Source: Morchella semilibera
Taxonomy: Eukaryota; Ascomycota; Pezizomycetes; Pezizales; Morchellaceae
DNA length: 64,000 nt
Direction of reading: 5' to 3'
Assembly (NCBI GenBank): GCA_009192285.1
Contig: WBVU01000015.1
Span: 1,314,190 to 1,378,189 of the forward strand
The translations under genes and the position numbers were made by a program. How positions within the stretch are numbered: the first letter of the stretch is position 1; the number at the start of each line of letters is the position of its first letter. Below, one piece after another: positions 1 through 64,000 of this stretch. The notes beneath the pieces are model-generated. The model had not been told where the DNA came from, searched no databases, and saw only the letters and a list, made by a program, of their open reading frames with translations.

Positions 1-3000
1 TAGCAACCGGGCAAAAAAAGGACTGGTACAAACCTTTTGGGCAAGCACACCAGACCCTTCCGGTATTGAACATACAACCAAAAAAATACCGCTGGGGTCC
101 GGGAACGAGACTACATATACTATACCACATATACCATGTATAGATGAAGTACATCGTAGTCGTGCTTTATCCCACGAATGATCAGGTACATGTGTGCGCC
201 CTATGCATATATCTACATATATGCATATACATGTATTAAAACTTAAGGTATTCCGGTAACGACTACATGTAATCCAGTAGTGCTAATATGCAAGGCGGCT
301 TATACAGTACATGACCAGCTCAACGTTGATTGAGATTTTGCTAAACTAAGGTCCCTTTTTTCTTTCTTTTCTTTCTTTTCCCCTATTTAATTACTAATTT
401 AGAGACAGAGTTTATACTAGGAAACAACCTACCACGGGTCGACCATGGATTAATTGACAAAGTGTTTGACGACCCATGCCTAGGGTACGCTTCATGTAGC
501 GTGGTCCACGAGACTCTCGAGGCTACTCAGCGCTATCGATTTCGCCCTTGGTTTTTGACTTAAGATGTCTCGATACCACATTTTATGATTCAAAGGAATA
601 GATCCATATAGATACGATGCATGGATACTACCGGGCAGGCAACATGACCGCGAAATATCTTACTAGAGTACTCTAGAGTATCTTAACAACCAGTGGCCCC
701 AACCTAGAAGTCTTGAACTCTATTTAGCAGTCTCTGGACGCCTCAAAACAAAGCTATATATATGATGGTCCTAATTGAGGCCATGGCGCGAAAGCAACAT
801 ACTTACTCCCCTATGCTAGTATGTAATTTCAAACCAAGATAATAGAGCACTTTAGAACACCATTACAACCCGCGTAAAATGCTGTGGCACAAGTGGCCTC
901 TACAGCAGGAACATGGCAGGGGTTGTGGGACTATGCTCCCGTTCAACTGGAAAATTCCTGCAGAGCTCTCCCAGCAAAGAAGACCACGGATATGACTTTC
1001 TCGAGGGACCGGTAGAATTCAATTAATTAAGTACACGTGCGCCAGCCGCATCTCGCTATGGCGGAACCCATTATGCGTACGAGCCTCTCTGGGAATTCTA
1101 TTTTCTTATTCAAAATCAATTTGCTATTTCCGATTCCTTGAAAACATCTGCTGTCCCATACGACGGCGAGGATTGCTTGGCCATCCGGTATGGCGAGGTA
1201 CTGCGACGTACAAGATATCACACATTGCAAGATATGCGAATACCCCGCTTCGCAGACAAGCATGGCTGTGGGTTAACTGCTTTTCAGAGAGCTTTGTCTC
1301 GTTCTCAAGTTCGGTCGCGGGTAACAAATGGCTATGTGCTGTAACGTAAGAATTCTCGCCTCTGGCACACCACAAGCTCGGCTTGATTGCATTGGGATCA
1401 CACACGCTTGATCCTTGGAGGAAGAACAATCAATTCGATATTCTGATTGACGACTCGGGACAGGAACCAGCTGCCAAACTTCACACCAGAACGACGGAGT
1501 AATGATAGACGGCTTCCCTGGCCTCCCGGACACCCCCCCCCCCCACTCGGACAGTTAACGTAGCTTCTCTTCTCTACCAATCGTCATTGACTATTCGAGT
1601 GAGTGGGTGTGTCCAGGTGGCTAGGGAAACAACCGGGTGAAGACATATTAGTGGTTTGGGGTTACTGGATCCACGGATCGTCACGTCTCGACGCTCTCAC
1701 GGGGGTATGGCGACCACGGGGGGGTGGGGGATTTCCCTATTGCAACGCCGAAAGGTACTAAAACCGGATAACTCAAGATAATAGGTTGTTCGAACTTCAT
1801 GTGATATTTCGGACTTACTTATTCTTGTGAATTTAGCTGTCCTTTTGAAGGAAACAAACCAGAAATCCCCACACCACCGTGGTTGTCATACCCCCCTGAG
1901 AGCGTCTACATGTAGTCTTGTTCCCAGGCTTTTGTCAACTCATTCCTCGTTCTGCAGACTACACCACAGGCTGGGCACGAGACTAATCTACATGTACCTC
2001 CTCGCTGAGAACAGATGGACCCTTCTCTCAACCACTACCTGCCAACCCCAGCCAACCTTGGAAACTCATGTCTATCCCTGACAGGCCACTGGGACTTATA
2101 ATGTATACACGCACTGTGAGCTTCAAATAATATCGGAACCGAATGCTTGCCAGCTTACCAATTGACAGGAAGATTCTACCCAACCCAAAAGCAGAAACTC
2201 GGACCAGATATCTTGCCAGAATCGCAACACTTCGAGCACGTTCCAGCCCTCTACTGTACGAAACCCCCAGAGTTTTGGTCATCCGGCGTATCGGGTTGCG
2301 GCTATTTACTACATGACAGCAGCCAATACGTCAGTACCCACCACCGCTTGAAGCCACTGACGCCCACATTCTTCCTCGGAAATTCTCAAAACCTGGGGAA
2401 CCACTAGTCATATCTGAGGGAGGCGAGTATTCAAGGAATCCGTTCGCACAGAAGGGAACAAAATTGTCTCAACACTTACCGTGCTGGTGATTATCCAGCA
2501 CTCATACTCCGACGTCTATGTATGCATTCAGGTGAGTCCATCATATCGTCAGATGAAGCACGCCACCAGCCCACATATGCACATGACAAGGAACTGATTT
2601 TAGTACAACAGGCTTAATATAAGTTGGTACTCACCCACTTCTCACGCTTGTTTTCACTCCAAATTTTATTGTCCCTCAAATACTCCAAACTTTAGCATCC
2701 CTTTCGCGACTATATTCCAAGAGCGCTGTGGTTGGATGGACCTAAACTTACCTTTGAACAGAAGTAATATATGCGGGTGCCACATGATGGCTCCTAGCAG
2801 CTAGCCACCTTTTTTCTGTTCCTCGACACGGATGTATGGTTTAGCCGCAGAAAGTAAGGTGGGCGTTTCAGTATTTACGAAAAAGTGGTGAAATTATATG
2901 AAACTTTGCATCATCAGGCCGTAATAAATGATTTACTGACTTCTAAGGGTATGGAGTCATTAGATATCTCCCCGGGGACTTTAACCACGGCGGAAAATTT

Positions 3001-3130
3001 CAATGCTGCAGCTAGCGTATCTAGCCTTTCATAAAATGGGCTTCTAAACCTTCAGATGTCCCAGAGTTAGCCTTCATTGCGTCACATTAGATCATTCGCT
3101 GCTTATCTCCTCGCTTACCAGGCATAATTA

Positions 3131-3228
3131 CTAGGGTTTTGCAAAAAGTGATCAGAATCTGATGACAAACACACGCATTCACTACAACATTCACTTATCA
3201 GATTCTGATCACTTACCACACACCCGAG
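3131..3228. mobile_element. MITE-like element, family B copy 1
   Basis: Inverted arms at 3146-3163 and 3197-3214 (AAGTGATCAGAATCTGAT) enclose 33 bp. The reverse complement aligns over about 100 bp with the element at 23374-23473, including the spacer and outer flanks (ACCCTAGTA). Confidence 0.7.
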
Positions 3229-5829
3229 TATATACATACATGTAGTCAGTGCTGACTAATTACCAAGTATTGTAGACGTGCTCACGCCGTATGGGTCTAC
3301 TCTCAAGATCCGTGGCCATCAGTGGCTCACCACAAACTTCGAGACTAACGAAAACTGTCAACCAGTGGGTACAAGATTCCCTAAAAAGGTGGTCCACTTG
3401 CCTGCTTGTCATTAAAATCCCGTCTACCACCGTGCTGTTCTGCTAAAAGGCGGGTACAGACGAAGGCATTGAAATGCTGGTGGGTCCTAAGGACACAAAC
3501 ATGGGTTGCATGCGATTTATTTGAATATCTCCACACCCGTAAGTGCCACACCAATGAGTACCGTACTAATGAGCGCCACATCTCGCGAGCGCCTCTGGTG
3601 GTTCTCGTTGTTTTTGTTTTACTAGCACGTTCGAACTCCCCGAAATACTCATCTATATCAAGTATGATAGCCAGCCTCCGTCTCTCCGATAGATTTCGAG
3701 ACCGGAATTACACACTGATATTCTCCCTATTTTATTGGAGCTCATATTTCCTGCTTGAGCCGGTCTTGGCCTATTTAAGACATCACGCTATAGTAGGCTT
3801 CAAGTGTGGAGAAGTCATTTTGCAATATCATGGCTAGGAGCCCTGGTATCTGCACTATTTAGTTCCGCCTCTTATTCACAACAATAAATCTCGATTCAGA
3901 TGAGAATACCAGTCTTCACCTCGCAGAGGCTTTGAGTCTCCATCTTAAGTACTACTCATAGCCTCGCTGTGAGGGGCTAACAGACCTGTGGTTTTATGAT
4001 CTAAAACTAGGGAACTAGCATATTCCCTAAGTAAACTGATTGTCCCCGCCAGTCTCCAGTTATGTTTGGTTAACCTATGACTATCCTGTTACAGATAGCG
4101 CACAAACATTGCAACCATTCGCAGCAACTGTACTCAGGTGGGGTGATGGGGGCAAGGAAACAACGCATTCATCACTTCCTGCATTCAACTCCGTACATCT
4201 GCCGTGATAGGCAGATAGTTACAGTATTATACGAGCGGAGCGCACTTAAGCTCGCCCACTTTTACAGGGAAAGATGTTCAAAAATAAATAAGCAGGTGGA
4301 GGTTCAAGCTTTCCTTTCCGGCGACTATCTTTCCTTTTTATAAAGGCCCGGTAGGGCTACGAGCTCTACTAACTCTAGGTTTAGCACTCGTTTTATTTGT
4401 CTTTGTCGTGTTAAAGATGGAAAAGCCAAGGCCCGAATTATGATTTCCTTGATCAAACCGAGACCCTGCTTGGGCATCCATGATAGCCAGGCATTGACAC
4501 GTAAGTGCTGTTCACGCGGTGTGTTAGTGGAGAACGAATTTTAGGGTGCAGTTATACGTGGATACAGCTTGATCGATCTTGTAAACTAAAGTAGCTGAGT
4601 GGTGGCAGGTATTGTCGTTCCGGAAATTATCCATCAGTTTACTAGATCTACGTACGGGATTAATTACATGTAATCATACAAGCTCGATCGCCCTCTCTCG
4701 TTGGATCTTTTTCATAGCTCTATACTCACGGTGAGGCCCTGGTGATAAATGATTACCCTCTCTCTTTTTTAGGTGCATCATGAGGGAAACCTGATGGCCC
4801 TCCCTAAAGCCCTTTGTCGTCAGAGCTGATCGGGGAGGAGGGGTTTTCTCTCTGTCTAATCCATACTCGTATGCAGTCTCACGGCTATGGCGACGATCGG
4901 GGAGGGTTTTCTTTCTTACGAGGCGTGACAACACAACACGCCACATTTTATATTTTTCCAAAAAGCCTGTAGGCACAGAGGTCAGTCACATCTTCCGGTT
5001 ACCGGCCTTGATAATTATCTTGCTGCCACTCGGCTGGCTTTCATATGGCAGCCGCCACCGATGCACCGCTTGGTTTGTCCTAGCCCCCCGCCCCCCTCCA
5101 GATCAGCGGTTACTTTTCTTGCTTTTATATGAATCGGGTGCAACTAATTCAAGTGTGAGGTGAGAATGATTAGTTCCGCGATTGAGCAGAAAAAGGTCAA
5201 ACTGAGAGCTCAGCATCCCCCATAGGCTACCGATCAGCCCGACAAATATGACGGCGACTATTATCCTCCGTTTTCCTGGAAAGAAATATATATTTACCAC
5301 CTTGGCGCCGAAGATAATGCCTTTGCAATTTGCACTGTGAGTTGGTTTCTTTGTTTAGAGAACAGTGGCTATGCATAGTAAATCTCAGAGACGGTAGAAG
5401 ATCCCTATAGCACTTATCGAGCGCCCCAAGAATCGCACATCACATCACCATTCCTGTATCGGCTTTGTTTTGACGGGAGCGTGCATCATGGCACAGGTGT
5501 CACATAAAATTGTCGAAACACCAATAATTTCTTAACGTTCAACATGGTGTGGAGGAACAGGTATTGAGCGCTAAATTGGCATATATAGGCCAATGGAAGT
5601 AATTAAAGGGCTTGGTGCTCTTTTAGAGGATATCGCCCCTCGACAATCTCACGAGTAACTCAAAATCGACCACAGTGGTAATTCCCTTAGTTACTACTAT
5701 CCTCGGCATTAATTAAGGAAAGCGCACGCAAAGATTCAATCGCGTGTATTTTTTCTCTTTAGGGTATTCAACAAAAAAAAACTATTTTGAGAACCATTTA
5801 TGGACCATTGCTACATTACTAGATATATT

Positions 5830-5926
5830 AGTACTTGCTGGAAAAAAAAGTATGGTCTCAACCCGAACATCCCCGGTTGCTTTCTGGCTCACCTTGGAGA
5901 CCATACTTTATTTTTCAGCAAGTATA
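5830..5926. mobile_element. Solitary MITE-like hairpin
   Basis: Near-perfect terminal inverted repeats of about 28 bp (TACTTGCTG, A-rich tract, then AGTATGGTCTC) enclose about 40 bp. TA-rich flanks are compatible with a TA target duplication. No second copy seen in this window. Confidence 0.6.
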
Positions 5927-5959
5927 TATACAGCCCTCTTGGGAATATACTCGCAATCT

Positions 5960-6061
5960 CATAGCGTTTTTAAACACGACCAATATTACATACACCCAAA
6001 AACCGCCAAGACTACATTTCCGTATGGCATGTAATAGCGGTTGTGTTCAGAAACGCTATAG
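5960..6061. mobile_element. MITE-like element, family E copy 1
   Basis: Terminal inverted repeats of about 31 bp (ATAGCGTTTYTRAACAC at the outer end, ATTACAT at the inner end) enclose about 40 bp. The internal part, with ACCCAAAAACCGCC and GTATGGCATG, recurs at 16.3, 39.1 and 63.5 kb. Confidence 0.65.
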
Positions 6062-7088
6062 GATTTTTTTGTTCCTATCGCATCGACTCTTCTTCGCTGG
6101 ACATGACTATAATCTAGAATTTCGCCGTTTTATACGGGTAGCTTCAATACTTTCTCTTTTTTTTTTTTTTTTGAATCAGGTGTATTTGTTCAAGGTACAA
6201 AACATTGCATAAAGTCTAAGCTATGGCATAAGGGTAGGTTCAATACTAATACTGCACTAAATATAACATAGTATTTGATGAAAGTGAGGCCAGATAGGGT
6301 CGGCGTTTCGGTTCGAAAGACTCTTAGCAACGGCGAGCTCGAGTCCGTTCTGGTGGGTACACGAGCCACCAGAACAAGCCACTACCACTTCGTTCATACC
6401 CATCATACTCGTAGCTAACCTGCAGAAGTAATCGCACAGTAATAATATGAGTATGTATTGTGCAGACATACTCAGCCACAATTATCTAAATAAGCGCAAG
6501 CGGAAATCATCGGTATCTCTTGTTGTGGGGTTTAATAAATGTACATATGAATGTACATATATACATCCGCTTTTGTTCTAGCAAAGTCTACATACATGTA
6601 TGTACTTATGTTTAGGAGAATTGACGTACATGGCGCAAATGTACATGTATACATGTACGTACGTACATCACCCGACGACGGTAGAGCTAGAGGTAAATTA
6701 TAATGAATTAAGGGATAAACACAGAATTTATAATCATCATTCTATCTATTTAGCGTGACGGGAAAAAGCTTTGAATGGCCGAAATTCTGGGTTGAACGCA
6801 CAAGAAATACCACTCTTGGAAAATGGGTTATAGATGATAGGGAAAAATTCGTTTGCAATTGAAGACTCCCTAATCCTAAGTCCTAACTAAAGAAACATTT
6901 GCACACCCAAACAGAAAACAGAAATTTAACATGACCCTGAGGAGAGAATTGGACCCTTAAATTTTTTTCCGTTAGCCCAACCCCAGAAGCGAATTATTCC
7001 TACATGTAGCTACTAGCATGTGTGCGTGTCATACCTGCGGCTCCGGAATTCTTGAAATCAAAATCATATCGCCCTACTCATCACAAAT

Positions 7089-7575
7089 TTACTTGCGCTT
7101 GCACTCTTTGCAAACCCAACACACGCGTGCCGGCCAGATAGTCGAGTTATCCAAAGTCTCATGACATCCAAATGTCCAAACCGCTTCCACGGTGTTGCTT
7201 GTAAGATCTTCTTGGAAAGGAATATTAAGGCTGACCCTTCCAATAGTCCTTTCAACACCAGGCATCTCCAAGGGGTTTCCTTTATCAAGAACCGTCAACC
7301 CCACAAGGTCGTCAATCTTGAGTTTGAAAAATAGGTCTTTGAGTTTCTGTGATAAACTCAGACGAAAACGTGACGTGTGGGTATGTAGTTTCTCCGGATG
7401 GATTGAAGCCAAATTCGGTTGGATGTAATTCTCCATTGTGCAACGCCCAACACCTTGGAACAATTTTCCCACCAAAGATCTCGCTGGATTGGAGTAGCCA
7501 TGGTGTTGTGACCTTTCCCATATTCCAACCAAGCCTCTCGTTAGAGGCCATGTCGAAATGGCGGTGAAGAATCAT
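7089..7575 (-). CDS. Weak candidate gene or gene remnant, function unknown
   Basis: Two overlapping minus-strand frames read like protein: 7575-7312 (MILHRHFDMASNERLGWNMG..., ATG start) and 7532-7089 (ending FGCHETLDNSTIWPARVCWVCKECKRK). One could run into the other through an intron or a frameshift near 7312-7430, but I see no convincing splice pair. I recognise no domain. It may be an orphan gene, a decayed gene or chance; in the surrounding 12 kb it is the best coding candidate. Confidence 0.25.
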
Positions 7576-8366
7576 GAGCCCAAGCTCCTTCTGGATATTA
7601 TGTTTGTGGAAAGAGTTCCCTAGATTACATATGATTGATGTGATGTTAGTAAAAGAGATGCCTTAATATCGGCAGGAGAATACAGACCTGATAGGAAGGA
7701 GTTGCTCGCGGGCTAGATTCCTATTTTCGAGTTCTTTTGAGCATCCTCGAGGGGTCTGAGGTTATCGAAGCATGCAGGGCTGTAAGGCTGGGTTTCGTAC
7801 GAAACTTTTGACATATTGCTGACTTGGGGTTTGGGTGTTGCTCTGGGAAGGTTCTTCTTGATAGCTACTCGAGTTAGTATGGGATTTAACCTACTTTATA
7901 AATGTTTTGTGCGAGTGCCGCAATCTTTCCCGGCTGGCGGGAGGACCGGCGCCAATCAGGTTACCTGACAAAGACCCTGGAGTCCTTTGTGCAAAGTCTT
8001 TACTGGCTAACAGGCCAAAACAATAGGCTAACGGGGGCACCAAAGCCAAAGCATCTGTCCACCCCAGGCCAGAAACTCAAAGAAGTTCACTGAGTGGCGT
8101 TGGGATTCGAAGCCTTAGGGGCGTTATCTGGGTGGCTTATACTTAAAGATAAAGTGATATATCTGTAGCTGTAAATGGTTAATCTCCCTTCTTTTTCTTT
8201 TTCTTTTTTTTCTTTTTTTTTGCGTATTTGCTCGGGAATTGGTGCGGCTTTGTATAAAGTTAATAAATAATAATTCGCTGGTTTTCCCTGAGATGGCGGT
8301 TTTTAAAAACCACGATATCATGCATGGTGGATGTACATATGAATCGTGGCACTTTACCGCTCAGAC

Positions 8367-8450
8367 TACTTAGGCGTTCAGTAAAAGGTCGTGAAAATTT
8401 TGCCCCGTTGCAACCCCAGTTCTCACGACCTTTTACTAAACACCTAAGTA
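8367..8450. mobile_element. Solitary MITE-like hairpin with 28-bp arms
   Basis: Arms beginning TACTTAGGCGTTCAGTAAAA and continuing GGTCGTGA are repeated in inverted orientation (TCACGACC, TTTTACTAAACACCTAAGTA) with three mismatches around a 28-bp loop. Outer TA on each side fits a TA target duplication. Confidence 0.65.
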
Positions 8451-9005
8451 TTGCAGCTTCGTAATTCAGCTCGTGCAACGAAAGTCAGAGATCGTTACAT
8501 ACATGTACCTGCCCCGTCACATATCGCCAGGTATAGAGCTAGCCTCTAGACCTTAGCATTAACAACCCTCTTTGTATAGACCCTTTATAATCTTACTTTG
8601 ATAAACACAAGTGCTAGAGGATAATTAAAGACATATACATTACCTACCCCATCGCACGTTTATAACATTGCTTTTGAACATCTTAGCTAAATGATCCCTA
8701 TGGCCATTTTAATAAAGGTCTCCGTCACTTTGATAATATACAAAGATCAAGATTTCCAGTTCGTCATACGGAGGCCATTGTTGACTGTATAGGAGCGTTG
8801 TGTGTCCTCTGATATCGACATCCATGTAATAGAGATCCAGGGCTCCATAGTGCAAGGATTAGCCGGTAATGAACAAATCAGTTGCTGGAGAGAGCTAGCT
8901 TCCGAACAAAGGAATGGTGCCCGGATCATCGTATATATGCTCTCTATCTGTTCTTAGTTGTAAATTATGATGATGATTATATGTATGTTATAGTACGTAT
9001 GATAT

Positions 9006-9279
9006 GTTGTAATGTATCCTCTCTTGCTTCAGACTAAATTCTTCTCTCAAACATCTCCTTTGTCCTTCGCGGCGGGAATAGGTTATCCTCTCTTCTCTCA
9101 CGTTATGAAATTTCTCTTTTTCCTTTCTTTTGTTTTGTTTGACGGCGGTTTTCTTTGTCAGAAGAAGGGGTTAGGTCTTGTTTATGCCATAGGGAGTCCC
9201 TGCACGCAACATTCTTGTACAGCGGCTGTACCTAGAAACGAATGAAAGTATGATAAAAAAAAAAGTTGTAATGTATCCT
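9006..9279 (+). mobile_element. Retroposed sequence: poly-A tail and 15-bp target site duplication
   Basis: The 15-mer GTTGTAATGTATCCT occurs at 9006-9020 and again at 9265-9279. Between them lie 244 bp ending in ten A (9255-9264) directly against the second copy. Poly-A plus a perfect direct repeat is the mark of target-primed reverse transcription by a LINE machinery. The insert has no recognisable protein or Pol III boxes; it contains a T-rich middle and a small hairpin (GTACAG-CGG-CTGTAC, near 9216). It could be a SINE or a processed RNA copy. Confidence 0.7.
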
Positions 9280-12020
9280 ACATAGAACTTTAATTCTAAA
9301 GTGATCTATAGAGGAGGCATGGTAAAGAAATAGCCCAGCCCACTCATCATACGTGTATGTGATTAACTAAGTATAAGCTTGCAGAATTACGTACATATTA
9401 AAGACATGTAGTACAAAAGCTCTAGGCTTAGGCTGCTTTAAAAGGCCGCATGTGGTACCTATGGCGGAATCGGTCTCACGATCCGCTGGGACTGGTGGGG
9501 GTTGTTTTTCTTTCGCCACTGGGTGTATTCAACACTACATGTACCCTTTGTGGTTTGTACACCTCGCACTACCCTAATAGACGGGCGAATAATTACTTAG
9601 ATGTTACGGTCAAAATCATGGGTACATATACGCTAGCCTAAAAAAATATTCCGGTAGGATCTAGGATCTTGGGATTTCTTGTTACAGTCACCGGTCGTGA
9701 ATGTACATGTATACATACTCACATATATGTATGTATATGAAATGGGCTCATTGCCAGCAACATATCTCATTGGTAGCAGTAGAAAGCAGCTTTAGGGGCT
9801 TGGCCCGGGCCCAGGGACTTGGAGATCGGGCAGGGGGCCGGAATATTTGCAATAACAATTTGAATTAGTGATTCATGCATGATGGTACCTACTTACATGT
9901 ACGTACATAGTAGATTTCGAAACTTTTGGGACCGATCGGCCTCCCCTACATATAATACGTGTATACATGCATATATATATGTATATGCGCAGATACGAGC
10001 CCAGTATATGGCGCAAGAACTATGTACTAGGGGAGCTCCGTCAACTAAACTTCAGGGCTTGCCGCCGCCACACTAGATAGCGAGCTATGTAATTCACCCT
10101 TAGTAGTACATTTAGTACTAGAAACCGGCCTGACTTGCCCCCATTACTTCTCGCACCATACCAATACCGTAGCGAATCCACACCTCTTTGATGCCTCAGG
10201 GTTAGGGTTAAAATAGTAGCAACTACATGTAGTATTACTTCGCCACTCTCTCTAAGCCCTTCATTGTCCGACTGTTTTAATTGAATTAAACCAGCTTCAA
10301 CGGCTTATATCTTTCCCTAGTACTACTAGCTAGCCAGTGTTGGTAGTAACCCTTTGAAGCACCACGACCGGTCCTCCCACTGACCCTATCACCAACCCGG
10401 GGCCGTCAAGTCTCTATGACCCTATCATATGGGTCACCACTAGCATGAGAGCGCTCTTGGCAGGGGTTTGGTCACCCCATATAGTTTCAAAATTTTGTTA
10501 GCACAGAACCTAACTAGTGAGAAGTCTTGGTTGCCAGTGACCTATAAATGACCTCCTCGGACCTGGGTCCTAAAAAACCCCTACAACCCCCCAAAATTCA
10601 GTGACCCCGGGTCGCGGCCAACGTGGTTCTTACTGTCACCAGGCTTACCGTAGTACAAGAGATTTTTGTGATAGTTACCAAGTTTGGCATTTTTGTACAG
10701 ACATCTACGTCTAGGGGGCGGGTGATAGAGTCAACTTTAAAGACTTGTTTTTTCGTACCGTCGTTAGCCTAGCAGATTTGGAAGAAATGTTAATTACGTG
10801 TAGTAATGATGTAGTATCCTACCCAGTGGGATGGGGGTATGATGCAATCCTAAGAACATCGAATTGGTCAAAGCAATGTATGGATAGAATTCTCTGTGCA
10901 AAACAAGCATTCCTGCTAGTTTGAGAGTATTTACCAAGTGTCAAAACCGACAATTTACACTTTGCATTAAAAGAAAGATGGTTGCCGAAGCCGTCAGTTT
11001 TAACAATTTTCTGAAGTGGGGATCGTATGATACGCCCAGAGATGTTTTTCATATCCTGCCAGGGTATTTCACAGTAAGCGTGAAGAACTGTTTACCTGCG
11101 GAGTTTCTCCTATCATACCTTCCATGTGTGGTTAATTAGGAGTACTGTATTTATAGAGTGGCGTCTGACGCTCGCTACATTAGGCTAGTCCCCCCCAACC
11201 GCCATAGTCTCCTACGCCACCGTGGTTCTAGAACCACACCTATAGCTAAGACATCAACTCTGAACCTTTCTCAATAGAGATTTTAGCTTAGGCCAGGCAT
11301 CATTTGGGAAATTCTGTCTGCCCACAGCAAAAGATCCCTGCAACTAGTAACTTTGACCAAAAGTGATTATTGGCCTATACAGTACCAAGAGGGGTGGGAT
11401 CACTACTGTATTCTCGGCCGCCAATGTGCTAACAGTGTGGTAAGAATACGGTATGTACTCTTTCCTCCAATACCGGTTGAATTCGGTATTTGTCAATAAA
11501 TTCCTAGGTGATTTCACCCCGTTTTAATTCATACTGTATTGTATTAATGGGTACTGTATCAACGGGGTATGGGTCCCATATATATCAATTAAATGGATCA
11601 ATAGGTATGGGTCCGGCAATGCATGGTTATTATGCCCCTTACATGATTTTATAGCTGCTTCGCCTCAAATCGGTGTGGCGGGACACTGTTCCACTTGGCA
11701 TGTTTGGCACTATATGTAACCAGAGTATTATTGACTTTTGGTTAGATATCAACTACACCCATCAATATATTTGTTCCAATGTCTAATTGAGTTGCAGTAC
11801 CTTTTGCGGTTGGGAAGTTATATGTATATCAATATAAAAAGCTGCCGCCTTTAAGATCGGGCGCACCATAAAAAAAAGAATACATTTCAAGTAAAAGATG
11901 CCGAGTGGAAGGAGAAGAGGAATTTATCCGCATACATGTATATATGTGTATGCCCCATGAAATTCCAGAAAGTAAGAAATAAAAACCATAATGCAAAACT
12001 TAAATCAATCCTAGTCCATA
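9280..12020. other. Gene-free region
   Basis: AT-rich, with several TACATGTA sites and family F copy 1. No gene supported. Confidence 0.55.
11271..11492. repeat. Dispersed repeat, family F copy 1 (interrupted)
   Basis: Matches 20821-20957 across CAATAGAGA, TTAGGCCA, CCCACAGCAAAAGATCCCTG and ACTAGTAAYTTTGACCAAAA, ending TTGGCCTA, then again across AATRCCGGTTNAATTCGGTAT. About 90 bp (11376-11465) have no counterpart in the other copy. Confidence 0.65.
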
Positions 12021-12023
12021 CAG

Positions 12024-15000
12024 CTAATCCTCACGATCAGAAACCATGAGTCTAGAGCAATACATGAGATTGAGACTATCATAATGTCGCTTGCTATATT
12101 CTGCAGTGGCCCTGGCGCGTAAGACGGGTTCTGTGATTCGAGTCAGTAATTTTAGCCAAAATGTGTTTTAGTATCCTGATAGTCTTACCTATGTTTTTGA
12201 TTTCTTGACCTACAGATGTCATATATGCTACAGCCACATCTTCCCCCCCTGATAACGCTATGATAGGCTCACTATGCCAGTCAAGGGTGAATGGGACCCA
12301 CCCTTTAGTAACTGATCGAAAATGAGCTGTAAGTGTTTCCACTAGGTGAAGGTTTTTGTCGATCAATGTCTTTGGTGTTTCCTGAAGTGGCCATGTCCAG
12401 GCCCTGCGCACTTCATCTGGCCTACTCAAACCCTAATATAGTGATATAGTTTTTAGTATGAATCTATACAGGTGATAATCCAGCAGAAGGGGAGGAGGGG
12501 GGGGGGGGGGGATGGGTTACTCACCATGTTATTTACACGTTGGAGCAGGTCATCAGCGTCGAAAGCCCATGTTTGAAGACCCCAAGTATCTCTTTCCAAG
12601 CTGCACAAGATTATGAACAGGGCAAGGTATATCCCAAACCAATCAGCAGGGTTCCGACGGAATATTCTATGCTGCAACTCCAAGAGTACATCTCGCTCAA
12701 GATCCGCTATCCAGTTTTCTACTTGCGCGTCCAGCTGTTGGTTGGCTACACGTGGCAGAGGGGTAACCCCAGAGAGTGTTGATCTTGGGTCCTTAATCTT
12801 CGGCATACCAGCATTGTTTAGTCCACAAATCCTCCAGGTACCTTTGAAGAAAACGATTTGTGCAGCCCAAATGCGCAAGGATTTTCGGACAAGGGAGCCC
12901 TTGGAAGATTATTCAGTACACCATAGCATTGTCCCGCCCATTCTTAGATAGACACTCACTTTCTCCCGATTATCGATCGTGTACTTTTGTGCGGCAATTA
13001 GAGTTTGCACATATATTTTTGAGCAGGGGTTTGTCCCTTCACTCCGCTGGGCTTCGAGAATAAGGTCACCGATATGATTGTCAAAATAGGCCTCAAGTTG
13101 TGATGAGACATTTTCAATTATCCCATACGCCGAGGAGGGCACCCGAGCAAAATCGGTTTTTCTAAGTTCTCTCCACAGGATATGCTCCAGAAGTGATGCA
13201 TCCATAGGGTCAAATTTTTGCAATGTTATTGAAAGCTTATGTGAGTAGCCATTTCCTATCTCTATAACTTCCTGATTGTGGTAATCGGCAGGAAACCATT
13301 CGCGAACGTTATCCAACATAAACGATACTCGTGATTTGTAGAGACCTTTTGGGAGTCAGTAAAGAATTTTCAGATGGATAAATCAATCACCTCTAGTAAA
13401 AATTGACTTGTCCGTAAACTGCGCAGTAACGCAGATATTCTTCCAAAATCTTAAAGACCGGCATCGTTCACAAGGGAAACTCCCTCTGCACTAGAAATTG
13501 TAAGACCTTTATTCCACCAAAGCATCGTAACTGATAATTTCATACCCTTTCTTTGAACATCTTGCAACGGAGGCAGACACCATATTTTCTGTTTAATTTA
13601 ATAGCTTGTCTCTCAGATTCTATCATTGGCCTCCTGAAATTCTTTTTCGTGGAGATTAATCCTGGCTCGGGCCCTTCCGCAATCATACTCTCAGAGGACG
13701 CCGTAGGACTCCCTGTAGTAGGAACCAGTACATAACACCCAGGAAAATCGAGACCTGCCTCGTCGAGCTCGCAGGTTTTGAGAGAAGACCTTCTATTTTT
13801 CTCGTGGTTCATTGTTGCGGCATTATCATCTGCGGGTGATGGGGGCTCAGTGTGAGGCCAACGGGTGCTATGAGGCCTTGAGGGTCCCCAGTATTGTTGG
13901 TCATGCCCTCGAAATGTGCTGAAACGCAACCCACTTGTGGATGCTGCACGTTGCAAGTGATTCGGGGACATTCCGGGGGAGATAAACGACCCCGAGGAGT
14001 CGTGAGTCATTCTTGAGGGGCTCCCAGGACTGGTCTGACCTTGTCTGTAATCATCCACGTCACGGTTGCCCGGTTCAATTTGGGGGTTGTAAGTGGAATT
14101 TGCCGCACAAATTGGCGGCGGACTCGGTGAATCCACAAGTGACGTAGAGTAGTAGGTTGGCAATGCCGATGCCATAGACCCACGACCTGTCTCTTCAAGG
14201 AGAAGCTGGGTCATATTTGCCGAACCCAAACGTGAAGACCGGCGAGGATGACCGGGTACTACGGGTAAGGTTGACTCCAGATTACGAGGAGATATTGGCT
14301 TGATCACAGACTGAAATGAAACACTGAATTAGCTAGTGGGAGAAAACTCTGACTCCACAACCTTGACTGAGTTATGAACCTGGAGAGCATGTTCCTCAAA
14401 TTGCCCGTATGATTGTGAGGACAATGTATTCTGGTGTGTTTCCATATGCATACTGTGTGAAGCAATGTGGCCTGGTATTACATACGTTGCCCTCACTGGG
14501 TCATGTAGTTCTGAATTAAAATATTGACTTTGTCCGTTTCCTTGCGTGATGTATTCAGAGAAACTATCTCCAGAGACCTTCATAGGTGATTCCGTGGGTA
14601 GATCATTAGGGTTTGTAGTATTATAGCGAAAATTGAATCCAGGGGTTGCCATGTCCTCTGTCAGTTCAAAACTGGTATCCCGCCCGTGCGACTGTATGAC
14701 TCTTGCCCAACTGGAAATCATCAGAAATCTGTACAGCAGGGGACAGTAATATAGTACAGGAGGAAATTCAATATTTCTTAGAATAGCATTACGTTTGTCC
14801 AAAATCTTCTTCCGAGGGAACTAGGGCGAGTGGAGGGGGGTAATGGGGGCGCAATGGTGCTGCAATCGACGATGGATCAATCCTAGAGCTCTTGACGTCA
14901 GTCGTGGGCTATGGGCTATGAGATATGGGCTTGCTATGGGTGTAGAAGACAATCGCCTAAGAACATAAATTTTCCTGCCCTTACCAGGTTCTTGTGTGAG

Positions 15001-15172
15001 CAGCAGCAGCAAAAGGCATTGAAGGTTCGGCAAAAGTGTCCCGGAAGTTTGAATTGTTTGACACAAAATCCACTGGCCAGCTGATGGGGTCATTTTCATC
15101 AGATAAACGCGTCCAGGCACTGTCTGCTTGGGGGGGTTCATCTGGAGGCTCGGGACAACCATGAATATCCAT
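12024..15172 (-). CDS. Multi-exon protein of unknown function with a variant Zn(II)2Cys6-like cluster
   Basis: I do not recognise a named orthologue. Rebuilt exons (minus strand): 15172-14985 (starts ATG, MDIHGCPEPPDEP), an exon ending at 14362 with unresolved 5' edge, 14310-13546, 13490-13391, 13345-12960, 12899-12525, 12432-12189 and 12130-12024 (ends TAG). Phases agree at every junction from 14310 onward; the introns are 45-92 nt, most with CTGAC/CTTAC-like branch points. Total is about 860 residues. The first half is Ser/Pro-rich and low in structure. Around residues 440-475 the joined exons give CLRCKMFKERC then GSFPCERC and a sixth Cys nine residues on: C-x2-C-x6-C-x5-C-x2-C-x9-C, close to a fungal binuclear zinc cluster but with a long last spacer and basic flank. 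It may be a DNA-binding regulator; the position in mid-protein is unusual, since such clusters are commonly N-terminal. The region beyond the cluster is helical-looking and ends YDSLNLMYCSRLMVSDRED. The intron between exons 1 and 2 (from 14984) is uncertain, and the 14311-14361 intron uses a weak GTTGTG donor. Confidence 0.62.
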
Positions 15173-16313
15173 TTGAATAGCTTATCTTTCCTATCGGGTG
15201 AAAGAGTTTCTATTGTGGTGTTGCCCCAGAGTTTGGTGTCACCGGTCGAGGTTGGGTAGTTAGCTAGCGCCGTTATGCCGGCAGACCAATTCGGCAACCC
15301 TGAACTGTTCCTTAATGGCAACAACACCAGCGGGATTCAATTCAAGACGACCTGTTCCAGAGAATGCGGGCGGAACAGTCTGTCAATTACCCAAAGATCA
15401 ATAGCATCACGACCCCACACCTCCACTACTCCCGCCACCTTCACCTCGACATTCCCATCCACAATCACCTTCACTTTCCTTTCGAATTATTTCCTTGGTT
15501 TAATTGTAGTTCATGATGTAGGTAGGGCCTTCATCAGTTGCTTAGACCCATCGAATCGTTCCAAATACGAATTGACAGTTAACGTGATGGTCTAGTTCGG
15601 ATTGCAGACTGGTGGATATCAACAACTCAGCGCTTTACTCAATTGACTGCCGGTTCGCTAAGGTGTACCTTGATACGGACCGGCGAGAACATTATTCGTT
15701 ACCAGTCAGATACCTATGGTTAACCCGGTGTCACATCAGCCCGACGCAGTCATTTGCATATAAGTCACACCCCGTGAACCCCGATATTAGTTTACGAGAG
15801 AGAGCAGACCTGCTTTTACGGTAAAGAGAAATTCCCATCTAGGGAGGATGTGAGGATCTTATACTCGCTCGAAAAAAAAAGAAGAAAAACACCATTTTTT
15901 TTTAGCGGGAATAGGCTAAAACTAGGTCACAGTCCCAGCTATATCAACATACTTTGTCAAGGCCCAAATACTTTGGTCGCAACACCACAGAATTTTGGTG
16001 CTGAAACCCACTCTGAAAATGCCAAGAACACAAATAACTCCAGAGAATCAATTTTGAACCCAAAAGCTCTTCATAGAGCTGTGTACCTTCTCTTTTCGCA
16101 ACTATCTATGAACTAGTTTTCTTATATTCGGGTAAGGGTGGACGTGAATCAAACGTTGGAGTGCTGGTTATGGGCATTCGCCATATAATATTGGGAAGGG
16201 GTATACCAACCAAAAGCGAGTCAGTGGTGCAACAAATAAAGCCTACATATACATCTTAGCCCGCCTGAGGCCTACCACAATCCATAAATATAAGCAGCCA
16301 AACTAGATATACT

Positions 16314-16360
16314 CGCGTTTCTAAACACGGCTAATATTGCACACCCAGAAAACCGCCATC
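16314..16360. mobile_element. Family E, partial copy
   Basis: About 47 bp match one end of the 5960-6061 element (GCGTTTCTAAACACGGC, ATATTGCACACCCAGAAAACCGCC). The other end is missing, so it is a truncated copy. Confidence 0.5.
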
Positions 16361-16969
16361 AACAAAGCATCCCTCGCCTACCTCCAACTAGAACAACGGC
16401 ACATATTACACAAGGCCCTAGCGCGGGACTACCATCTGCAATACAAGGGCCCTACATCAATGATCTTTAAATTCTAGTTAAGATCATGAAAAATATTGCT
16501 TATGCCAAACTCATTGAAGGCGTGTATCGAGGGACTTTCCTTGTAAGTACATCAAGTGCACCCCAGACAAACGCTACAGGGCTTTTTCTTTTATATATTG
16601 GTGCTGATATGTCCCACGTCATATGCATGGCATGAGACCTATAATATATACATATAAGTGGCTAGACCTTTGTATACAACATTTCGGTGTATTTTATAAT
16701 ATTACGGCATCATATCAAGAAATCACAATTCGGCAGATTACACCGACCAACCGTTTCTAGTTATACTTAGATGCCACGCCACTTCCATCGTTATCCCTTG
16801 GGCGGATGAAATCGTCAAATTAGCAGCCTGGACCGTGCACGCACCAAGTTGGGTATACTCGTTGCTCTTAATGGTTGATAATAACCATAGAGCCAATTAA
16901 AAATAGCTGTTAGCTGCTTGCTTAGGCTAGTTTTAGCACAAAAGACAAGCTGCGAATCGAGTAGGGGCT

Positions 16970-17001
16970 TTGCGCAGAAGACTCCAGAGTCTTCTGCGCA
17001 A
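16970..17001. other. Near-perfect 32-bp hairpin
   Basis: TTGCGCAGAAGACT is followed four bases later by its exact complement AGTCTTCTGCGCAA. It could be a terminator-like or cruciform structure; nothing nearby explains it. Confidence 0.6.
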
Positions 17002-17063
17002 GGTCTCTAATTTCTACAGGCTAGATGGACAGCCCCTCACTGTCACCCGGTGTTCGTGGCGGT

Positions 17064-17258
17064 CGCAAAATCTCTCATGCATTAGCGTGGCTTATGTAGG
17101 AATTGATGAACTAAAGTAAAGTAGCAATGGGCGGATTTATGGACTTTCTTAAGGACCTTCTTAAGTACCTTAAAGACTGATAATGCAGCAAACCTCTTAC
17201 CCGGGCTGCCAAACTCAAGATCACATGACCCTAACACTTATGCATGAGAGAGATTTCC
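17064..17258. mobile_element. MITE-like element, family G copy 1
   Basis: Ends GCAAAATCTCTCATGCAT and ATGCATGAGAGAGATTTCC are terminal inverted repeats. The reverse complement aligns with 20107-20298, including ATAATGCAGCAAAC and GCTTATGTAGGAATTGAT in the body. Confidence 0.7.
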
Positions 17259-17912
17259 GACTGTGATAGTCCTTGGACGGATGAATTTTTCAATTCGCTG
17301 CTGCCAAACAGCCAATTGAAATTCAAAACTCGTTGCCACATAAAGCTAGAATGGCCTAATTCACTAGCCCAAGGGATACAGCCCAAGGCTACGGTGCTGG
17401 CCCGGTCAATTGGAGACACAACACCTATATTATGTACCAAATATCGACGATGTACCTACACACGCCACACGACAAAACCTAGTCCAGTATATTAGGACAA
17501 CTACTTAATAAACTATTTCCACGCTTTTTGTTCTTTGGTAAACACAGATTTTTCTTTTCAACACAACGTACTTCTACCACATTATCTGAAGGGTATAGGC
17601 CAACCAGAGCCCACCATTAGACCTCAGCCTGCAGGTTTTGGTGCAAATCGCAACGAAGTTTCTCGGTTTTTGGTATTCTTCACATTTGCATGCAAACACA
17701 GCTTATGCTAAATCATGCACAGCTCGAGACCAAAGTTTTCCTCTCCTAGACGGTTTAAAGCCGCCAAATTTTTATAAGATTCATGTAGTTATGGTTAAGG
17801 CAACACTAGCCTCTTTTGGTACCTGGCCATCATTTTAGCTATTAATCGACCACACCAGCGCCCCAAGCTGCAATTAAACTATCGACGAAATTTGAATATA
17901 CACAATACTAGT

Positions 17913-17970
17913 CGTTAATTAAAAGGTCGAAAATTTTAGCAAGCATTTGTTCCGACCAATTTAATTAACG
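17913..17970. repeat. Inverted repeat hairpin
   Basis: CGTTAATTAAAAGGTCG at 17913-17929 pairs with CGACCAATTTAATTAACG at 17953-17970 with one bulge. Probably a remnant of a small inverted-repeat element. Confidence 0.5.
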
Positions 17971-18374
17971 CGGGAGTGTAGAAGCTAATAAACGCACATG
18001 ATAGGAGTTTTGCCCCCCAGAATTAGGTAAGTTCTGGATGCCAATTAAAAGATAATCATAAATACATGTATCTACTTTATAACTTACCTACTTTCTAAGG
18101 GTTTCTTATCACAATTTCCCTAACTATACTAGTATCACATTGACTACATATATATATCTAACCTTCCTAAGTCAGTACTAATCTCGATTAGGCCTCATGG
18201 TTCATTTGATTAAACAAATTTCCCTATGTTGATAAAATTCTATAATCCATGTTGGGCTATATATATATTCTATAGCCAACTACATGTAGAATCACCGCGT
18301 AATATAACCCAAGTACCATGTCTCAACGTAACTCAATGGTTTATGTAGATTGATATCTCCATATGCGGGAATTG

Positions 18375-18545
18375 TAGGAAGATTAACACTGTACCAATAC
18401 CATATTCTTAACGCATATAGTATAAACGGAGTTAAATGCACTACCATAGGACCGAACTTAGTGACGAATATATACCGAATTAAACCGACATTGGGAGGAA
18501 GAGTACTGTACCAATACCATGTTGCTGTATACCTTATTCCTAGCG
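18375..18545. repeat. Imperfect tandem duplication
   Basis: ACTGTACCAATACCAT occurs at 18388-18403 and 18505-18520, each preceded by an ATTG-GGAAGA-like stretch and followed by T-rich sequence, giving a diverged 117-bp tandem unit. Confidence 0.5.
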
Positions 18546-19163
18546 TATTGACGGGAATAACGTGTTTCACCGGGAAAGCAACCATCACCTGGTAAGCAAT
18601 CAACCATGACAACAGGACTTTAAAAATTTCAGATTCTGAGGCTGGAGCGAATCAAGTGTCCAGAAACACCCTTTAGATGTCTTTTGACTATTTCAGATGA
18701 TATTTGCTAAGTTTGTGTGGTGAAGGATGGTTGTCATAATACATAATTTCTTCTCCTTTTGGGTCTTTTGAAAGTACCCCCACCGCACTCACTACCCTAA
18801 GTATCACCCAAAAAACAAGAAAAAGCACTTCCAACATATTTGGCGGAAGGCTGCATGCAGATATAGTATACAGCGGACCAACTACAATCAATCAACGTAC
18901 CCCACACTACATGTATATATGCACGCAGTGACGTTAGGTGAAGAAAAAGTAAAGCCGAGTGACCGTTCATGCATCGATAGTTTTTTGCTTGTTTAATTCT
19001 AGATATATATAGCGGGTAGAGTAGCCAGAGAAATGCCCTTTAATTAATATTCTAAAGATCTAAATCCCGTCGCATATGGGATCAGCGGGGGATCCGGAGA
19101 TGTGGTCTCGTTGTTACTTCTGTCCATATCTATAGCTATGCACGCGTGAACACGCATAAAGAT

Positions 19164-19303
19164 GTACATGTACTCGCTCTCCACCATAACTGAAAATGCA
19201 GGTCTCAATATTTGTATAGGGCCAAGACAATTCTACATACAAATTATCCTTGTCTTTGTCACTTGCATTTTCAGGCTCTTATGGTGGAGAGCGAGTACAT
19301 GTA
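19164..19303. mobile_element. MITE-like element, family D copy 1
   Basis: Terminal inverted repeats of about 37 bp start TACATGTACTCGCTCTCC and run through ACCATAA to TGAAAATGCA. The body (CTTTGTCACTTGCATTTTC) matches the copies at 21.6 and 47.1 kb. Confidence 0.75.
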
Positions 19304-20106
19304 GCCAATGTACAGCTACAGGAAGTAATTAGTGAAACGTACTGAGAGCACAAACACCAAACGTTGGTGGCGTTTTACCAAATCAGGTACTGCTGTGTTC
19401 CGTCACTTATTACCTACCGCTGTACAGCCACATGACTTGGCACCAGCTCGGGCTAAACCATGAGGGGTCCTTTCTGTTTCCAGCCTAGAGAAAAATGCAA
19501 TATCTCTATTACTGTCATGCTTGTCAATTTTTGAGTGTATATGCACGTGAGCAATAGCTATATAATTGTTGGTTGGTTATAATTCATGTACAGACTCAGT
19601 ATAGTAGGACCGGGTGCCAGGATTCCCCTAACGCGGCTGGACGTACATGAACAGACCCCACATCCAGTCCCGGTTTTCATAAGAGGGGTACCGGGATCCT
19701 GTATGTATGGCTTCAATCGTATTTTGGAAAGGCATACCACCCCAGCAACCATGCACGGAGTTTTACATGTAATTTGTTCACTTTAATTCCATATTTAACT
19801 AATATATATCTAACTCATATACATAGCTGAAATATTTCGAGCACTTGTGATTCTCACCTAGATATGAGTCGAGCTGAGAGCAGTGCATATAACACATGCA
19901 TGTAGACAGCCGTGGAATTGATATAACTGACCCCAGCAATTCCCCATACAAGCACAGATTCTACTCAAATCATTTTTGATTACCATCTCATAAACTGCTA
20001 TAGCGGTCGAAGTTTGGGTGTTGAATCGAGTTACGAGATTCTAAAGCCATACAATCACTCCAGTAGCCAGTCACATGACCCGGACAACCTGTAGTATGTG
20101 AGACAT

Positions 20107-20298
20107 TTGCAAAATCTCTCTCATGCATGAAAGTCATGTGATCTTCAACTTTTGCTGTGAAATATGTCCGGGTAAGCTGTTTGCTGCATTATCAGTCTTG
20201 AAATTACTTGTGAAATGCCAGAGACTTCGCTGAATGCTGCTTTGTTCTAGTCAATCACTTCCTACATAAGCAACGCTAATGCATGGGAGAGATTTCGC
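20107..20298. mobile_element. MITE-like element, family G copy 2 (inverted)
   Basis: Terminal repeats TTGCAAAATCTCTCTCATGC and GCATGGGAGAGATTTCGC. It is in opposite orientation to 17064-17258, 3 kb away, and of nearly equal length. Confidence 0.7.
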
Positions 20299-20583
20299 AG
20301 AACTTAACACTGGAAAAACATGTGTACTCTAGAAAGGTGCATGATCGAATGATCAGCCAAGCTAGTTGCGGCCCGTACCGTACGTACGCGTATCAAACTC
20401 GACCACAGATCGATTATTACACGGACATGTGGGCGGTGAGATCTCCACGATATCTATGTGCATGTGTTCGCACATTAATTATTAGACTCCAGAATGCGAA
20501 TCTGAACAGAGGTGGGGGGAGGGGGGGTTGGTTCAGATTTCTAAACTTCAGAAACCTGGAAACCAGTAATGTGACTGGTTGTT

Positions 20584-20655
20584 CGTGATCTGAGCCTTTG
20601 CCACACCGGCCAGAAAACCTATATAGGCCCCAAATTTTCTACGGGAAGTCATCCA
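20584..20655 (+). repeat. Dispersed short repeat, copy 1
   Basis: A 24-base stretch at 20632-20655 (starting AAATTTTCTACGGGAAG) is identical to 23541-23564. Weak similarity (GTGA, GAGCCTT, GCC) extends upstream in both. Confidence 0.55.
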
Positions 20656-20820
20656 ATGTCATTTCTGCCAATACACACACGAGCGCGCGCATCATATGCA
20701 TACGATGGAGCAAATGTTCTAACTGGACCATTCATATACATGTGAAACAACTTAAAACTACAGTACCAAAGAAAACGTATGATTTATGTGCTATAATTAT
20801 TAGTATGTAGTAGGATCTTG

Positions 20821-20957
20821 CAATAGAGAGTTTAGGCCAAGAATCAACTCTGAGAAATGCTGTTTGCCCACCCAGCAAAAAGATCCCTGCAACTAGTAAT
20901 TTTGACCAAAAGTGATGGTTGGCCTAAGGTTTCTAATGCCGGTTTAATTCGGTATAT
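20821..20957. repeat. Dispersed repeat, family F copy 2
   Basis: Uninterrupted copy of the repeat at 11271-11492. TAGGCCA and TGGCCTA near its ends are short inverted repeats, suggesting a MITE core of about 100 bp (20832-20926). Confidence 0.65.
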
Positions 20958-21560
20958 ACCCTCCGCCGATATACACCCGAGCACACCGTCCGTTCCCGAA
21001 AGAACATCCCGGGTTCAAGGCTCAAATCTAAGCCGTCTAATTGGTTGCTTTGCGTCCTGCCACCACCTATTGCTCTGTTCTTTTGCATTAAACCCAGGCT
21101 CTTATATTGAAATTTTGTGGTACCATTGCACTTACGGTAACGTTTTTGCTCCCGTCTTCTTTGTAGTACGTTACACCGGCGGGTATCAAGCCATCGGACG
21201 GCCTCGCCACAAATTTGCCTGCAAATGCATATTACCTATGCGACGTTTCGTCCGATCACTCATTAACCATTGCTGTACTACGGGTGTAGGGGTAAGTCTG
21301 TAGACAGTGGTCGTAGTACGTACATACATGGTACCTCTAACAGATAGAAGACACACTTTAAAGAACCCACCATGCACCAAGTACTAGTAATATCTGAAAC
21401 ATAAAACTTCAAGAATTAAGTCGAAGAGAAGGCCTTTCCTCTGATAGTAAATAAGCTTAGTTAGCTAGTAGTAAATTTAGAAGTGAGACATATGATTGAA
21501 TCTAGATAAATATATTTGTGATTTAGTTTGCATTACTCGTATCAACGGAGGTCACTGTAC

Positions 21561-21673
21561 TACATGTACTCATATACCAAGGAAATGCAAGTGACGGAAA
21601 CAGGGATGATTTGTAGGAGTGATCATCACCACTCCATACAAGTTCTTATGGTGGTAGACGAGTACTACATGTA
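21561..21673. mobile_element. MITE-like element, family D copy 2
   Basis: Body AAATGCAAGTGACGGAAACA with ATGATTTGTAGGAG is the exact-to-near reverse complement of that in the 47.1-kb copy. Ends are TACATGTACTC and GACGAGTACTACATGTA; the left arm is diverged. Confidence 0.7.
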
Positions 21674-23137
21674 CATACATACATGTACATGTGTGTATAC
21701 AAACGGCTGAATGCCAGGGTAGCTGGGGTCTGATCACAAGCCTATTTCTTAAGTGGGCACGGATTTGTCACGCGTACATTTGGAAGGTTGGTTGCACGAT
21801 CTTGAGCTATTCGGTTCGTCCCATTAATTAATTCCCCGGTTATGGCCACCCAACTTAATTAAGCCTTGCCACGAGCCCCAGCCGGCCCTTCTAAAACATT
21901 TCAAGTGGCTATAAAACTTTCGGGAAGATGCATACGCGCGCTCACTTTAGTCGTGCACCTATATATCACTTCACCAGTCAGGTGCTAACGATTCAAAAGA
22001 CGGGTCCATTATCAGTTGGAAACACAGTACTACAGAGAGAATTTTTGGTTTTCCGGTGCAGTTTAGAGAATATATCTAAAACTCCACTAGCTCCACTGCA
22101 GCTGGCGAACCAGGCCCTGACTACACTTTTACAAACTGCTCATACAAAACTTTGAGAACAAATCATAACATGCAATAACTGATCACGACGTCGTTGTATA
22201 CGTACATACTGTAGAAATTCATCTAGTGATATATACATGTACTTTTAATCCTACCAGTCATTTCCCCTTACATTACCAAACATTTCCTCGGCGAATATTG
22301 CCGTTCAAATCGCACCCGTGTAATTACGTAATATCGTTTCCTTGTTCGTTTCCTGATGCCTTAATTCTTAATATGCCACTCCCCGTTGTAAATTGACTCA
22401 TTGTCTTTTTCCCTGATTATTTTTCTTGATACATCCTCCGCATATAAAAAACCGATTCATTTGCCGGTGTCTATTCAGTCAGAATGATAGAAACGAGCAC
22501 GATAATCAAGCCTAGCCGGCCACGGTATCTTCACAGCCTTTTTTATCTCGTAAACATAATCACCAAGCAATTCAGCCCACCGCAGCCATCTATCGTCCAG
22601 AACAGCATCAGTAAACTAAAAAAACAAATACCCCCGGTAAGGTCGACTGGTTATCTCAAAGTTTAGCATCTATATATGCCGACAGGCATCTATCGGGACG
22701 TCCGGGACATGATAGAAAACAGGATCAACTGATAAGAAAGCTAGAGTACGAAGAGAAATGACTACTCGGCTCAACACTGGCCTATCCAGATCTCATCACT
22801 CTTCAAACTAATACCCCTCTTCCTCAAATGATGGATTGGCTAATTGTAGAGCACCGGCCACCCACTAATATATATCGTAATTTACGTTAGAGAGAGTTTA
22901 GTTTTTCCTAAATCGTGGCAAGCCCCGGCAGAATCCAAAACACGGGTGTGCTCTAGAGATCCAAGTATCTGGCTATAGCTTCCCATTGGTAAATGATGGC
23001 TTGACTAACTACAGGTAAAATGATCATTTCCCCGGGGTTAAATGTATCTAGCCAGATATAGAAGTTGTGATGTAAAGTTCGCACAGGTTGATGTGACCAT
23101 CACAACGCCTATTCCACATTATATATATATATAAGTT

Positions 23138-23324
23138 ACACCCGCGTGAAAAAAGTGACGAAACAACGAATTTGATTGACATTAAAAACCATGACTTGTT
23201 ACAGGGCCGGAAAGAGGGGCCGTACTAGATTTTTAGTTAAAGTAGTTGTCGTCATTTTCTATTCGGGTTCGGTATAAGTGCATGCGGGCGTTGTTTCGTG
23301 ACGTCACCTGTTTCACACGGGTGT
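23138..23324. mobile_element. MITE-like element with CACCCG termini
   Basis: Left ACACCCGCGTGAAAAAAGTG and right CACCTGTTTCACACGGGTGT are inverted repeats that continue to GAAACAACG/CGTTGTTTC, about 31-35 bp each. TA on both sides of CACCCG...CGGGTG fits a TA target duplication. Length is 187 bp; no second copy seen. Confidence 0.65.
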
Positions 23325-23373
23325 ACTAGTACATATATGTATTTTCTGTCAATACAATATTACATACATGTAC

Positions 23374-23473
23374 CAGGTGTTGAGGGTAAGTGATCAGAAT
23401 CTGATAAGTGAATGTTGCGGTGGATACGTGTAAATTCTCTTATCAGATTCTGATCACTTTTCGCTACACCCTA
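23374..23473. mobile_element. MITE-like element, family B copy 2
   Basis: Arms at 23388-23406 and 23441-23459 repeat AAGTGATCAGAATCTGATA. It is inverted relative to the copy at 3.1 kb, with 32 identical bases across one end. Outer terminal repeats read about GGTGTNGNGGTAAGTGATC. Confidence 0.7.
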
Positions 23474-23520
23474 GTACATGTAGGACTTCCCGAAGTACAT
23501 GTATGACTGATTAATTATTC

Positions 23521-23564
23521 GTGAGCCTTGCCTAGGTTCTAAATTTTCTACGGGAAGTCATCCA
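23521..23564 (+). repeat. Dispersed short repeat, copy 2
   Basis: Same 24-base identity as 20632-20655, preceded by GTGAGCCTTGCC. Same orientation; element limits are not clear. Confidence 0.55.
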
Positions 23565-25600
23565 CTATGTAGTACATGTGCCTCCGTATTTCTATACGCA
23601 CAGTTACAGCAGTTCACATAATACTAGGTCCATAATGGTCTTGCGATACATAGTGGAAATAAAAGGGACTACTCTATTTTTGCAAGTCCCTTGGCTTGAA
23701 CAGCCTAGTGGCGTTTTCATAACCTAATGAGGCTATTATACCCAATGAGTCTAATATTACATAAGAGACCTGTTGTAAGAGACTTGTTGTAATGTTGTAT
23801 CTGATAGAACGCCAGGCAGAATTGCAGCGAAGCACTCGAACCCAGACTGTCTATCTGATACATGTATGTATGGTACTATCTAGATCTAGAATGTATGTGA
23901 GTCCAAGCAGACGTCTTAACCGAACGTCCGGACCATAGTTCGATCCCAGTTGATTTTTGATGGGGCTTGGCGCAGTTTCGGAATGTTGGCGGTCCGTGGA
24001 TAGCTATACCCGTAGTTTCACTTGCAAAACGCTCTCGTTTCAATGGTATGTATATAGAAAGCCCGAAACGGCGAGGCTGGGGTTGTTTCCCCTACAATAT
24101 TTGCTTGCAACGCAGCGTCCAGTTAATATATATTTGCAAGCTCCCAATACCAAAAACAGAAGATATCATTTACACGTAATATATATGGCTCTGGAAGTCT
24201 TAAACTAAGGGGACGGAATGAATTAAAAAAAAAAAAAAAAATGAGACGGGCACAATAGAAACCCTAGCCCTCTTGCCAAGACGCCGTCCTCGCCCACGTC
24301 CACCGTCCCCCATCCCCCAGAGCCATATAAATACCGACGGCCAATCGCAGGCTCCCGAGTTTTAGCTGTATTAGCACGGAGTTATGCAAACCCCCCCCCC
24401 CCCCATCCAAACCGTAATCTGGCCACGAATAACAGCTATGGAGGAGTCTGGGCAGTATTAACGTCTGAGTTTTGAGCGCGCCAGCGCCCGAGATGGCCCA
24501 GATATATTTATATTTAGCCACCTACCCCCGGTGCTATCTGCGCCAGCTATGCCGCCCTGGACACCCAGGAAACCCAAGCTTCCGTGCATCGAACAGAGCT
24601 ATGGCCTTTAATTCTGGGGTACTGGTAAGGGACCTAGTAGTAGACTCCAAATGTTTACCGCAATAAAGGGTTTGGCTTGATAAAGCGCCCGATATGAGTT
24701 AGCTAGGCGAGTACCAAGGCCGGTGTGAAACCTGACGGAGACAACATTGCTTGGGGCACGTTTGGTTGTGTTTTGAAGTTAATTGATGGAAATAGACTTT
24801 AGAGAATTTTCTAACTAAGCTGCATGATATGTAGTCATACATACCCGACTGACGCATCAGTAATTACTGGAATGGTAGTACACACCCTGTTGGGGGGGCA
24901 CGGTTTGTATGCCATGTTTTTAGATTCGGGGAATTCGTGTTATTCTGGAGCCCGCTGCAGATGTACTATGACTATGGGCCATCATGATTGGGGAATTGTC
25001 CAGTTAATTGCGTTCACTAGATCCACAACTTCTTGTTGAATTTATTCCAGTAGACTATACCTAGAGCTAATGGCCGCTGCTTGCAAAAATAGGTTATATA
25101 CTAGTGGCAGATATAATGGCCATGGCAGATCACCAATATATCGACCGCCCTTCAGGTAGCTTCACGCAACGACCGAGTCCCCAGCTAGGTACCTAGCTGC
25201 ACCTAGCTAGCTAGTGGTTATATATAAACAGGCTCGAGCTCCCACGTCTCGAACATCCTCCAACAAACCCACTACCCCCGCCACGCCACCTCCGCCCCGA
25301 GACCGAGTGTCCGAGCCAAAGGACCCTTAGAAGTTAAAGCTATCTATCTATAGCCCGTTGCAATAGGGCCAGCGTAGCACCTCTCTCCGCGCCCTATACA
25401 TAACCAGCCAACTCAAGACTCGACCCAACTGACACTCTCACGCAACCGCGTCGAGACAATGCTTCTCCAGAACCTACCTAGCGGACAAACCACGTACCCA
25501 CGTACCATAGCCAGAACAATGTCTAGTCAATCGGTTAATGGCTGGATACAATTAATGATGTAAACAAACAAAAAAAAAAGTCAATCGATTAATGATCCAG

Positions 25601-25617
25601 TCACACAATATCACTCG
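25601..25617 (-). promoter_or_regulatory. Bipartite motif CGAGTGAY-N5-RTGA
   Basis: CGAGTGAT, spacer ATTGT, GTGA. One of eleven exact matches in the window (see findings). Confidence 0.5.
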
Positions 25618-26747
25618 CAGTCATACTTGGCTGTAGGGAGGGCTGGACGGTGCGAGATTTGGTTAATTGACTGACTACAGGGCAGGAGAGCTGTTTTATA
25701 TATCCATATGAGACAGTCACATATTATACATGTATGCGTGGGGTGTGTACCGGACAAATAGCCCTAGGCACAAAGGTTGGCAATATACTCTACATGCGCT
25801 ACCCATTCCACCGCGGTACCAATGTAGATCGATTGACCAGTGGGCTATCCCGGTCTAACCCAGCGCCCTGCACTAATTGTTGCAAAACGGCGGTTCTCAG
25901 AATATAGATAGGCATGCTATCGGTAAAGAAAGAAAAAGTAGGTTGGGTGATGAAATGTAGCTTCCGAGCCTGGACCTAGTACCCCCAGTATGCATATGTG
26001 TCACGTCACGCCCTGCCAACGACCGAGCCACCCTCAACGCTGGTAACATACTTACACCTATTAAGCCCATGCCAGTAGATCAAGCACCATAACACCTAGT
26101 GCGCACCCCCTCTAGCAAAATAAGCTACCTATGTACCCTCTTTTCTCTTTTTTCCCCTCTTTTTCTTCCTGAATCAAGCTAGTTTATTTCTGGGTTAAGA
26201 GCGTGCAGTCATAGACTATGGCATAAAACCCCTTCCCCTAACGTCAAAAAACAAACATACGTCCCCAAAAAACAAAAACACAAAATCCCAAAAACGCAAA
26301 GAAAAATAGATCCAAGCATTGTAGAGAAGAAAGCAAAACACAGAACTACGGGGGAAAAAGGGGGGGGGGGGGGTAATGAGGACAACATGTATCCCCTTGA
26401 GTCTCTTCCCGGGGTCGTGTGCCTCTTATGAAGGCTTCGCTAGGTAGTCGTAGATAGTAATAGAGTGGTTCGAGGGTGGGGGGGGGGGTGCTTTAGACCG
26501 TGTCCATGGGGGAGACTTCGCAGCAGTTCTCCATGGGCCATTTTGCTCCCGGGCAGGAGCAACTGTAGTGAATGGCCAATTAAAGTAATACTGGGAACAT
26601 GCAAATATATCTATAAAACGATACCACTGATTACCCACCAGCCAGACGAGCAAAGTTGCGCTCTGGGTCTGTTGGACAAGCATTTCAACCCCCAACCACG
26701 TATAGATAACAACCCAGTTCAATTGACCCGTAACGCCACAGGCCGAT

Positions 26748-26764
26748 CGAGTGACATCTCATGA
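26748..26764 (+). promoter_or_regulatory. Bipartite motif CGAGTGAY-N5-RTGA
   Basis: CGAGTGAC, spacer ATCTC, ATGA. Confidence 0.5.
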
Positions 26765-27003
26765 CTACGCCCCCTTATCTTTACGGGGGCCGGGATGAAG
26801 GGCGCGCAAATACTTAGCTAGCTGCAGTCGTTGTCGTAGCTATAGATTATGTTCATGCATAGTCGAAGCTTTACTTATTGGCCAATATATAACATTAACG
26901 ACCCTGCATAATTCGACCCGGGAAGGGGGTTATACAAACCAACCACATGCAAGCTCTAGTCGTAGGCCATAGATCTTAACCCCTACGCCATTACTTGCAA
27001 TTG

Positions 27004-27096
27004 AAGAATTGGCCATGCATGAGATCAAAATTGCTATCTACGCCCTTCATCCAATCGTGGAGGTAATCCCTGGCCGGAGATAGCCAATTTTTCAGC
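27004..27096. mobile_element. MITE-like element, family M copy 1
   Basis: Aligns with the reverse complement of 27842-27948 through AATTGGCCATGCAT, GATCAAAA, CTACGCC and GGTAATCCCTGGCCGGAG. Ends GAATTGGC and GCCAATTTTTC are short inverted repeats. Confidence 0.65.
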
Positions 27097-27394
27097 ACAG
27101 CACCGAAAGCTACCTATGCTTGATCAGCTCTGGGACGCCACGCTGGGACCCAACAACGCTTCGATCCACACCCGGTTACTCGCGGCAGCGCAGGTAAGTA
27201 GTACCAGACAATGCGATCCCTCGGCACCCATTGGCCCAGGGATCCTTACTAACTAATCGCCCCATGCCCCGCGTATATATCCCTGACTTCTACAGTACTA
27301 CTGTGAGCATGCAACCAGTTTCACAATTGTGCACCACCTATATCCCATTACCAGCACAGCGCCTAACCACGCGTGTTACTGCCCCGATCGACCC

Positions 27395-27465
27395 CCATCG
27401 CCAAGCCAAGCCGGGCCAAGCCAAGGCCTCCGAATCATGAAACAGCACTCGCACCGACGACTTGC
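27395..27465 (+). repeat. Direct duplication, copy 1
   Basis: AAGCCAAGCC-rich stretch followed by AATCATGAAACAGCACTCGC, matching 28300-28360 in the same orientation. Confidence 0.5.
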
Positions 27466-27841
27466 GGGGGTTGGCTGTGGGTGCATACGTAACGCCCGTA
27501 TGGCCAAATCAAACAACGGACTCTTGGGTTGCGCTATCATGCTGACCACCCTCAAGAAGTCAATTTGTGTGGCTGGCAGATCCTCACTTCAAATAACGGA
27601 TCCCAAATACAAATCTAACCCCCGGATCGTCAACTGGGGGGGATAGTAGCCAGGCCCAGCTGAACCCATCGGGCTAGGCTTTGGATATGTAGGGCCAATA
27701 TCCACGCGGTAAAGCACATATAATATGCCTGGTATATGTCAGCCACCAAGATTACCGGACTAGCCGTGGCATTCCGGGGTCAAACAATTGAAAGACACCC
27801 GCAGGCTATTATGCAAGAACCGGCGCACACCACCGCAAAAG

Positions 27842-27948
27842 CTCGAGAAATTGGCTATCTCCGGCCAGGGATTACCGATTGGTTGAAAGGCGTAGGTCAG
27901 GTTTGCTTATAGTAGTTTTGATCTTGTATGCATGGCCAATTTTTCGAG
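27842..27948. mobile_element. MITE-like element, family M copy 2 (inverted)
   Basis: Ends CTCGAGAAATTGGCTAT and GGCCAATTTTTCGAG are inverted repeats. Opposite orientation to 27004-27096, about 750 bp away. Confidence 0.65.
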
Positions 27949-28299
27949 TAATGGTCTCCTTAAGCATGTGCATCGCTATATACATGTATCCACGCAACGC
28001 CCCACTCCAGCCGACGGAACCTGTAGCGGAGTGTTGGTAGGTAGGTGGGTGGTCTACATAACGCGGTATATAGAGACGGTAGTACCTTAACTTTGTGTAG
28101 CAGCACTACTTACGTATAGCTAGCTAGTACAGTATGCTGCGGCCGAAAATATCAAGGCTGGACAGGACAGTATGCGGTACGTTCATATCGATCTCGGGGG
28201 GTGCGGAAACCAGAGAACGTCCTAGCCTACAGGCCGAGAAAACTTTTTTTTTTGAGAAAAAACCGTTAACCACCACCAACCGGCCTAATCTAAGCCTAA

Positions 28300-28362
28300 T
28301 TAAGCCAGCCAAGCCAAGCCAAGCCAAACACCGATCATGAGACAGCACTCGCCCACCCGACT
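28300..28362 (+). repeat. Direct duplication, copy 2
   Basis: (AAGCC)n followed by GATCATGAGACAGCACTCGC, a diverged copy of 27395-27465. Confidence 0.5.
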
Positions 28363-28480
28363 GGTTATCTCGCCGAGTATTTATCCCATACTACAGTAAC
28401 TTAGCTTGCTAGAGTAGAGTGGAGCACCAGAGGTAGGTACATTACACCCCGCCATACACCTCGCCATGCACGGGGCCACA

Positions 28481-28875
28481 ACTCTCTGTCCTGTCCTGTC
28501 CTGTCCTGCCAGGTTCTCTACCCCCAGACCCAGACCCAGAACCAGGACCCAGACCCAGACCCAGAATCCAGAACCCAGACCCCAGAACCCAGAACCCCAG
28601 AACTCCAGTCCCGCCCGCCAACAACACCCCCACAACCAACGGCTGCTACATTTTTCTTCTCCAAAAGTGCACTTTTCTTTCTTTCTTTTGGGGGGGGTGG
28701 TCTGTCATTACCGTGTGTAGAGTACAGTACCACGCTGCACTGCACTGCACTGCACGCAGGGTCCGGGGAGGTTCCGTGGTTACACGTGCTCGCGGTGTTA
28801 CATGTATGTATGGTGTATGGTGTATGTATGGATGTATGGATGGATGTATGGATGGATGTATGGATGTATGGAGAG
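28481..28875 (+). repeat. Mosaic of different short tandem repeats
   Basis: Successive tracts of TCCTG, CAGACC/CAGAACC, CTGCA, GGATGTAT and GAGAG lie within 400 bp, downstream of the phosphate transporter gene. No coding potential. Confidence 0.75.
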
Positions 28876-29248
28876 GAGAGGAGAGGGAGGCACGCGACAC
28901 TGACAGACAGAACGTGCGTGCGTCTCGGGCCCGGGTCCGCTACGTTACATGTAATTTCATCGATACTCTACTCTACGGCGATGTCAATGTACATATGTAG
29001 CTAATACACATACACCCACTCTTCACCGCAAAAAAGGAAATTCGTAACACACCAAAAAGCAGACATCACCAACCAATTTATTGCTCTCGTCACAGAGAAG
29101 AAGAAGGGCCGTTCAAAAACCGCTACTACTAAACAGTACAGGAAAGAAAAGAAAAGAAAAGAAAACCCCGTTATATAGAAAACAAAAGACAGAGTAATTA
29201 CAAAACAATCATTGACGTCGGGAACCATCTAATAGCGACATAACAAAA

Positions 29249-31199
29249 TCAAGCAGACTCCTTCCCGGCAGCAGACGACGACGGTATCGGGGCTGCGCCC
29301 GCGAGCGCCTTCTCCTCGCTTGCGATTCCCTCGCCGTAGAGCTCCTCGCAGAGTTCTTCGAGCGTCTTGCGTTTCTGTAGTCATCGTAGTCAGTAATCGT
29401 GTCACGGTAGCAGTTTGGATGGGGAGACATACCGATTCAGGGATCAAAAGGGTCGTAAAGATGCCCGCAAACATGAAGGCGGCAAAGATCTGCATGACAT
29501 GGTTCAGCCACGGGGAAGCGTTCGTGGCTGTCGCGCCGCGCGTCCTCAGCGGCCCAATAAGCACCTGCGCGATGATGGCGCCGACCTTTCCGCTCGCGGC
29601 CGAGATGCCGTGGGAGGTGGATCTGTAGCGGGTGGGGAAGACCTCTCCGGGCACCAGGAAGGTTGTGGCGTTGGGCCCAAAGTTGAAGAAGAACTGGCAG
29701 AGCACGTAGAGCGCCAGCAGGCCCGACGAGGAGATGCTGTGGAAGGCGAAGCCGATGACGCAGAAGAGGATGGTGAGGATGACGAAGCCGCCGAGCTGGA
29801 TGGGCTTTCGGCCGATGGTGTCGACGGTGAAGACGGTGACCCAGTATCCGGGGATTGCGCCGGCGCACACGAGGATCAGGTTCCCGACGGCGTTGTTGTA
29901 GAGCTTCTGGTACACGTTGTCCTTGGCCGAGTATCCGATTTCTGCGAGGATGATTGATGTGTTGAGACCCAGTCCGTAGAAGGCGACGTCGAGGAGGAAC
30001 CAGGAGCCCGCGGTACCAATGAGGATCTTTCCGAACCTCCACTGACCGTAGTGCCTGCAGAAATCTGACCAGGATGCCTTGGGGACCTCGAGCTGCGTGC
30101 GGGCCTGCATGGTCTCGACGCGGCGGATCTCGTCAACGTCACCGGAAGGCTTGCCGTTGAGGTATGCGCCAACATCGGCGTCGGCCTGCTCGACATCGCG
30201 CGCAACGTCGAAGGTGTAGCGCGGGGTCTCGGGGATGGTGAGACGATAGTAGAGGGCGATGCATCCGGGAACGGCGCCGAAGCCGATGATGATACGCCAC
30301 ATGCGGTCGAGGGCGGTCTTGCAGGCAGGGCCGCACTCGCTGGCGTGGTTGGCGCCGATGGTCTGGGACTTGAAGGCGACTGTCACGATTAGAGCCATTA
30401 GGGCCGCGCCGAGCTGACCGATACCCTGCATGGCGAAGACGGCGCCCATCATGGCACCACGCCATTTTGTTGTCGCGAATCTGCAGTGTTTTGTTAGCGG
30501 GCAGTTTGTGGTAATGATCGTGGTTGTAACTTACTCGGCAGTGATGATTGATGACAGGGGATAGTCTCCTCCGATACCAATTCCCATAATGACACGCCAG
30601 AAGACGAGGATGCCGACAATGTGCATGGAGGGCGATTCCGATGACAATGCTTGTGCCAGAGTAGTCGCGATGATGATCATGAGTTCGAGTCCGTACATCT
30701 TCTTACGGCCCACCACATCGGCAAGCCATCCAAAGAGGAGCTGCCCGATGACCGTACCGCCCGAGGTGGAGACTTTGATTGCCGTATCGGAGGACGAGGG
30801 GATCGAGCCATTCTGCCAGTATACCAGTCCCAGCATACCAGTGACCAAGTTGATGGCGAAAATCTAGAAAGAGAGCGTATGAGCATGGGTGTTTTCCCTT
30901 AGTAGCTGTACCTGCAGTAGAAAAGACATACATCATAGGCATCAGTGAAGAAGCCAATACCAGCCACAATCACAGCGCGCACATGGTACCATCCAAAGGG
31001 GGCCTTGTCAATCTCGGCGAGAGCCAAGCGACGCCTCTCGTTCGGGTCCTTTACGGCATGTCAGCAAACCCTACTATAACCTCATCTGTGACAGGGAACT
31101 CACAGCGATGTGCGCAAAGTCGTTATGAAAGTTGTGGAACGCCGCGTTTCCACCAACAGTCTTGTGCACCGGGGCAGTGGGTACAGGGGCGCTCGCCAT
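29249..31199 (-). CDS. PHO84: High-affinity inorganic phosphate:H+ symporter, PHO84 family (MFS)
   Basis: Imports phosphate with protons across the plasma membrane. Exons: 31199-31104, 31048-30932, 30863-30535, 30480-29433 and 29374-29249, giving 571 residues, the normal family length. Introns are 54-68 nt and all junction phases agree. Visible signatures: WYHVRAVIVAGIGFFTDAYD at the end of exon 2 (first helix), the MFS loop GWLADVVGRKK, GIGIGGDYPLSSIITAEFATTKWRGA (family hallmark around residues 170-190), AMQGIGQLGAA, and GSWFLLDVAFYGLGLN in the seventh helix. These contain the Asp, Tyr, Gln and Trp residues that bind phosphate in the crystal structure of the Piriformospora indica transporter. 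A long hydrophilic central loop follows helix six. The C-terminus reads PESKRKTLEELCEELYGE and only appears when the last intron (29375-29432) is removed. CACGTG lies 58 bp upstream of the ATG, as expected for PHO4/NUC-1-type control. No defects seen. Confidence 0.95.
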
Positions 31200-31256
31200 T
31201 GTACAGGATATCTTCAATTGACCTGTTAGCCCAGAACTCGTCTCTCGTGTCCACCC

Positions 31257-31262
31257 CACGTG
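31257..31262. promoter_or_regulatory. CACGTG E-box upstream of the phosphate transporter
   Basis: A palindromic CACGTG lies 58 bp upstream of the transporter ATG at 31199. It is the core site of the bHLH phosphate regulators PHO4 (yeast) and NUC-1 (Neurospora). Its function here is inferred from motif and context; it could also fall in the 5' UTR. Confidence 0.5.
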
Positions 31263-31596
31263 TGTGTGTGGGGAGTGTCATGCTATGCGGTTCCATCCCC
31301 CGCGCACGCACTATCCGTTCATCTAAAGTCTTGTCGTTTTTCCCTCTTTCCATCTAAAAACTGCCATTCTTGGGGGAAGACGAAGGGGGGAGCTTCCACA
31401 AACCTTTGCTTGGTATTCTGGGCAAAAGCTTGTCCACTAAAAAAAAAAACACTCTACAGGCACAGTCATAGTTAGAACATGTAACAATTTCGATCCCAAG
31501 AACATTGGCACAGTGTTGGCGTTCCATCCCGCAGAGCCAAGCAGTCTGAGATTAAAGAGTGAAGGAAAAGCTTACGGGAGAGCCTATCAACCAGGG

Positions 31597-31602
31597 CACG
31601 TT
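31597..31602 (+). promoter_or_regulatory. CACGTT, possible second low-affinity PHO4-type site
   Basis: CACGTT is the weaker PHO4 site variant known from yeast PHO promoters. It lies about 400 bp upstream of the phosphate transporter start. The motif is short, so chance occurrence is possible. Confidence 0.25.
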
Positions 31603-32825
31603 TCCTCTCACGATGGCAGAAAGGGTAAAAAAAAAAAAAAGGCCAAGTTCTCTTGGAAAGTCTTGAGGAGGAGGAGGGGGGGGGTATGCGTGCTGAGTGC
31701 GGGAGGGTACAGTCTATTTATCCATACGCTGCCCGCGCCTCTGCTCTTCTGAAAGACCACACCCCCGAGGGACGTTGTAGGTAGACACTACCGCCGTTAC
31801 GTTAACTGACTGGGTCAGATACGGACGCCCGTCCCAAACAGGGAAAACCTCCCCCCCCAACCACCCCCCACCTCACTTCCGAACCCTTGAGTTTTAACTT
31901 TGTTAACAGCTCCATCCAACACGATTTTTTTACTCACCATTGGAGGGGCGAGGAAGGTATTACAGGATGGGATGGATCTACGAGACAAATGCTCCAACCT
32001 ACACGCGGTTTGGAGCTGACGGAGGTTTCGAGGCCGTCCCCACCCCTCGGGGTGAGACAATGGCCAATCGACACGAAGCAATGACCCTCCATCCCAGGCA
32101 TACGGGTACTTAAACGCTCACCACCAGGATCTGATCTGAAGCATCCAACGTCTGTTTGGTTTATCGAGGTTTATTTCATATTTTTTTTTTCGGTGGATAA
32201 AAAAGAGCTAGCTCGTTGCAGGGAATAACAGGAGGTTGAACGGGAGACCCAATCAAAGACACAGGATCGCCCACGGGGGGCTACGGGGGTGCTCCGCACT
32301 TTCGTACCTACCCTTGGTGTGTGTGTGGCTTTCCGATCTGGAAGGAGCGCGGACTTGTGTGGCTTGCTCGCGTTTTCCTCGTCTTGGCCAAGAGTTTGTC
32401 TCGATTGATATATGCATACACAGACACAGATGGAGCTCTTGGTAGCTAAGGCTTCAGGAGTCGAGTTTTTCTGGGCAGCAGATGTATGTGTATATATCTA
32501 TCTATCTATCCATTCTTCTTCCTCTTCTGCTTCTTTGCTGAAGAAACCCCCCTCCAAAAAAAGAACTGACTGACATGTGCGCTAAGTACAGTACATACAG
32601 TCCACGCCTTGATCGCGGACGTCTCCGAGGCACCACCCCACTAAGCAGAATTTCCTGCCTGCAAGCAAACAAGATCGATCCAGGCCTTTTTCCTTTTTTT
32701 CCAAAGCCGTGGTTCCGCAATGGCAATTGCGCTCTTTCCCACCCACGGGTCCTCCCAATTGGCCGGCGAGGACCGCAGCGTACCCTACATACAGACGAAT
32801 TCAATCACTATATCAGAAAGAACGT

Positions 32826-32851
32826 AAAAAAAAAAAAAAAAAAAAAAAAAA
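32826..32851 (+). repeat. Poly-A tract, 26 nt
   Basis: Uninterrupted run of A. I looked for a flanking target duplication that would mark a retroposon and found none. Confidence 0.9.
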
Positions 32852-33789
32852 TTCCGGTAACTGCGGAAGCATCATACATATCTACATATCTCACATCACT
32901 CCCAAAGATCTGCCTGCCACAGCCGAGCCTCACCAGTCTGCGATTATCAAACTTCTCGTCTGATCGAGCGCACATCGCCCCGAGCGGCCCATTTTCTACG
33001 GACAGGCTGATTGTTGCTGTGCTGCCTCGGTACGCGCTGCGTGGTGGAGGTGTAGGAAGACTACAACGTTACATGGAGCTCGCCTAACAGCATCGCCCCA
33101 GAGTAAAGTATATACCTCTCGTTAACGAAAAACGACCCCCCGTCAACGCCATCCCGAAAAAGTAAAAGTAAACTTCAAGACCAGTCGAATCAGACCAACC
33201 ACAGCCTGCACGTGCGTCGCACACAATTAACCTCTCTCTGCGCGGTGAGTTTAAAACGCCGCCACTCTGGAACTCGTTACATAACCATCCCCCCCCCCCC
33301 CCCCCCCACGCCACCAGCAGCAGCAGCCCTAACCCAGCACAGCCGGAAGAGAGAAAAAAAAAAAATGCAAGCGACGGGTATCGACCCTATCCCTGGCGGC
33401 AAGTGACAGTCCTGCTGAAGAGAGGATCAGGATCAGGCCATCAGCATCGATATTTGAACCTGGTACTACTACTGTGTACTCTCTCCATACAGAACCTTGC
33501 TTCTTCGCACGCTTTTTATCACCCGACAGCTATGGGTGGGTAGCTTCAAGTCGACCCGAGTATCTCCGCTCCGGTGAGCCCAAGACTATGTGGAACGGCG
33601 CTAGAAGAACCATGGAAGAAAGAAGGTTCCGCTCAGCTGTGCGTGCGGAAAAGCTTTAAAACCCTGCTAGCCAAAACAGCGCGGGTGCTGGGTCATGTAT
33701 TGTCACTCGTGTCGATTCAATTGCGTAGTAGGCGTGGGTACTTGTATATAAATAATAGGACCCCAACCACGCCGTTGCGTCTATGTATG

Positions 33790-33816
33790 CCACCACCACC
33801 ACCACCACCACCACCG
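33790..33816 (+). repeat. (CAC)n microsatellite
   Basis: Nine near-perfect CAC units in the region upstream of COG5. Confidence 0.9.
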
Positions 33817-33914
33817 CTACAGACGTGATGTGATGTGACTACAGGTGGTGGTTTCTCCGTGTTTGTAGTATGTACCTTGGGCATTTCACTCAGCGCTATC
33901 TACACATCATGAAA

Positions 33915-33931
33915 TCACCGACCGTCACTCG
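33915..33931 (-). promoter_or_regulatory. Bipartite motif CGAGTGAY-N5-RTGA
   Basis: CGAGTGAC, spacer GGTCG, GTGA; 834 bp upstream of the COG5 start. Confidence 0.5.
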
Positions 33932-34527
33932 GACCCACCCACCCACCACCCACCCAAGAACCAAACACCACCAGTGACGTACCTACCTAAAGTATGTACC
34001 TTAACCTATGTACCCCCCCCCCCCCCCGCGTGGCAAACACGAGTCGTCATCCCGCGTAATTCCCAGCTGCTTGCGCAACGGGAGCGATCGACAGGCGCAC
34101 GATCGCCCGCTCGGAGGATAACGCAAGGCGGCGGCTAGAGTACAGTTTTGTTCTTGGCAGTGCAGTGGCGGCGCTGATCGGTGCGCGAAGGGGTGGTTGC
34201 GCCGGTCGGCTGCGGCCCTCAATGGGGCATGTCGGGCGAGGGTAGGTTGTAGAGTGAGGTACGGAACCTTGATTCGTGGGTTGGCGGCTGCCAATCGGAC
34301 GTTGTCTGCGAGGGGTAACCGTTGGAGGGGTTAGAATAAGGGTGGTGTTTCAGGTCGGTGCACTGGTTGAGTGGAAGGGAACCCTAACCCTGGTTGTTTT
34401 GTTATGGGATGGAGTGGATGGATGGTGTGGGGTGCGTGTATGTAGACGTGGGAGTGGTTCTAGAAGAAGGGACTCGTAGATAGAACAACAATAATTAAGA
34501 ATGTGTATATAGTCGAGCGATAATCTA

Positions 34528-34544
34528 TCACGGGCCATCACTCG
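34528..34544 (-). promoter_or_regulatory. Bipartite motif CGAGTGAY-N5-RTGA, COG5 upstream region
   Basis: CGAGTGAT, spacer GGCCC, GTGA; 221 bp upstream of the COG5 ATG, the only copy at promoter distance from a recognised gene. Confidence 0.5.
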
Positions 34545-34764
34545 GTGTGCGCACTGTTTTAATTGCAGGGTGTCCTCGGTATGCGTGCTGCCGGTGTGGG
34601 GGGTTTATTGTATCCCCACCCCCACACCCGGCTGTGGCTGTCTTGGCGTTCTAATCTCTTGACATCGGCACTCGGACCAGGTCTTGATACTCACGATATA
34701 CAGATCAGACATTCACGGATTCACACTCACGGATTCACACTCAGGTACACAGTTCAATTCAGAC

Positions 34765-35943
34765 ATGGCCGCCCCAGAAATCTCCTACATCGACTACGAG
34801 ACCTTCCTCTCGCCGGCCTTCTCCCCGCACGCCTTCGCAGCAGCACTCATAACCACCACCAACGACCCCTCAGACCCAACAGTAGACCTGAGCACCCCTC
34901 TCTCCCGCGTCCTCTTCGACCTCCAAGAGATAGACACCCACATCCACACGCTCACCACCACCTCCTCGCACCCCCTCCTAACCTACACCTCCCGCTCGCA
35001 CACCGCCTCGCACGCCCTCCTCCACGCCATAACCGCGCAGACCGCCGCCCTCAACGCCGCCCACACCCGCCTCACCCACTCCATCACCGCGCGCTCCGCG
35101 CCCGCAACCCAGCTCGTCACAGCCCTCGAAAACCTGCACACCGCGACGTCCCTCCTCCGCGAACTCGGCCGCGCCCTAACCCTCGCCCGCCAGCTCGAGA
35201 TCCAGCTCTCCGAGACCCCCACCCCCCTCGTCCGCGCCGCCCACAGCGTCGTCGAGCTGCGGCGGCTGCTCGCGGCGAATGCGGGTGCGATGCAGGGCGT
35301 TGACCTCGCGGACGAGGTCAACACGCTTGTTGTTGGGCCCGCTGGGGCCGCGCTCGTTGCGCGGTCGCGCGAGACGCTCGTGGGGTTCTCGTTGCTGCCG
35401 CAGGCGGCGGCGGCGCCGCCCCCAGGGGGGTCGGCGTTTGCGCTTGATCCGGCGGTTGTTGCGGAGGGGTCGCGGCCGGCGGTGACGGCGGCGGTGCAGA
35501 CGTTGCATTTGCTGGGGGGGTTGGCGGGGACGATGCAGGCGCTGCTGGACGCGCAGGTTGGGGCGTCTGTTGCGTTGTTGACGCGGGCGCTGACGGCGCT
35601 GACGACGCTTGATCGGACGCTTGTGGAGGTTGCTGGGCGGTGTCGGACGCTTGTGGCGGTGGAGGGGATGATGGCTGGGGCGGGGTTGGACGCGGAGGTG
35701 CTTGCCGAGTTGGATACGCCGGCGCTTGGGACGTCGTTTTTTCGCTCTGTTGCGGCCGGGTGGGAGCCGAGGGTGAGGGAGGTTGTGGCGCGCGGGGGGA
35801 CGAATGCGAGGATTTTGAGGACGGGGAGGGAGAAGTTGAGGGAGGGGGTGAGGGGGTGTGTGTTGAGGGGGTTGGGCGACGGTAGGGGCGGGGAGTTTGA
35901 GGTGGCGGTTATGGTGGGGGCGGTGGGCAGCTTGGGGAGGTAG
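34765..35943 (+). CDS. COG5: Conserved oligomeric Golgi complex subunit 5
   Basis: Subunit of the COG tether, which captures retrograde vesicles at the Golgi and keeps glycosylation enzymes in place. Single exon, 392 residues, close to the length of yeast Cog5. The start at 34765 (MAAPEISYIDYETFLSPAFSPHAFA) begins the conserved N-terminal segment; the open frame extends further upstream only through non-ATG codons. Residues 45-150 are long amphipathic helices (LSRVLFDLQEIDTHIHTL, then LVTALENLHTATSLLRELGRALTLARQLEIQL) typical of COG coiled-coil subunits. An Ala/Gly/Pro-rich stretch follows at about 210-230, then more helices (VQTLHLLGGLAGTMQALLDAQ, LTALTTLDRTLVEVAGRC). The coding strand changes at about 35265 from C-rich to G-rich third positions with no change of frame. 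It stands alone between long intergenic regions. Confidence 0.85.
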   Translation: MAAPEISYIDYETFLSPAFSPHAFAAALITTTNDPSDPTVDLSTPLSRVLFDLQEIDTHIHTLTTTSSHPLLTYTSRSHTASHALLHAITAQTAALNAAHTRLTHSITARSAPATQLVTALENLHTATSLLRELGRALTLARQLEIQLSETPTPLVRAAHSVVELRRLLAANAGAMQGVDLADEVNTLVVGPAGAALVARSRETLVGFSLLPQAAAAPPPGGSAFALDPAVVAEGSRPAVTAAVQTLHLLGGLAGTMQALLDAQVGASVALLTRALTALTTLDRTLVEVAGRCRTLVAVEGMMAGAGLDAEVLAELDTPALGTSFFRSVAAGWEPRVREVVARGGTNARILRTGREKLREGVRGCVLRGLGDGRGGEFEVAVMVGAVGSLGR

Positions 35944-36184
35944 TGGGGGGTGGGGGTTTGTATTGTGAGCGGGCGTTTTGTGCTTTTTTTAATGTAGATA
36001 GATATGTGATACAGTTCCGGAAGGGAAAAGCTGGTGTTTATTTTATTTTATTGGCTCGTAGCTAGCCAGTGATCAATTGCTCCGTAGATCTCAATTGGTG
36101 CAATATATATAGTGCTCTCGTTGTGTTTGACTACTAGCATAGATACGTCCCGGGGGTGTAGTGTAGTGGTGCTTGGTGGTGCAG

Positions 36185-36201
36185 TCATGAAATGTCACTC
36201 G
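36185..36201 (-). promoter_or_regulatory. Bipartite motif CGAGTGAY-N5-RTGA
   Basis: CGAGTGAC, spacer ATTTC, ATGA; 242 bp past the COG5 stop. Confidence 0.5.
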
Positions 36202-36309
36202 ATCCATTGATGGGCTGTAGCTGGTTATTTGGTGGGTAGCTCAGTCCGCACAGGCCGGCGTGTCGCCTACGAGCTAGGTCGGTGACATGATGAAAGCCGC
36301 AAGTTGTCT

Positions 36310-36640
36310 GCCCGATTCATGGACGCGGGTCGTGTCGGGTGGGTTGGGTGGGCTGGGGTTGGTTGGTTGGGCTGGGTTGGTTGTATGTATGGCGGCCTGG
36401 AATGCGGGTGTGCAGGGCGGCGACGGTGTAGATGGTAGCACCGGTGTGTAGAGTGACCCCAGGACCAGTGGATGGGGGTTGGGGTCGTCCTGCGGCCGAG
36501 TGATAATCTGTGACTCGCGCAACGGGTGGTGTAGCTGGGGGGATGGCGGGGTGCTTCTATGGTTGGTTGGTTGGGTTTTGTGTGCGGTGTGGTGGTGGGG
36601 GGGTTCTGGCTGGGGGTTGGAGGTGTATGTGGAGGTGTGT
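36310..36640 (+). repeat. G/T-rich tract with repeated GGTTGG
   Basis: GGTTGGTTGG, GGGCTGGG and GGTGGGTTGGG recur on the plus strand about 400 bp past the COG5 stop. Many short G runs allow G-quadruplex formation in principle. Confidence 0.6.
36497..36513 (+). promoter_or_regulatory. Bipartite motif CGAGTGAY-N5-RTGA
   Basis: CGAGTGAT, spacer AATCT, GTGA; 296 bp from the preceding copy and in opposite orientation. Confidence 0.5.
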
Positions 36641-37006
36641 ATATACATTCACTGGTGTATAGTACTCAATCCTAGCTTGTGCTTGTGCTGTGCTTGCGGT
36701 GATAGCTTTCTTGCTGTAGGGTTTATAGCCAGCCCCTTTAGGTCGGCGTCGGCGCTGTGGTGTTGATACGTTCCTCCCTCCTTTCCTTTGGGGGGGAGTA
36801 GCGGGCGCGCGTTGCAAGTGCGTACTTACATACCAGGGGTTACCACCTCGCCCCAAGCAGGTACATGCATGTATACATGCACTCTGGTTATCCCCTCCGC
36901 TCCCCCAATGCCATTCCTGCCAGTTAGACCTTTCATTTCCTTTGATGCGTTGCCAAGGAGATCGATCTTGGGGGCTCATAAACGACAACGGCACAAGCAA
37001 AGGCAT

Positions 37007-37165
37007 CGTGGCGTGGCCTAGTGGTAGTACACTGGGCCTCGCCATATGACCACGACAGGTTCAAATCCTGGTGGGAGCAGTGATGAGAAAGCCCAACATG
37101 GTAGCGACGCTCTTGAGGGATGACTACTTCTTCACGTAAGTCTTTTGTTGCCGGCCTTTTTTTTT
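37007..37165 (+). ncRNA. Possible Pol III unit (tRNA-like A and B boxes, T9 terminator)
   Basis: An A-box-like TGGCCTAGTGG begins at 37014 and a B-box-like GGTTCAAATCC at 37058, with tRNA-like spacing of 44 bp between starts. A run of nine T at 37157-37165 could end transcription, giving about 155 nt. The T arm pairs for four base pairs, but the acceptor stem and anticodon arm do not form, so this is not a functional tRNA. It could be a tRNA-derived SINE head, a tRNA pseudogene or an unknown Pol III RNA. Confidence 0.35.
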
Positions 37166-37900
37166 ATCGGTGGTCTCTCTACGGTATGTACATGTTGTCG
37201 TGCTTAGTCAATAGGTTGCGGGGCGCAAAAGGATGTAATCTAGTACATGGTAGATATACGCCCTGTTTTCCGGCTTTATTTTTAGAGGGGGTGGATACTT
37301 GTGTATGTATGTAGCTATAACTGGGAGTAGACATGCGCCGCCGGCTGGCAGGAAGCGTTGGTGGGGCTGTATACAGGAGCCGCACCAGCCCGTTTTCTGT
37401 TCCGCCTCTAGTACGTACAGCGAAACCCTAACCCTGTGGGTCAGGGTCGGCTAGGTTTGCACTGTGGACACACGTTTTAGAAGGGAGGGCGTGGTCCTAG
37501 CGTGGAGATTGTTGGCAGGGGTTGTAGACTGTTTCTGGGGAGGGGTAATTGTGGGAGGTATATAGATCGTCTTTTGGGCGTTTGTGTTGTGTGTTGTGTA
37601 AGGAGTTGAGATTGTATATGTGGGCCCTATCCCCTGGACTGTCACCTGACTTTGTCCTATGCCGGAAATCATCCTACGTTTCCTTAGGGGGATTATTCTT
37701 GAGGTACTAGGCGGTGATGTAATGTGTATATTAGGTTACTAATCGTTGTTGAGATACAAGTATGCTTAGGGACAATTGCAAGGCACATGGAGCGGTAAAT
37801 GTGCCAAAAGTAATGGTGGTATAAGCACTGAATTTCAGTCCTTGTGCCAATACAAATGTCTTTATGCTGCGCTGTACTATATTAACCATTAGTACTACTT

Positions 37901-38095
37901 ACCGCCGGTGGTGGCAGAATGCTTGCCACTAGTGTAAAATGCCTGCCACTGGTGGTGGGTAGACAATTGGACTCATAGATTGCCCCTTTTGGCCGAGTGG
38001 TCTGTACTTTTATCCGTTCTGGGGTATGAATATCGGTATTGTATTGCTTTTTACCACCGGTGGTAACATAATTTACCATCGTTGGTGGAATTACT
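37901..38095. repeat. Cluster of ACCACCGGTGGT-like palindromes
   Basis: ACCGCCGGTGGTGG, GCCACTGGTGGTGG, ACCACCGGTGGT and ACCATCGTTGGTGG lie within 195 bp, spaced by unique sequence. It may be a diverged element with palindromic ends. Confidence 0.5.
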
Positions 38096-38245
38096 TGATT
38101 GTTACGGACCCATATTTGGGTCGCGAGCGGTCCAGGGGATAGCTTACTTATGGCCGTATGTAATACACCCCCCCCCCGGGGTACAGACCCCCGCACAACC
38201 TCCCCGCCCCGCACGCCAGCCACAGGAACATGCTGCGCCCCCTTT

Positions 38246-38290
38246 CCACCCATCCATCCGCCCATCCATCTATCCATCCATCCATCCGCC
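38246..38290 (+). repeat. (CATC)n microsatellite
   Basis: Imperfect CATC/CCATC units, followed at 38306 by a run of C. Confidence 0.85.
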
Positions 38291-38539
38291 CAGAAAACAA
38301 AACGCCCCCCCCCCCCTTTTGAAACTATAGTGGAGGAAATATATATGTGTACAATATATAACCCAGTCAGAAGGAGCAATATTTCAAGAACGGCCCTCCT
38401 GGGCACTATGGCTGTGGAGGAAGTGGTGCGGGATGAACTGATTGTTTTCTTCTTCTTTTTTCTCTTGAAGATGGATGATGGAGGGACGTTCTGGGGTGTT
38501 GTTGCCATGGCATACGATTAATGAACTGGAGTATGTGCG

Positions 38540-38556
38540 TCATGGATCATCACTCG
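38540..38556 (-). promoter_or_regulatory. Bipartite motif CGAGTGAY-N5-RTGA
   Basis: CGAGTGAT, spacer GATCC, ATGA. Confidence 0.5.
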
Positions 38557-39075
38557 GCATGTGTTTGTGGGGGGGGTGTTGCCACCATTGCGCCTAGGGC
38601 TTTATATCCGGCACACACAGATACACCACGTTACTGTCTTATGCCTACACAAGGCGCCTCCTTGGTGTGGAAGGAGTAACAAAGTCTGTTAATATAATAG
38701 TGGTTCGATATGCTCAACTGTCCAGTCCCGGGCTAGACGGGACTGAATCGTGACCGGATGTGCAGCCTTGCACTTATCACAGAGAGGACTAAATTAATAC
38801 CAAATTGCAAAATAGTTCCATATTGTATAATTCCTCTACCTCTATGGGGATGGAAATCTATTTATCATAAACGTCGTAATAAACAATAAACCCTTCTAGG
38901 CGATATGTAGTCCTAGTCCTTGAAGTCCGTCCTCCCTTTGGCTGGAAAAACCGCAGGACTCGACCGTCCTGGCTTGGCATAGTTGACTGGCGTTGGACCG
39001 TCACCCGCCAACCACACCGCACCGCAGCTACCGATTGGTCTACAGCTAACGTATACATAGCTACCCGCAAACCCA

Positions 39076-39180
39076 CGAACGCTCCCGGACCCGACCGTAC
39101 AAGAAGGTAGCCTTGGCGGGTTTTCTTCCGTGGGTGTATGTATGTATGCAGTAGCAAGCGAGTCCAGAAACGCTATGGGG
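39076..39180. mobile_element. MITE-like element, family E copy 3
   Basis: Bounded by CGAACGCTCCCGGACCCGACC-like and AGTCCAGAAACGCTATGG sequences, which are diverged inverted repeats of each other. The centre (AAGGTAGCCTTGGCGGGTTTTC, GTATGTATGCAGTAGCAA) matches the copies at 6.0 and 63.5 kb. Confidence 0.6.
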
Positions 39181-39269
39181 ATACGAGTATATACCACCTG
39201 GGGTGTGTTGACCGGGGCCTTGGATAGGTTGCCGTTGTTAGGGCTCGAGTGCCGGCATGGGAGTCGCGG

Positions 39270-39286
39270 TCACCGGTTATCACTCG
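39270..39286 (-). promoter_or_regulatory. Bipartite motif CGAGTGAY-N5-RTGA
   Basis: CGAGTGAT, spacer AACCG, GTGA; about 350 bp past the F-box gene stop. Confidence 0.5.
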
Positions 39287-39633
39287 CTGGGATTCCAGGG
39301 ATACCCCTGCAAAAGAGGGGGGGGGGGTAACACATGTATAAATATATTACTTGGGGAGGGAGGTTTGGTTATATTTACGGAAAATGGGGGTGTTTTTCCC
39401 CCCTGAGCTCCAAAAGGGGATGGTTTGTAGTTACATGTACATACATATACAGGGAAAAAGCGAAAGGGAGAATAGAAAAGGAATGGAGGAAGAAAAAGAG
39501 GAAATGATATCTTGGTAGTAGTACAGCCCCTCATAATAGACCCCTCCTCATCTTCATTACTGGTGTATGGCCCTACTAAATAAGTGAGTAAACCATGCCC
39601 CCAATTGTTTTTTTGATTGCTTTTTTTTGTTTT

Positions 39634-42397
39634 TTACAAGTTTCCTGTCCAGTTTATGCTGGCTGGCCAGGATCCCATGTATCCAACGTCGACATCACTC
39701 TCCCCCTCTAACCCCTCACTGCCACTCTCATCACCCGCATCCATCTCCCCGTACCCCTCCTCCGTATCCTCCCACGCGGCTACCGCATCATTATCCCATC
39801 CCATCCACGCACTACCGGTGCTATCACTATCGCTTTCGGAAGCGTCAAAACCATCCGGGTCAGATTCGGTGGCATTGGCAAAGTGGTGTGCGATCTCATA
39901 ACTATGGCGGCGTTCTACCTCTAGATCCACGCCACCAATGGCACGTCGGAGGTCACGGGAATTGATAAATGTAACATCCTGATTTATGACCTCCGGCTCG
40001 GAAGAAGTGGGGTTGGTATCTTCAACGACGTCTCGCCATTTGATCCATAGTCCGTTCCAAGGGAGGCATTCGTCGTCGTGGCGTTCGTGAATGTTGAGTG
40101 ATTCCACTTCGAGGTCGTCTATATTGCAGCCATGTTAGTTTATGGGGTGAGGGTAGCACAGAGGAACTAGAGTAGTACTTACCGGCATCACCAACTCTCC
40201 AGAGACCCTGGAATGTCTTTTGCTCCATATCCCAGATTCCCATTTTCCACTCAGCACAAACGCCAAGGTACCTCCCGCACCCACTGATAGTAACATATTT
40301 ATCCAACTCCCCCCACCCCTGTGGTGTGGGAATTCTATTCCTGGGGGCCACCAAAAGCGCGTTTGCCTCTGCTTCTGTCTCACCCTTGAAGATGCCCACC
40401 TGCGGGGGGTCCTCAAGACTGGATTCATCACCCAGATCCCATAGGAATAGGTTCTCGTATCCATATCTCTTCCTCCTACCAATGCCGGCCCACATGCCAT
40501 CATCGTCATCTCTACGGACCGGTGGACCAAGTCCGCCTAGAGATGCGACAAGAATGCCATCACCGAGGGCAAAGGAACACCACATATAGCAGCGCTCAGG
40601 AATACTCCGTTCTTCCTCTGCAAGATTGAGAATCTTGATTGTATCACCAGTCTGGACAGAGAGAATATGGAATTCCATGACAGCCTTGTACGCATAGCGG
40701 TCCGGGCGCCCTGCAAGTGGGATAATATGACGGCGAGTAGAATACGCAACCACAGTAGAGTTCATGGTAATCCCATCGTTATCGAGCCAGTATTCACCGC
40801 CCCTCCCATCGATCCCCTTCACGACCATTCTACGCTGCCAACGGAGGCTGTTGTCGGAGCGCATGAGTCTGTGATTCTGATCCGCATCATTTGTGAGGCT
40901 AGTCGGGGCGCTTCCTGCAAAGCAACTGATGGTACTGGCACGACGGCCACTGTTGTCGTCGCAAACAATGAGATGTTCACCACAGCTCTTGAATTCCCAA
41001 GTAATATCTCCATGTTCCTCGTCCCAGTCCGTCTCGACATCGCGCTCGGGGGAAGCTTCCGGGCTGAGCTCCTTTACAGAGCGGGGCATTTTCCACACCA
41101 TGTTTACCTCCACATCGCCATCTGCATTCTCCATACAAAGTCGCTCCACTGCTGCAACCTCTAGTTGCTTCTGCACAAGTCGGGGCACAAGCCGTAGGTT
41201 TGCGTCTGAATGGAGGAGCGACTTTGCAAAGCTTACAAGACCGGCATCTGACACATGCTTCATGGTCCACAATGCCTGAGCCACAGTGAACCGCTGTTTT
41301 TCATCTTCAGGCGGCGGCGTTGCAGATGACCCCTTCCGCAGAAGTGCCCTGTATGTGCTCGCATTGATGCCGTGATTGACGTCTCCCCAACGTTGCGCAT
41401 TCATGAATTTATCATGGTCCACTGGCTTGATAAAGGGGCTCCATGCTTTCTCGGCCTCTGCGATATCTTCAGCACTCGGTGGCGGAAATACATGGGGTAT
41501 GTCTAAGTGGTCACGTTTTGAGCCTTTAAACTTGCCGGCCAACGCCTCCACCTTCTCTTGATGCTGCTGTTGTAGCCTCTGCCCTAGAGGTACATTAGAT
41601 GGTGATGCCGAGGGGGCACCACCGAGAATTGCGGCACGTTGGACTGTGATCCAGGCGCGATCGCGCTTTTCTGGGAATACACGGGGATCATCGGAAAAGA
41701 GAATCCAGCTTGAGGTTTCGCCCTGTTTCGAAGATGTCTTTCCAGGTGGTTGGGCGTCTCCCCAGCCGCATGTCTTCACGCCAACATAGGCGACGCCCTC
41801 CTCGGTGCGTGCTGCTTCGGTAGAGGAGTGTACAAAGTCGATGATACGGCTGACAGTGCGCCCTTTAGGGTCCACTGATAGAGGGGGCAGCTGTGCGGCA
41901 GCGCATTTCTCGTTTTGGTGCGAGGTCAGGGTCCGGAAGTTGTCTTGGATCTTCCAGTCACGTGGGACATACCTAGGCCCATATCGCGTGGTTGGACAGT
42001 TTCCGTCTGGGATACTGGTTGTTGAGGGATGATGCAGCTCGGCGGGAAATTCTCGGCGAGACAAGTGCAAAGTTCTAGAGAATGCCTTAAAGGTTTGTCG
42101 CTTTGTAGTAAGTGAAGGAGGTACACGGGTCCCAGACAGAGTGGGGGATGGGAAAAGGCGGGTGTCGTGAGAGAGCAGGAAGAAAGCTGCGGCACGGTAA
42201 ATGTATTTGTCGAGAGTGGGATCCTCGATTATGTGGTGGAAGCCCTTGCAGGTGAGGTTACAGGACCGGAGGGAATCGGGGCCGCCGGCGAGACCGACGA
42301 ATGTAAGAATGCGGAAGAGGATTTCAGGCGGGAGGCGGGAGATTGGGGATGATGGCAGCTCCATCTTCCTGTGGTGTTGAGATTCTCTATTGTCCAT
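39634..42397 (-). CDS. F-box domain protein with long C-terminal region and acidic tail
   Basis: Probably a substrate receptor of an SCF ubiquitin ligase; the substrate is unknown. Exon 1 is 42397-40183 and exon 2 is 40118-39634, joined by a 64-nt intron (GTAAGT donor, CTAAC branch point, phase 1), giving 899 residues. I chose the ATG at 42397 (MDNRESQHHRKMELPSSPISRLPPEILF); the open frame continues upstream only through GTG and low-complexity Pro/Thr codons. The F-box spans about residues 18-60 (ISRLPPEILFRILTFVG, then LRSCNLTCKGFHHII). Residues 400-740 contain Trp- and Gly-rich strands such as YLGVCAEWKMGIWDMEQ, which suggest a degenerate beta-propeller (inference). The last 100 residues are rich in Asp/Glu/Ser. 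The 5' flank is a GTG/GGT-rich simple repeat. No frame break seen. Confidence 0.83.
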
Positions 42398-42399
42398 CG

Positions 42400-42470
42400 G
42401 TGGCGGTGTAGTGGTGGTAGTAGTGGTGGTGGTGGTGCGATGATTGTGGAGTAGTGGTGGTGATGGTGCT
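42400..42470 (+). repeat. (GGT)n-rich tract upstream of the F-box gene
   Basis: GTG/GGT/AGT triplets directly 5' of the F-box gene ATG (42397), probably in its 5' UTR. Confidence 0.75.
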
Positions 42471-45400
42471 GATGTCAACACTAGTACTAGTAGTAGTGGA
42501 GAGAGGCTTTGAGGAGGAGAAAGGCAATGCTCCGTAAATGTAAATGGTATATATTTTCCCCTTCCCTATCAGCAAAAGGTAACTGCTAGAGATATGTGGG
42601 TAGCTGAGGTGAGAAATGTAGTAACTGAGGTATATGAGTGAGGTTCCGTGTTGCTCACAGACACAGACGGGACATTGATTATAGATGTATGCCTACTGCT
42701 GCCAAACACTGTGTAAGTAATTTGTCGTATCCTGTCCTAGCACTGCTAGTTGTCTGTGTCTCTCTTTTCTCTTCCTGTCAATTCCCTGTGCTGTTGTGTT
42801 GTGATGGTGGGGGGGGGGTATAGAATTGCAGCAGTGTGTGATCGGATGTGCAATATCATCATCTCCATAGAGAAGATCGGGGGGAGTACGACAAACAATG
42901 AAATCCACAGTCAAGTGTATATCCAAAAAAGAAAGAGTCTCAGAAACATACACCTTAAACGGCACCGTTTTTTTTGCAAGTGGTGTTTTTGCTTCTTTTT
43001 TTCCAGTGCAGTTGACGCGGATCACTTCTATACTAAGGCGGGGGGAAGTGATATAAAGATAACAAATGAGACTGTAGCTACTGCAACTGCATGCTTGCCT
43101 ACTGGCTACCTGCATGCTCTTCTCTTCGACCTCTTCATCTTCTAGTTATTCATCTTTTACTTCAACCAGCTACTAACGATTCTCTTCAGTACCCCCCCCC
43201 CTGGGGGGATTAAAGAAGAAAAAGAAATTCCCGTATGCTGTATGCTGTATGTCAGTACACGTACCTACCTGGTACCACCATCGTCCGATATGTTCTTCCA
43301 AGAACTGAACATTTTCTTCCTTGCTTTTGCATATATTTCTACTTGCAATTATGAAAAACATTTTCACTCTTGCGCCACGCTCACAACCAGCGACCAGACA
43401 ATCAATCAGTCAAACAACTGCTTAGCAAGCTAGCTGCGTCGTGTCATGTATGTACCAATGTACCTATAGAACCAAAGCCACTGACGGACAAAGCTGGGTA
43501 GGGAAAACGCACAACCAGAAATATTTATGTGGAATATTCCGACCACCCACAAATTGAAGATTAACCTCCGGCTGGCGTTTTTTTTATACCTAGCACAGGG
43601 TCAAAGCAAGCCACCGAATACGGCTACTCGCACTGCATGGAAATCTTTGGTAGGATGTTGTATGTGCACTAATATACTTACAGTAAAAAAGAATGGGACC
43701 CACACAACCTCAAGACATATATCTGTTATATCCCTTTGAGATATCCCTTTGAGCTCGCTCATGACAGGTAGGCAGACAGGCGTTGAAAAGAAGACCCTGC
43801 ATCTATTCCCCCCACCTCTCTCTCTGCATGTTCTTACATCGTCCTCCGCCTGATGGTAACCCCGGGCACAGAATGCAAGGCAATCATCAATCAGCCCATT
43901 CTCTATGTCTTTTCTCCTCCGACATATCGACCATCTAGATGTGTTGTTTGGAATGTACGATATTATAAGTCAGGACGTCGATAGTTCTGTGATATATGCA
44001 ACCCTTGTGGTCCAGACGTCACACACACAGACAGGTTTTTTGTGTATCTGTAGAGTAATCTTTCATTTCCACCCTTTCCCCGGCCCCCAGTCTTGGTCGA
44101 AGGCAGTAAGGCAAAAAAAAAATTAAATGCGAAAAGAGACCGTGAAACATTTGAGGTGCAACTTCGCATTTGCCCCCACCGCGCGTTTTGTTTCGTTCGT
44201 TCGTCCATACGTATGATCAGCGGCGAAGAAGTGGGCGGCTGTTATGGTATATATACCCTGAACAATTATGCATCCAGGGACCTGGATGGGTGGGCGTGGA
44301 TAGGATAGATGCTTGATGCCTGGAAGAACGACAGAAACACCCTGGAATATGTACTCTGTAAAGCACTGTACTCCCAAAACAATTCCACCACCGTCATGCA
44401 GAATGTAAGTTCGTCCTCCCCTCGAGGCAGTCTGTTTACCGTCTGTTGCTAACACGGCCATAAAACGCCCACCATGACAGCCCCACCCTTCGCTCTCAAT
44501 AACAGTTTAACATCATCTCAGTCGCCGCTCTTCGCATCCAGCGCGGTTCGCTCCCGTGCCACCACACTGCGCTGCTGCTACTGCAGCGGGACATCGCACA
44601 ACCCATGCTGTTGGGTTCAGAACATCCATCCAACCTTTTTAACCACCCCCCCTCACCATTTCACCCCTCTCCATCCAATGACGTATATTACCGTACCGCG
44701 ATGTCTCACATCTCCGCTGCAACGGCATGGCACGGCAGTTCTTATTGATCGATTGAGGTTAGATGGCTTTTTGTTTGAACTCATACCAAGTGTCCATACC
44801 GGTGTCCCCGCTGCACCAAAAAAAACTATGATAGGAAAAAATTAAAGCAAGAAAGCTCATAAACTGGGTTTATGTGGATTGAAAATACCGAAGGCCGATA
44901 ATTGGTGTAAAACATCACTACATCAATGTTGCGCACCTCGAGTGGAACTACATGTAGGTAGATGCACTTGCACTACTACATGTAACTAATGCAACAGTCC
45001 AAACAGGCACATGACACAGGATGTCATATTGTTTATTTTGTGAACTCCATTCTGCGCACCCATCCATGCCAGCAAGACATAAGGCGGACGTGTAACGTAA
45101 AACAGAACAACGCAACAGAACATCTAGATGATTATTCCTCCGAAACGAATTCCGAAGCATCCTCGATGACCATGTTTTACAAAGCCAAGCACTAAACCCT
45201 GAATGGTTTGGCTGGGGTGAAAAAACTGTTGAAGAATCCATATCGAGAGTCATCTATGTGAAAGGAACTTCACTCCTAGATGTTATTTTTGTTGGGCTCC
45301 GATTCCACATGGGGGGGGGGGGTTACATGTACCTACATGTACTTTGGTCCAATGGCCCTTAAGAGATTACAGTCTCAAGTACATACATGTATGTATGTAC

Positions 45401-46052
45401 AGTAGGCACTTATTATTGAGCAAGCCCTAGATCCTTATTCGTGGGGTGATAGTAGTAGTGGAGGTTTGGGCTGAGAGGGGAAGCTTACAATTGTTGTCTT
45501 GTGTAACGTAACGTAACCCATCAAGCTCTTGTCAGTTTTCTGATTTCTCCGCACTTTTCAAACTTGGGGAAGATCCCGTATATAGATACTACATTGGGTC
45601 GGTCGCCCATCATTTTTTTGCCTCCAGAGCTACAAGAGACAAAGGAGACGGCGGGAAAGAAGATAACTCTGATCCCCACATTTCCATAACTATGTATTCC
45701 CAAGTGCCGGGGGAACGGGGAATTCCCCCAAAGAATCGGGCGTGAAGCCCTGCAGGATAATGGAGTGGGCCAGGCTTTCTTGGATCGATAATACCGCCAG
45801 GACATGCCACAGTAAGTTTACGAAGAAGGCTGTTGAAGGGCTTAACGTGTCATGTTCGATTTGGCACCAAAATCGAACAAGAAGGCCCAAGATCTACTCA
45901 CCTTTGGGGGGGGGGGTATCATAAATCCCGGTCCACTTGCATGGAGACTAGAAGATATATAGAAATGCAGGCCATCATGTGGTTTTATAGAATCGTAGGT
46001 TGGTCCTAGATGACATATAGTCGATCGGTTTATTGAATTAAGGGAAAGCTAG

Positions 46053-46069
46053 CGAGTGATTGATTATGA
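46053..46069 (+). promoter_or_regulatory. Bipartite motif CGAGTGAY-N5-RTGA
   Basis: CGAGTGAT, spacer TGATT, ATGA; in gene-free DNA. Confidence 0.5.
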
Positions 46070-47142
46070 AGGCTTGGCCCTAACTAGTTTTCGATTCTTT
46101 TCATCCAATTATAGGTATTCAAATATCTTCCAAAGACACTTACTATATATATATATAATAGCACTCTCTAGGATCTCAAGCTTATTAACCAAAGATTCAA
46201 ACCCCATGTGAGAGGGAGAAAAAAAAACAATGATCGAAGCCCAAGCGCGTCTCCGCAGTTGCAGAATCAGTAAGGTGGGTGATACCGACACAGCCGCGGA
46301 ACAGCACCTCCTCCATCTACCAGCGCCATAATTCTGTACCAAACCCGGGGCTCCGGCAAGTCAACAATTAGCCTTCCGGCCCCAAGTTTTGGAAAACACA
46401 AAACCCAGGCTAGTGAAATAAGATTTCTCTTGATCCCGTTCGGTGCGACGGCAGAAAAAGGGAATTTTGGATGCATCCACACCTTCTGTACATGTTGTAC
46501 CCTTTTGATTTCCCAACAATGGAATTTTAAGGTTGATGGGAACCCAGGAGAGCATTACCAGGGAGGAATAGTGGAGTGCAGGAAGCAAGTACCCCACAAA
46601 TTCCGAAATCTAGGTAAGCTATACACCACCATGAGTTATCACAAATACGGTAGGTGTTACATAGAGTGACAGGTATATAAATTTCAGTCAACGACTACTT
46701 TTCTTATTCTGACTTCTACAATCATATAGAGTGGCACCTCCCACAAACGCCGCATATTCGCTCTTGAAAGAACTGCGCTATTTATGATGCCACGTGACGC
46801 CAATATCTTTGGCTTGAGAAGATGCGGTTGCAGCCATTAGCTAATTAGAGAGTTCCGGCCGGTAACTATACCAACCAAGCCAGGTTATATATGAGAGTAT
46901 AATATCAGAATATATAGACACGGCCTTTTATTTATATATTAAAATCTCCCCATGTACTAATATGTACAAGAGAGGAGAATTCAAGGGGAGGAGGGGCGGC
47001 GGATAGGCCACTAGCATTGTTCAGCTACGGAGACTTGTATCTTTGCTACATGTAGTTCTATATGACATATGCCGTTGATTATCTAATTAATAGTTGCATG
47101 GTATGCGTTAGCCAATGCTTTTTGTACTTTAGGTCAAATTAT

Positions 47143-47265
47143 TATACTCGTCTACCAGCATAAGAACCAAAAAATTCAATTTGTATAGAGTAGCGATGAT
47201 CTCTCCTACAAATCATTCCTGTTTCCGTCACTTGCATTTTCTGGTTCTTATGGTAGACGAGTATA
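47143..47265. mobile_element. MITE-like element, family D copy 3
   Basis: Terminal repeats TATACTCGTCTACC and GGTAGACGAGTATA, with ATAAGAACCA inside the left arm and TGGTTCTTAT inside the right. The TATA edges fit a TA target duplication, as for Tc1/mariner-type MITEs. Confidence 0.75.
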
Positions 47266-47312
47266 TGTTAGGTGAAAAACAAAAAAGTGGGAAAACAAAA
47301 TTAATCGTCATT

Positions 47313-47329
47313 CGAGTGATAATATGTGA
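47313..47329 (+). promoter_or_regulatory. Bipartite motif CGAGTGAY-N5-RTGA
   Basis: CGAGTGAT, spacer AATAT, GTGA; 48 bp beyond a family D MITE. Confidence 0.5.
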
Positions 47330-48304
47330 TTAAATTTATAGTTGGTCGAGGGCTTAGTATAAGTGAGTGTTAGTTCGTATTAACTACTTATAGCCTGCCT
47401 CTAAAATATTCTACATTTATTCAACATGGGACAATGACCTCTAGCTCTTGATATCCCCCAAATCTGGTGGATCGGCTCCAGCGTAGCTTGTTCTTTAGTC
47501 AGTCAATCGGTCAATCAAGCTTGTACTTTTTTTGAGACTAGTAACCTCAAATTTTTAGATGCCTAAATGATTTTATATTAAGCTAGACTGTATTTTAATC
47601 ATGCGGATTACCCCTGATCGCTGGTGACATGCAGCTCCCCACTAGCTGCCCAGTCTATTAAACACCATAAGTATATTACAACAAGCAGCACGCATATATC
47701 ATAAAAGGCAGTAACATAGTTCTTTTTTGTGGCTCTTTGGCTTGACATGTTAACCATATCTTGATCGGTATTGATTGCGCCATCGAAACCAGTTTTTCCC
47801 GATACATGCGCGGCCTGATATGAATAGTTAAGCATATAAGGAACATACATAGGTCCAGACATGGCTATTTTGAATTGTTTGATAAAAGGGGTGATATTTA
47901 TGTGAGCTGATGAGCGAATGTAATGTCATGTCGATTACCGAATTCGTCTAATTAGCATGGGTGAAGTTATTTGAATTATTTGATCTAGTCGAATATACAT
48001 GTAATTAACACATGGAACTAAATGTATGCACATGCATACGTCACACGATTGGCTCAAACGAGCTAGCATTAACTTCATTAGACCACGTGCTATCTTGTGC
48101 GAGCACAGAATTCCTATCCTTAAAGTTGCCCTCCATCTCGTTTTAAACATCACCACCACCCTCGAGCCCAATTGCAATACCTACGTCTCGTTCAGGAACG
48201 AGTGAATACTTATTTCTAGATGTTTACGCAGCACTATAGGATTTCAAGGTTTTCTTTCATGAACCCACCCGCATTTTAAGGCAGAACCCTGATGTTCATA
48301 CGGA

Positions 48305-48402
48305 GGAGGTCGATAAGTATGTGAGTAGCCCAATTCTACTTTGTAGTAACAACAAAACACCTCTACGCCTTGCTTACTCACATACTTACGTCCTTCCTCT
48401 CT
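48305..48402. repeat. Inverted repeat, possible small element
   Basis: TAAGTATGTGAGTA near 48314 pairs with TACTCACATACTTA near 48374; similarity extends outward (GGAGGAGGTCG against CGTCCTTCCTC). Solitary in this window. Confidence 0.5.
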
Positions 48403-48836
48403 CGTCTCATTTATAGGCCCCCAGGGGGTGTCAACCAATCAATCGAAAAACACTTGTTAAATTCGCCCAATTTACCAGAAAGAGGATCGTTTAAGTTTGG
48501 CCCGCCTAGGAGTGGTTTTCCACTCCAGGAGCTAGAGTTTGGACCCGGTTGCCGGAACCTTGGTGTCGCTTCCCTTTTTGAGCTTCAATTAAAGTTGTGC
48601 GACTCTCGATGACTTACCCCAAATGGGCTTATTCTGAAATTGGTGACCACTCCCTCCATTTAGATTCTTTAAATAAAAATCCAGTCTGTCAAGTGTTTGT
48701 TGAGAAAGCTAACGCCGTCATGACCAAATCAGAATGGGGGAAACGGAATTTCTATGTAGGTGGAACCACATATCTCTTAATCCCAGGCTCTGACGCAGTT
48801 GTGCATTCCAATATGAATATATACAGACCACCATAA
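48370..48836 (+). pseudogene. Possible gene remnant, two short frames
   Basis: A frame ending at 48612 (SGFPLQELEFGPGCRNLGVASLFELQLKLCDSR) overlaps one starting at the ATG 48609 (MTYPKWAYSEIGDHSLHLDSLNKNPVCQVF... to 48836). They read like protein but match nothing I recognise; chance is possible. Confidence 0.15.
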
Positions 48837-49966
48837 CTCTGAAACGAACCACCTACAAAATTATGTACTTTACAACCTCCACCGCTTACATATACTCATC
48901 GCGCTCATACGAATTGACCGAGCAGCTACATTTCTTTGCCGAAGAACGGATCATCGGACCTGAAGTAGCTGGTTATATGTTTACTGGCTAAATTTACCAC
49001 TAACGCCTACACCCACAGACTTCAAGGACTTATAAACACAATAATTCAAAGTAACCGAGTGAGCGAATCAATACCCATATGCTTGGTTACTTGGATAAGT
49101 CATGCAGGGACTGACCTCTAAACGAGTTTAGGTCAGGCACTTAACTAACCGGCCCAAGCCTCGGGGCCGCAGGACACCGATACGACCCCTGCCCTGATAA
49201 TTAAATGACTCCACCCTCGCATATTTAGTGCGGTTGAAGAATTGCTCCTAAAAGTTGATATTCTAGGGCTAGGAAACAATTTGACCAACTCTGCGCGCCT
49301 ATACCTATGAGGGGGATTTTGGGCAGACACAGCCCTGTCTTAATGTGTTTGAGAGGCGGCTTCGGGCAAGTGTAACCAACCGGTTTTTTGGTAGCTATCA
49401 TCGAAGTCTCTGTCAAGAGCTACAGTATTATGTATATCTGAAAACCTGGACACTTTATGCAAAACTCTAGATGCTGTCAAGGACTTGCCGGTGACCGCCG
49501 TTGGACTAAAATCAGAATAAGGACTTTGAATTATTCAGCTTCATTACCAATGTGGTATTAGAAAGAGAGAGAAAAGACTCAAATCATAAGGGACTTAACC
49601 CCATAGTTATCTCCTTCGATTTCCAAATAACCCCCCCCCCCTGGGGGGGCCCTATATGGTAGGCACAAGGTATGTGTATGCCATCACATCACTGAATGGG
49701 GATATACAAACCATATACCCGGGCCCAGGCCTGTGTGTGCGTGATGTGCATGTGTATGTGGGTGCTCGCGCAAGTTTATGCGAGTATTTTGTACTCCTTC
49801 AGGCCCGCATGTGAAAAGATTTTGGTCATGGCCAGATGGGTTATACACCTTAAGATATTAGCTGGTTAATTGGTTTCTACCTCTAATTTCGTTGCTTTAA
49901 TTTGGGAGACTAAATACCAGTAATAAAGTGCCTCAATGGAATTGGAACATCGTGTCGCACAGTCGT

Positions 49967-49983
49967 CGAGTGATGATGTGTGA
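49967..49983 (+). promoter_or_regulatory. Bipartite motif CGAGTGAY-N5-RTGA
   Basis: CGAGTGAT, spacer GATGT, GTGA; in gene-free DNA. A near match ending ATGG lies at 50655-50671. Confidence 0.5.
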
Positions 49984-51761
49984 ATTAGAATTAGGTATAA
50001 TAAGGCTTACTATGAAGAGGCTATTGGAACTTCTATTTCTTCTACGTGAAGGTTCTGGATTCAAAGGTTCATACCACAGGCTTACATTCCCTTTCAAAAT
50101 TCCATTATAGGTATATGGATACGAGACGAGGGAAGAATGACTCTTTGTCCCTACTAGCTATCACGAATCAAATACTCTTCGGAGTAGATATCCGCTACCA
50201 TTCTACCTGTACGACCGCGACATAGTGCATCAGAATGCATCAGATACCACATCATTTAGTGAGAGGACGAGCACCGACCCCACCCATTGCGGTTAATAGT
50301 ACCCCATATAGAAAAAACAACCTCCCATAGATCCGTGTTTTGGGATTTTCCAGGAGTTGACCTGCGGCTTTGTGGCGTAGTATTTAAGAAATATAGGCGT
50401 AAGGGTGTGGCCCTAGAAATTTGTTCCGCTGGAAACCGACAGCTGCACCCTGCAAGTGATATGGGTTCGATAAAGGTATACCGGTGAGGAACTAAAAGAA
50501 CGGATAGCGTGATCGTTGAAATATCGTCGAAAATTCATCACGATGTCTCGACGTCATATTTCTCCCTCTCAGACAGCCCTACTATACTAGGTACTAGGTA
50601 CATAGCACCTTTTCATTATTCCCGGGAGGAGATATTATATTACGAGCTCGATAACGAGTGATATATCATGGCACATTGAGAGTCGTGCTGACACGGAAAT
50701 AGGCAAGGTAGGGACTTGGGTCTCACACTGGAGGAACTACTGTCTAATTTAATTTCCGAAAACCGTTTTCGGTGATAAGGCTTTATAATCAAATTCACGA
50801 ATGACATTTCAGTAGACGTGCCCCTATATATGCGGTATTGATCACCAAACGCACATGTTGCAGCAAGCAGCTAGCTACCCCTTGCTGTCAATTGTGGATA
50901 TCTAACGTCTAGGAGTACCCCAACATACATGTAATTATAAGTACCGGGCCGGGCACGCTAGGATCTCGGAACCCTAGCTCGACAAGTAGCGAGATGATAA
51001 AAAGCTTCTTTTCACGCGAGCCCGTTTATAGTTGCCGGTGGTATTCCTTGATAGGGATGAGACATTAACGACCTCCGATCACTGTCTACTTTGGACCGTT
51101 ATGTTGAGTCGAGTCGTAATATCAGCGTACGTACAAACGATAGGGCTCAGAAGTTTCACTGGCATACCTAATTCTGTGCCGCTTGCCCGTTGAGTTATGG
51201 GTAGCTACGTACCCTGGGGGTTATACGAAGCTTCGAGGAGGAGAATCGGGGGGTGCTATTGTACATCCCCTCAATTCAGCATATGACATCCTATGCCTGT
51301 CCTGGGCTCATCGTCCACCCCAGTTCCTACTCGATGTACGTGTAATTAAATCGTTTATCTTTCGAGCAGTACCACTAATCCTATAATCCGGCCACCCGGA
51401 TCACCGAGGTAATTATGCATTATAATTACCTACCCCTACACACAAATACTTATGTACTCGTAAGTGTAGGTACTATAGTATGGTATAGGTACAATCCCTT
51501 TTCACCATTGAATAAAATGGCTAGCTTCACCCTGAATATCCAATATTATAAGCTGGCATAGATCACAATGGTACACGTACATATACACCTCCCTAGGCAT
51601 TTCGACATGATGGTCATGAGTACAGATATTTATAATTAGCCAGGTAGCTACTAATGTCACCTCAACGCACTAACACCCAAAACCAGATATTAGTCTGCAT
51701 GGTTTAATGCACGCGTATGCTCTCTCTCCATGGCTACATTTCTAACGCCACCGCTCTCTCT

Positions 51762-51860
51762 CCACACACACTCGCACACACTCACACACACATACGCACG
51801 CACACCTCATCCATACACGCACTCGCTCAATCGACACACACACATACACACACACACCCC
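51762..51860 (+). repeat. (CA)n-rich microsatellite
   Basis: CACACA tracts broken by CTCG, TACG and similar steps. Confidence 0.85.
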
Positions 51861-52589
51861 TTCTTCCCCGCAATAGAGAATAGAGGCACGGACTGGACCA
51901 GGGCCCTGTTATCATAGATTGTTCGCAGTTTGGTGGGGGGAAGTATTGGAGCTGAATAAGGATTTAATTTTTTTATGTGCACGGCCCCCAGCCTAGAACA
52001 AGTACCGAAAACTCCACACTCTTGTTATTTGGACGTGGCTTGGATTTAGGTAACATCTGGCTGGAAAAGGTTATTTAAACACGACCAAAGGATCAAGGAA
52101 AAGTGGAGGGGTTAGTCATGCAGAGAATCAAGTGAGGGTGCAGCATCGACGGCGCCCCACGATGAAAGGAAACACCTACAGATAGTTAGCCTAGACTATC
52201 ATCTCTGGCACCGACATGTCTGTCTGCTAGTTGGCTGGCTAGCTAGATGAGTACCACTTGATGGCCCTTTGAAAGAAGGGGAATGGTCAACCGGTTATTC
52301 ATAATGGATCACCGTCGATCGTCCACTCTTTAAATATGCAAGCGCGTTTTTCAAAAGTTGATGGGTAGGTATGATATCTAGTGGATCGAGGAGGAAAGTG
52401 CCGGCAACCTCGATATTTGCCATGATCATTATCTCGATTCTTGATATTTAATATCTTGCATGTTCATTTACTTATGTCCTCTTAGCTTGCCAGCTAGCCC
52501 TCCACTCTGGCGATCCCCATTTTGTTTTGGTCGTGAAGCAGATATATGTAATGATGTGACCCTCCCACCGCAACCGCAAGTTATATAAG

Positions 52590-52930
52590 GGAAAGGGGAA
52601 AAAAAAATACAAGCATATACAGAAGGGACATTAAGAGATCAAGAGAGAAAAAACCGTGGCAATGCTTAGGATATAAAGTAGATAAAGAAGAAAGGCAAAA
52701 CCAAACACCAGCAGAAAGGGATATAAAAAAAAAGGTGAGAAATAAAAAATAAAAAAAAATAAAAAAAATCGCTTTGCCCGAAGAGAAGAAAGACATGCTC
52801 AAGTAAAATATAACGCGGGGGTAAAGTGAAGGAAAAAGAAAAAAGAAAGTGAAAATCCCCTCCCCATGCAGATGAGCCCATATTTCACACCGCACTAATA
52901 AACCATGAATAAATAAATAAAAGGTCACAT
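52590..52930. other. Purine-rich tract at the 3' side of the Zn-cluster gene
   Basis: Long A and G/A runs on the plus strand, T/C on the sense strand of the regulator gene that stops at 52944. Probably its 3' UTR and terminator region. The frame through it is low-complexity Phe/Leu/Ser and is not a gene. Confidence 0.5.
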
Positions 52931-52943
52931 AATCCCAGCCTAC

Positions 52944-54761
52944 TCATGTAACCAAAAAGTCATATCCCATCTCTTGAATTATCTTTTCCCAATCCCAACT
53001 CTTCTCCTCCTCTCCCGAGTCCATCAGTGCCCATACCTTCTTCACAACCTCATGCGCAGTAACAATATTCCCCAACCTTGAGTACTCATGCAATCCAACA
53101 AACCGCTGTGAGATTTCTGGCCGCTGCCTAGGGTTGAACGCTGCGCATCCGAGGATGAAGAGGGGCATCAGTAGTATGCTTTGTGTTCCGGAGTTCTCGG
53201 GTAGGTGCCTAAGGTACTCGAGGCCCTCTTCCACTGCAACATCAATCTTAGGGCTTGCAGTGGATGGCATGATGGTCCGGTACAAGTAGACCCATGTTGA
53301 CTGTCGGTAAAGTTGCGCGGCAATGTAGCGATGAGACGCAGGTGTTTGGGCCGGAACCCAGTCGCGAATCTCAGAGTCAATTGCAACAGCTTGTGAGAGC
53401 ACCTCGTAGTCAACCGCAGGATGCTCACCCCTCGCCTTCCTTCCCCTGATGTGATCCCTGAGAAGAGTAATCTTTGATAAGTACCCAAAGAGGCCATCAA
53501 GGACACCCAGCAGAGCCCCGGCCTCTGGTTGGATAATAAAGGCAGGAAGGGTGTAGTTTTCCATGAGCAAGAGAGGTCGTCTGTCTGTAGTTGTTATTGA
53601 GTTTATCACGTCGTGGTACATGAAAAACTCGTACAGAAAGTTGCTGAAGGAGGGGTTGTTATTTCTGCCCCCAGAATTTGCGAAAGCCAGCATGTGCCTG
53701 GCAGCGTCTAGGTGAGGTCTATATTCGCCCTCGGTATCTCCCTTGCAGATGGAATTCAGGCAAAGGATAAGTGTCGTGGCGATCGTTGGGTCACCTGCAA
53801 TTGGAATTTGTCCTGTTACAGCTGGATCACAGCGGAGATATTGCATGGCTTTTCCAAAATGGTGGTGTTGGGCGACACTATACGATGGATCCGTATTGGA
53901 TAGATGGGACCCAGATAGGCACAAGAGCGAGTGCATCAAGCCACGATTCTCGAGTGCTAGTGGAAGAAGCATCTCTTGGAATGGGTTGGTGGCATCGTTG
54001 AAGAGTGTGAGGATGCGGCTCACGTTCCGTACGAAGTGGTCTAACAGGGCCCTGTCTATTCGAGTTTCTACGCCGTCAATTAAACACGGGAGCTCCGAGA
54101 AACGGGCAAGCGCGGCACTGTGATTAAAATTCCTGCCTGTAAACGGGGTTAGTAGACGGTCGTTTGGTGTGTAGGTCCGGTGCGCAGATTCACCCTCTAG
54201 CTTTTGGCGGCCGCTTTGCCAGACAGTCTTTTCTGGATATCCTTCGCAGACAACTGCGTTTTTGATGCAGTTGTTGCCTACATTGCAAGAAAAAAAAAGT
54301 TAGGAACACGATCATAGCACCAACGTGGAGCCTGTCAAAGGTGTAAACGAACATTCTGGTTTCGTCTCGTCACATTTCTTCTTCCTTCTTCTGCAGGTGA
54401 TACAGCCTGTTTTCGACCTGCCCTTTGTAATTTTTGTCTGCGTCCCTATTGGCAGGATCGGATTCTTCCGTGGTCGACCTCTCCTCCGCCTTGACGGCTC
54501 CCCAGATTCTGTGAGTGCTGATGGTAGTGGGGGAACATTATCCAAACCTTCGTCGTTATCCAGCTCCTCGATTTTGGTAACGACGCCATCCGCCATCAGG
54601 CAGTCCATACTCCCACCATGAACTGGCGGCGATGAAGTTGAGGACGATGCTGACGGTGAGCTAGAGACCGGACCACTGCCCCCCGAAGACATAGTTGATG
54701 TCGAGTCTATTGACAGGCGAGCCAGACTACTTCTAGGATAACCGACTGCTGCTACTGCCAT
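52944..54761 (-). CDS. Zn(II)2Cys6 transcription factor with fungal-specific C-terminal domain
   Basis: Sequence-specific fungal regulator; target unknown. Exon 1 is 54761-54353 and exon 2 is 54277-52944, giving 580 residues. The start is the first ATG in frame (MAVAAVGYPRSSLARL). Residues 20-50 are Ser-rich, about 88-100 hold an AT-hook-like RRRRGRPRKN, and about 120-146 hold the cluster CITCRRRKKKC, CDETKPEC, NNC, IKNAVVC, spaced C-x2-C-x6-C-x6-C-x2-C-x6-C. It is followed by EGYPEKTVWQSG, typical of the family. The fourth Cys codon is split by the 75-nt intron (T|GC), and that donor reads GTTCGT. The rest (HFVRNVSRILTLFNDATNPFQEMLLPLALENRGLMHSLLCLSGSHL) matches the Fungal_trans_2 type of regulatory domain. 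The 3' flank (52580-52930) is purine-rich. Confidence 0.88.
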
Positions 54762-56971
54762 ATGATGTTGAAATTCAGGCGGAAACGAAATCCAACCCCT
54801 TCGCTGCTGCACCTCCTCCGACCCCGGGTCTATTGGGGAAAGAATGGTGAAGGTTGTGTTTCGAGTTCGTCAGACTAAAAGCCTGGCTCCACCAGCTAAC
54901 TATCGAACAACGTTCCCTTCTGTGTTTTTTTACGTTTTCCCAAGGCCTTTTAAGATTGGTCCACTTGGCTAAGTAAGTCCAGCAAAGTTGTGGGTTAGAA
55001 AGTGGTTGATTGGCTGTGGTGGTAGGGGTGTGTGGTAGGGAATGAGGAGGGGGTTAGTGGGACTTTATCGTATGGCTGGTTGGTTGATATCTGGTGATTT
55101 TGGGGTATGTAGTGGTTTTTATGGATGGGTCGTTGTTGTGGGAGGAGTTGGGGCTGGTAGTGGGTCAGTAAGCAGCCTTGCGATAGTAATCCTGCGCAGT
55201 TACTTGCAGCAGCCGAATCGATAAGGAGCGGGCAACTACAGCAAGTAACTGGACAAGTATATCTCTTTAACGGTATTTTAGAAAATGATAGGAGAGGAGA
55301 GGCCAACAGAAAGAAAGTTCTCCAAAATTATTCTCAGCGTTCCACTTAGGAAGCAGGCGGACAAAATGTACAATCACTCGCCGTGAGTGAGAAGATTCTG
55401 AAGATCAGACGAAAGCTTCGAGGGGGGGAATGGGGGGGGGGGGGGTGTGGTTCAGTCAGTGGGTCAAGTGGGCCAACAGTAAACTAGCCGGAAGACACAG
55501 AGCGAGCGACAAGTTGTATGGTATATACTGATATACTGGCTAGAGGAATGGTTTCTCTGCCTCTCCCAAAGAAACGAGCGGGCGAGCGAGTAGTAGTAAT
55601 GAAGGGAAAGGGGAGAGGTTAAAGTGAGGGAAAGCGGGTCCGGTGAACAGGGTGGTGTGGTTGAAATATATGGAATTGGATGGAATACCTCTGGAGGGGA
55701 AAGCAGAGCACACCACCAGCAAGCAAGCAAGATGCACCGGCACCACACACGGACTAGGGAGTAGCAGTAGCGGCGGGAGCAAGCAAAGCAAGCAGTATGT
55801 AGTAATAACAATAGGCGCAAGTACCAATACGGGCTATTTTGGCTGGCTGCAACAACCTTCAAAGTAGCTGAAAATCACACACAACACACCACCACCCTTT
55901 GACGTCCTATATCCAGAGTAGGAAATTGAGCGCAATGGTGGTGATGAAATTGTGAAAGAGGTAGAGCAGTAAAAGACAGTCTATTCACACGGAAATTTCA
56001 CACCAAACGAGAGGGGATGGGTGACGGCGTATGCGTAGATGATGGGCCGATGCTATGATAGGGATGCCCTTGTTTCTGCAGGGGTTCAGAGGGAGGGGGT
56101 TGAGTGAGGGGGAATGGATTGGGATGAGGATGAGGAAGATAGATGGATGTGCGGTGAAGGGCGAAAGATGGGATGAATAGGAATGAGAAAACGAAGCCAA
56201 CTTGAAGGGAACGGGTATTAGAGGAGTGGATTAGAAAGGGCCGAGGAGGGGGGATGATTTAGCATGGGATGGGAACGACGGATGGACTAGTGCTATGTAC
56301 CCTTTGCCTGGCCGCCTGCTTAGCCGGGGGGATCGATAGATGATGGTTGCCTTTTTTTCTTCTTTGCTGCCAGCTTCTCATGGGTTTCAATTTGGTTGTG
56401 GTTCCTGCGCTGTTCCTCGCAGTGGAATCATGGTTCAAGAAGGTAGGTGAGCATGAGGTGCTGCCCCCTCGAGAGAAACACCCAGGTCGTGATATGGCAT
56501 GGGGGTAGGCGCAAAAAAGACTGTGGTGTGTAGCTAGTATGAGGAATAGAATAATCAACGCATATATTTCAGAGGCGAGATGAACATTGCCCACGAATTG
56601 ACAGCGGAGATCATCAAAGTTAACCCTCTATGTCTCTGGTCTGGTACTAGTATTTAGTGTCAGAGGTAAGTCAATTTTCAGTTCAGTTCAATTCACATAC
56701 GTAGCTTAGCACATCGAAATCTCCGCCCCCGCCTCCCGTTAACTTCTCAACCCAACCCACCCACCTCACCCCCAAACCCCAGACCCAGCATCGTTGCCAA
56801 GTTGATCCCCACGATGAGCACTTCCCAGATTTTGGCTGTCGTCCTAATTGGGGCTCTATTGCAGCGGTCTAGATGCCAAGGGACTGAAGGGGGAATATAT
56901 CAAAGGCCCGCTACATTTGTGGGCTTAAGCACTACGTCCGCTCTCGCTTTGCGTCGCATCGAGCCGGAGGT

Positions 56972-57016
56972 TACCACTATTACTACTAATATTACTACTA
57001 TTACAACCACTACAAT
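56972..57016 (+). repeat. (ATTACT)n-like microsatellite
   Basis: Imperfect ACT/ATT triplets. Confidence 0.75.
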
Positions 57017-58750
57017 TATATACTGCCAAACTTACTAAAAAGCGCTACTCCAACGTCCCCAAACCCGCAGACATAGAACACTTAGCCTCCGCATACCTAT
57101 TGAAACAAGGCAAAACCCCACAATTCTGAGAAACAACTACGCATGCATCATTTCCTCTTCTCAGGTCTTTAGCAACGGAAGAAAAGAAGCAGAAGCAAGG
57201 AAAAAGGAAAGAAAAAAAGAAAAAAAAGAAAGCAAAAAGATGGGGTAAACGGGTACCTTGCAAACCAAACAAATCCCCCCCCTACAGGCTGCCTTGTTAT
57301 GCCCGCCCCCTACCCCTCCCCCGCCGACCCAATCGGCTCCCCATGTCCGCCAGCAATAAAAAGCAACAGGCCAAAAATGAAGGGGTGAAAAAGAAAAAGA
57401 AAGAATTGACACACAAAAAAAAAAAAAGAATACATCGGTATTTCCCTACCACCGCGCACCTGGGAGTCCCCTATCGCTGGTACTGGGTTGCTACTTCACC
57501 TTACCACCTTACCTAGATGTAGGTAGAGTACTAACCTTCTACATGTAACCTATCTCCTAACAAGTGAGTGCTGTCTGTGCGAAACCCACTAACTGGGGAC
57601 AGCCGACCTCCAAAATGTCTCACTCACCGACAACTAGCAACGACGCTTACTCTACTCTATCGATGATGACTACATGTGGTACATGGCTAGAGAGCTAAAG
57701 CTTCCTAGCACCAGGTAAAGACAAGTTTGATTTCCCACAATTTTCGCCTCTAGTAGAGTAAAAAAAACTCCCTGAAATTAAGCAGGACTCTACAGGATGC
57801 GGCGTATGTATCTATGTGTGCACTTCCCCTAATATCTCGCCTGTATGACTAGGTACATCTACTCGTATGAATGGAATGCAAATAGTGCCCGGTATGGTTT
57901 ATGGTACATTACACATACTCACCAACAATTGACCCGATCCCGATCCTAATCCCAATATACGAGCAGCACTACCATATTTAGATGCATCCACGAGATTTCC
58001 AGGAACTCCAGATCAAAAGTACCCCAGACTTTTGAGCACTGGCCCTCTAGCCCCCTCTCCCCATCTAGAGTACTCTATGTCCCTTCTTCCCTTCTACCTA
58101 CATTACAGTATACATATACATATGCGTCAGCGAGGCACCATAGCACAAAGACCCTTTCATTCTTTTCCCTCTTCCAGTTGATTTTATTGGACAATCCTGT
58201 ACTTGAATTAATCCTGTCATGGGTTATGCAAAACGTTAATCATAACATGCCATATTATACAGGAGCACAGGTCAGTTTAGAGCACGAGCGTTTTTTTTAT
58301 TCCCTCTCTGGGGGTAGCTTTTGGTGCTAACCGAGATATAGAGTAGGCATGTGGATCATGGTTCTTGATTCGGGACAATATGCAATTGTGATCGCCCGTG
58401 ATATAAATTATAATATAGGGTATATTGAAGTACTATTTAGCAGCGGGTGAGTACGGACAATAATGCCCAGCTCCCTGGAATACAATGCCTGCCCCTCTCT
58501 TCCCACAACCCATGCCCAACAGCATGTCGCCCAGGGACACACCTCGAGCTCACCGACTCGAACCACTTTCCTAAACCAAATGAAAGAGATGAAACAACTC
58601 CAACTCGCTTTCTCATGTGCGACAGGAGGATTGATCATCCGTCCCCCACACATAAATCCAATCCTCAGGGCAGCATACAGACAGGGTCTGTTCAGTTAGG
58701 TACCCACCCATCTAGCTCTCACTAGAGTAGTACGGACCGGACCTTTAGCG

Positions 58751-58785
58751 ATGGATGGACGGATGGGATGGGATGGGATGGATGG
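58751..58785 (+). repeat. (GGATG)n microsatellite
   Basis: GGATG and GGATGG units in tandem. Confidence 0.85.
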
Positions 58786-61762
58786 TTCGTCCCTCTTTGG
58801 GGAGCTTAGCGTGATCAACAACGACGAAGATCACCGCATATGTAAAAGGACTTTTTGGGAAAGCAGCAGCACCAAACAGCAAGGTACTCAGACCCTTTTT
58901 TCCTTCCTAGCCGGTTGTTCCATGGGTGACAGGCAGTGAAGGAAAGCTCGACCCTTTGGGCTGTCCGTGCTACACCACCTCGCAAGAACGCAAGTCGACA
59001 ATACCAGGAGGATTTGCAATTACGTGTTTGGAGGGAGGATGGCGGTAACCACTGGAAGGTGGTAGCACGGATGGGGTTTGTGATATGTGACAAAGATGGG
59101 GGGCATGCAAATAGAGTAGTTGGGTACCCAATCACTTTATAGGACAGACGGGAAAAGAAAGGTGCTCTACATGTCTCCATGTCCAAGGGGGGAGAAAAAG
59201 TAATAAAATGCTCGATGTTTAGGTATGGGAAAAACCTTTCTATACATGCACACAGAGCGAAATTCGCCATCTAAAGGTAAAGGGACTGTCGGCCAGTTGG
59301 TGATACCTATTTCGCAGGGCGTTTGGGGAAAAAAAAAGCACCTTTGACCCTGTATCACAAACATTGTGCTGAAAGAGGAGTCACAGGCGATTAACCGAGG
59401 CCTCAAAAACGTGATCGTCGGCTGGGGTTGTCCTTGGGAGCTGTCTCGATCTTGTCAACATATTTGACATCACAAGCTTCGATGGAAATCATGAAGACGA
59501 TCCACCTGCCTTCAGTGGTCCTTTTTGACGAAGTTTAATTATTCCTCTGCCAGCCATTTGGGGAATATAAATCAGCTGAGCTTATAAGAAACCAGTGAAG
59601 GGTATAAAAAAAACTCTTCATCGGGTTCGGTTCCCAACTATACTGACTAGAGCTCTTAGGTCTGCCCAATTATAATTACATAGAAGCCATGTACCTAATG
59701 GTTGAACTGCCACAATAGGCTAGCCGCAGACAGGTTTCACAATTCAATAAATATGAATCTTGTCTTTTTTTTTTTTTACAAAACTGAGACAATTTCCCTA
59801 CCGCACCCCCCTCCCCCTCCCCCTCTCTCCGATTGCTGATTGTATTAGAGTCTCGCGCCCGTTTTGCCCATTACTGAGCCAGTAAAACTAGTAGGACCAT
59901 CTGAGTGTAAATCTAGAAACGTTACGCGTTGGTGCTTTTCGTGTTTAGGTGCCATTGGCTCGATCATCACTATTTGCAGGTTAGTAGTACCTTGCTATCT
60001 GATGCCCATAGGGTATGCGGCTAAAGCTTCATAACGAAGCAATCTCATCCATTATATGGGTTCAAAGTTTAATAGCTCAGAGCCTTCAGTTTCAGCCCAC
60101 GAGAAAATAATAAAGAGTAGATCGATGTGAGGGTAGCTGCCTCGACATTTCGGTTTGGTCCATTACGCAGAAAGTGGGGATTCCAAGAAAGCCTTGCAGC
60201 ACCGCAGGAGCGCCTGCCTCTGCCAGTCGTGCGCAGAGCCGAACGGGAACGTCAACCGCATACCGTGGATGTACTCTTTTATGTGGGCCAAATCGTGACT
60301 TTCTTTTTTCCCTCTCGTTTGCATTGTGCCTGATTAGAGGACCACACTTCGTTTCCAAGCTTTCAGAGGAATAACGGGAGTTGTGTAAACATCCGGTGTC
60401 AATCCCGGCCCCTCCATGAATTCACGAATTGATCTCGGGACCATAAAACGGGGCAGATCTTGATCAATTTTCCCCAGGTTTATTTCTCTCCACCTCACCT
60501 GCGGGGGTTTGGTTTCACTATTGGTTACGGTACCAATGTGTCAACTATGTGTGTGCGAATGTATGAATTTATCAGTACGTCTTTTTATCCAGTGCACCCG
60601 TATAGCGCATGCAGAGGACTGATTGTTGGTACCTTTGTTTCATCCTCCGGGACGGGCCTCTTCTGGCAGTGTGTGGAGCCAACTCTTGAAGCTCATGCAA
60701 CGCAATAAAATACATATGCGCTTTAACTATCACCGCTTGCATCAGCACAAGGTCGATACGGTGATCATCAAAATAGCAGGTACTGACATAACGTAACAAG
60801 TACCTCAATCGTAGCAAGGTTCCAATAACTCTAGGCCGCTCCTCAACTGCATACCAGAGAACGGAGAAAGAGAGTTAAAAAAGGTTCCCCGTGGATCGGG
60901 CTCCTATCTCGATGAGTTTTATGCTACTGCCACTTAGCTTCCCGTATTTTTTTTTATTACCAGGCATGAGATTTGCTCAAACATTCCCGCTTGCATGATC
61001 TGTGAATTACTTTTATGTACGGTTGAGGTGTGGAGTGGTGGAGTATTAAGCCGACGCCCTACTGCGGACAAGGCACCCTTGCACTCTTATTTTGGTCAGT
61101 GCGCAGATCCCAGTTAGTGCCAGGGTTAGGGGTGGGGGAGTGGGTCATTGATCACCACGCGCGACCACCACTTTAGAAAGCACGCACAAGACACATACCC
61201 CTCGGAATATAGGGTTGTGTTATATTGCTCAGGGCGGGAACACGGCATACCGTGTTGAGATCTCGCAGTAACAACAGAGACCAGCAGCCCATTTGGACGG
61301 TTGCCAAGTTTGAATTCTAAACGTGGGGGGGGGGGATGGGGGCCCTAACTCCTCGGGCAAGATCATTGGCGGGAGGGAGGCCTGTTCTAGAAAATACTCA
61401 TAAGTCTAGATGAACTCAACTGACCGTGGGAAATCTCCAAACCTTGCAGATCTAGATTTTCCTGCCGATACTCATCTGGGAAATCTATCCAGGGTGGTAA
61501 TGGGGATGTAGGGGCTGTGGAGGTGGTTGCCGAGCTATTATAAATCTCCGCCCCCCTATCCACCCCCCCTAGATGTCGGTGTTTGGTACTTTTTAATTCC
61601 GTAAAGGCGCTGCTGAGCTTTCTGAGGGCTTTAATTTAGGAGGGCTAGATTCATTTTGCAGCAGCTGAGTACGCATGAGGTCTGTGGGGCAGGGAAGACC
61701 TTCTTCTTCTTCTACTTCACGCATGCCATGCCATGCCATGGTTGAAATTAGGAGGGGAGGGT

Positions 61763-61788
61763 TGTGGTGGTGGTGGTGGTGGTGGTGA
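61763..61788 (+). repeat. (TGG)n microsatellite
   Basis: Eight GTG/TGG units in an otherwise G/T-rich stretch. Confidence 0.85.
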
Positions 61789-62336
61789 TAATTATGGTTG
61801 TGGTGGGGTGTTTATCACTCGGTATCGGTATCGGGTATCATTAGGGTTATTGCTCTCGTGATGAGGGTGTTATTTAGATTGGGATGAACTGGCCAATTGA
61901 TTCAACTGCGCCGGATGTGAGACGGGAAGATAACCTGGTTGATGTTATAGATTGGAAGAGAGGCAAGGTAGGCAGTTTCTAAAAGATGCATCTAGCGGTT
62001 ATGATCTGGGTGATTTGTGATGACGTTAGAGAGAGGAGAGAGCGTTCCCATGGCTCTTCCCGTCAAGCCACCGACCGCATCACCGCTAGCGCCTTCCTAG
62101 GGCGGGAACACGACAGTACCCCTGCTTCATCTTCCCAGTGTTACCCACAAATCAGTACGTACAGCTTCTCTGCGCACAAGTTTACGTATTCTAGATGATG
62201 AGCTAGAGCAGGGTGATTCCAAATTGTACCTGCTATGTATAGATTATACATAGTAGTATATGTATTATATACCTGCTCCACTAGTTCCTTTCTCAGTAGG
62301 TGTGTACCTTACTTTTTGCTGACTGAGACTGAACAC

Positions 62337-62356
62337 TGACCGACCGACCGACCGAA
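62337..62356 (+). repeat. (CCGA)n microsatellite
   Basis: Four to five GACC units in tandem. Confidence 0.85.
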
Positions 62357-62640
62357 CCCCCTTCGCGCGCACCCCGTTCCTGCGTCGATCGCTCCGCTCG
62401 CCAAGGGCTTGGCTTTGAGCCGCACCCTATTTTACCGTGACCCCAAAACCTTAATCCCTAATCGGGTCTAGCCTTATCCACACCGCTACGCTGCACGTGG
62501 TTGATTCAAATATTAGCCGGGAGAGCGAGGGAAGAAAAAAAACAACAAACAACCTCTTTACTATATGATCGACAGGCGATCATTACCGTTAGCTGGCTGG
62601 GAGGGTAGGTACTTTGGTGATGGTGATGATGAGTACTTTG

Positions 62641-62829
62641 GTACTTTTAACGCCCGATCAGATATTCCTATGGGCCTGATTTCAGCCTTAAAAAGGGCTT
62701 AGTGAAAAGTCAGTCTAATAAAGACCTTATTCAAGCCTTTTTAAGAATGATTTGAGGAATATATAAGGTCTTTATTAGACTAACTTTTGACTAAGGCTTA
62801 TAGGAATATCCGTTCCGGCGTTAAAGTAC
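62641..62829. mobile_element. MITE-like element with long inverted repeats
   Basis: Ends GTACTTTTAACGCC and GGCGTTAAAGTAC, then GATATTCCTAT against ATAGGAATATC, and an inner arm CAGTCTAATAAAGACCTTA against its complement. Nearly the whole 189 bp folds on itself. No second copy seen here. Confidence 0.7.
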
Positions 62830-63104
62830 TTACCTGGCCCCCTAATCCAGACTAGCTAGAGAGAGCTTGGGGGGGATGGTCAGATCAGCAGAGGTGAGGT
62901 ACATACTGGGACGGTGGATGGCCCTGAGGTTCACTGGCCCGAAACAAGGAAGGAGCTCGAGCTACATGAGGTACTTTGGGTTGAGACCTTACTTTTTTTT
63001 CCCAGCAAGTAGCCTTGCCCGTATGTATTGGATTGGAATTAACGACTTCTCCTTCTGCCTGCATGGAGATTCGTATTTTCCTTCCTTTTTCCCTTTGATC
63101 CTTT

Positions 63105-63148
63105 GAGAGAGAGACAGAGTGAGAGAGAGAGAGAGTGAGAGAGTGAGA
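63105..63148 (+). repeat. (GA)n microsatellite
   Basis: GAGAGA runs broken by GT and CA steps. Confidence 0.9.
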
Positions 63149-63500
63149 GCCCGGTTAAGGGCCCGAGTGAGTCGAGTCTATTGCAGCAGAAACCGAAAGG
63201 TGAATCAAATTGCCACCACTAACAGGCCTGCCCATCCATGCATTGCATTGTGGGTGTGTCTCGCCGTCTTGTCACTTCTTGGTCCACACACAAAACGCAC
63301 CGCCGACGTTCGACGGACGTCGTCGCCAGTCTCATGATTGACAGCAACCGAAAATGTCTCACCCGCACCCAATCAATCATCAGGGAGCATTCGAGTTGCC
63401 ACTCCCCCCCTTCGCTAAAGACATCGCCTAAATAGAGTGCCTTCGTGACACCACAGAGTACGAGTAAGTACCCCTACCTACGTTGTATGTACTCGTCAAA

Positions 63501-63607
63501 TCATGACGTTCCCGGACCCGACCACTATTGCATGCCATACAAAAAGGTGGCCTTTGCGGGGGCTTTTCTGTGTATGCAATAGCAGTTGAGTCTGGAAACG
63601 CCATGAA
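63501..63607. mobile_element. MITE-like element, family E copy 4
   Basis: Terminal repeats TCATGACGTTCCCGGAC and its diverged complement GTCTGGAAACGCCATGA flank about 70 bp, with ACTATTGCATGCC against TGCAATAGCAGT inside. Flanking AAAT on both sides may be a target duplication. Confidence 0.65.
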
Positions 63608-64000
63608 ATTACGAGGAGGAGGCCGAGGAGGAGGTAGGTGCTCGCACGCGCCCCCCCCGTAAGGCAAGGGCACAACGGAGCCGAACCGCACTCCCGCTGC
63701 AACTGCACACCACATCACCGCCACCACCGCCGCCATGCGGCGTTTATCCGCATAACCGCAAGCGCACCGCCGCGGCTGTCTTGTCTGGCTGACCCTGCAT
63801 TGGCTTACGCATGCATGCGCATATCATCGCGGTCACGTGCAGCGCAGGCTGAGTGAATTAAGTGCGGCCGCTCGGCCGGTGGTCAGAGAGCAATGTGCTG
63901 TAGGCATGGCATGGCATGGCCGGGGAAAGAAAGGAAAGGGAAAAAAGAAAAAAATCCTGCTGGTCCGTTTCAAACCCAAACCCTTCTTTTTTTTTTTTCT

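Follow-up and report, generated by a model that had tools for sequence, protein, structure and literature searches.

A Fixed-Spacing Bipartite Motif at Thousands of Places in the Genome of Morchella semilibera, a Candidate Site of an Abundant DNA-Binding Protein

Introduction

The yeast general regulatory factors Abf1, Reb1, Rap1, and Cbf1 have abundant intergenic sites by gene ends, and textbook sites of yeast regulators carry fewer than ~21 bits. The Abf1 site is RTCAYTNNNNNACGR (TCAYT-N5-ACG), and the Cbf1/E-box site is RTCACRTGAY. Animal CTCF sites are long, asymmetric, and high in information, with thousands of copies. The set of general regulatory factors has been replaced between yeast lineages (PMC2897762). 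For filamentous ascomycetes, a catalogue of Fusarium promoter motifs is a comparable genome-wide survey; GAGTGA, TCAC, and TGAY were not found by term search in its main text (PMC2853525).

In this study, the motif CGAGTGAY-N5-RTGA, proposed in an earlier note on a 64-kb stretch of Morchella semilibera DNA (the window), was investigated in the window and genome-wide. Like the sites of the yeast factors, its copies are abundant and, in the stretches sampled, intergenic and found by gene ends. The motif differs from those sites in sequence and is longer and stricter; it occurs in a filamentous Pezizomycete, and some of its sites lie far from predicted genes. The motif shares with the Abf1 site the bipartite form, the five-base spacer, and an RTCAY/RTGAY box, but its second half is a direct-repeat RTGA and not ACG. 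The faint Abf1 likeness of the reverse-complement form suggested earlier did not hold: the ACG half was missing, and a T followed TCAY in ~5% of 77 sites and was absent in ~95%. The Abf1 profile PF04684 matched neither the genome nor any of 14 control genomes. The RTGAY half-site is common to the motif and the Cbf1/E-box, where the halves form an abutting palindrome; those of the morel are direct repeats 10 bp apart. CTCF sites are alike in length, asymmetry, information, and copy number, and different in sequence.

No printed description of the motif was found within the literature searches made. A search for CGAGTGA gave no fungal motif among the titles listed. A search for TCACTCG with fungi, promoter, and motif gave none on such a motif, judged by title and the start of the abstract. 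A search joining Morchella, nucleosome, and ATAC-seq gave no paper.

Abundance and Spacing of the Motif

The motif was counted on both strands of the 56.76-Mb assembly. A total of 7,438 copies were found, divided equally between the strands (3,680/3,758), with a mean density of one site per ~7.6 kb. The reversed pattern, used as the genome-wide background, occurred 16 times in the same assembly; the real motif was ~465 times commoner. Dinucleotide shuffles were made for the window only. The window contained 12 exact matches on both strands, far above the mean of 0.03 in 100 shuffles. The second half was present after 7,438 of the 11,207 CGAGTGAY octamers in the genome. In the window it followed 8 of 11 CGAGTGAT octamers, exactly as counted earlier, and 4 of 5 CGAGTGAC octamers.

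The extended motif was YCGAGTGAYANYYYRTGAYY, in which an (A/G)TGAY box occurs twice as a direct repeat 10 bp apart. Its information content was ~21 bits. The earlier note had described two GTGA boxes at this distance. The direct repeat was borne out, but the boxes were unequal in 77 sites, with CGAGTGAY as box 1 and RTGAYY as box 2. The tendency of the spacer to begin with R and end with Y held over the same sites.

The effect of spacing, a check proposed in the earlier note, was investigated genome-wide. N4 spacing gave 84 matches (~89 times rarer than N5), N6 spacing gave 61 (~122 times rarer), and the form with the second half inverted gave 13. The reversed controls were 22 for N4 and 16 for N6. 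Since N4 and N6 both exceeded their own controls, the N5 spacing was not absolute. When GAGTGAY-gap-RTGAY was scanned in a 194-kb sample, 41 matches were found at gap 5, with 0–2 at every other gap from 0 to 15. The motif is a highly over-represented site of fixed spacing genome-wide, as is expected for a general regulatory factor. Most likely, a single abundant DNA-binding protein uses it as its binding site.

Sites Within the Window

The features of the window are listed in Table 1. All 11 exact matches reported earlier were recovered and a 12th was added. The two near matches already described are each off at the last base, and three further one-mismatch copies were found. The reported distance between one site and COG5 was reproduced, with the gene identified by its Pfam match. 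A PDB search with the F-box protein gave no match, and nothing was found when the window was scanned for Rfam families and tRNA.

Table 1. Motif copies and predicted genes in the 64-kb window.
Feature	Position	Strand	Basis
Exact motif	25601..25617	-	Pattern match
Exact motif	26748..26764	+	Pattern match
Exact motif, absent from the earlier list	33693..33709	-	Pattern match
Exact motif	33915..33931	-	Pattern match
Exact motif, 221 bp upstream of the start codon of COG5 (34544 to 34765)	34528..34544	-	Pattern match, Pfam (COG5_N)
Exact motif, ~250 bp beyond the COG5 frame end	36185..36201	-	Pattern match, gene model
Exact motif	36497..36513	+	Pattern match
Exact motif	38540..38556	-	Pattern match
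Exact motif, ~350 bp beyond the 3' end predicted for the F-box gene	39270..39286	-	Pattern match, gene model, Pfam
Exact motif	46053..46069	+	Pattern match
Exact motif	47313..47329	+	Pattern match
Exact motif	49967..49983	+	Pattern match
One-mismatch motif, last base	18956..18972	+	Pattern match
One-mismatch motif, last base	50655..50671	+	Pattern match
One-mismatch motif, seventh base	27435..27451	-	Pattern match
One-mismatch motif, seventh base	28335..28351	-	Pattern match
One-mismatch motif, fourth base	3082..3098	-	Pattern match
COG5 gene	34765..35943	+	Pfam COG5_N E=2.4e-33, COG5_C E=5.6e-8; own gene model
Sugar transporter gene	29249..31199	-	Pfam Sugar_tr in two frames of the gene; own gene model
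F-box protein gene	39634..42397	-	Pfam F-box-like E=2.3e-7 on 40022-42397; own gene model

Flanking Sequences and Mismatched Copies

The flanks of 77 unique sites were compared, with overlapping neighbours left out. The matches were limited to the duplicated locus L001/L002 and one 37-bp stretch. Apart from these two, the sites share no alignable flanks, which upheld the earlier view that they are not copies of a single dispersed transposon or repeat.

Exact copies outnumbered one-mismatch copies in the 194-kb sample (41 and 23, respectively). Drift without selection should yield more one-mismatch than exact copies, and the result suggests selection on the motif. Genome-wide, at least 12,188 matches with up to one mismatch (exact matches included) were found, compared with 683 for the reversed pattern; because 12,188 is a lower bound, the sample was preferred for the mismatch comparison. 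An excess of exact copies is also a mark of driven words, such as the DNA uptake sequences of some bacteria. The motif might be a word that spreads by itself, either left over from a tiny mobile element or promoted through gene conversion or uptake. This reading is improbable in view of the flanks and of the halves, which are fixed while the spacer varies, unlike a copied element. In addition, predicted genes are avoided, and where the window was searched for copies (30 kb), no repeat that was found contained the motif.

L001/L002 was the sole diverged duplicate pair spanning a site; L002 and L003 denote the same DNA. The L002 site aligned with a one-mismatch copy in L001, where a further exact site lies just upstream. 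The difference fits site turnover or deletion, as a single case and not as proof. Contig C13 was 99.9% identical to the window: the alignment of 64 kb contained 4 mismatches and 51 gap openings, and was therefore of no use for measuring constraint.

Distribution Along Contigs

The earlier note had placed the motif in the middle of the window. This was correct for the window but not beyond it: among the matches listed for contig C1, sites extended from 0.03 to 6.16 Mb. In 1.34 Mb of C1 with both strands covered, runs of sites were broken by deserts, and the median gap between C1 sites was 4.3 kb. The origin-linked element named as one option in the earlier note would agree with an asymmetric motif and with the intergenic position of the sample sites. 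However, one site per ~7.6 kb overall and the median gap on C1 are far denser than the origins of known fungi. With a site every 4–8 kb, such a role is very unlikely.

Dimeric factors of fungi usually have bipartite sites with direct repeats, and the motif could belong to a pathway-specific transcription factor of the ordinary kind whose regulon is unusually large. We consider this to have little probability. Sites occur throughout the 1.34 Mb of C1 except in the deserts, and the identified neighbours of the window sites (COG5, sugar transporter, and F-box protein) look unrelated. There are ~0.64 sites per gene, calculated with the 11,565 genes published for Morchella crassipes (PMC7014384).

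An architectural or insulator site was also considered, at which a many-fingered protein, CTCF-like, would mark the boundaries of domains or gene units and not open promoters. The site is long, with its ~21 bits, and non-palindromic, so that orientation could have meaning. Of 24 pairs of neighbours 0.7–1.5 kb apart on C1, 18 shared a strand. Tight clusters exist, such as four sites at a 23-bp period, and sites lie by both the 5' and 3' ends of genes and also kilobases from predicted genes. Over all distances, however, neighbours shared a strand in 103 of 189 C1 pairs, about one half. To our knowledge, no CTCF-like protein is known in fungi, and a literature search on CTCF and insulators in fungi and Ascomycota found no paper. 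The CTCF-like reading is unlikely, although an insulator or architectural site and the site of a general regulatory factor would look alike in these data.

Placement Relative to Genes

Placement was investigated in the 194-kb sample with its 41 exact sites. Rough gene models of our own were used; these miss genes (five models in the 64-kb window, one under the score cut), and distances and positions outside genes are approximate. None of the 41 sites was inside a predicted gene, with ~10 expected from the 25% of the sample spanned by genes (P=6e-6). One of 30 further central sites of the L loci was inside a predicted intron. The claim that all sites are intergenic was thereby supported in the sample.

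The median distance to a gene end was 1,086 bp for sites and 2,086 bp for random intergenic points, with 8 of 1,000 draws as low; the random-point test disregards close site pairs and therefore yields P values that are a little too low. Within 1 kb of predicted 5' ends, 13 of the 41 sites were found against 7.5 expected, and within 1 kb of predicted 3' ends, 12 against 6.9. The distance from predicted gene starts was not fixed.

Eight of the 41 sites were less than 500 bp from a predicted 3' end, with 3.6 expected, which would agree with an RNA-level signal acting in processing, termination, or stability of transcripts. Such a signal is highly improbable: sites took both orientations relative to genes (9 same and 5 opposite upstream, 10 and 4 downstream), and 7 of 41 were more than 3 kb from any predicted gene. 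The strand was the same as that of the neighbouring gene in 19 of 28 cases, a bias that was not significant (P=0.09). Together with the equal strands genome-wide, this fits a DNA-level site.

Proposed Recognition by a DNA-Binding Protein

Among the options raised in the earlier note, we prefer the site of an abundant general regulatory factor. With a probability of about 0.6, the motif is the recognition site of one abundant sequence-specific protein of this kind. A single protein would touch both (A/G)TGAY boxes, one helical turn apart, make an extra contact with the CGA extension of the first box, and accept most bases at the positions of the five-base spacer. It would occupy intergenic DNA, with about two sites for every three genes, and would lie close to the starts and ends of genes more often than expected by chance. 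Binding would probably hold these stretches open or apart, as nucleosome-free regions or as promoter and terminator boundaries. We infer the binding, the oneness of the protein, and the effect of binding from the sequence pattern.

A bolder and tentative reading, to which we give about one chance in five, is an architectural protein specific to this fungal lineage that would equal animal CTCF in strictness and pervasiveness. In morels, it would mark a large part of the intergenic stretches in gene-bearing DNA, and selection would preserve its exact site at thousands of places.

If the site is read by one protein, few DNA-binding regulators in a fungus would be as pervasive and as strict. Such a protein would help to explain the layout of promoters and gene boundaries in filamentous fungi, where the yeast factors differ. 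Annotators could use the motif to mark functional intergenic DNA as opposed to site-free deserts.

The composition around 76 sites was without a strong AT or GC feature; downstream, a slight gain of C and loss of G was observed. When gapped words were surveyed in the sample, the motif ranked below triplet repeats and below a family of palindromic TACAT/ATGTA words.

Abundance and Spacing of the Motif

The motif CGAGTGAY-N5-RTGA was counted by pattern search in the whole assembly (56,756,124 bp in 23 contigs). There were 3,680 forward and 3,758 reverse matches, against 5 and 11 for the reversed pattern, the motif read backwards as a control for chance counts. Spacers of four and six bases gave 84 and 61 matches (22 and 16 for their reversed controls). 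These forms were about 89-fold and 122-fold rarer than the five-base form, yet both slightly exceeded their own controls. With the second half inverted, 13 matches were found against 18 for the control. The second half (RTGA) followed 7,438 of 11,207 CGAGTGAY octamers (66%).

The assembly is partly duplicated; therefore, the non-redundant motif count is below 7,438. Contig C12, with the window at 1314190-1378189, was 99.9% identical to contig C13 over the window (4 mismatches, 51 gap openings). Motif variants also matched at parallel positions in C9/C10 and C21/C22, as near-duplicate contigs. Duplication should alter the ratios among N5, N4, N6 and controls little. For Morchella crassipes, the published description gives a genome of 56.7 Mb with 23 scaffolds, a longest scaffold of 7.34 Mb, 47.3% GC and 11,565 predicted proteins (PMC7014384). 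Contig C1 here was 7,341,407 bp long. With that published protein number as denominator, the density was about 0.64 sites per gene.

The window held 12 exact matches, whereas 100 shuffles of it averaged 0.03. All 11 exact matches listed in the earlier note were recovered, and its near matches at 18956 and 50655 were both present. Its count of 8 of 11 CGAGTGAT octamers followed by the second half was correct.

Features located in the window
Feature	Position	Strand	Evidence
Exact motif site absent from the earlier list	33693-33709	-	Pattern match
Dispersed repeat, ~288 bp	18557-18844 (motif-poor left part)		Many copies, 79-93% identity (38 of 1,086 candidates scored)
Dispersed repeat, ~430 bp	36822-37256		Dozens of copies, 72-94% identity (38 of 502 candidates scored)

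Shape, Exactness and Flanks

A 194-kb sample (the window and C1:1000000-1129999) contained 41 exact cores, compared with 0.06 predicted by fourth-order Markov sequence, and 41 of its 53 CGAGTGAY octamers carried the second half. When the gap in GAGTGAY-gap-RTGAY was varied from 0 to 15, gap 5 gave 41 matches and each other gap 0-2. The 77 unique sites compared had the extended form Y-CGAGTGAY-A-N-YYY-RTGA-YY, a direct repeat of two (A/G)TGAY boxes 10 bp apart with CGA ahead of the first. The information was about 21 bits with one-mismatch copies counted in. One-mismatch copies in the sample numbered 23, all but one lying outside predicted genes, and they differed most often at the first base (8 of 23, five to T). 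This excess of exact copies is the opposite of what drift without selection should give.

The motif was rejected as a repeat: with overlapping neighbours set aside, matches among the flanks of the 77 sites were limited to a single 37-bp stretch and to L001/L002, a duplicated locus. In this diverged duplicate (L001:1501-1543 and L002:2257-2273), the L002 site lay opposite a one-mismatch copy in L001, where an exact site stood just upstream. Site turnover or deletion is possible. Both dispersed repeats came from a copy search over 30 kb of the window, and neither contained the motif. The ~430-bp repeat contained A-box-like TGGCCTAGTGG and B-box-like GGTTCAAATCC words, as in a tRNA-derived SINE; Rfam and ARAGORN scans of it gave no match.

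Placement and Interpretation

Gene models came from a simple self-trained finder seeded with long sample ORFs (29 in 194 kb before the score cut); those retained covered 25% of the sample. They are rough and miss genes, so the placement figures are approximate. None of the 41 sample sites lay inside predicted genes (P = 6e-6), and 1 of 30 further site-centred loci (L024) had its central site in a predicted intron. The median distance to a gene end was 1,086 bp, against 2,086 bp for random intergenic points (8 of 1,000 draws as low), in a test treating sites singly and ignoring close pairs. Near 5' ends, 13 sites lay within 1 kb (7.5 expected) and 7 within 500 bp (3.9 expected); near 3' ends, 12 (6.9 expected) and 8 (3.6 expected). 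Seven of the 41 were more than 3 kb from the nearest predicted gene. The 41 sites kept no fixed distance to gene ends, and strand bias relative to genes was not significant in the sample (19/28, P = 0.09, with some sites entering twice, once per side). Several adjacent open frames at window 12453-15336 (minus strand) may be one gene split by introns or frameshifts; the four frames searched had no Pfam match at E 0.01.

Several properties favour a DNA site recognised by one abundant putative protein: the spacing is strict, matches are balanced between the strands, the spacer sequence varies, predicted genes are avoided, and the copies are exact and dense relative to gene number. Since general regulatory factors have been exchanged between yeast lineages (PMC2897762), the most economical reading is that this protein would act as such a factor. 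The main rival is an architectural role for the motif.

On C1 up to 1,343,221, 190 sites were found with a median gap of 4.3 kb, and most 50-kb bins held 5-13. Spacing was uneven (CV of gaps 1.81 versus 0.99 under uniform placement), with gaps of 149 kb and 65 kb, so that the lack of sites in the window's flanks is nothing unusual. Both reverse-transcriptase matches listed in that stretch of C1 (150 of 610 candidates scored) fell within the 149-kb desert (C1:635,606-784,359). Of 189 pairs of adjacent C1 sites, 103 were on the same strand; among the 24 pairs 0.7-1.5 kb apart, 18 were. A 6-kb cluster (C1:858513-864504) held seven sites, all on the minus strand, and a tandem array (C1:5477751-5477839) held four consensus sites with a 23-bp period.

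In a gapped 5+5 word survey of the sample, only triplet repeats and a palindromic TACAT/ATGTA family ranked above the motif. These palindromic words were also strongly over-represented (TACAT-N2-ATGTA, for example, 36 versus 1.6 expected).
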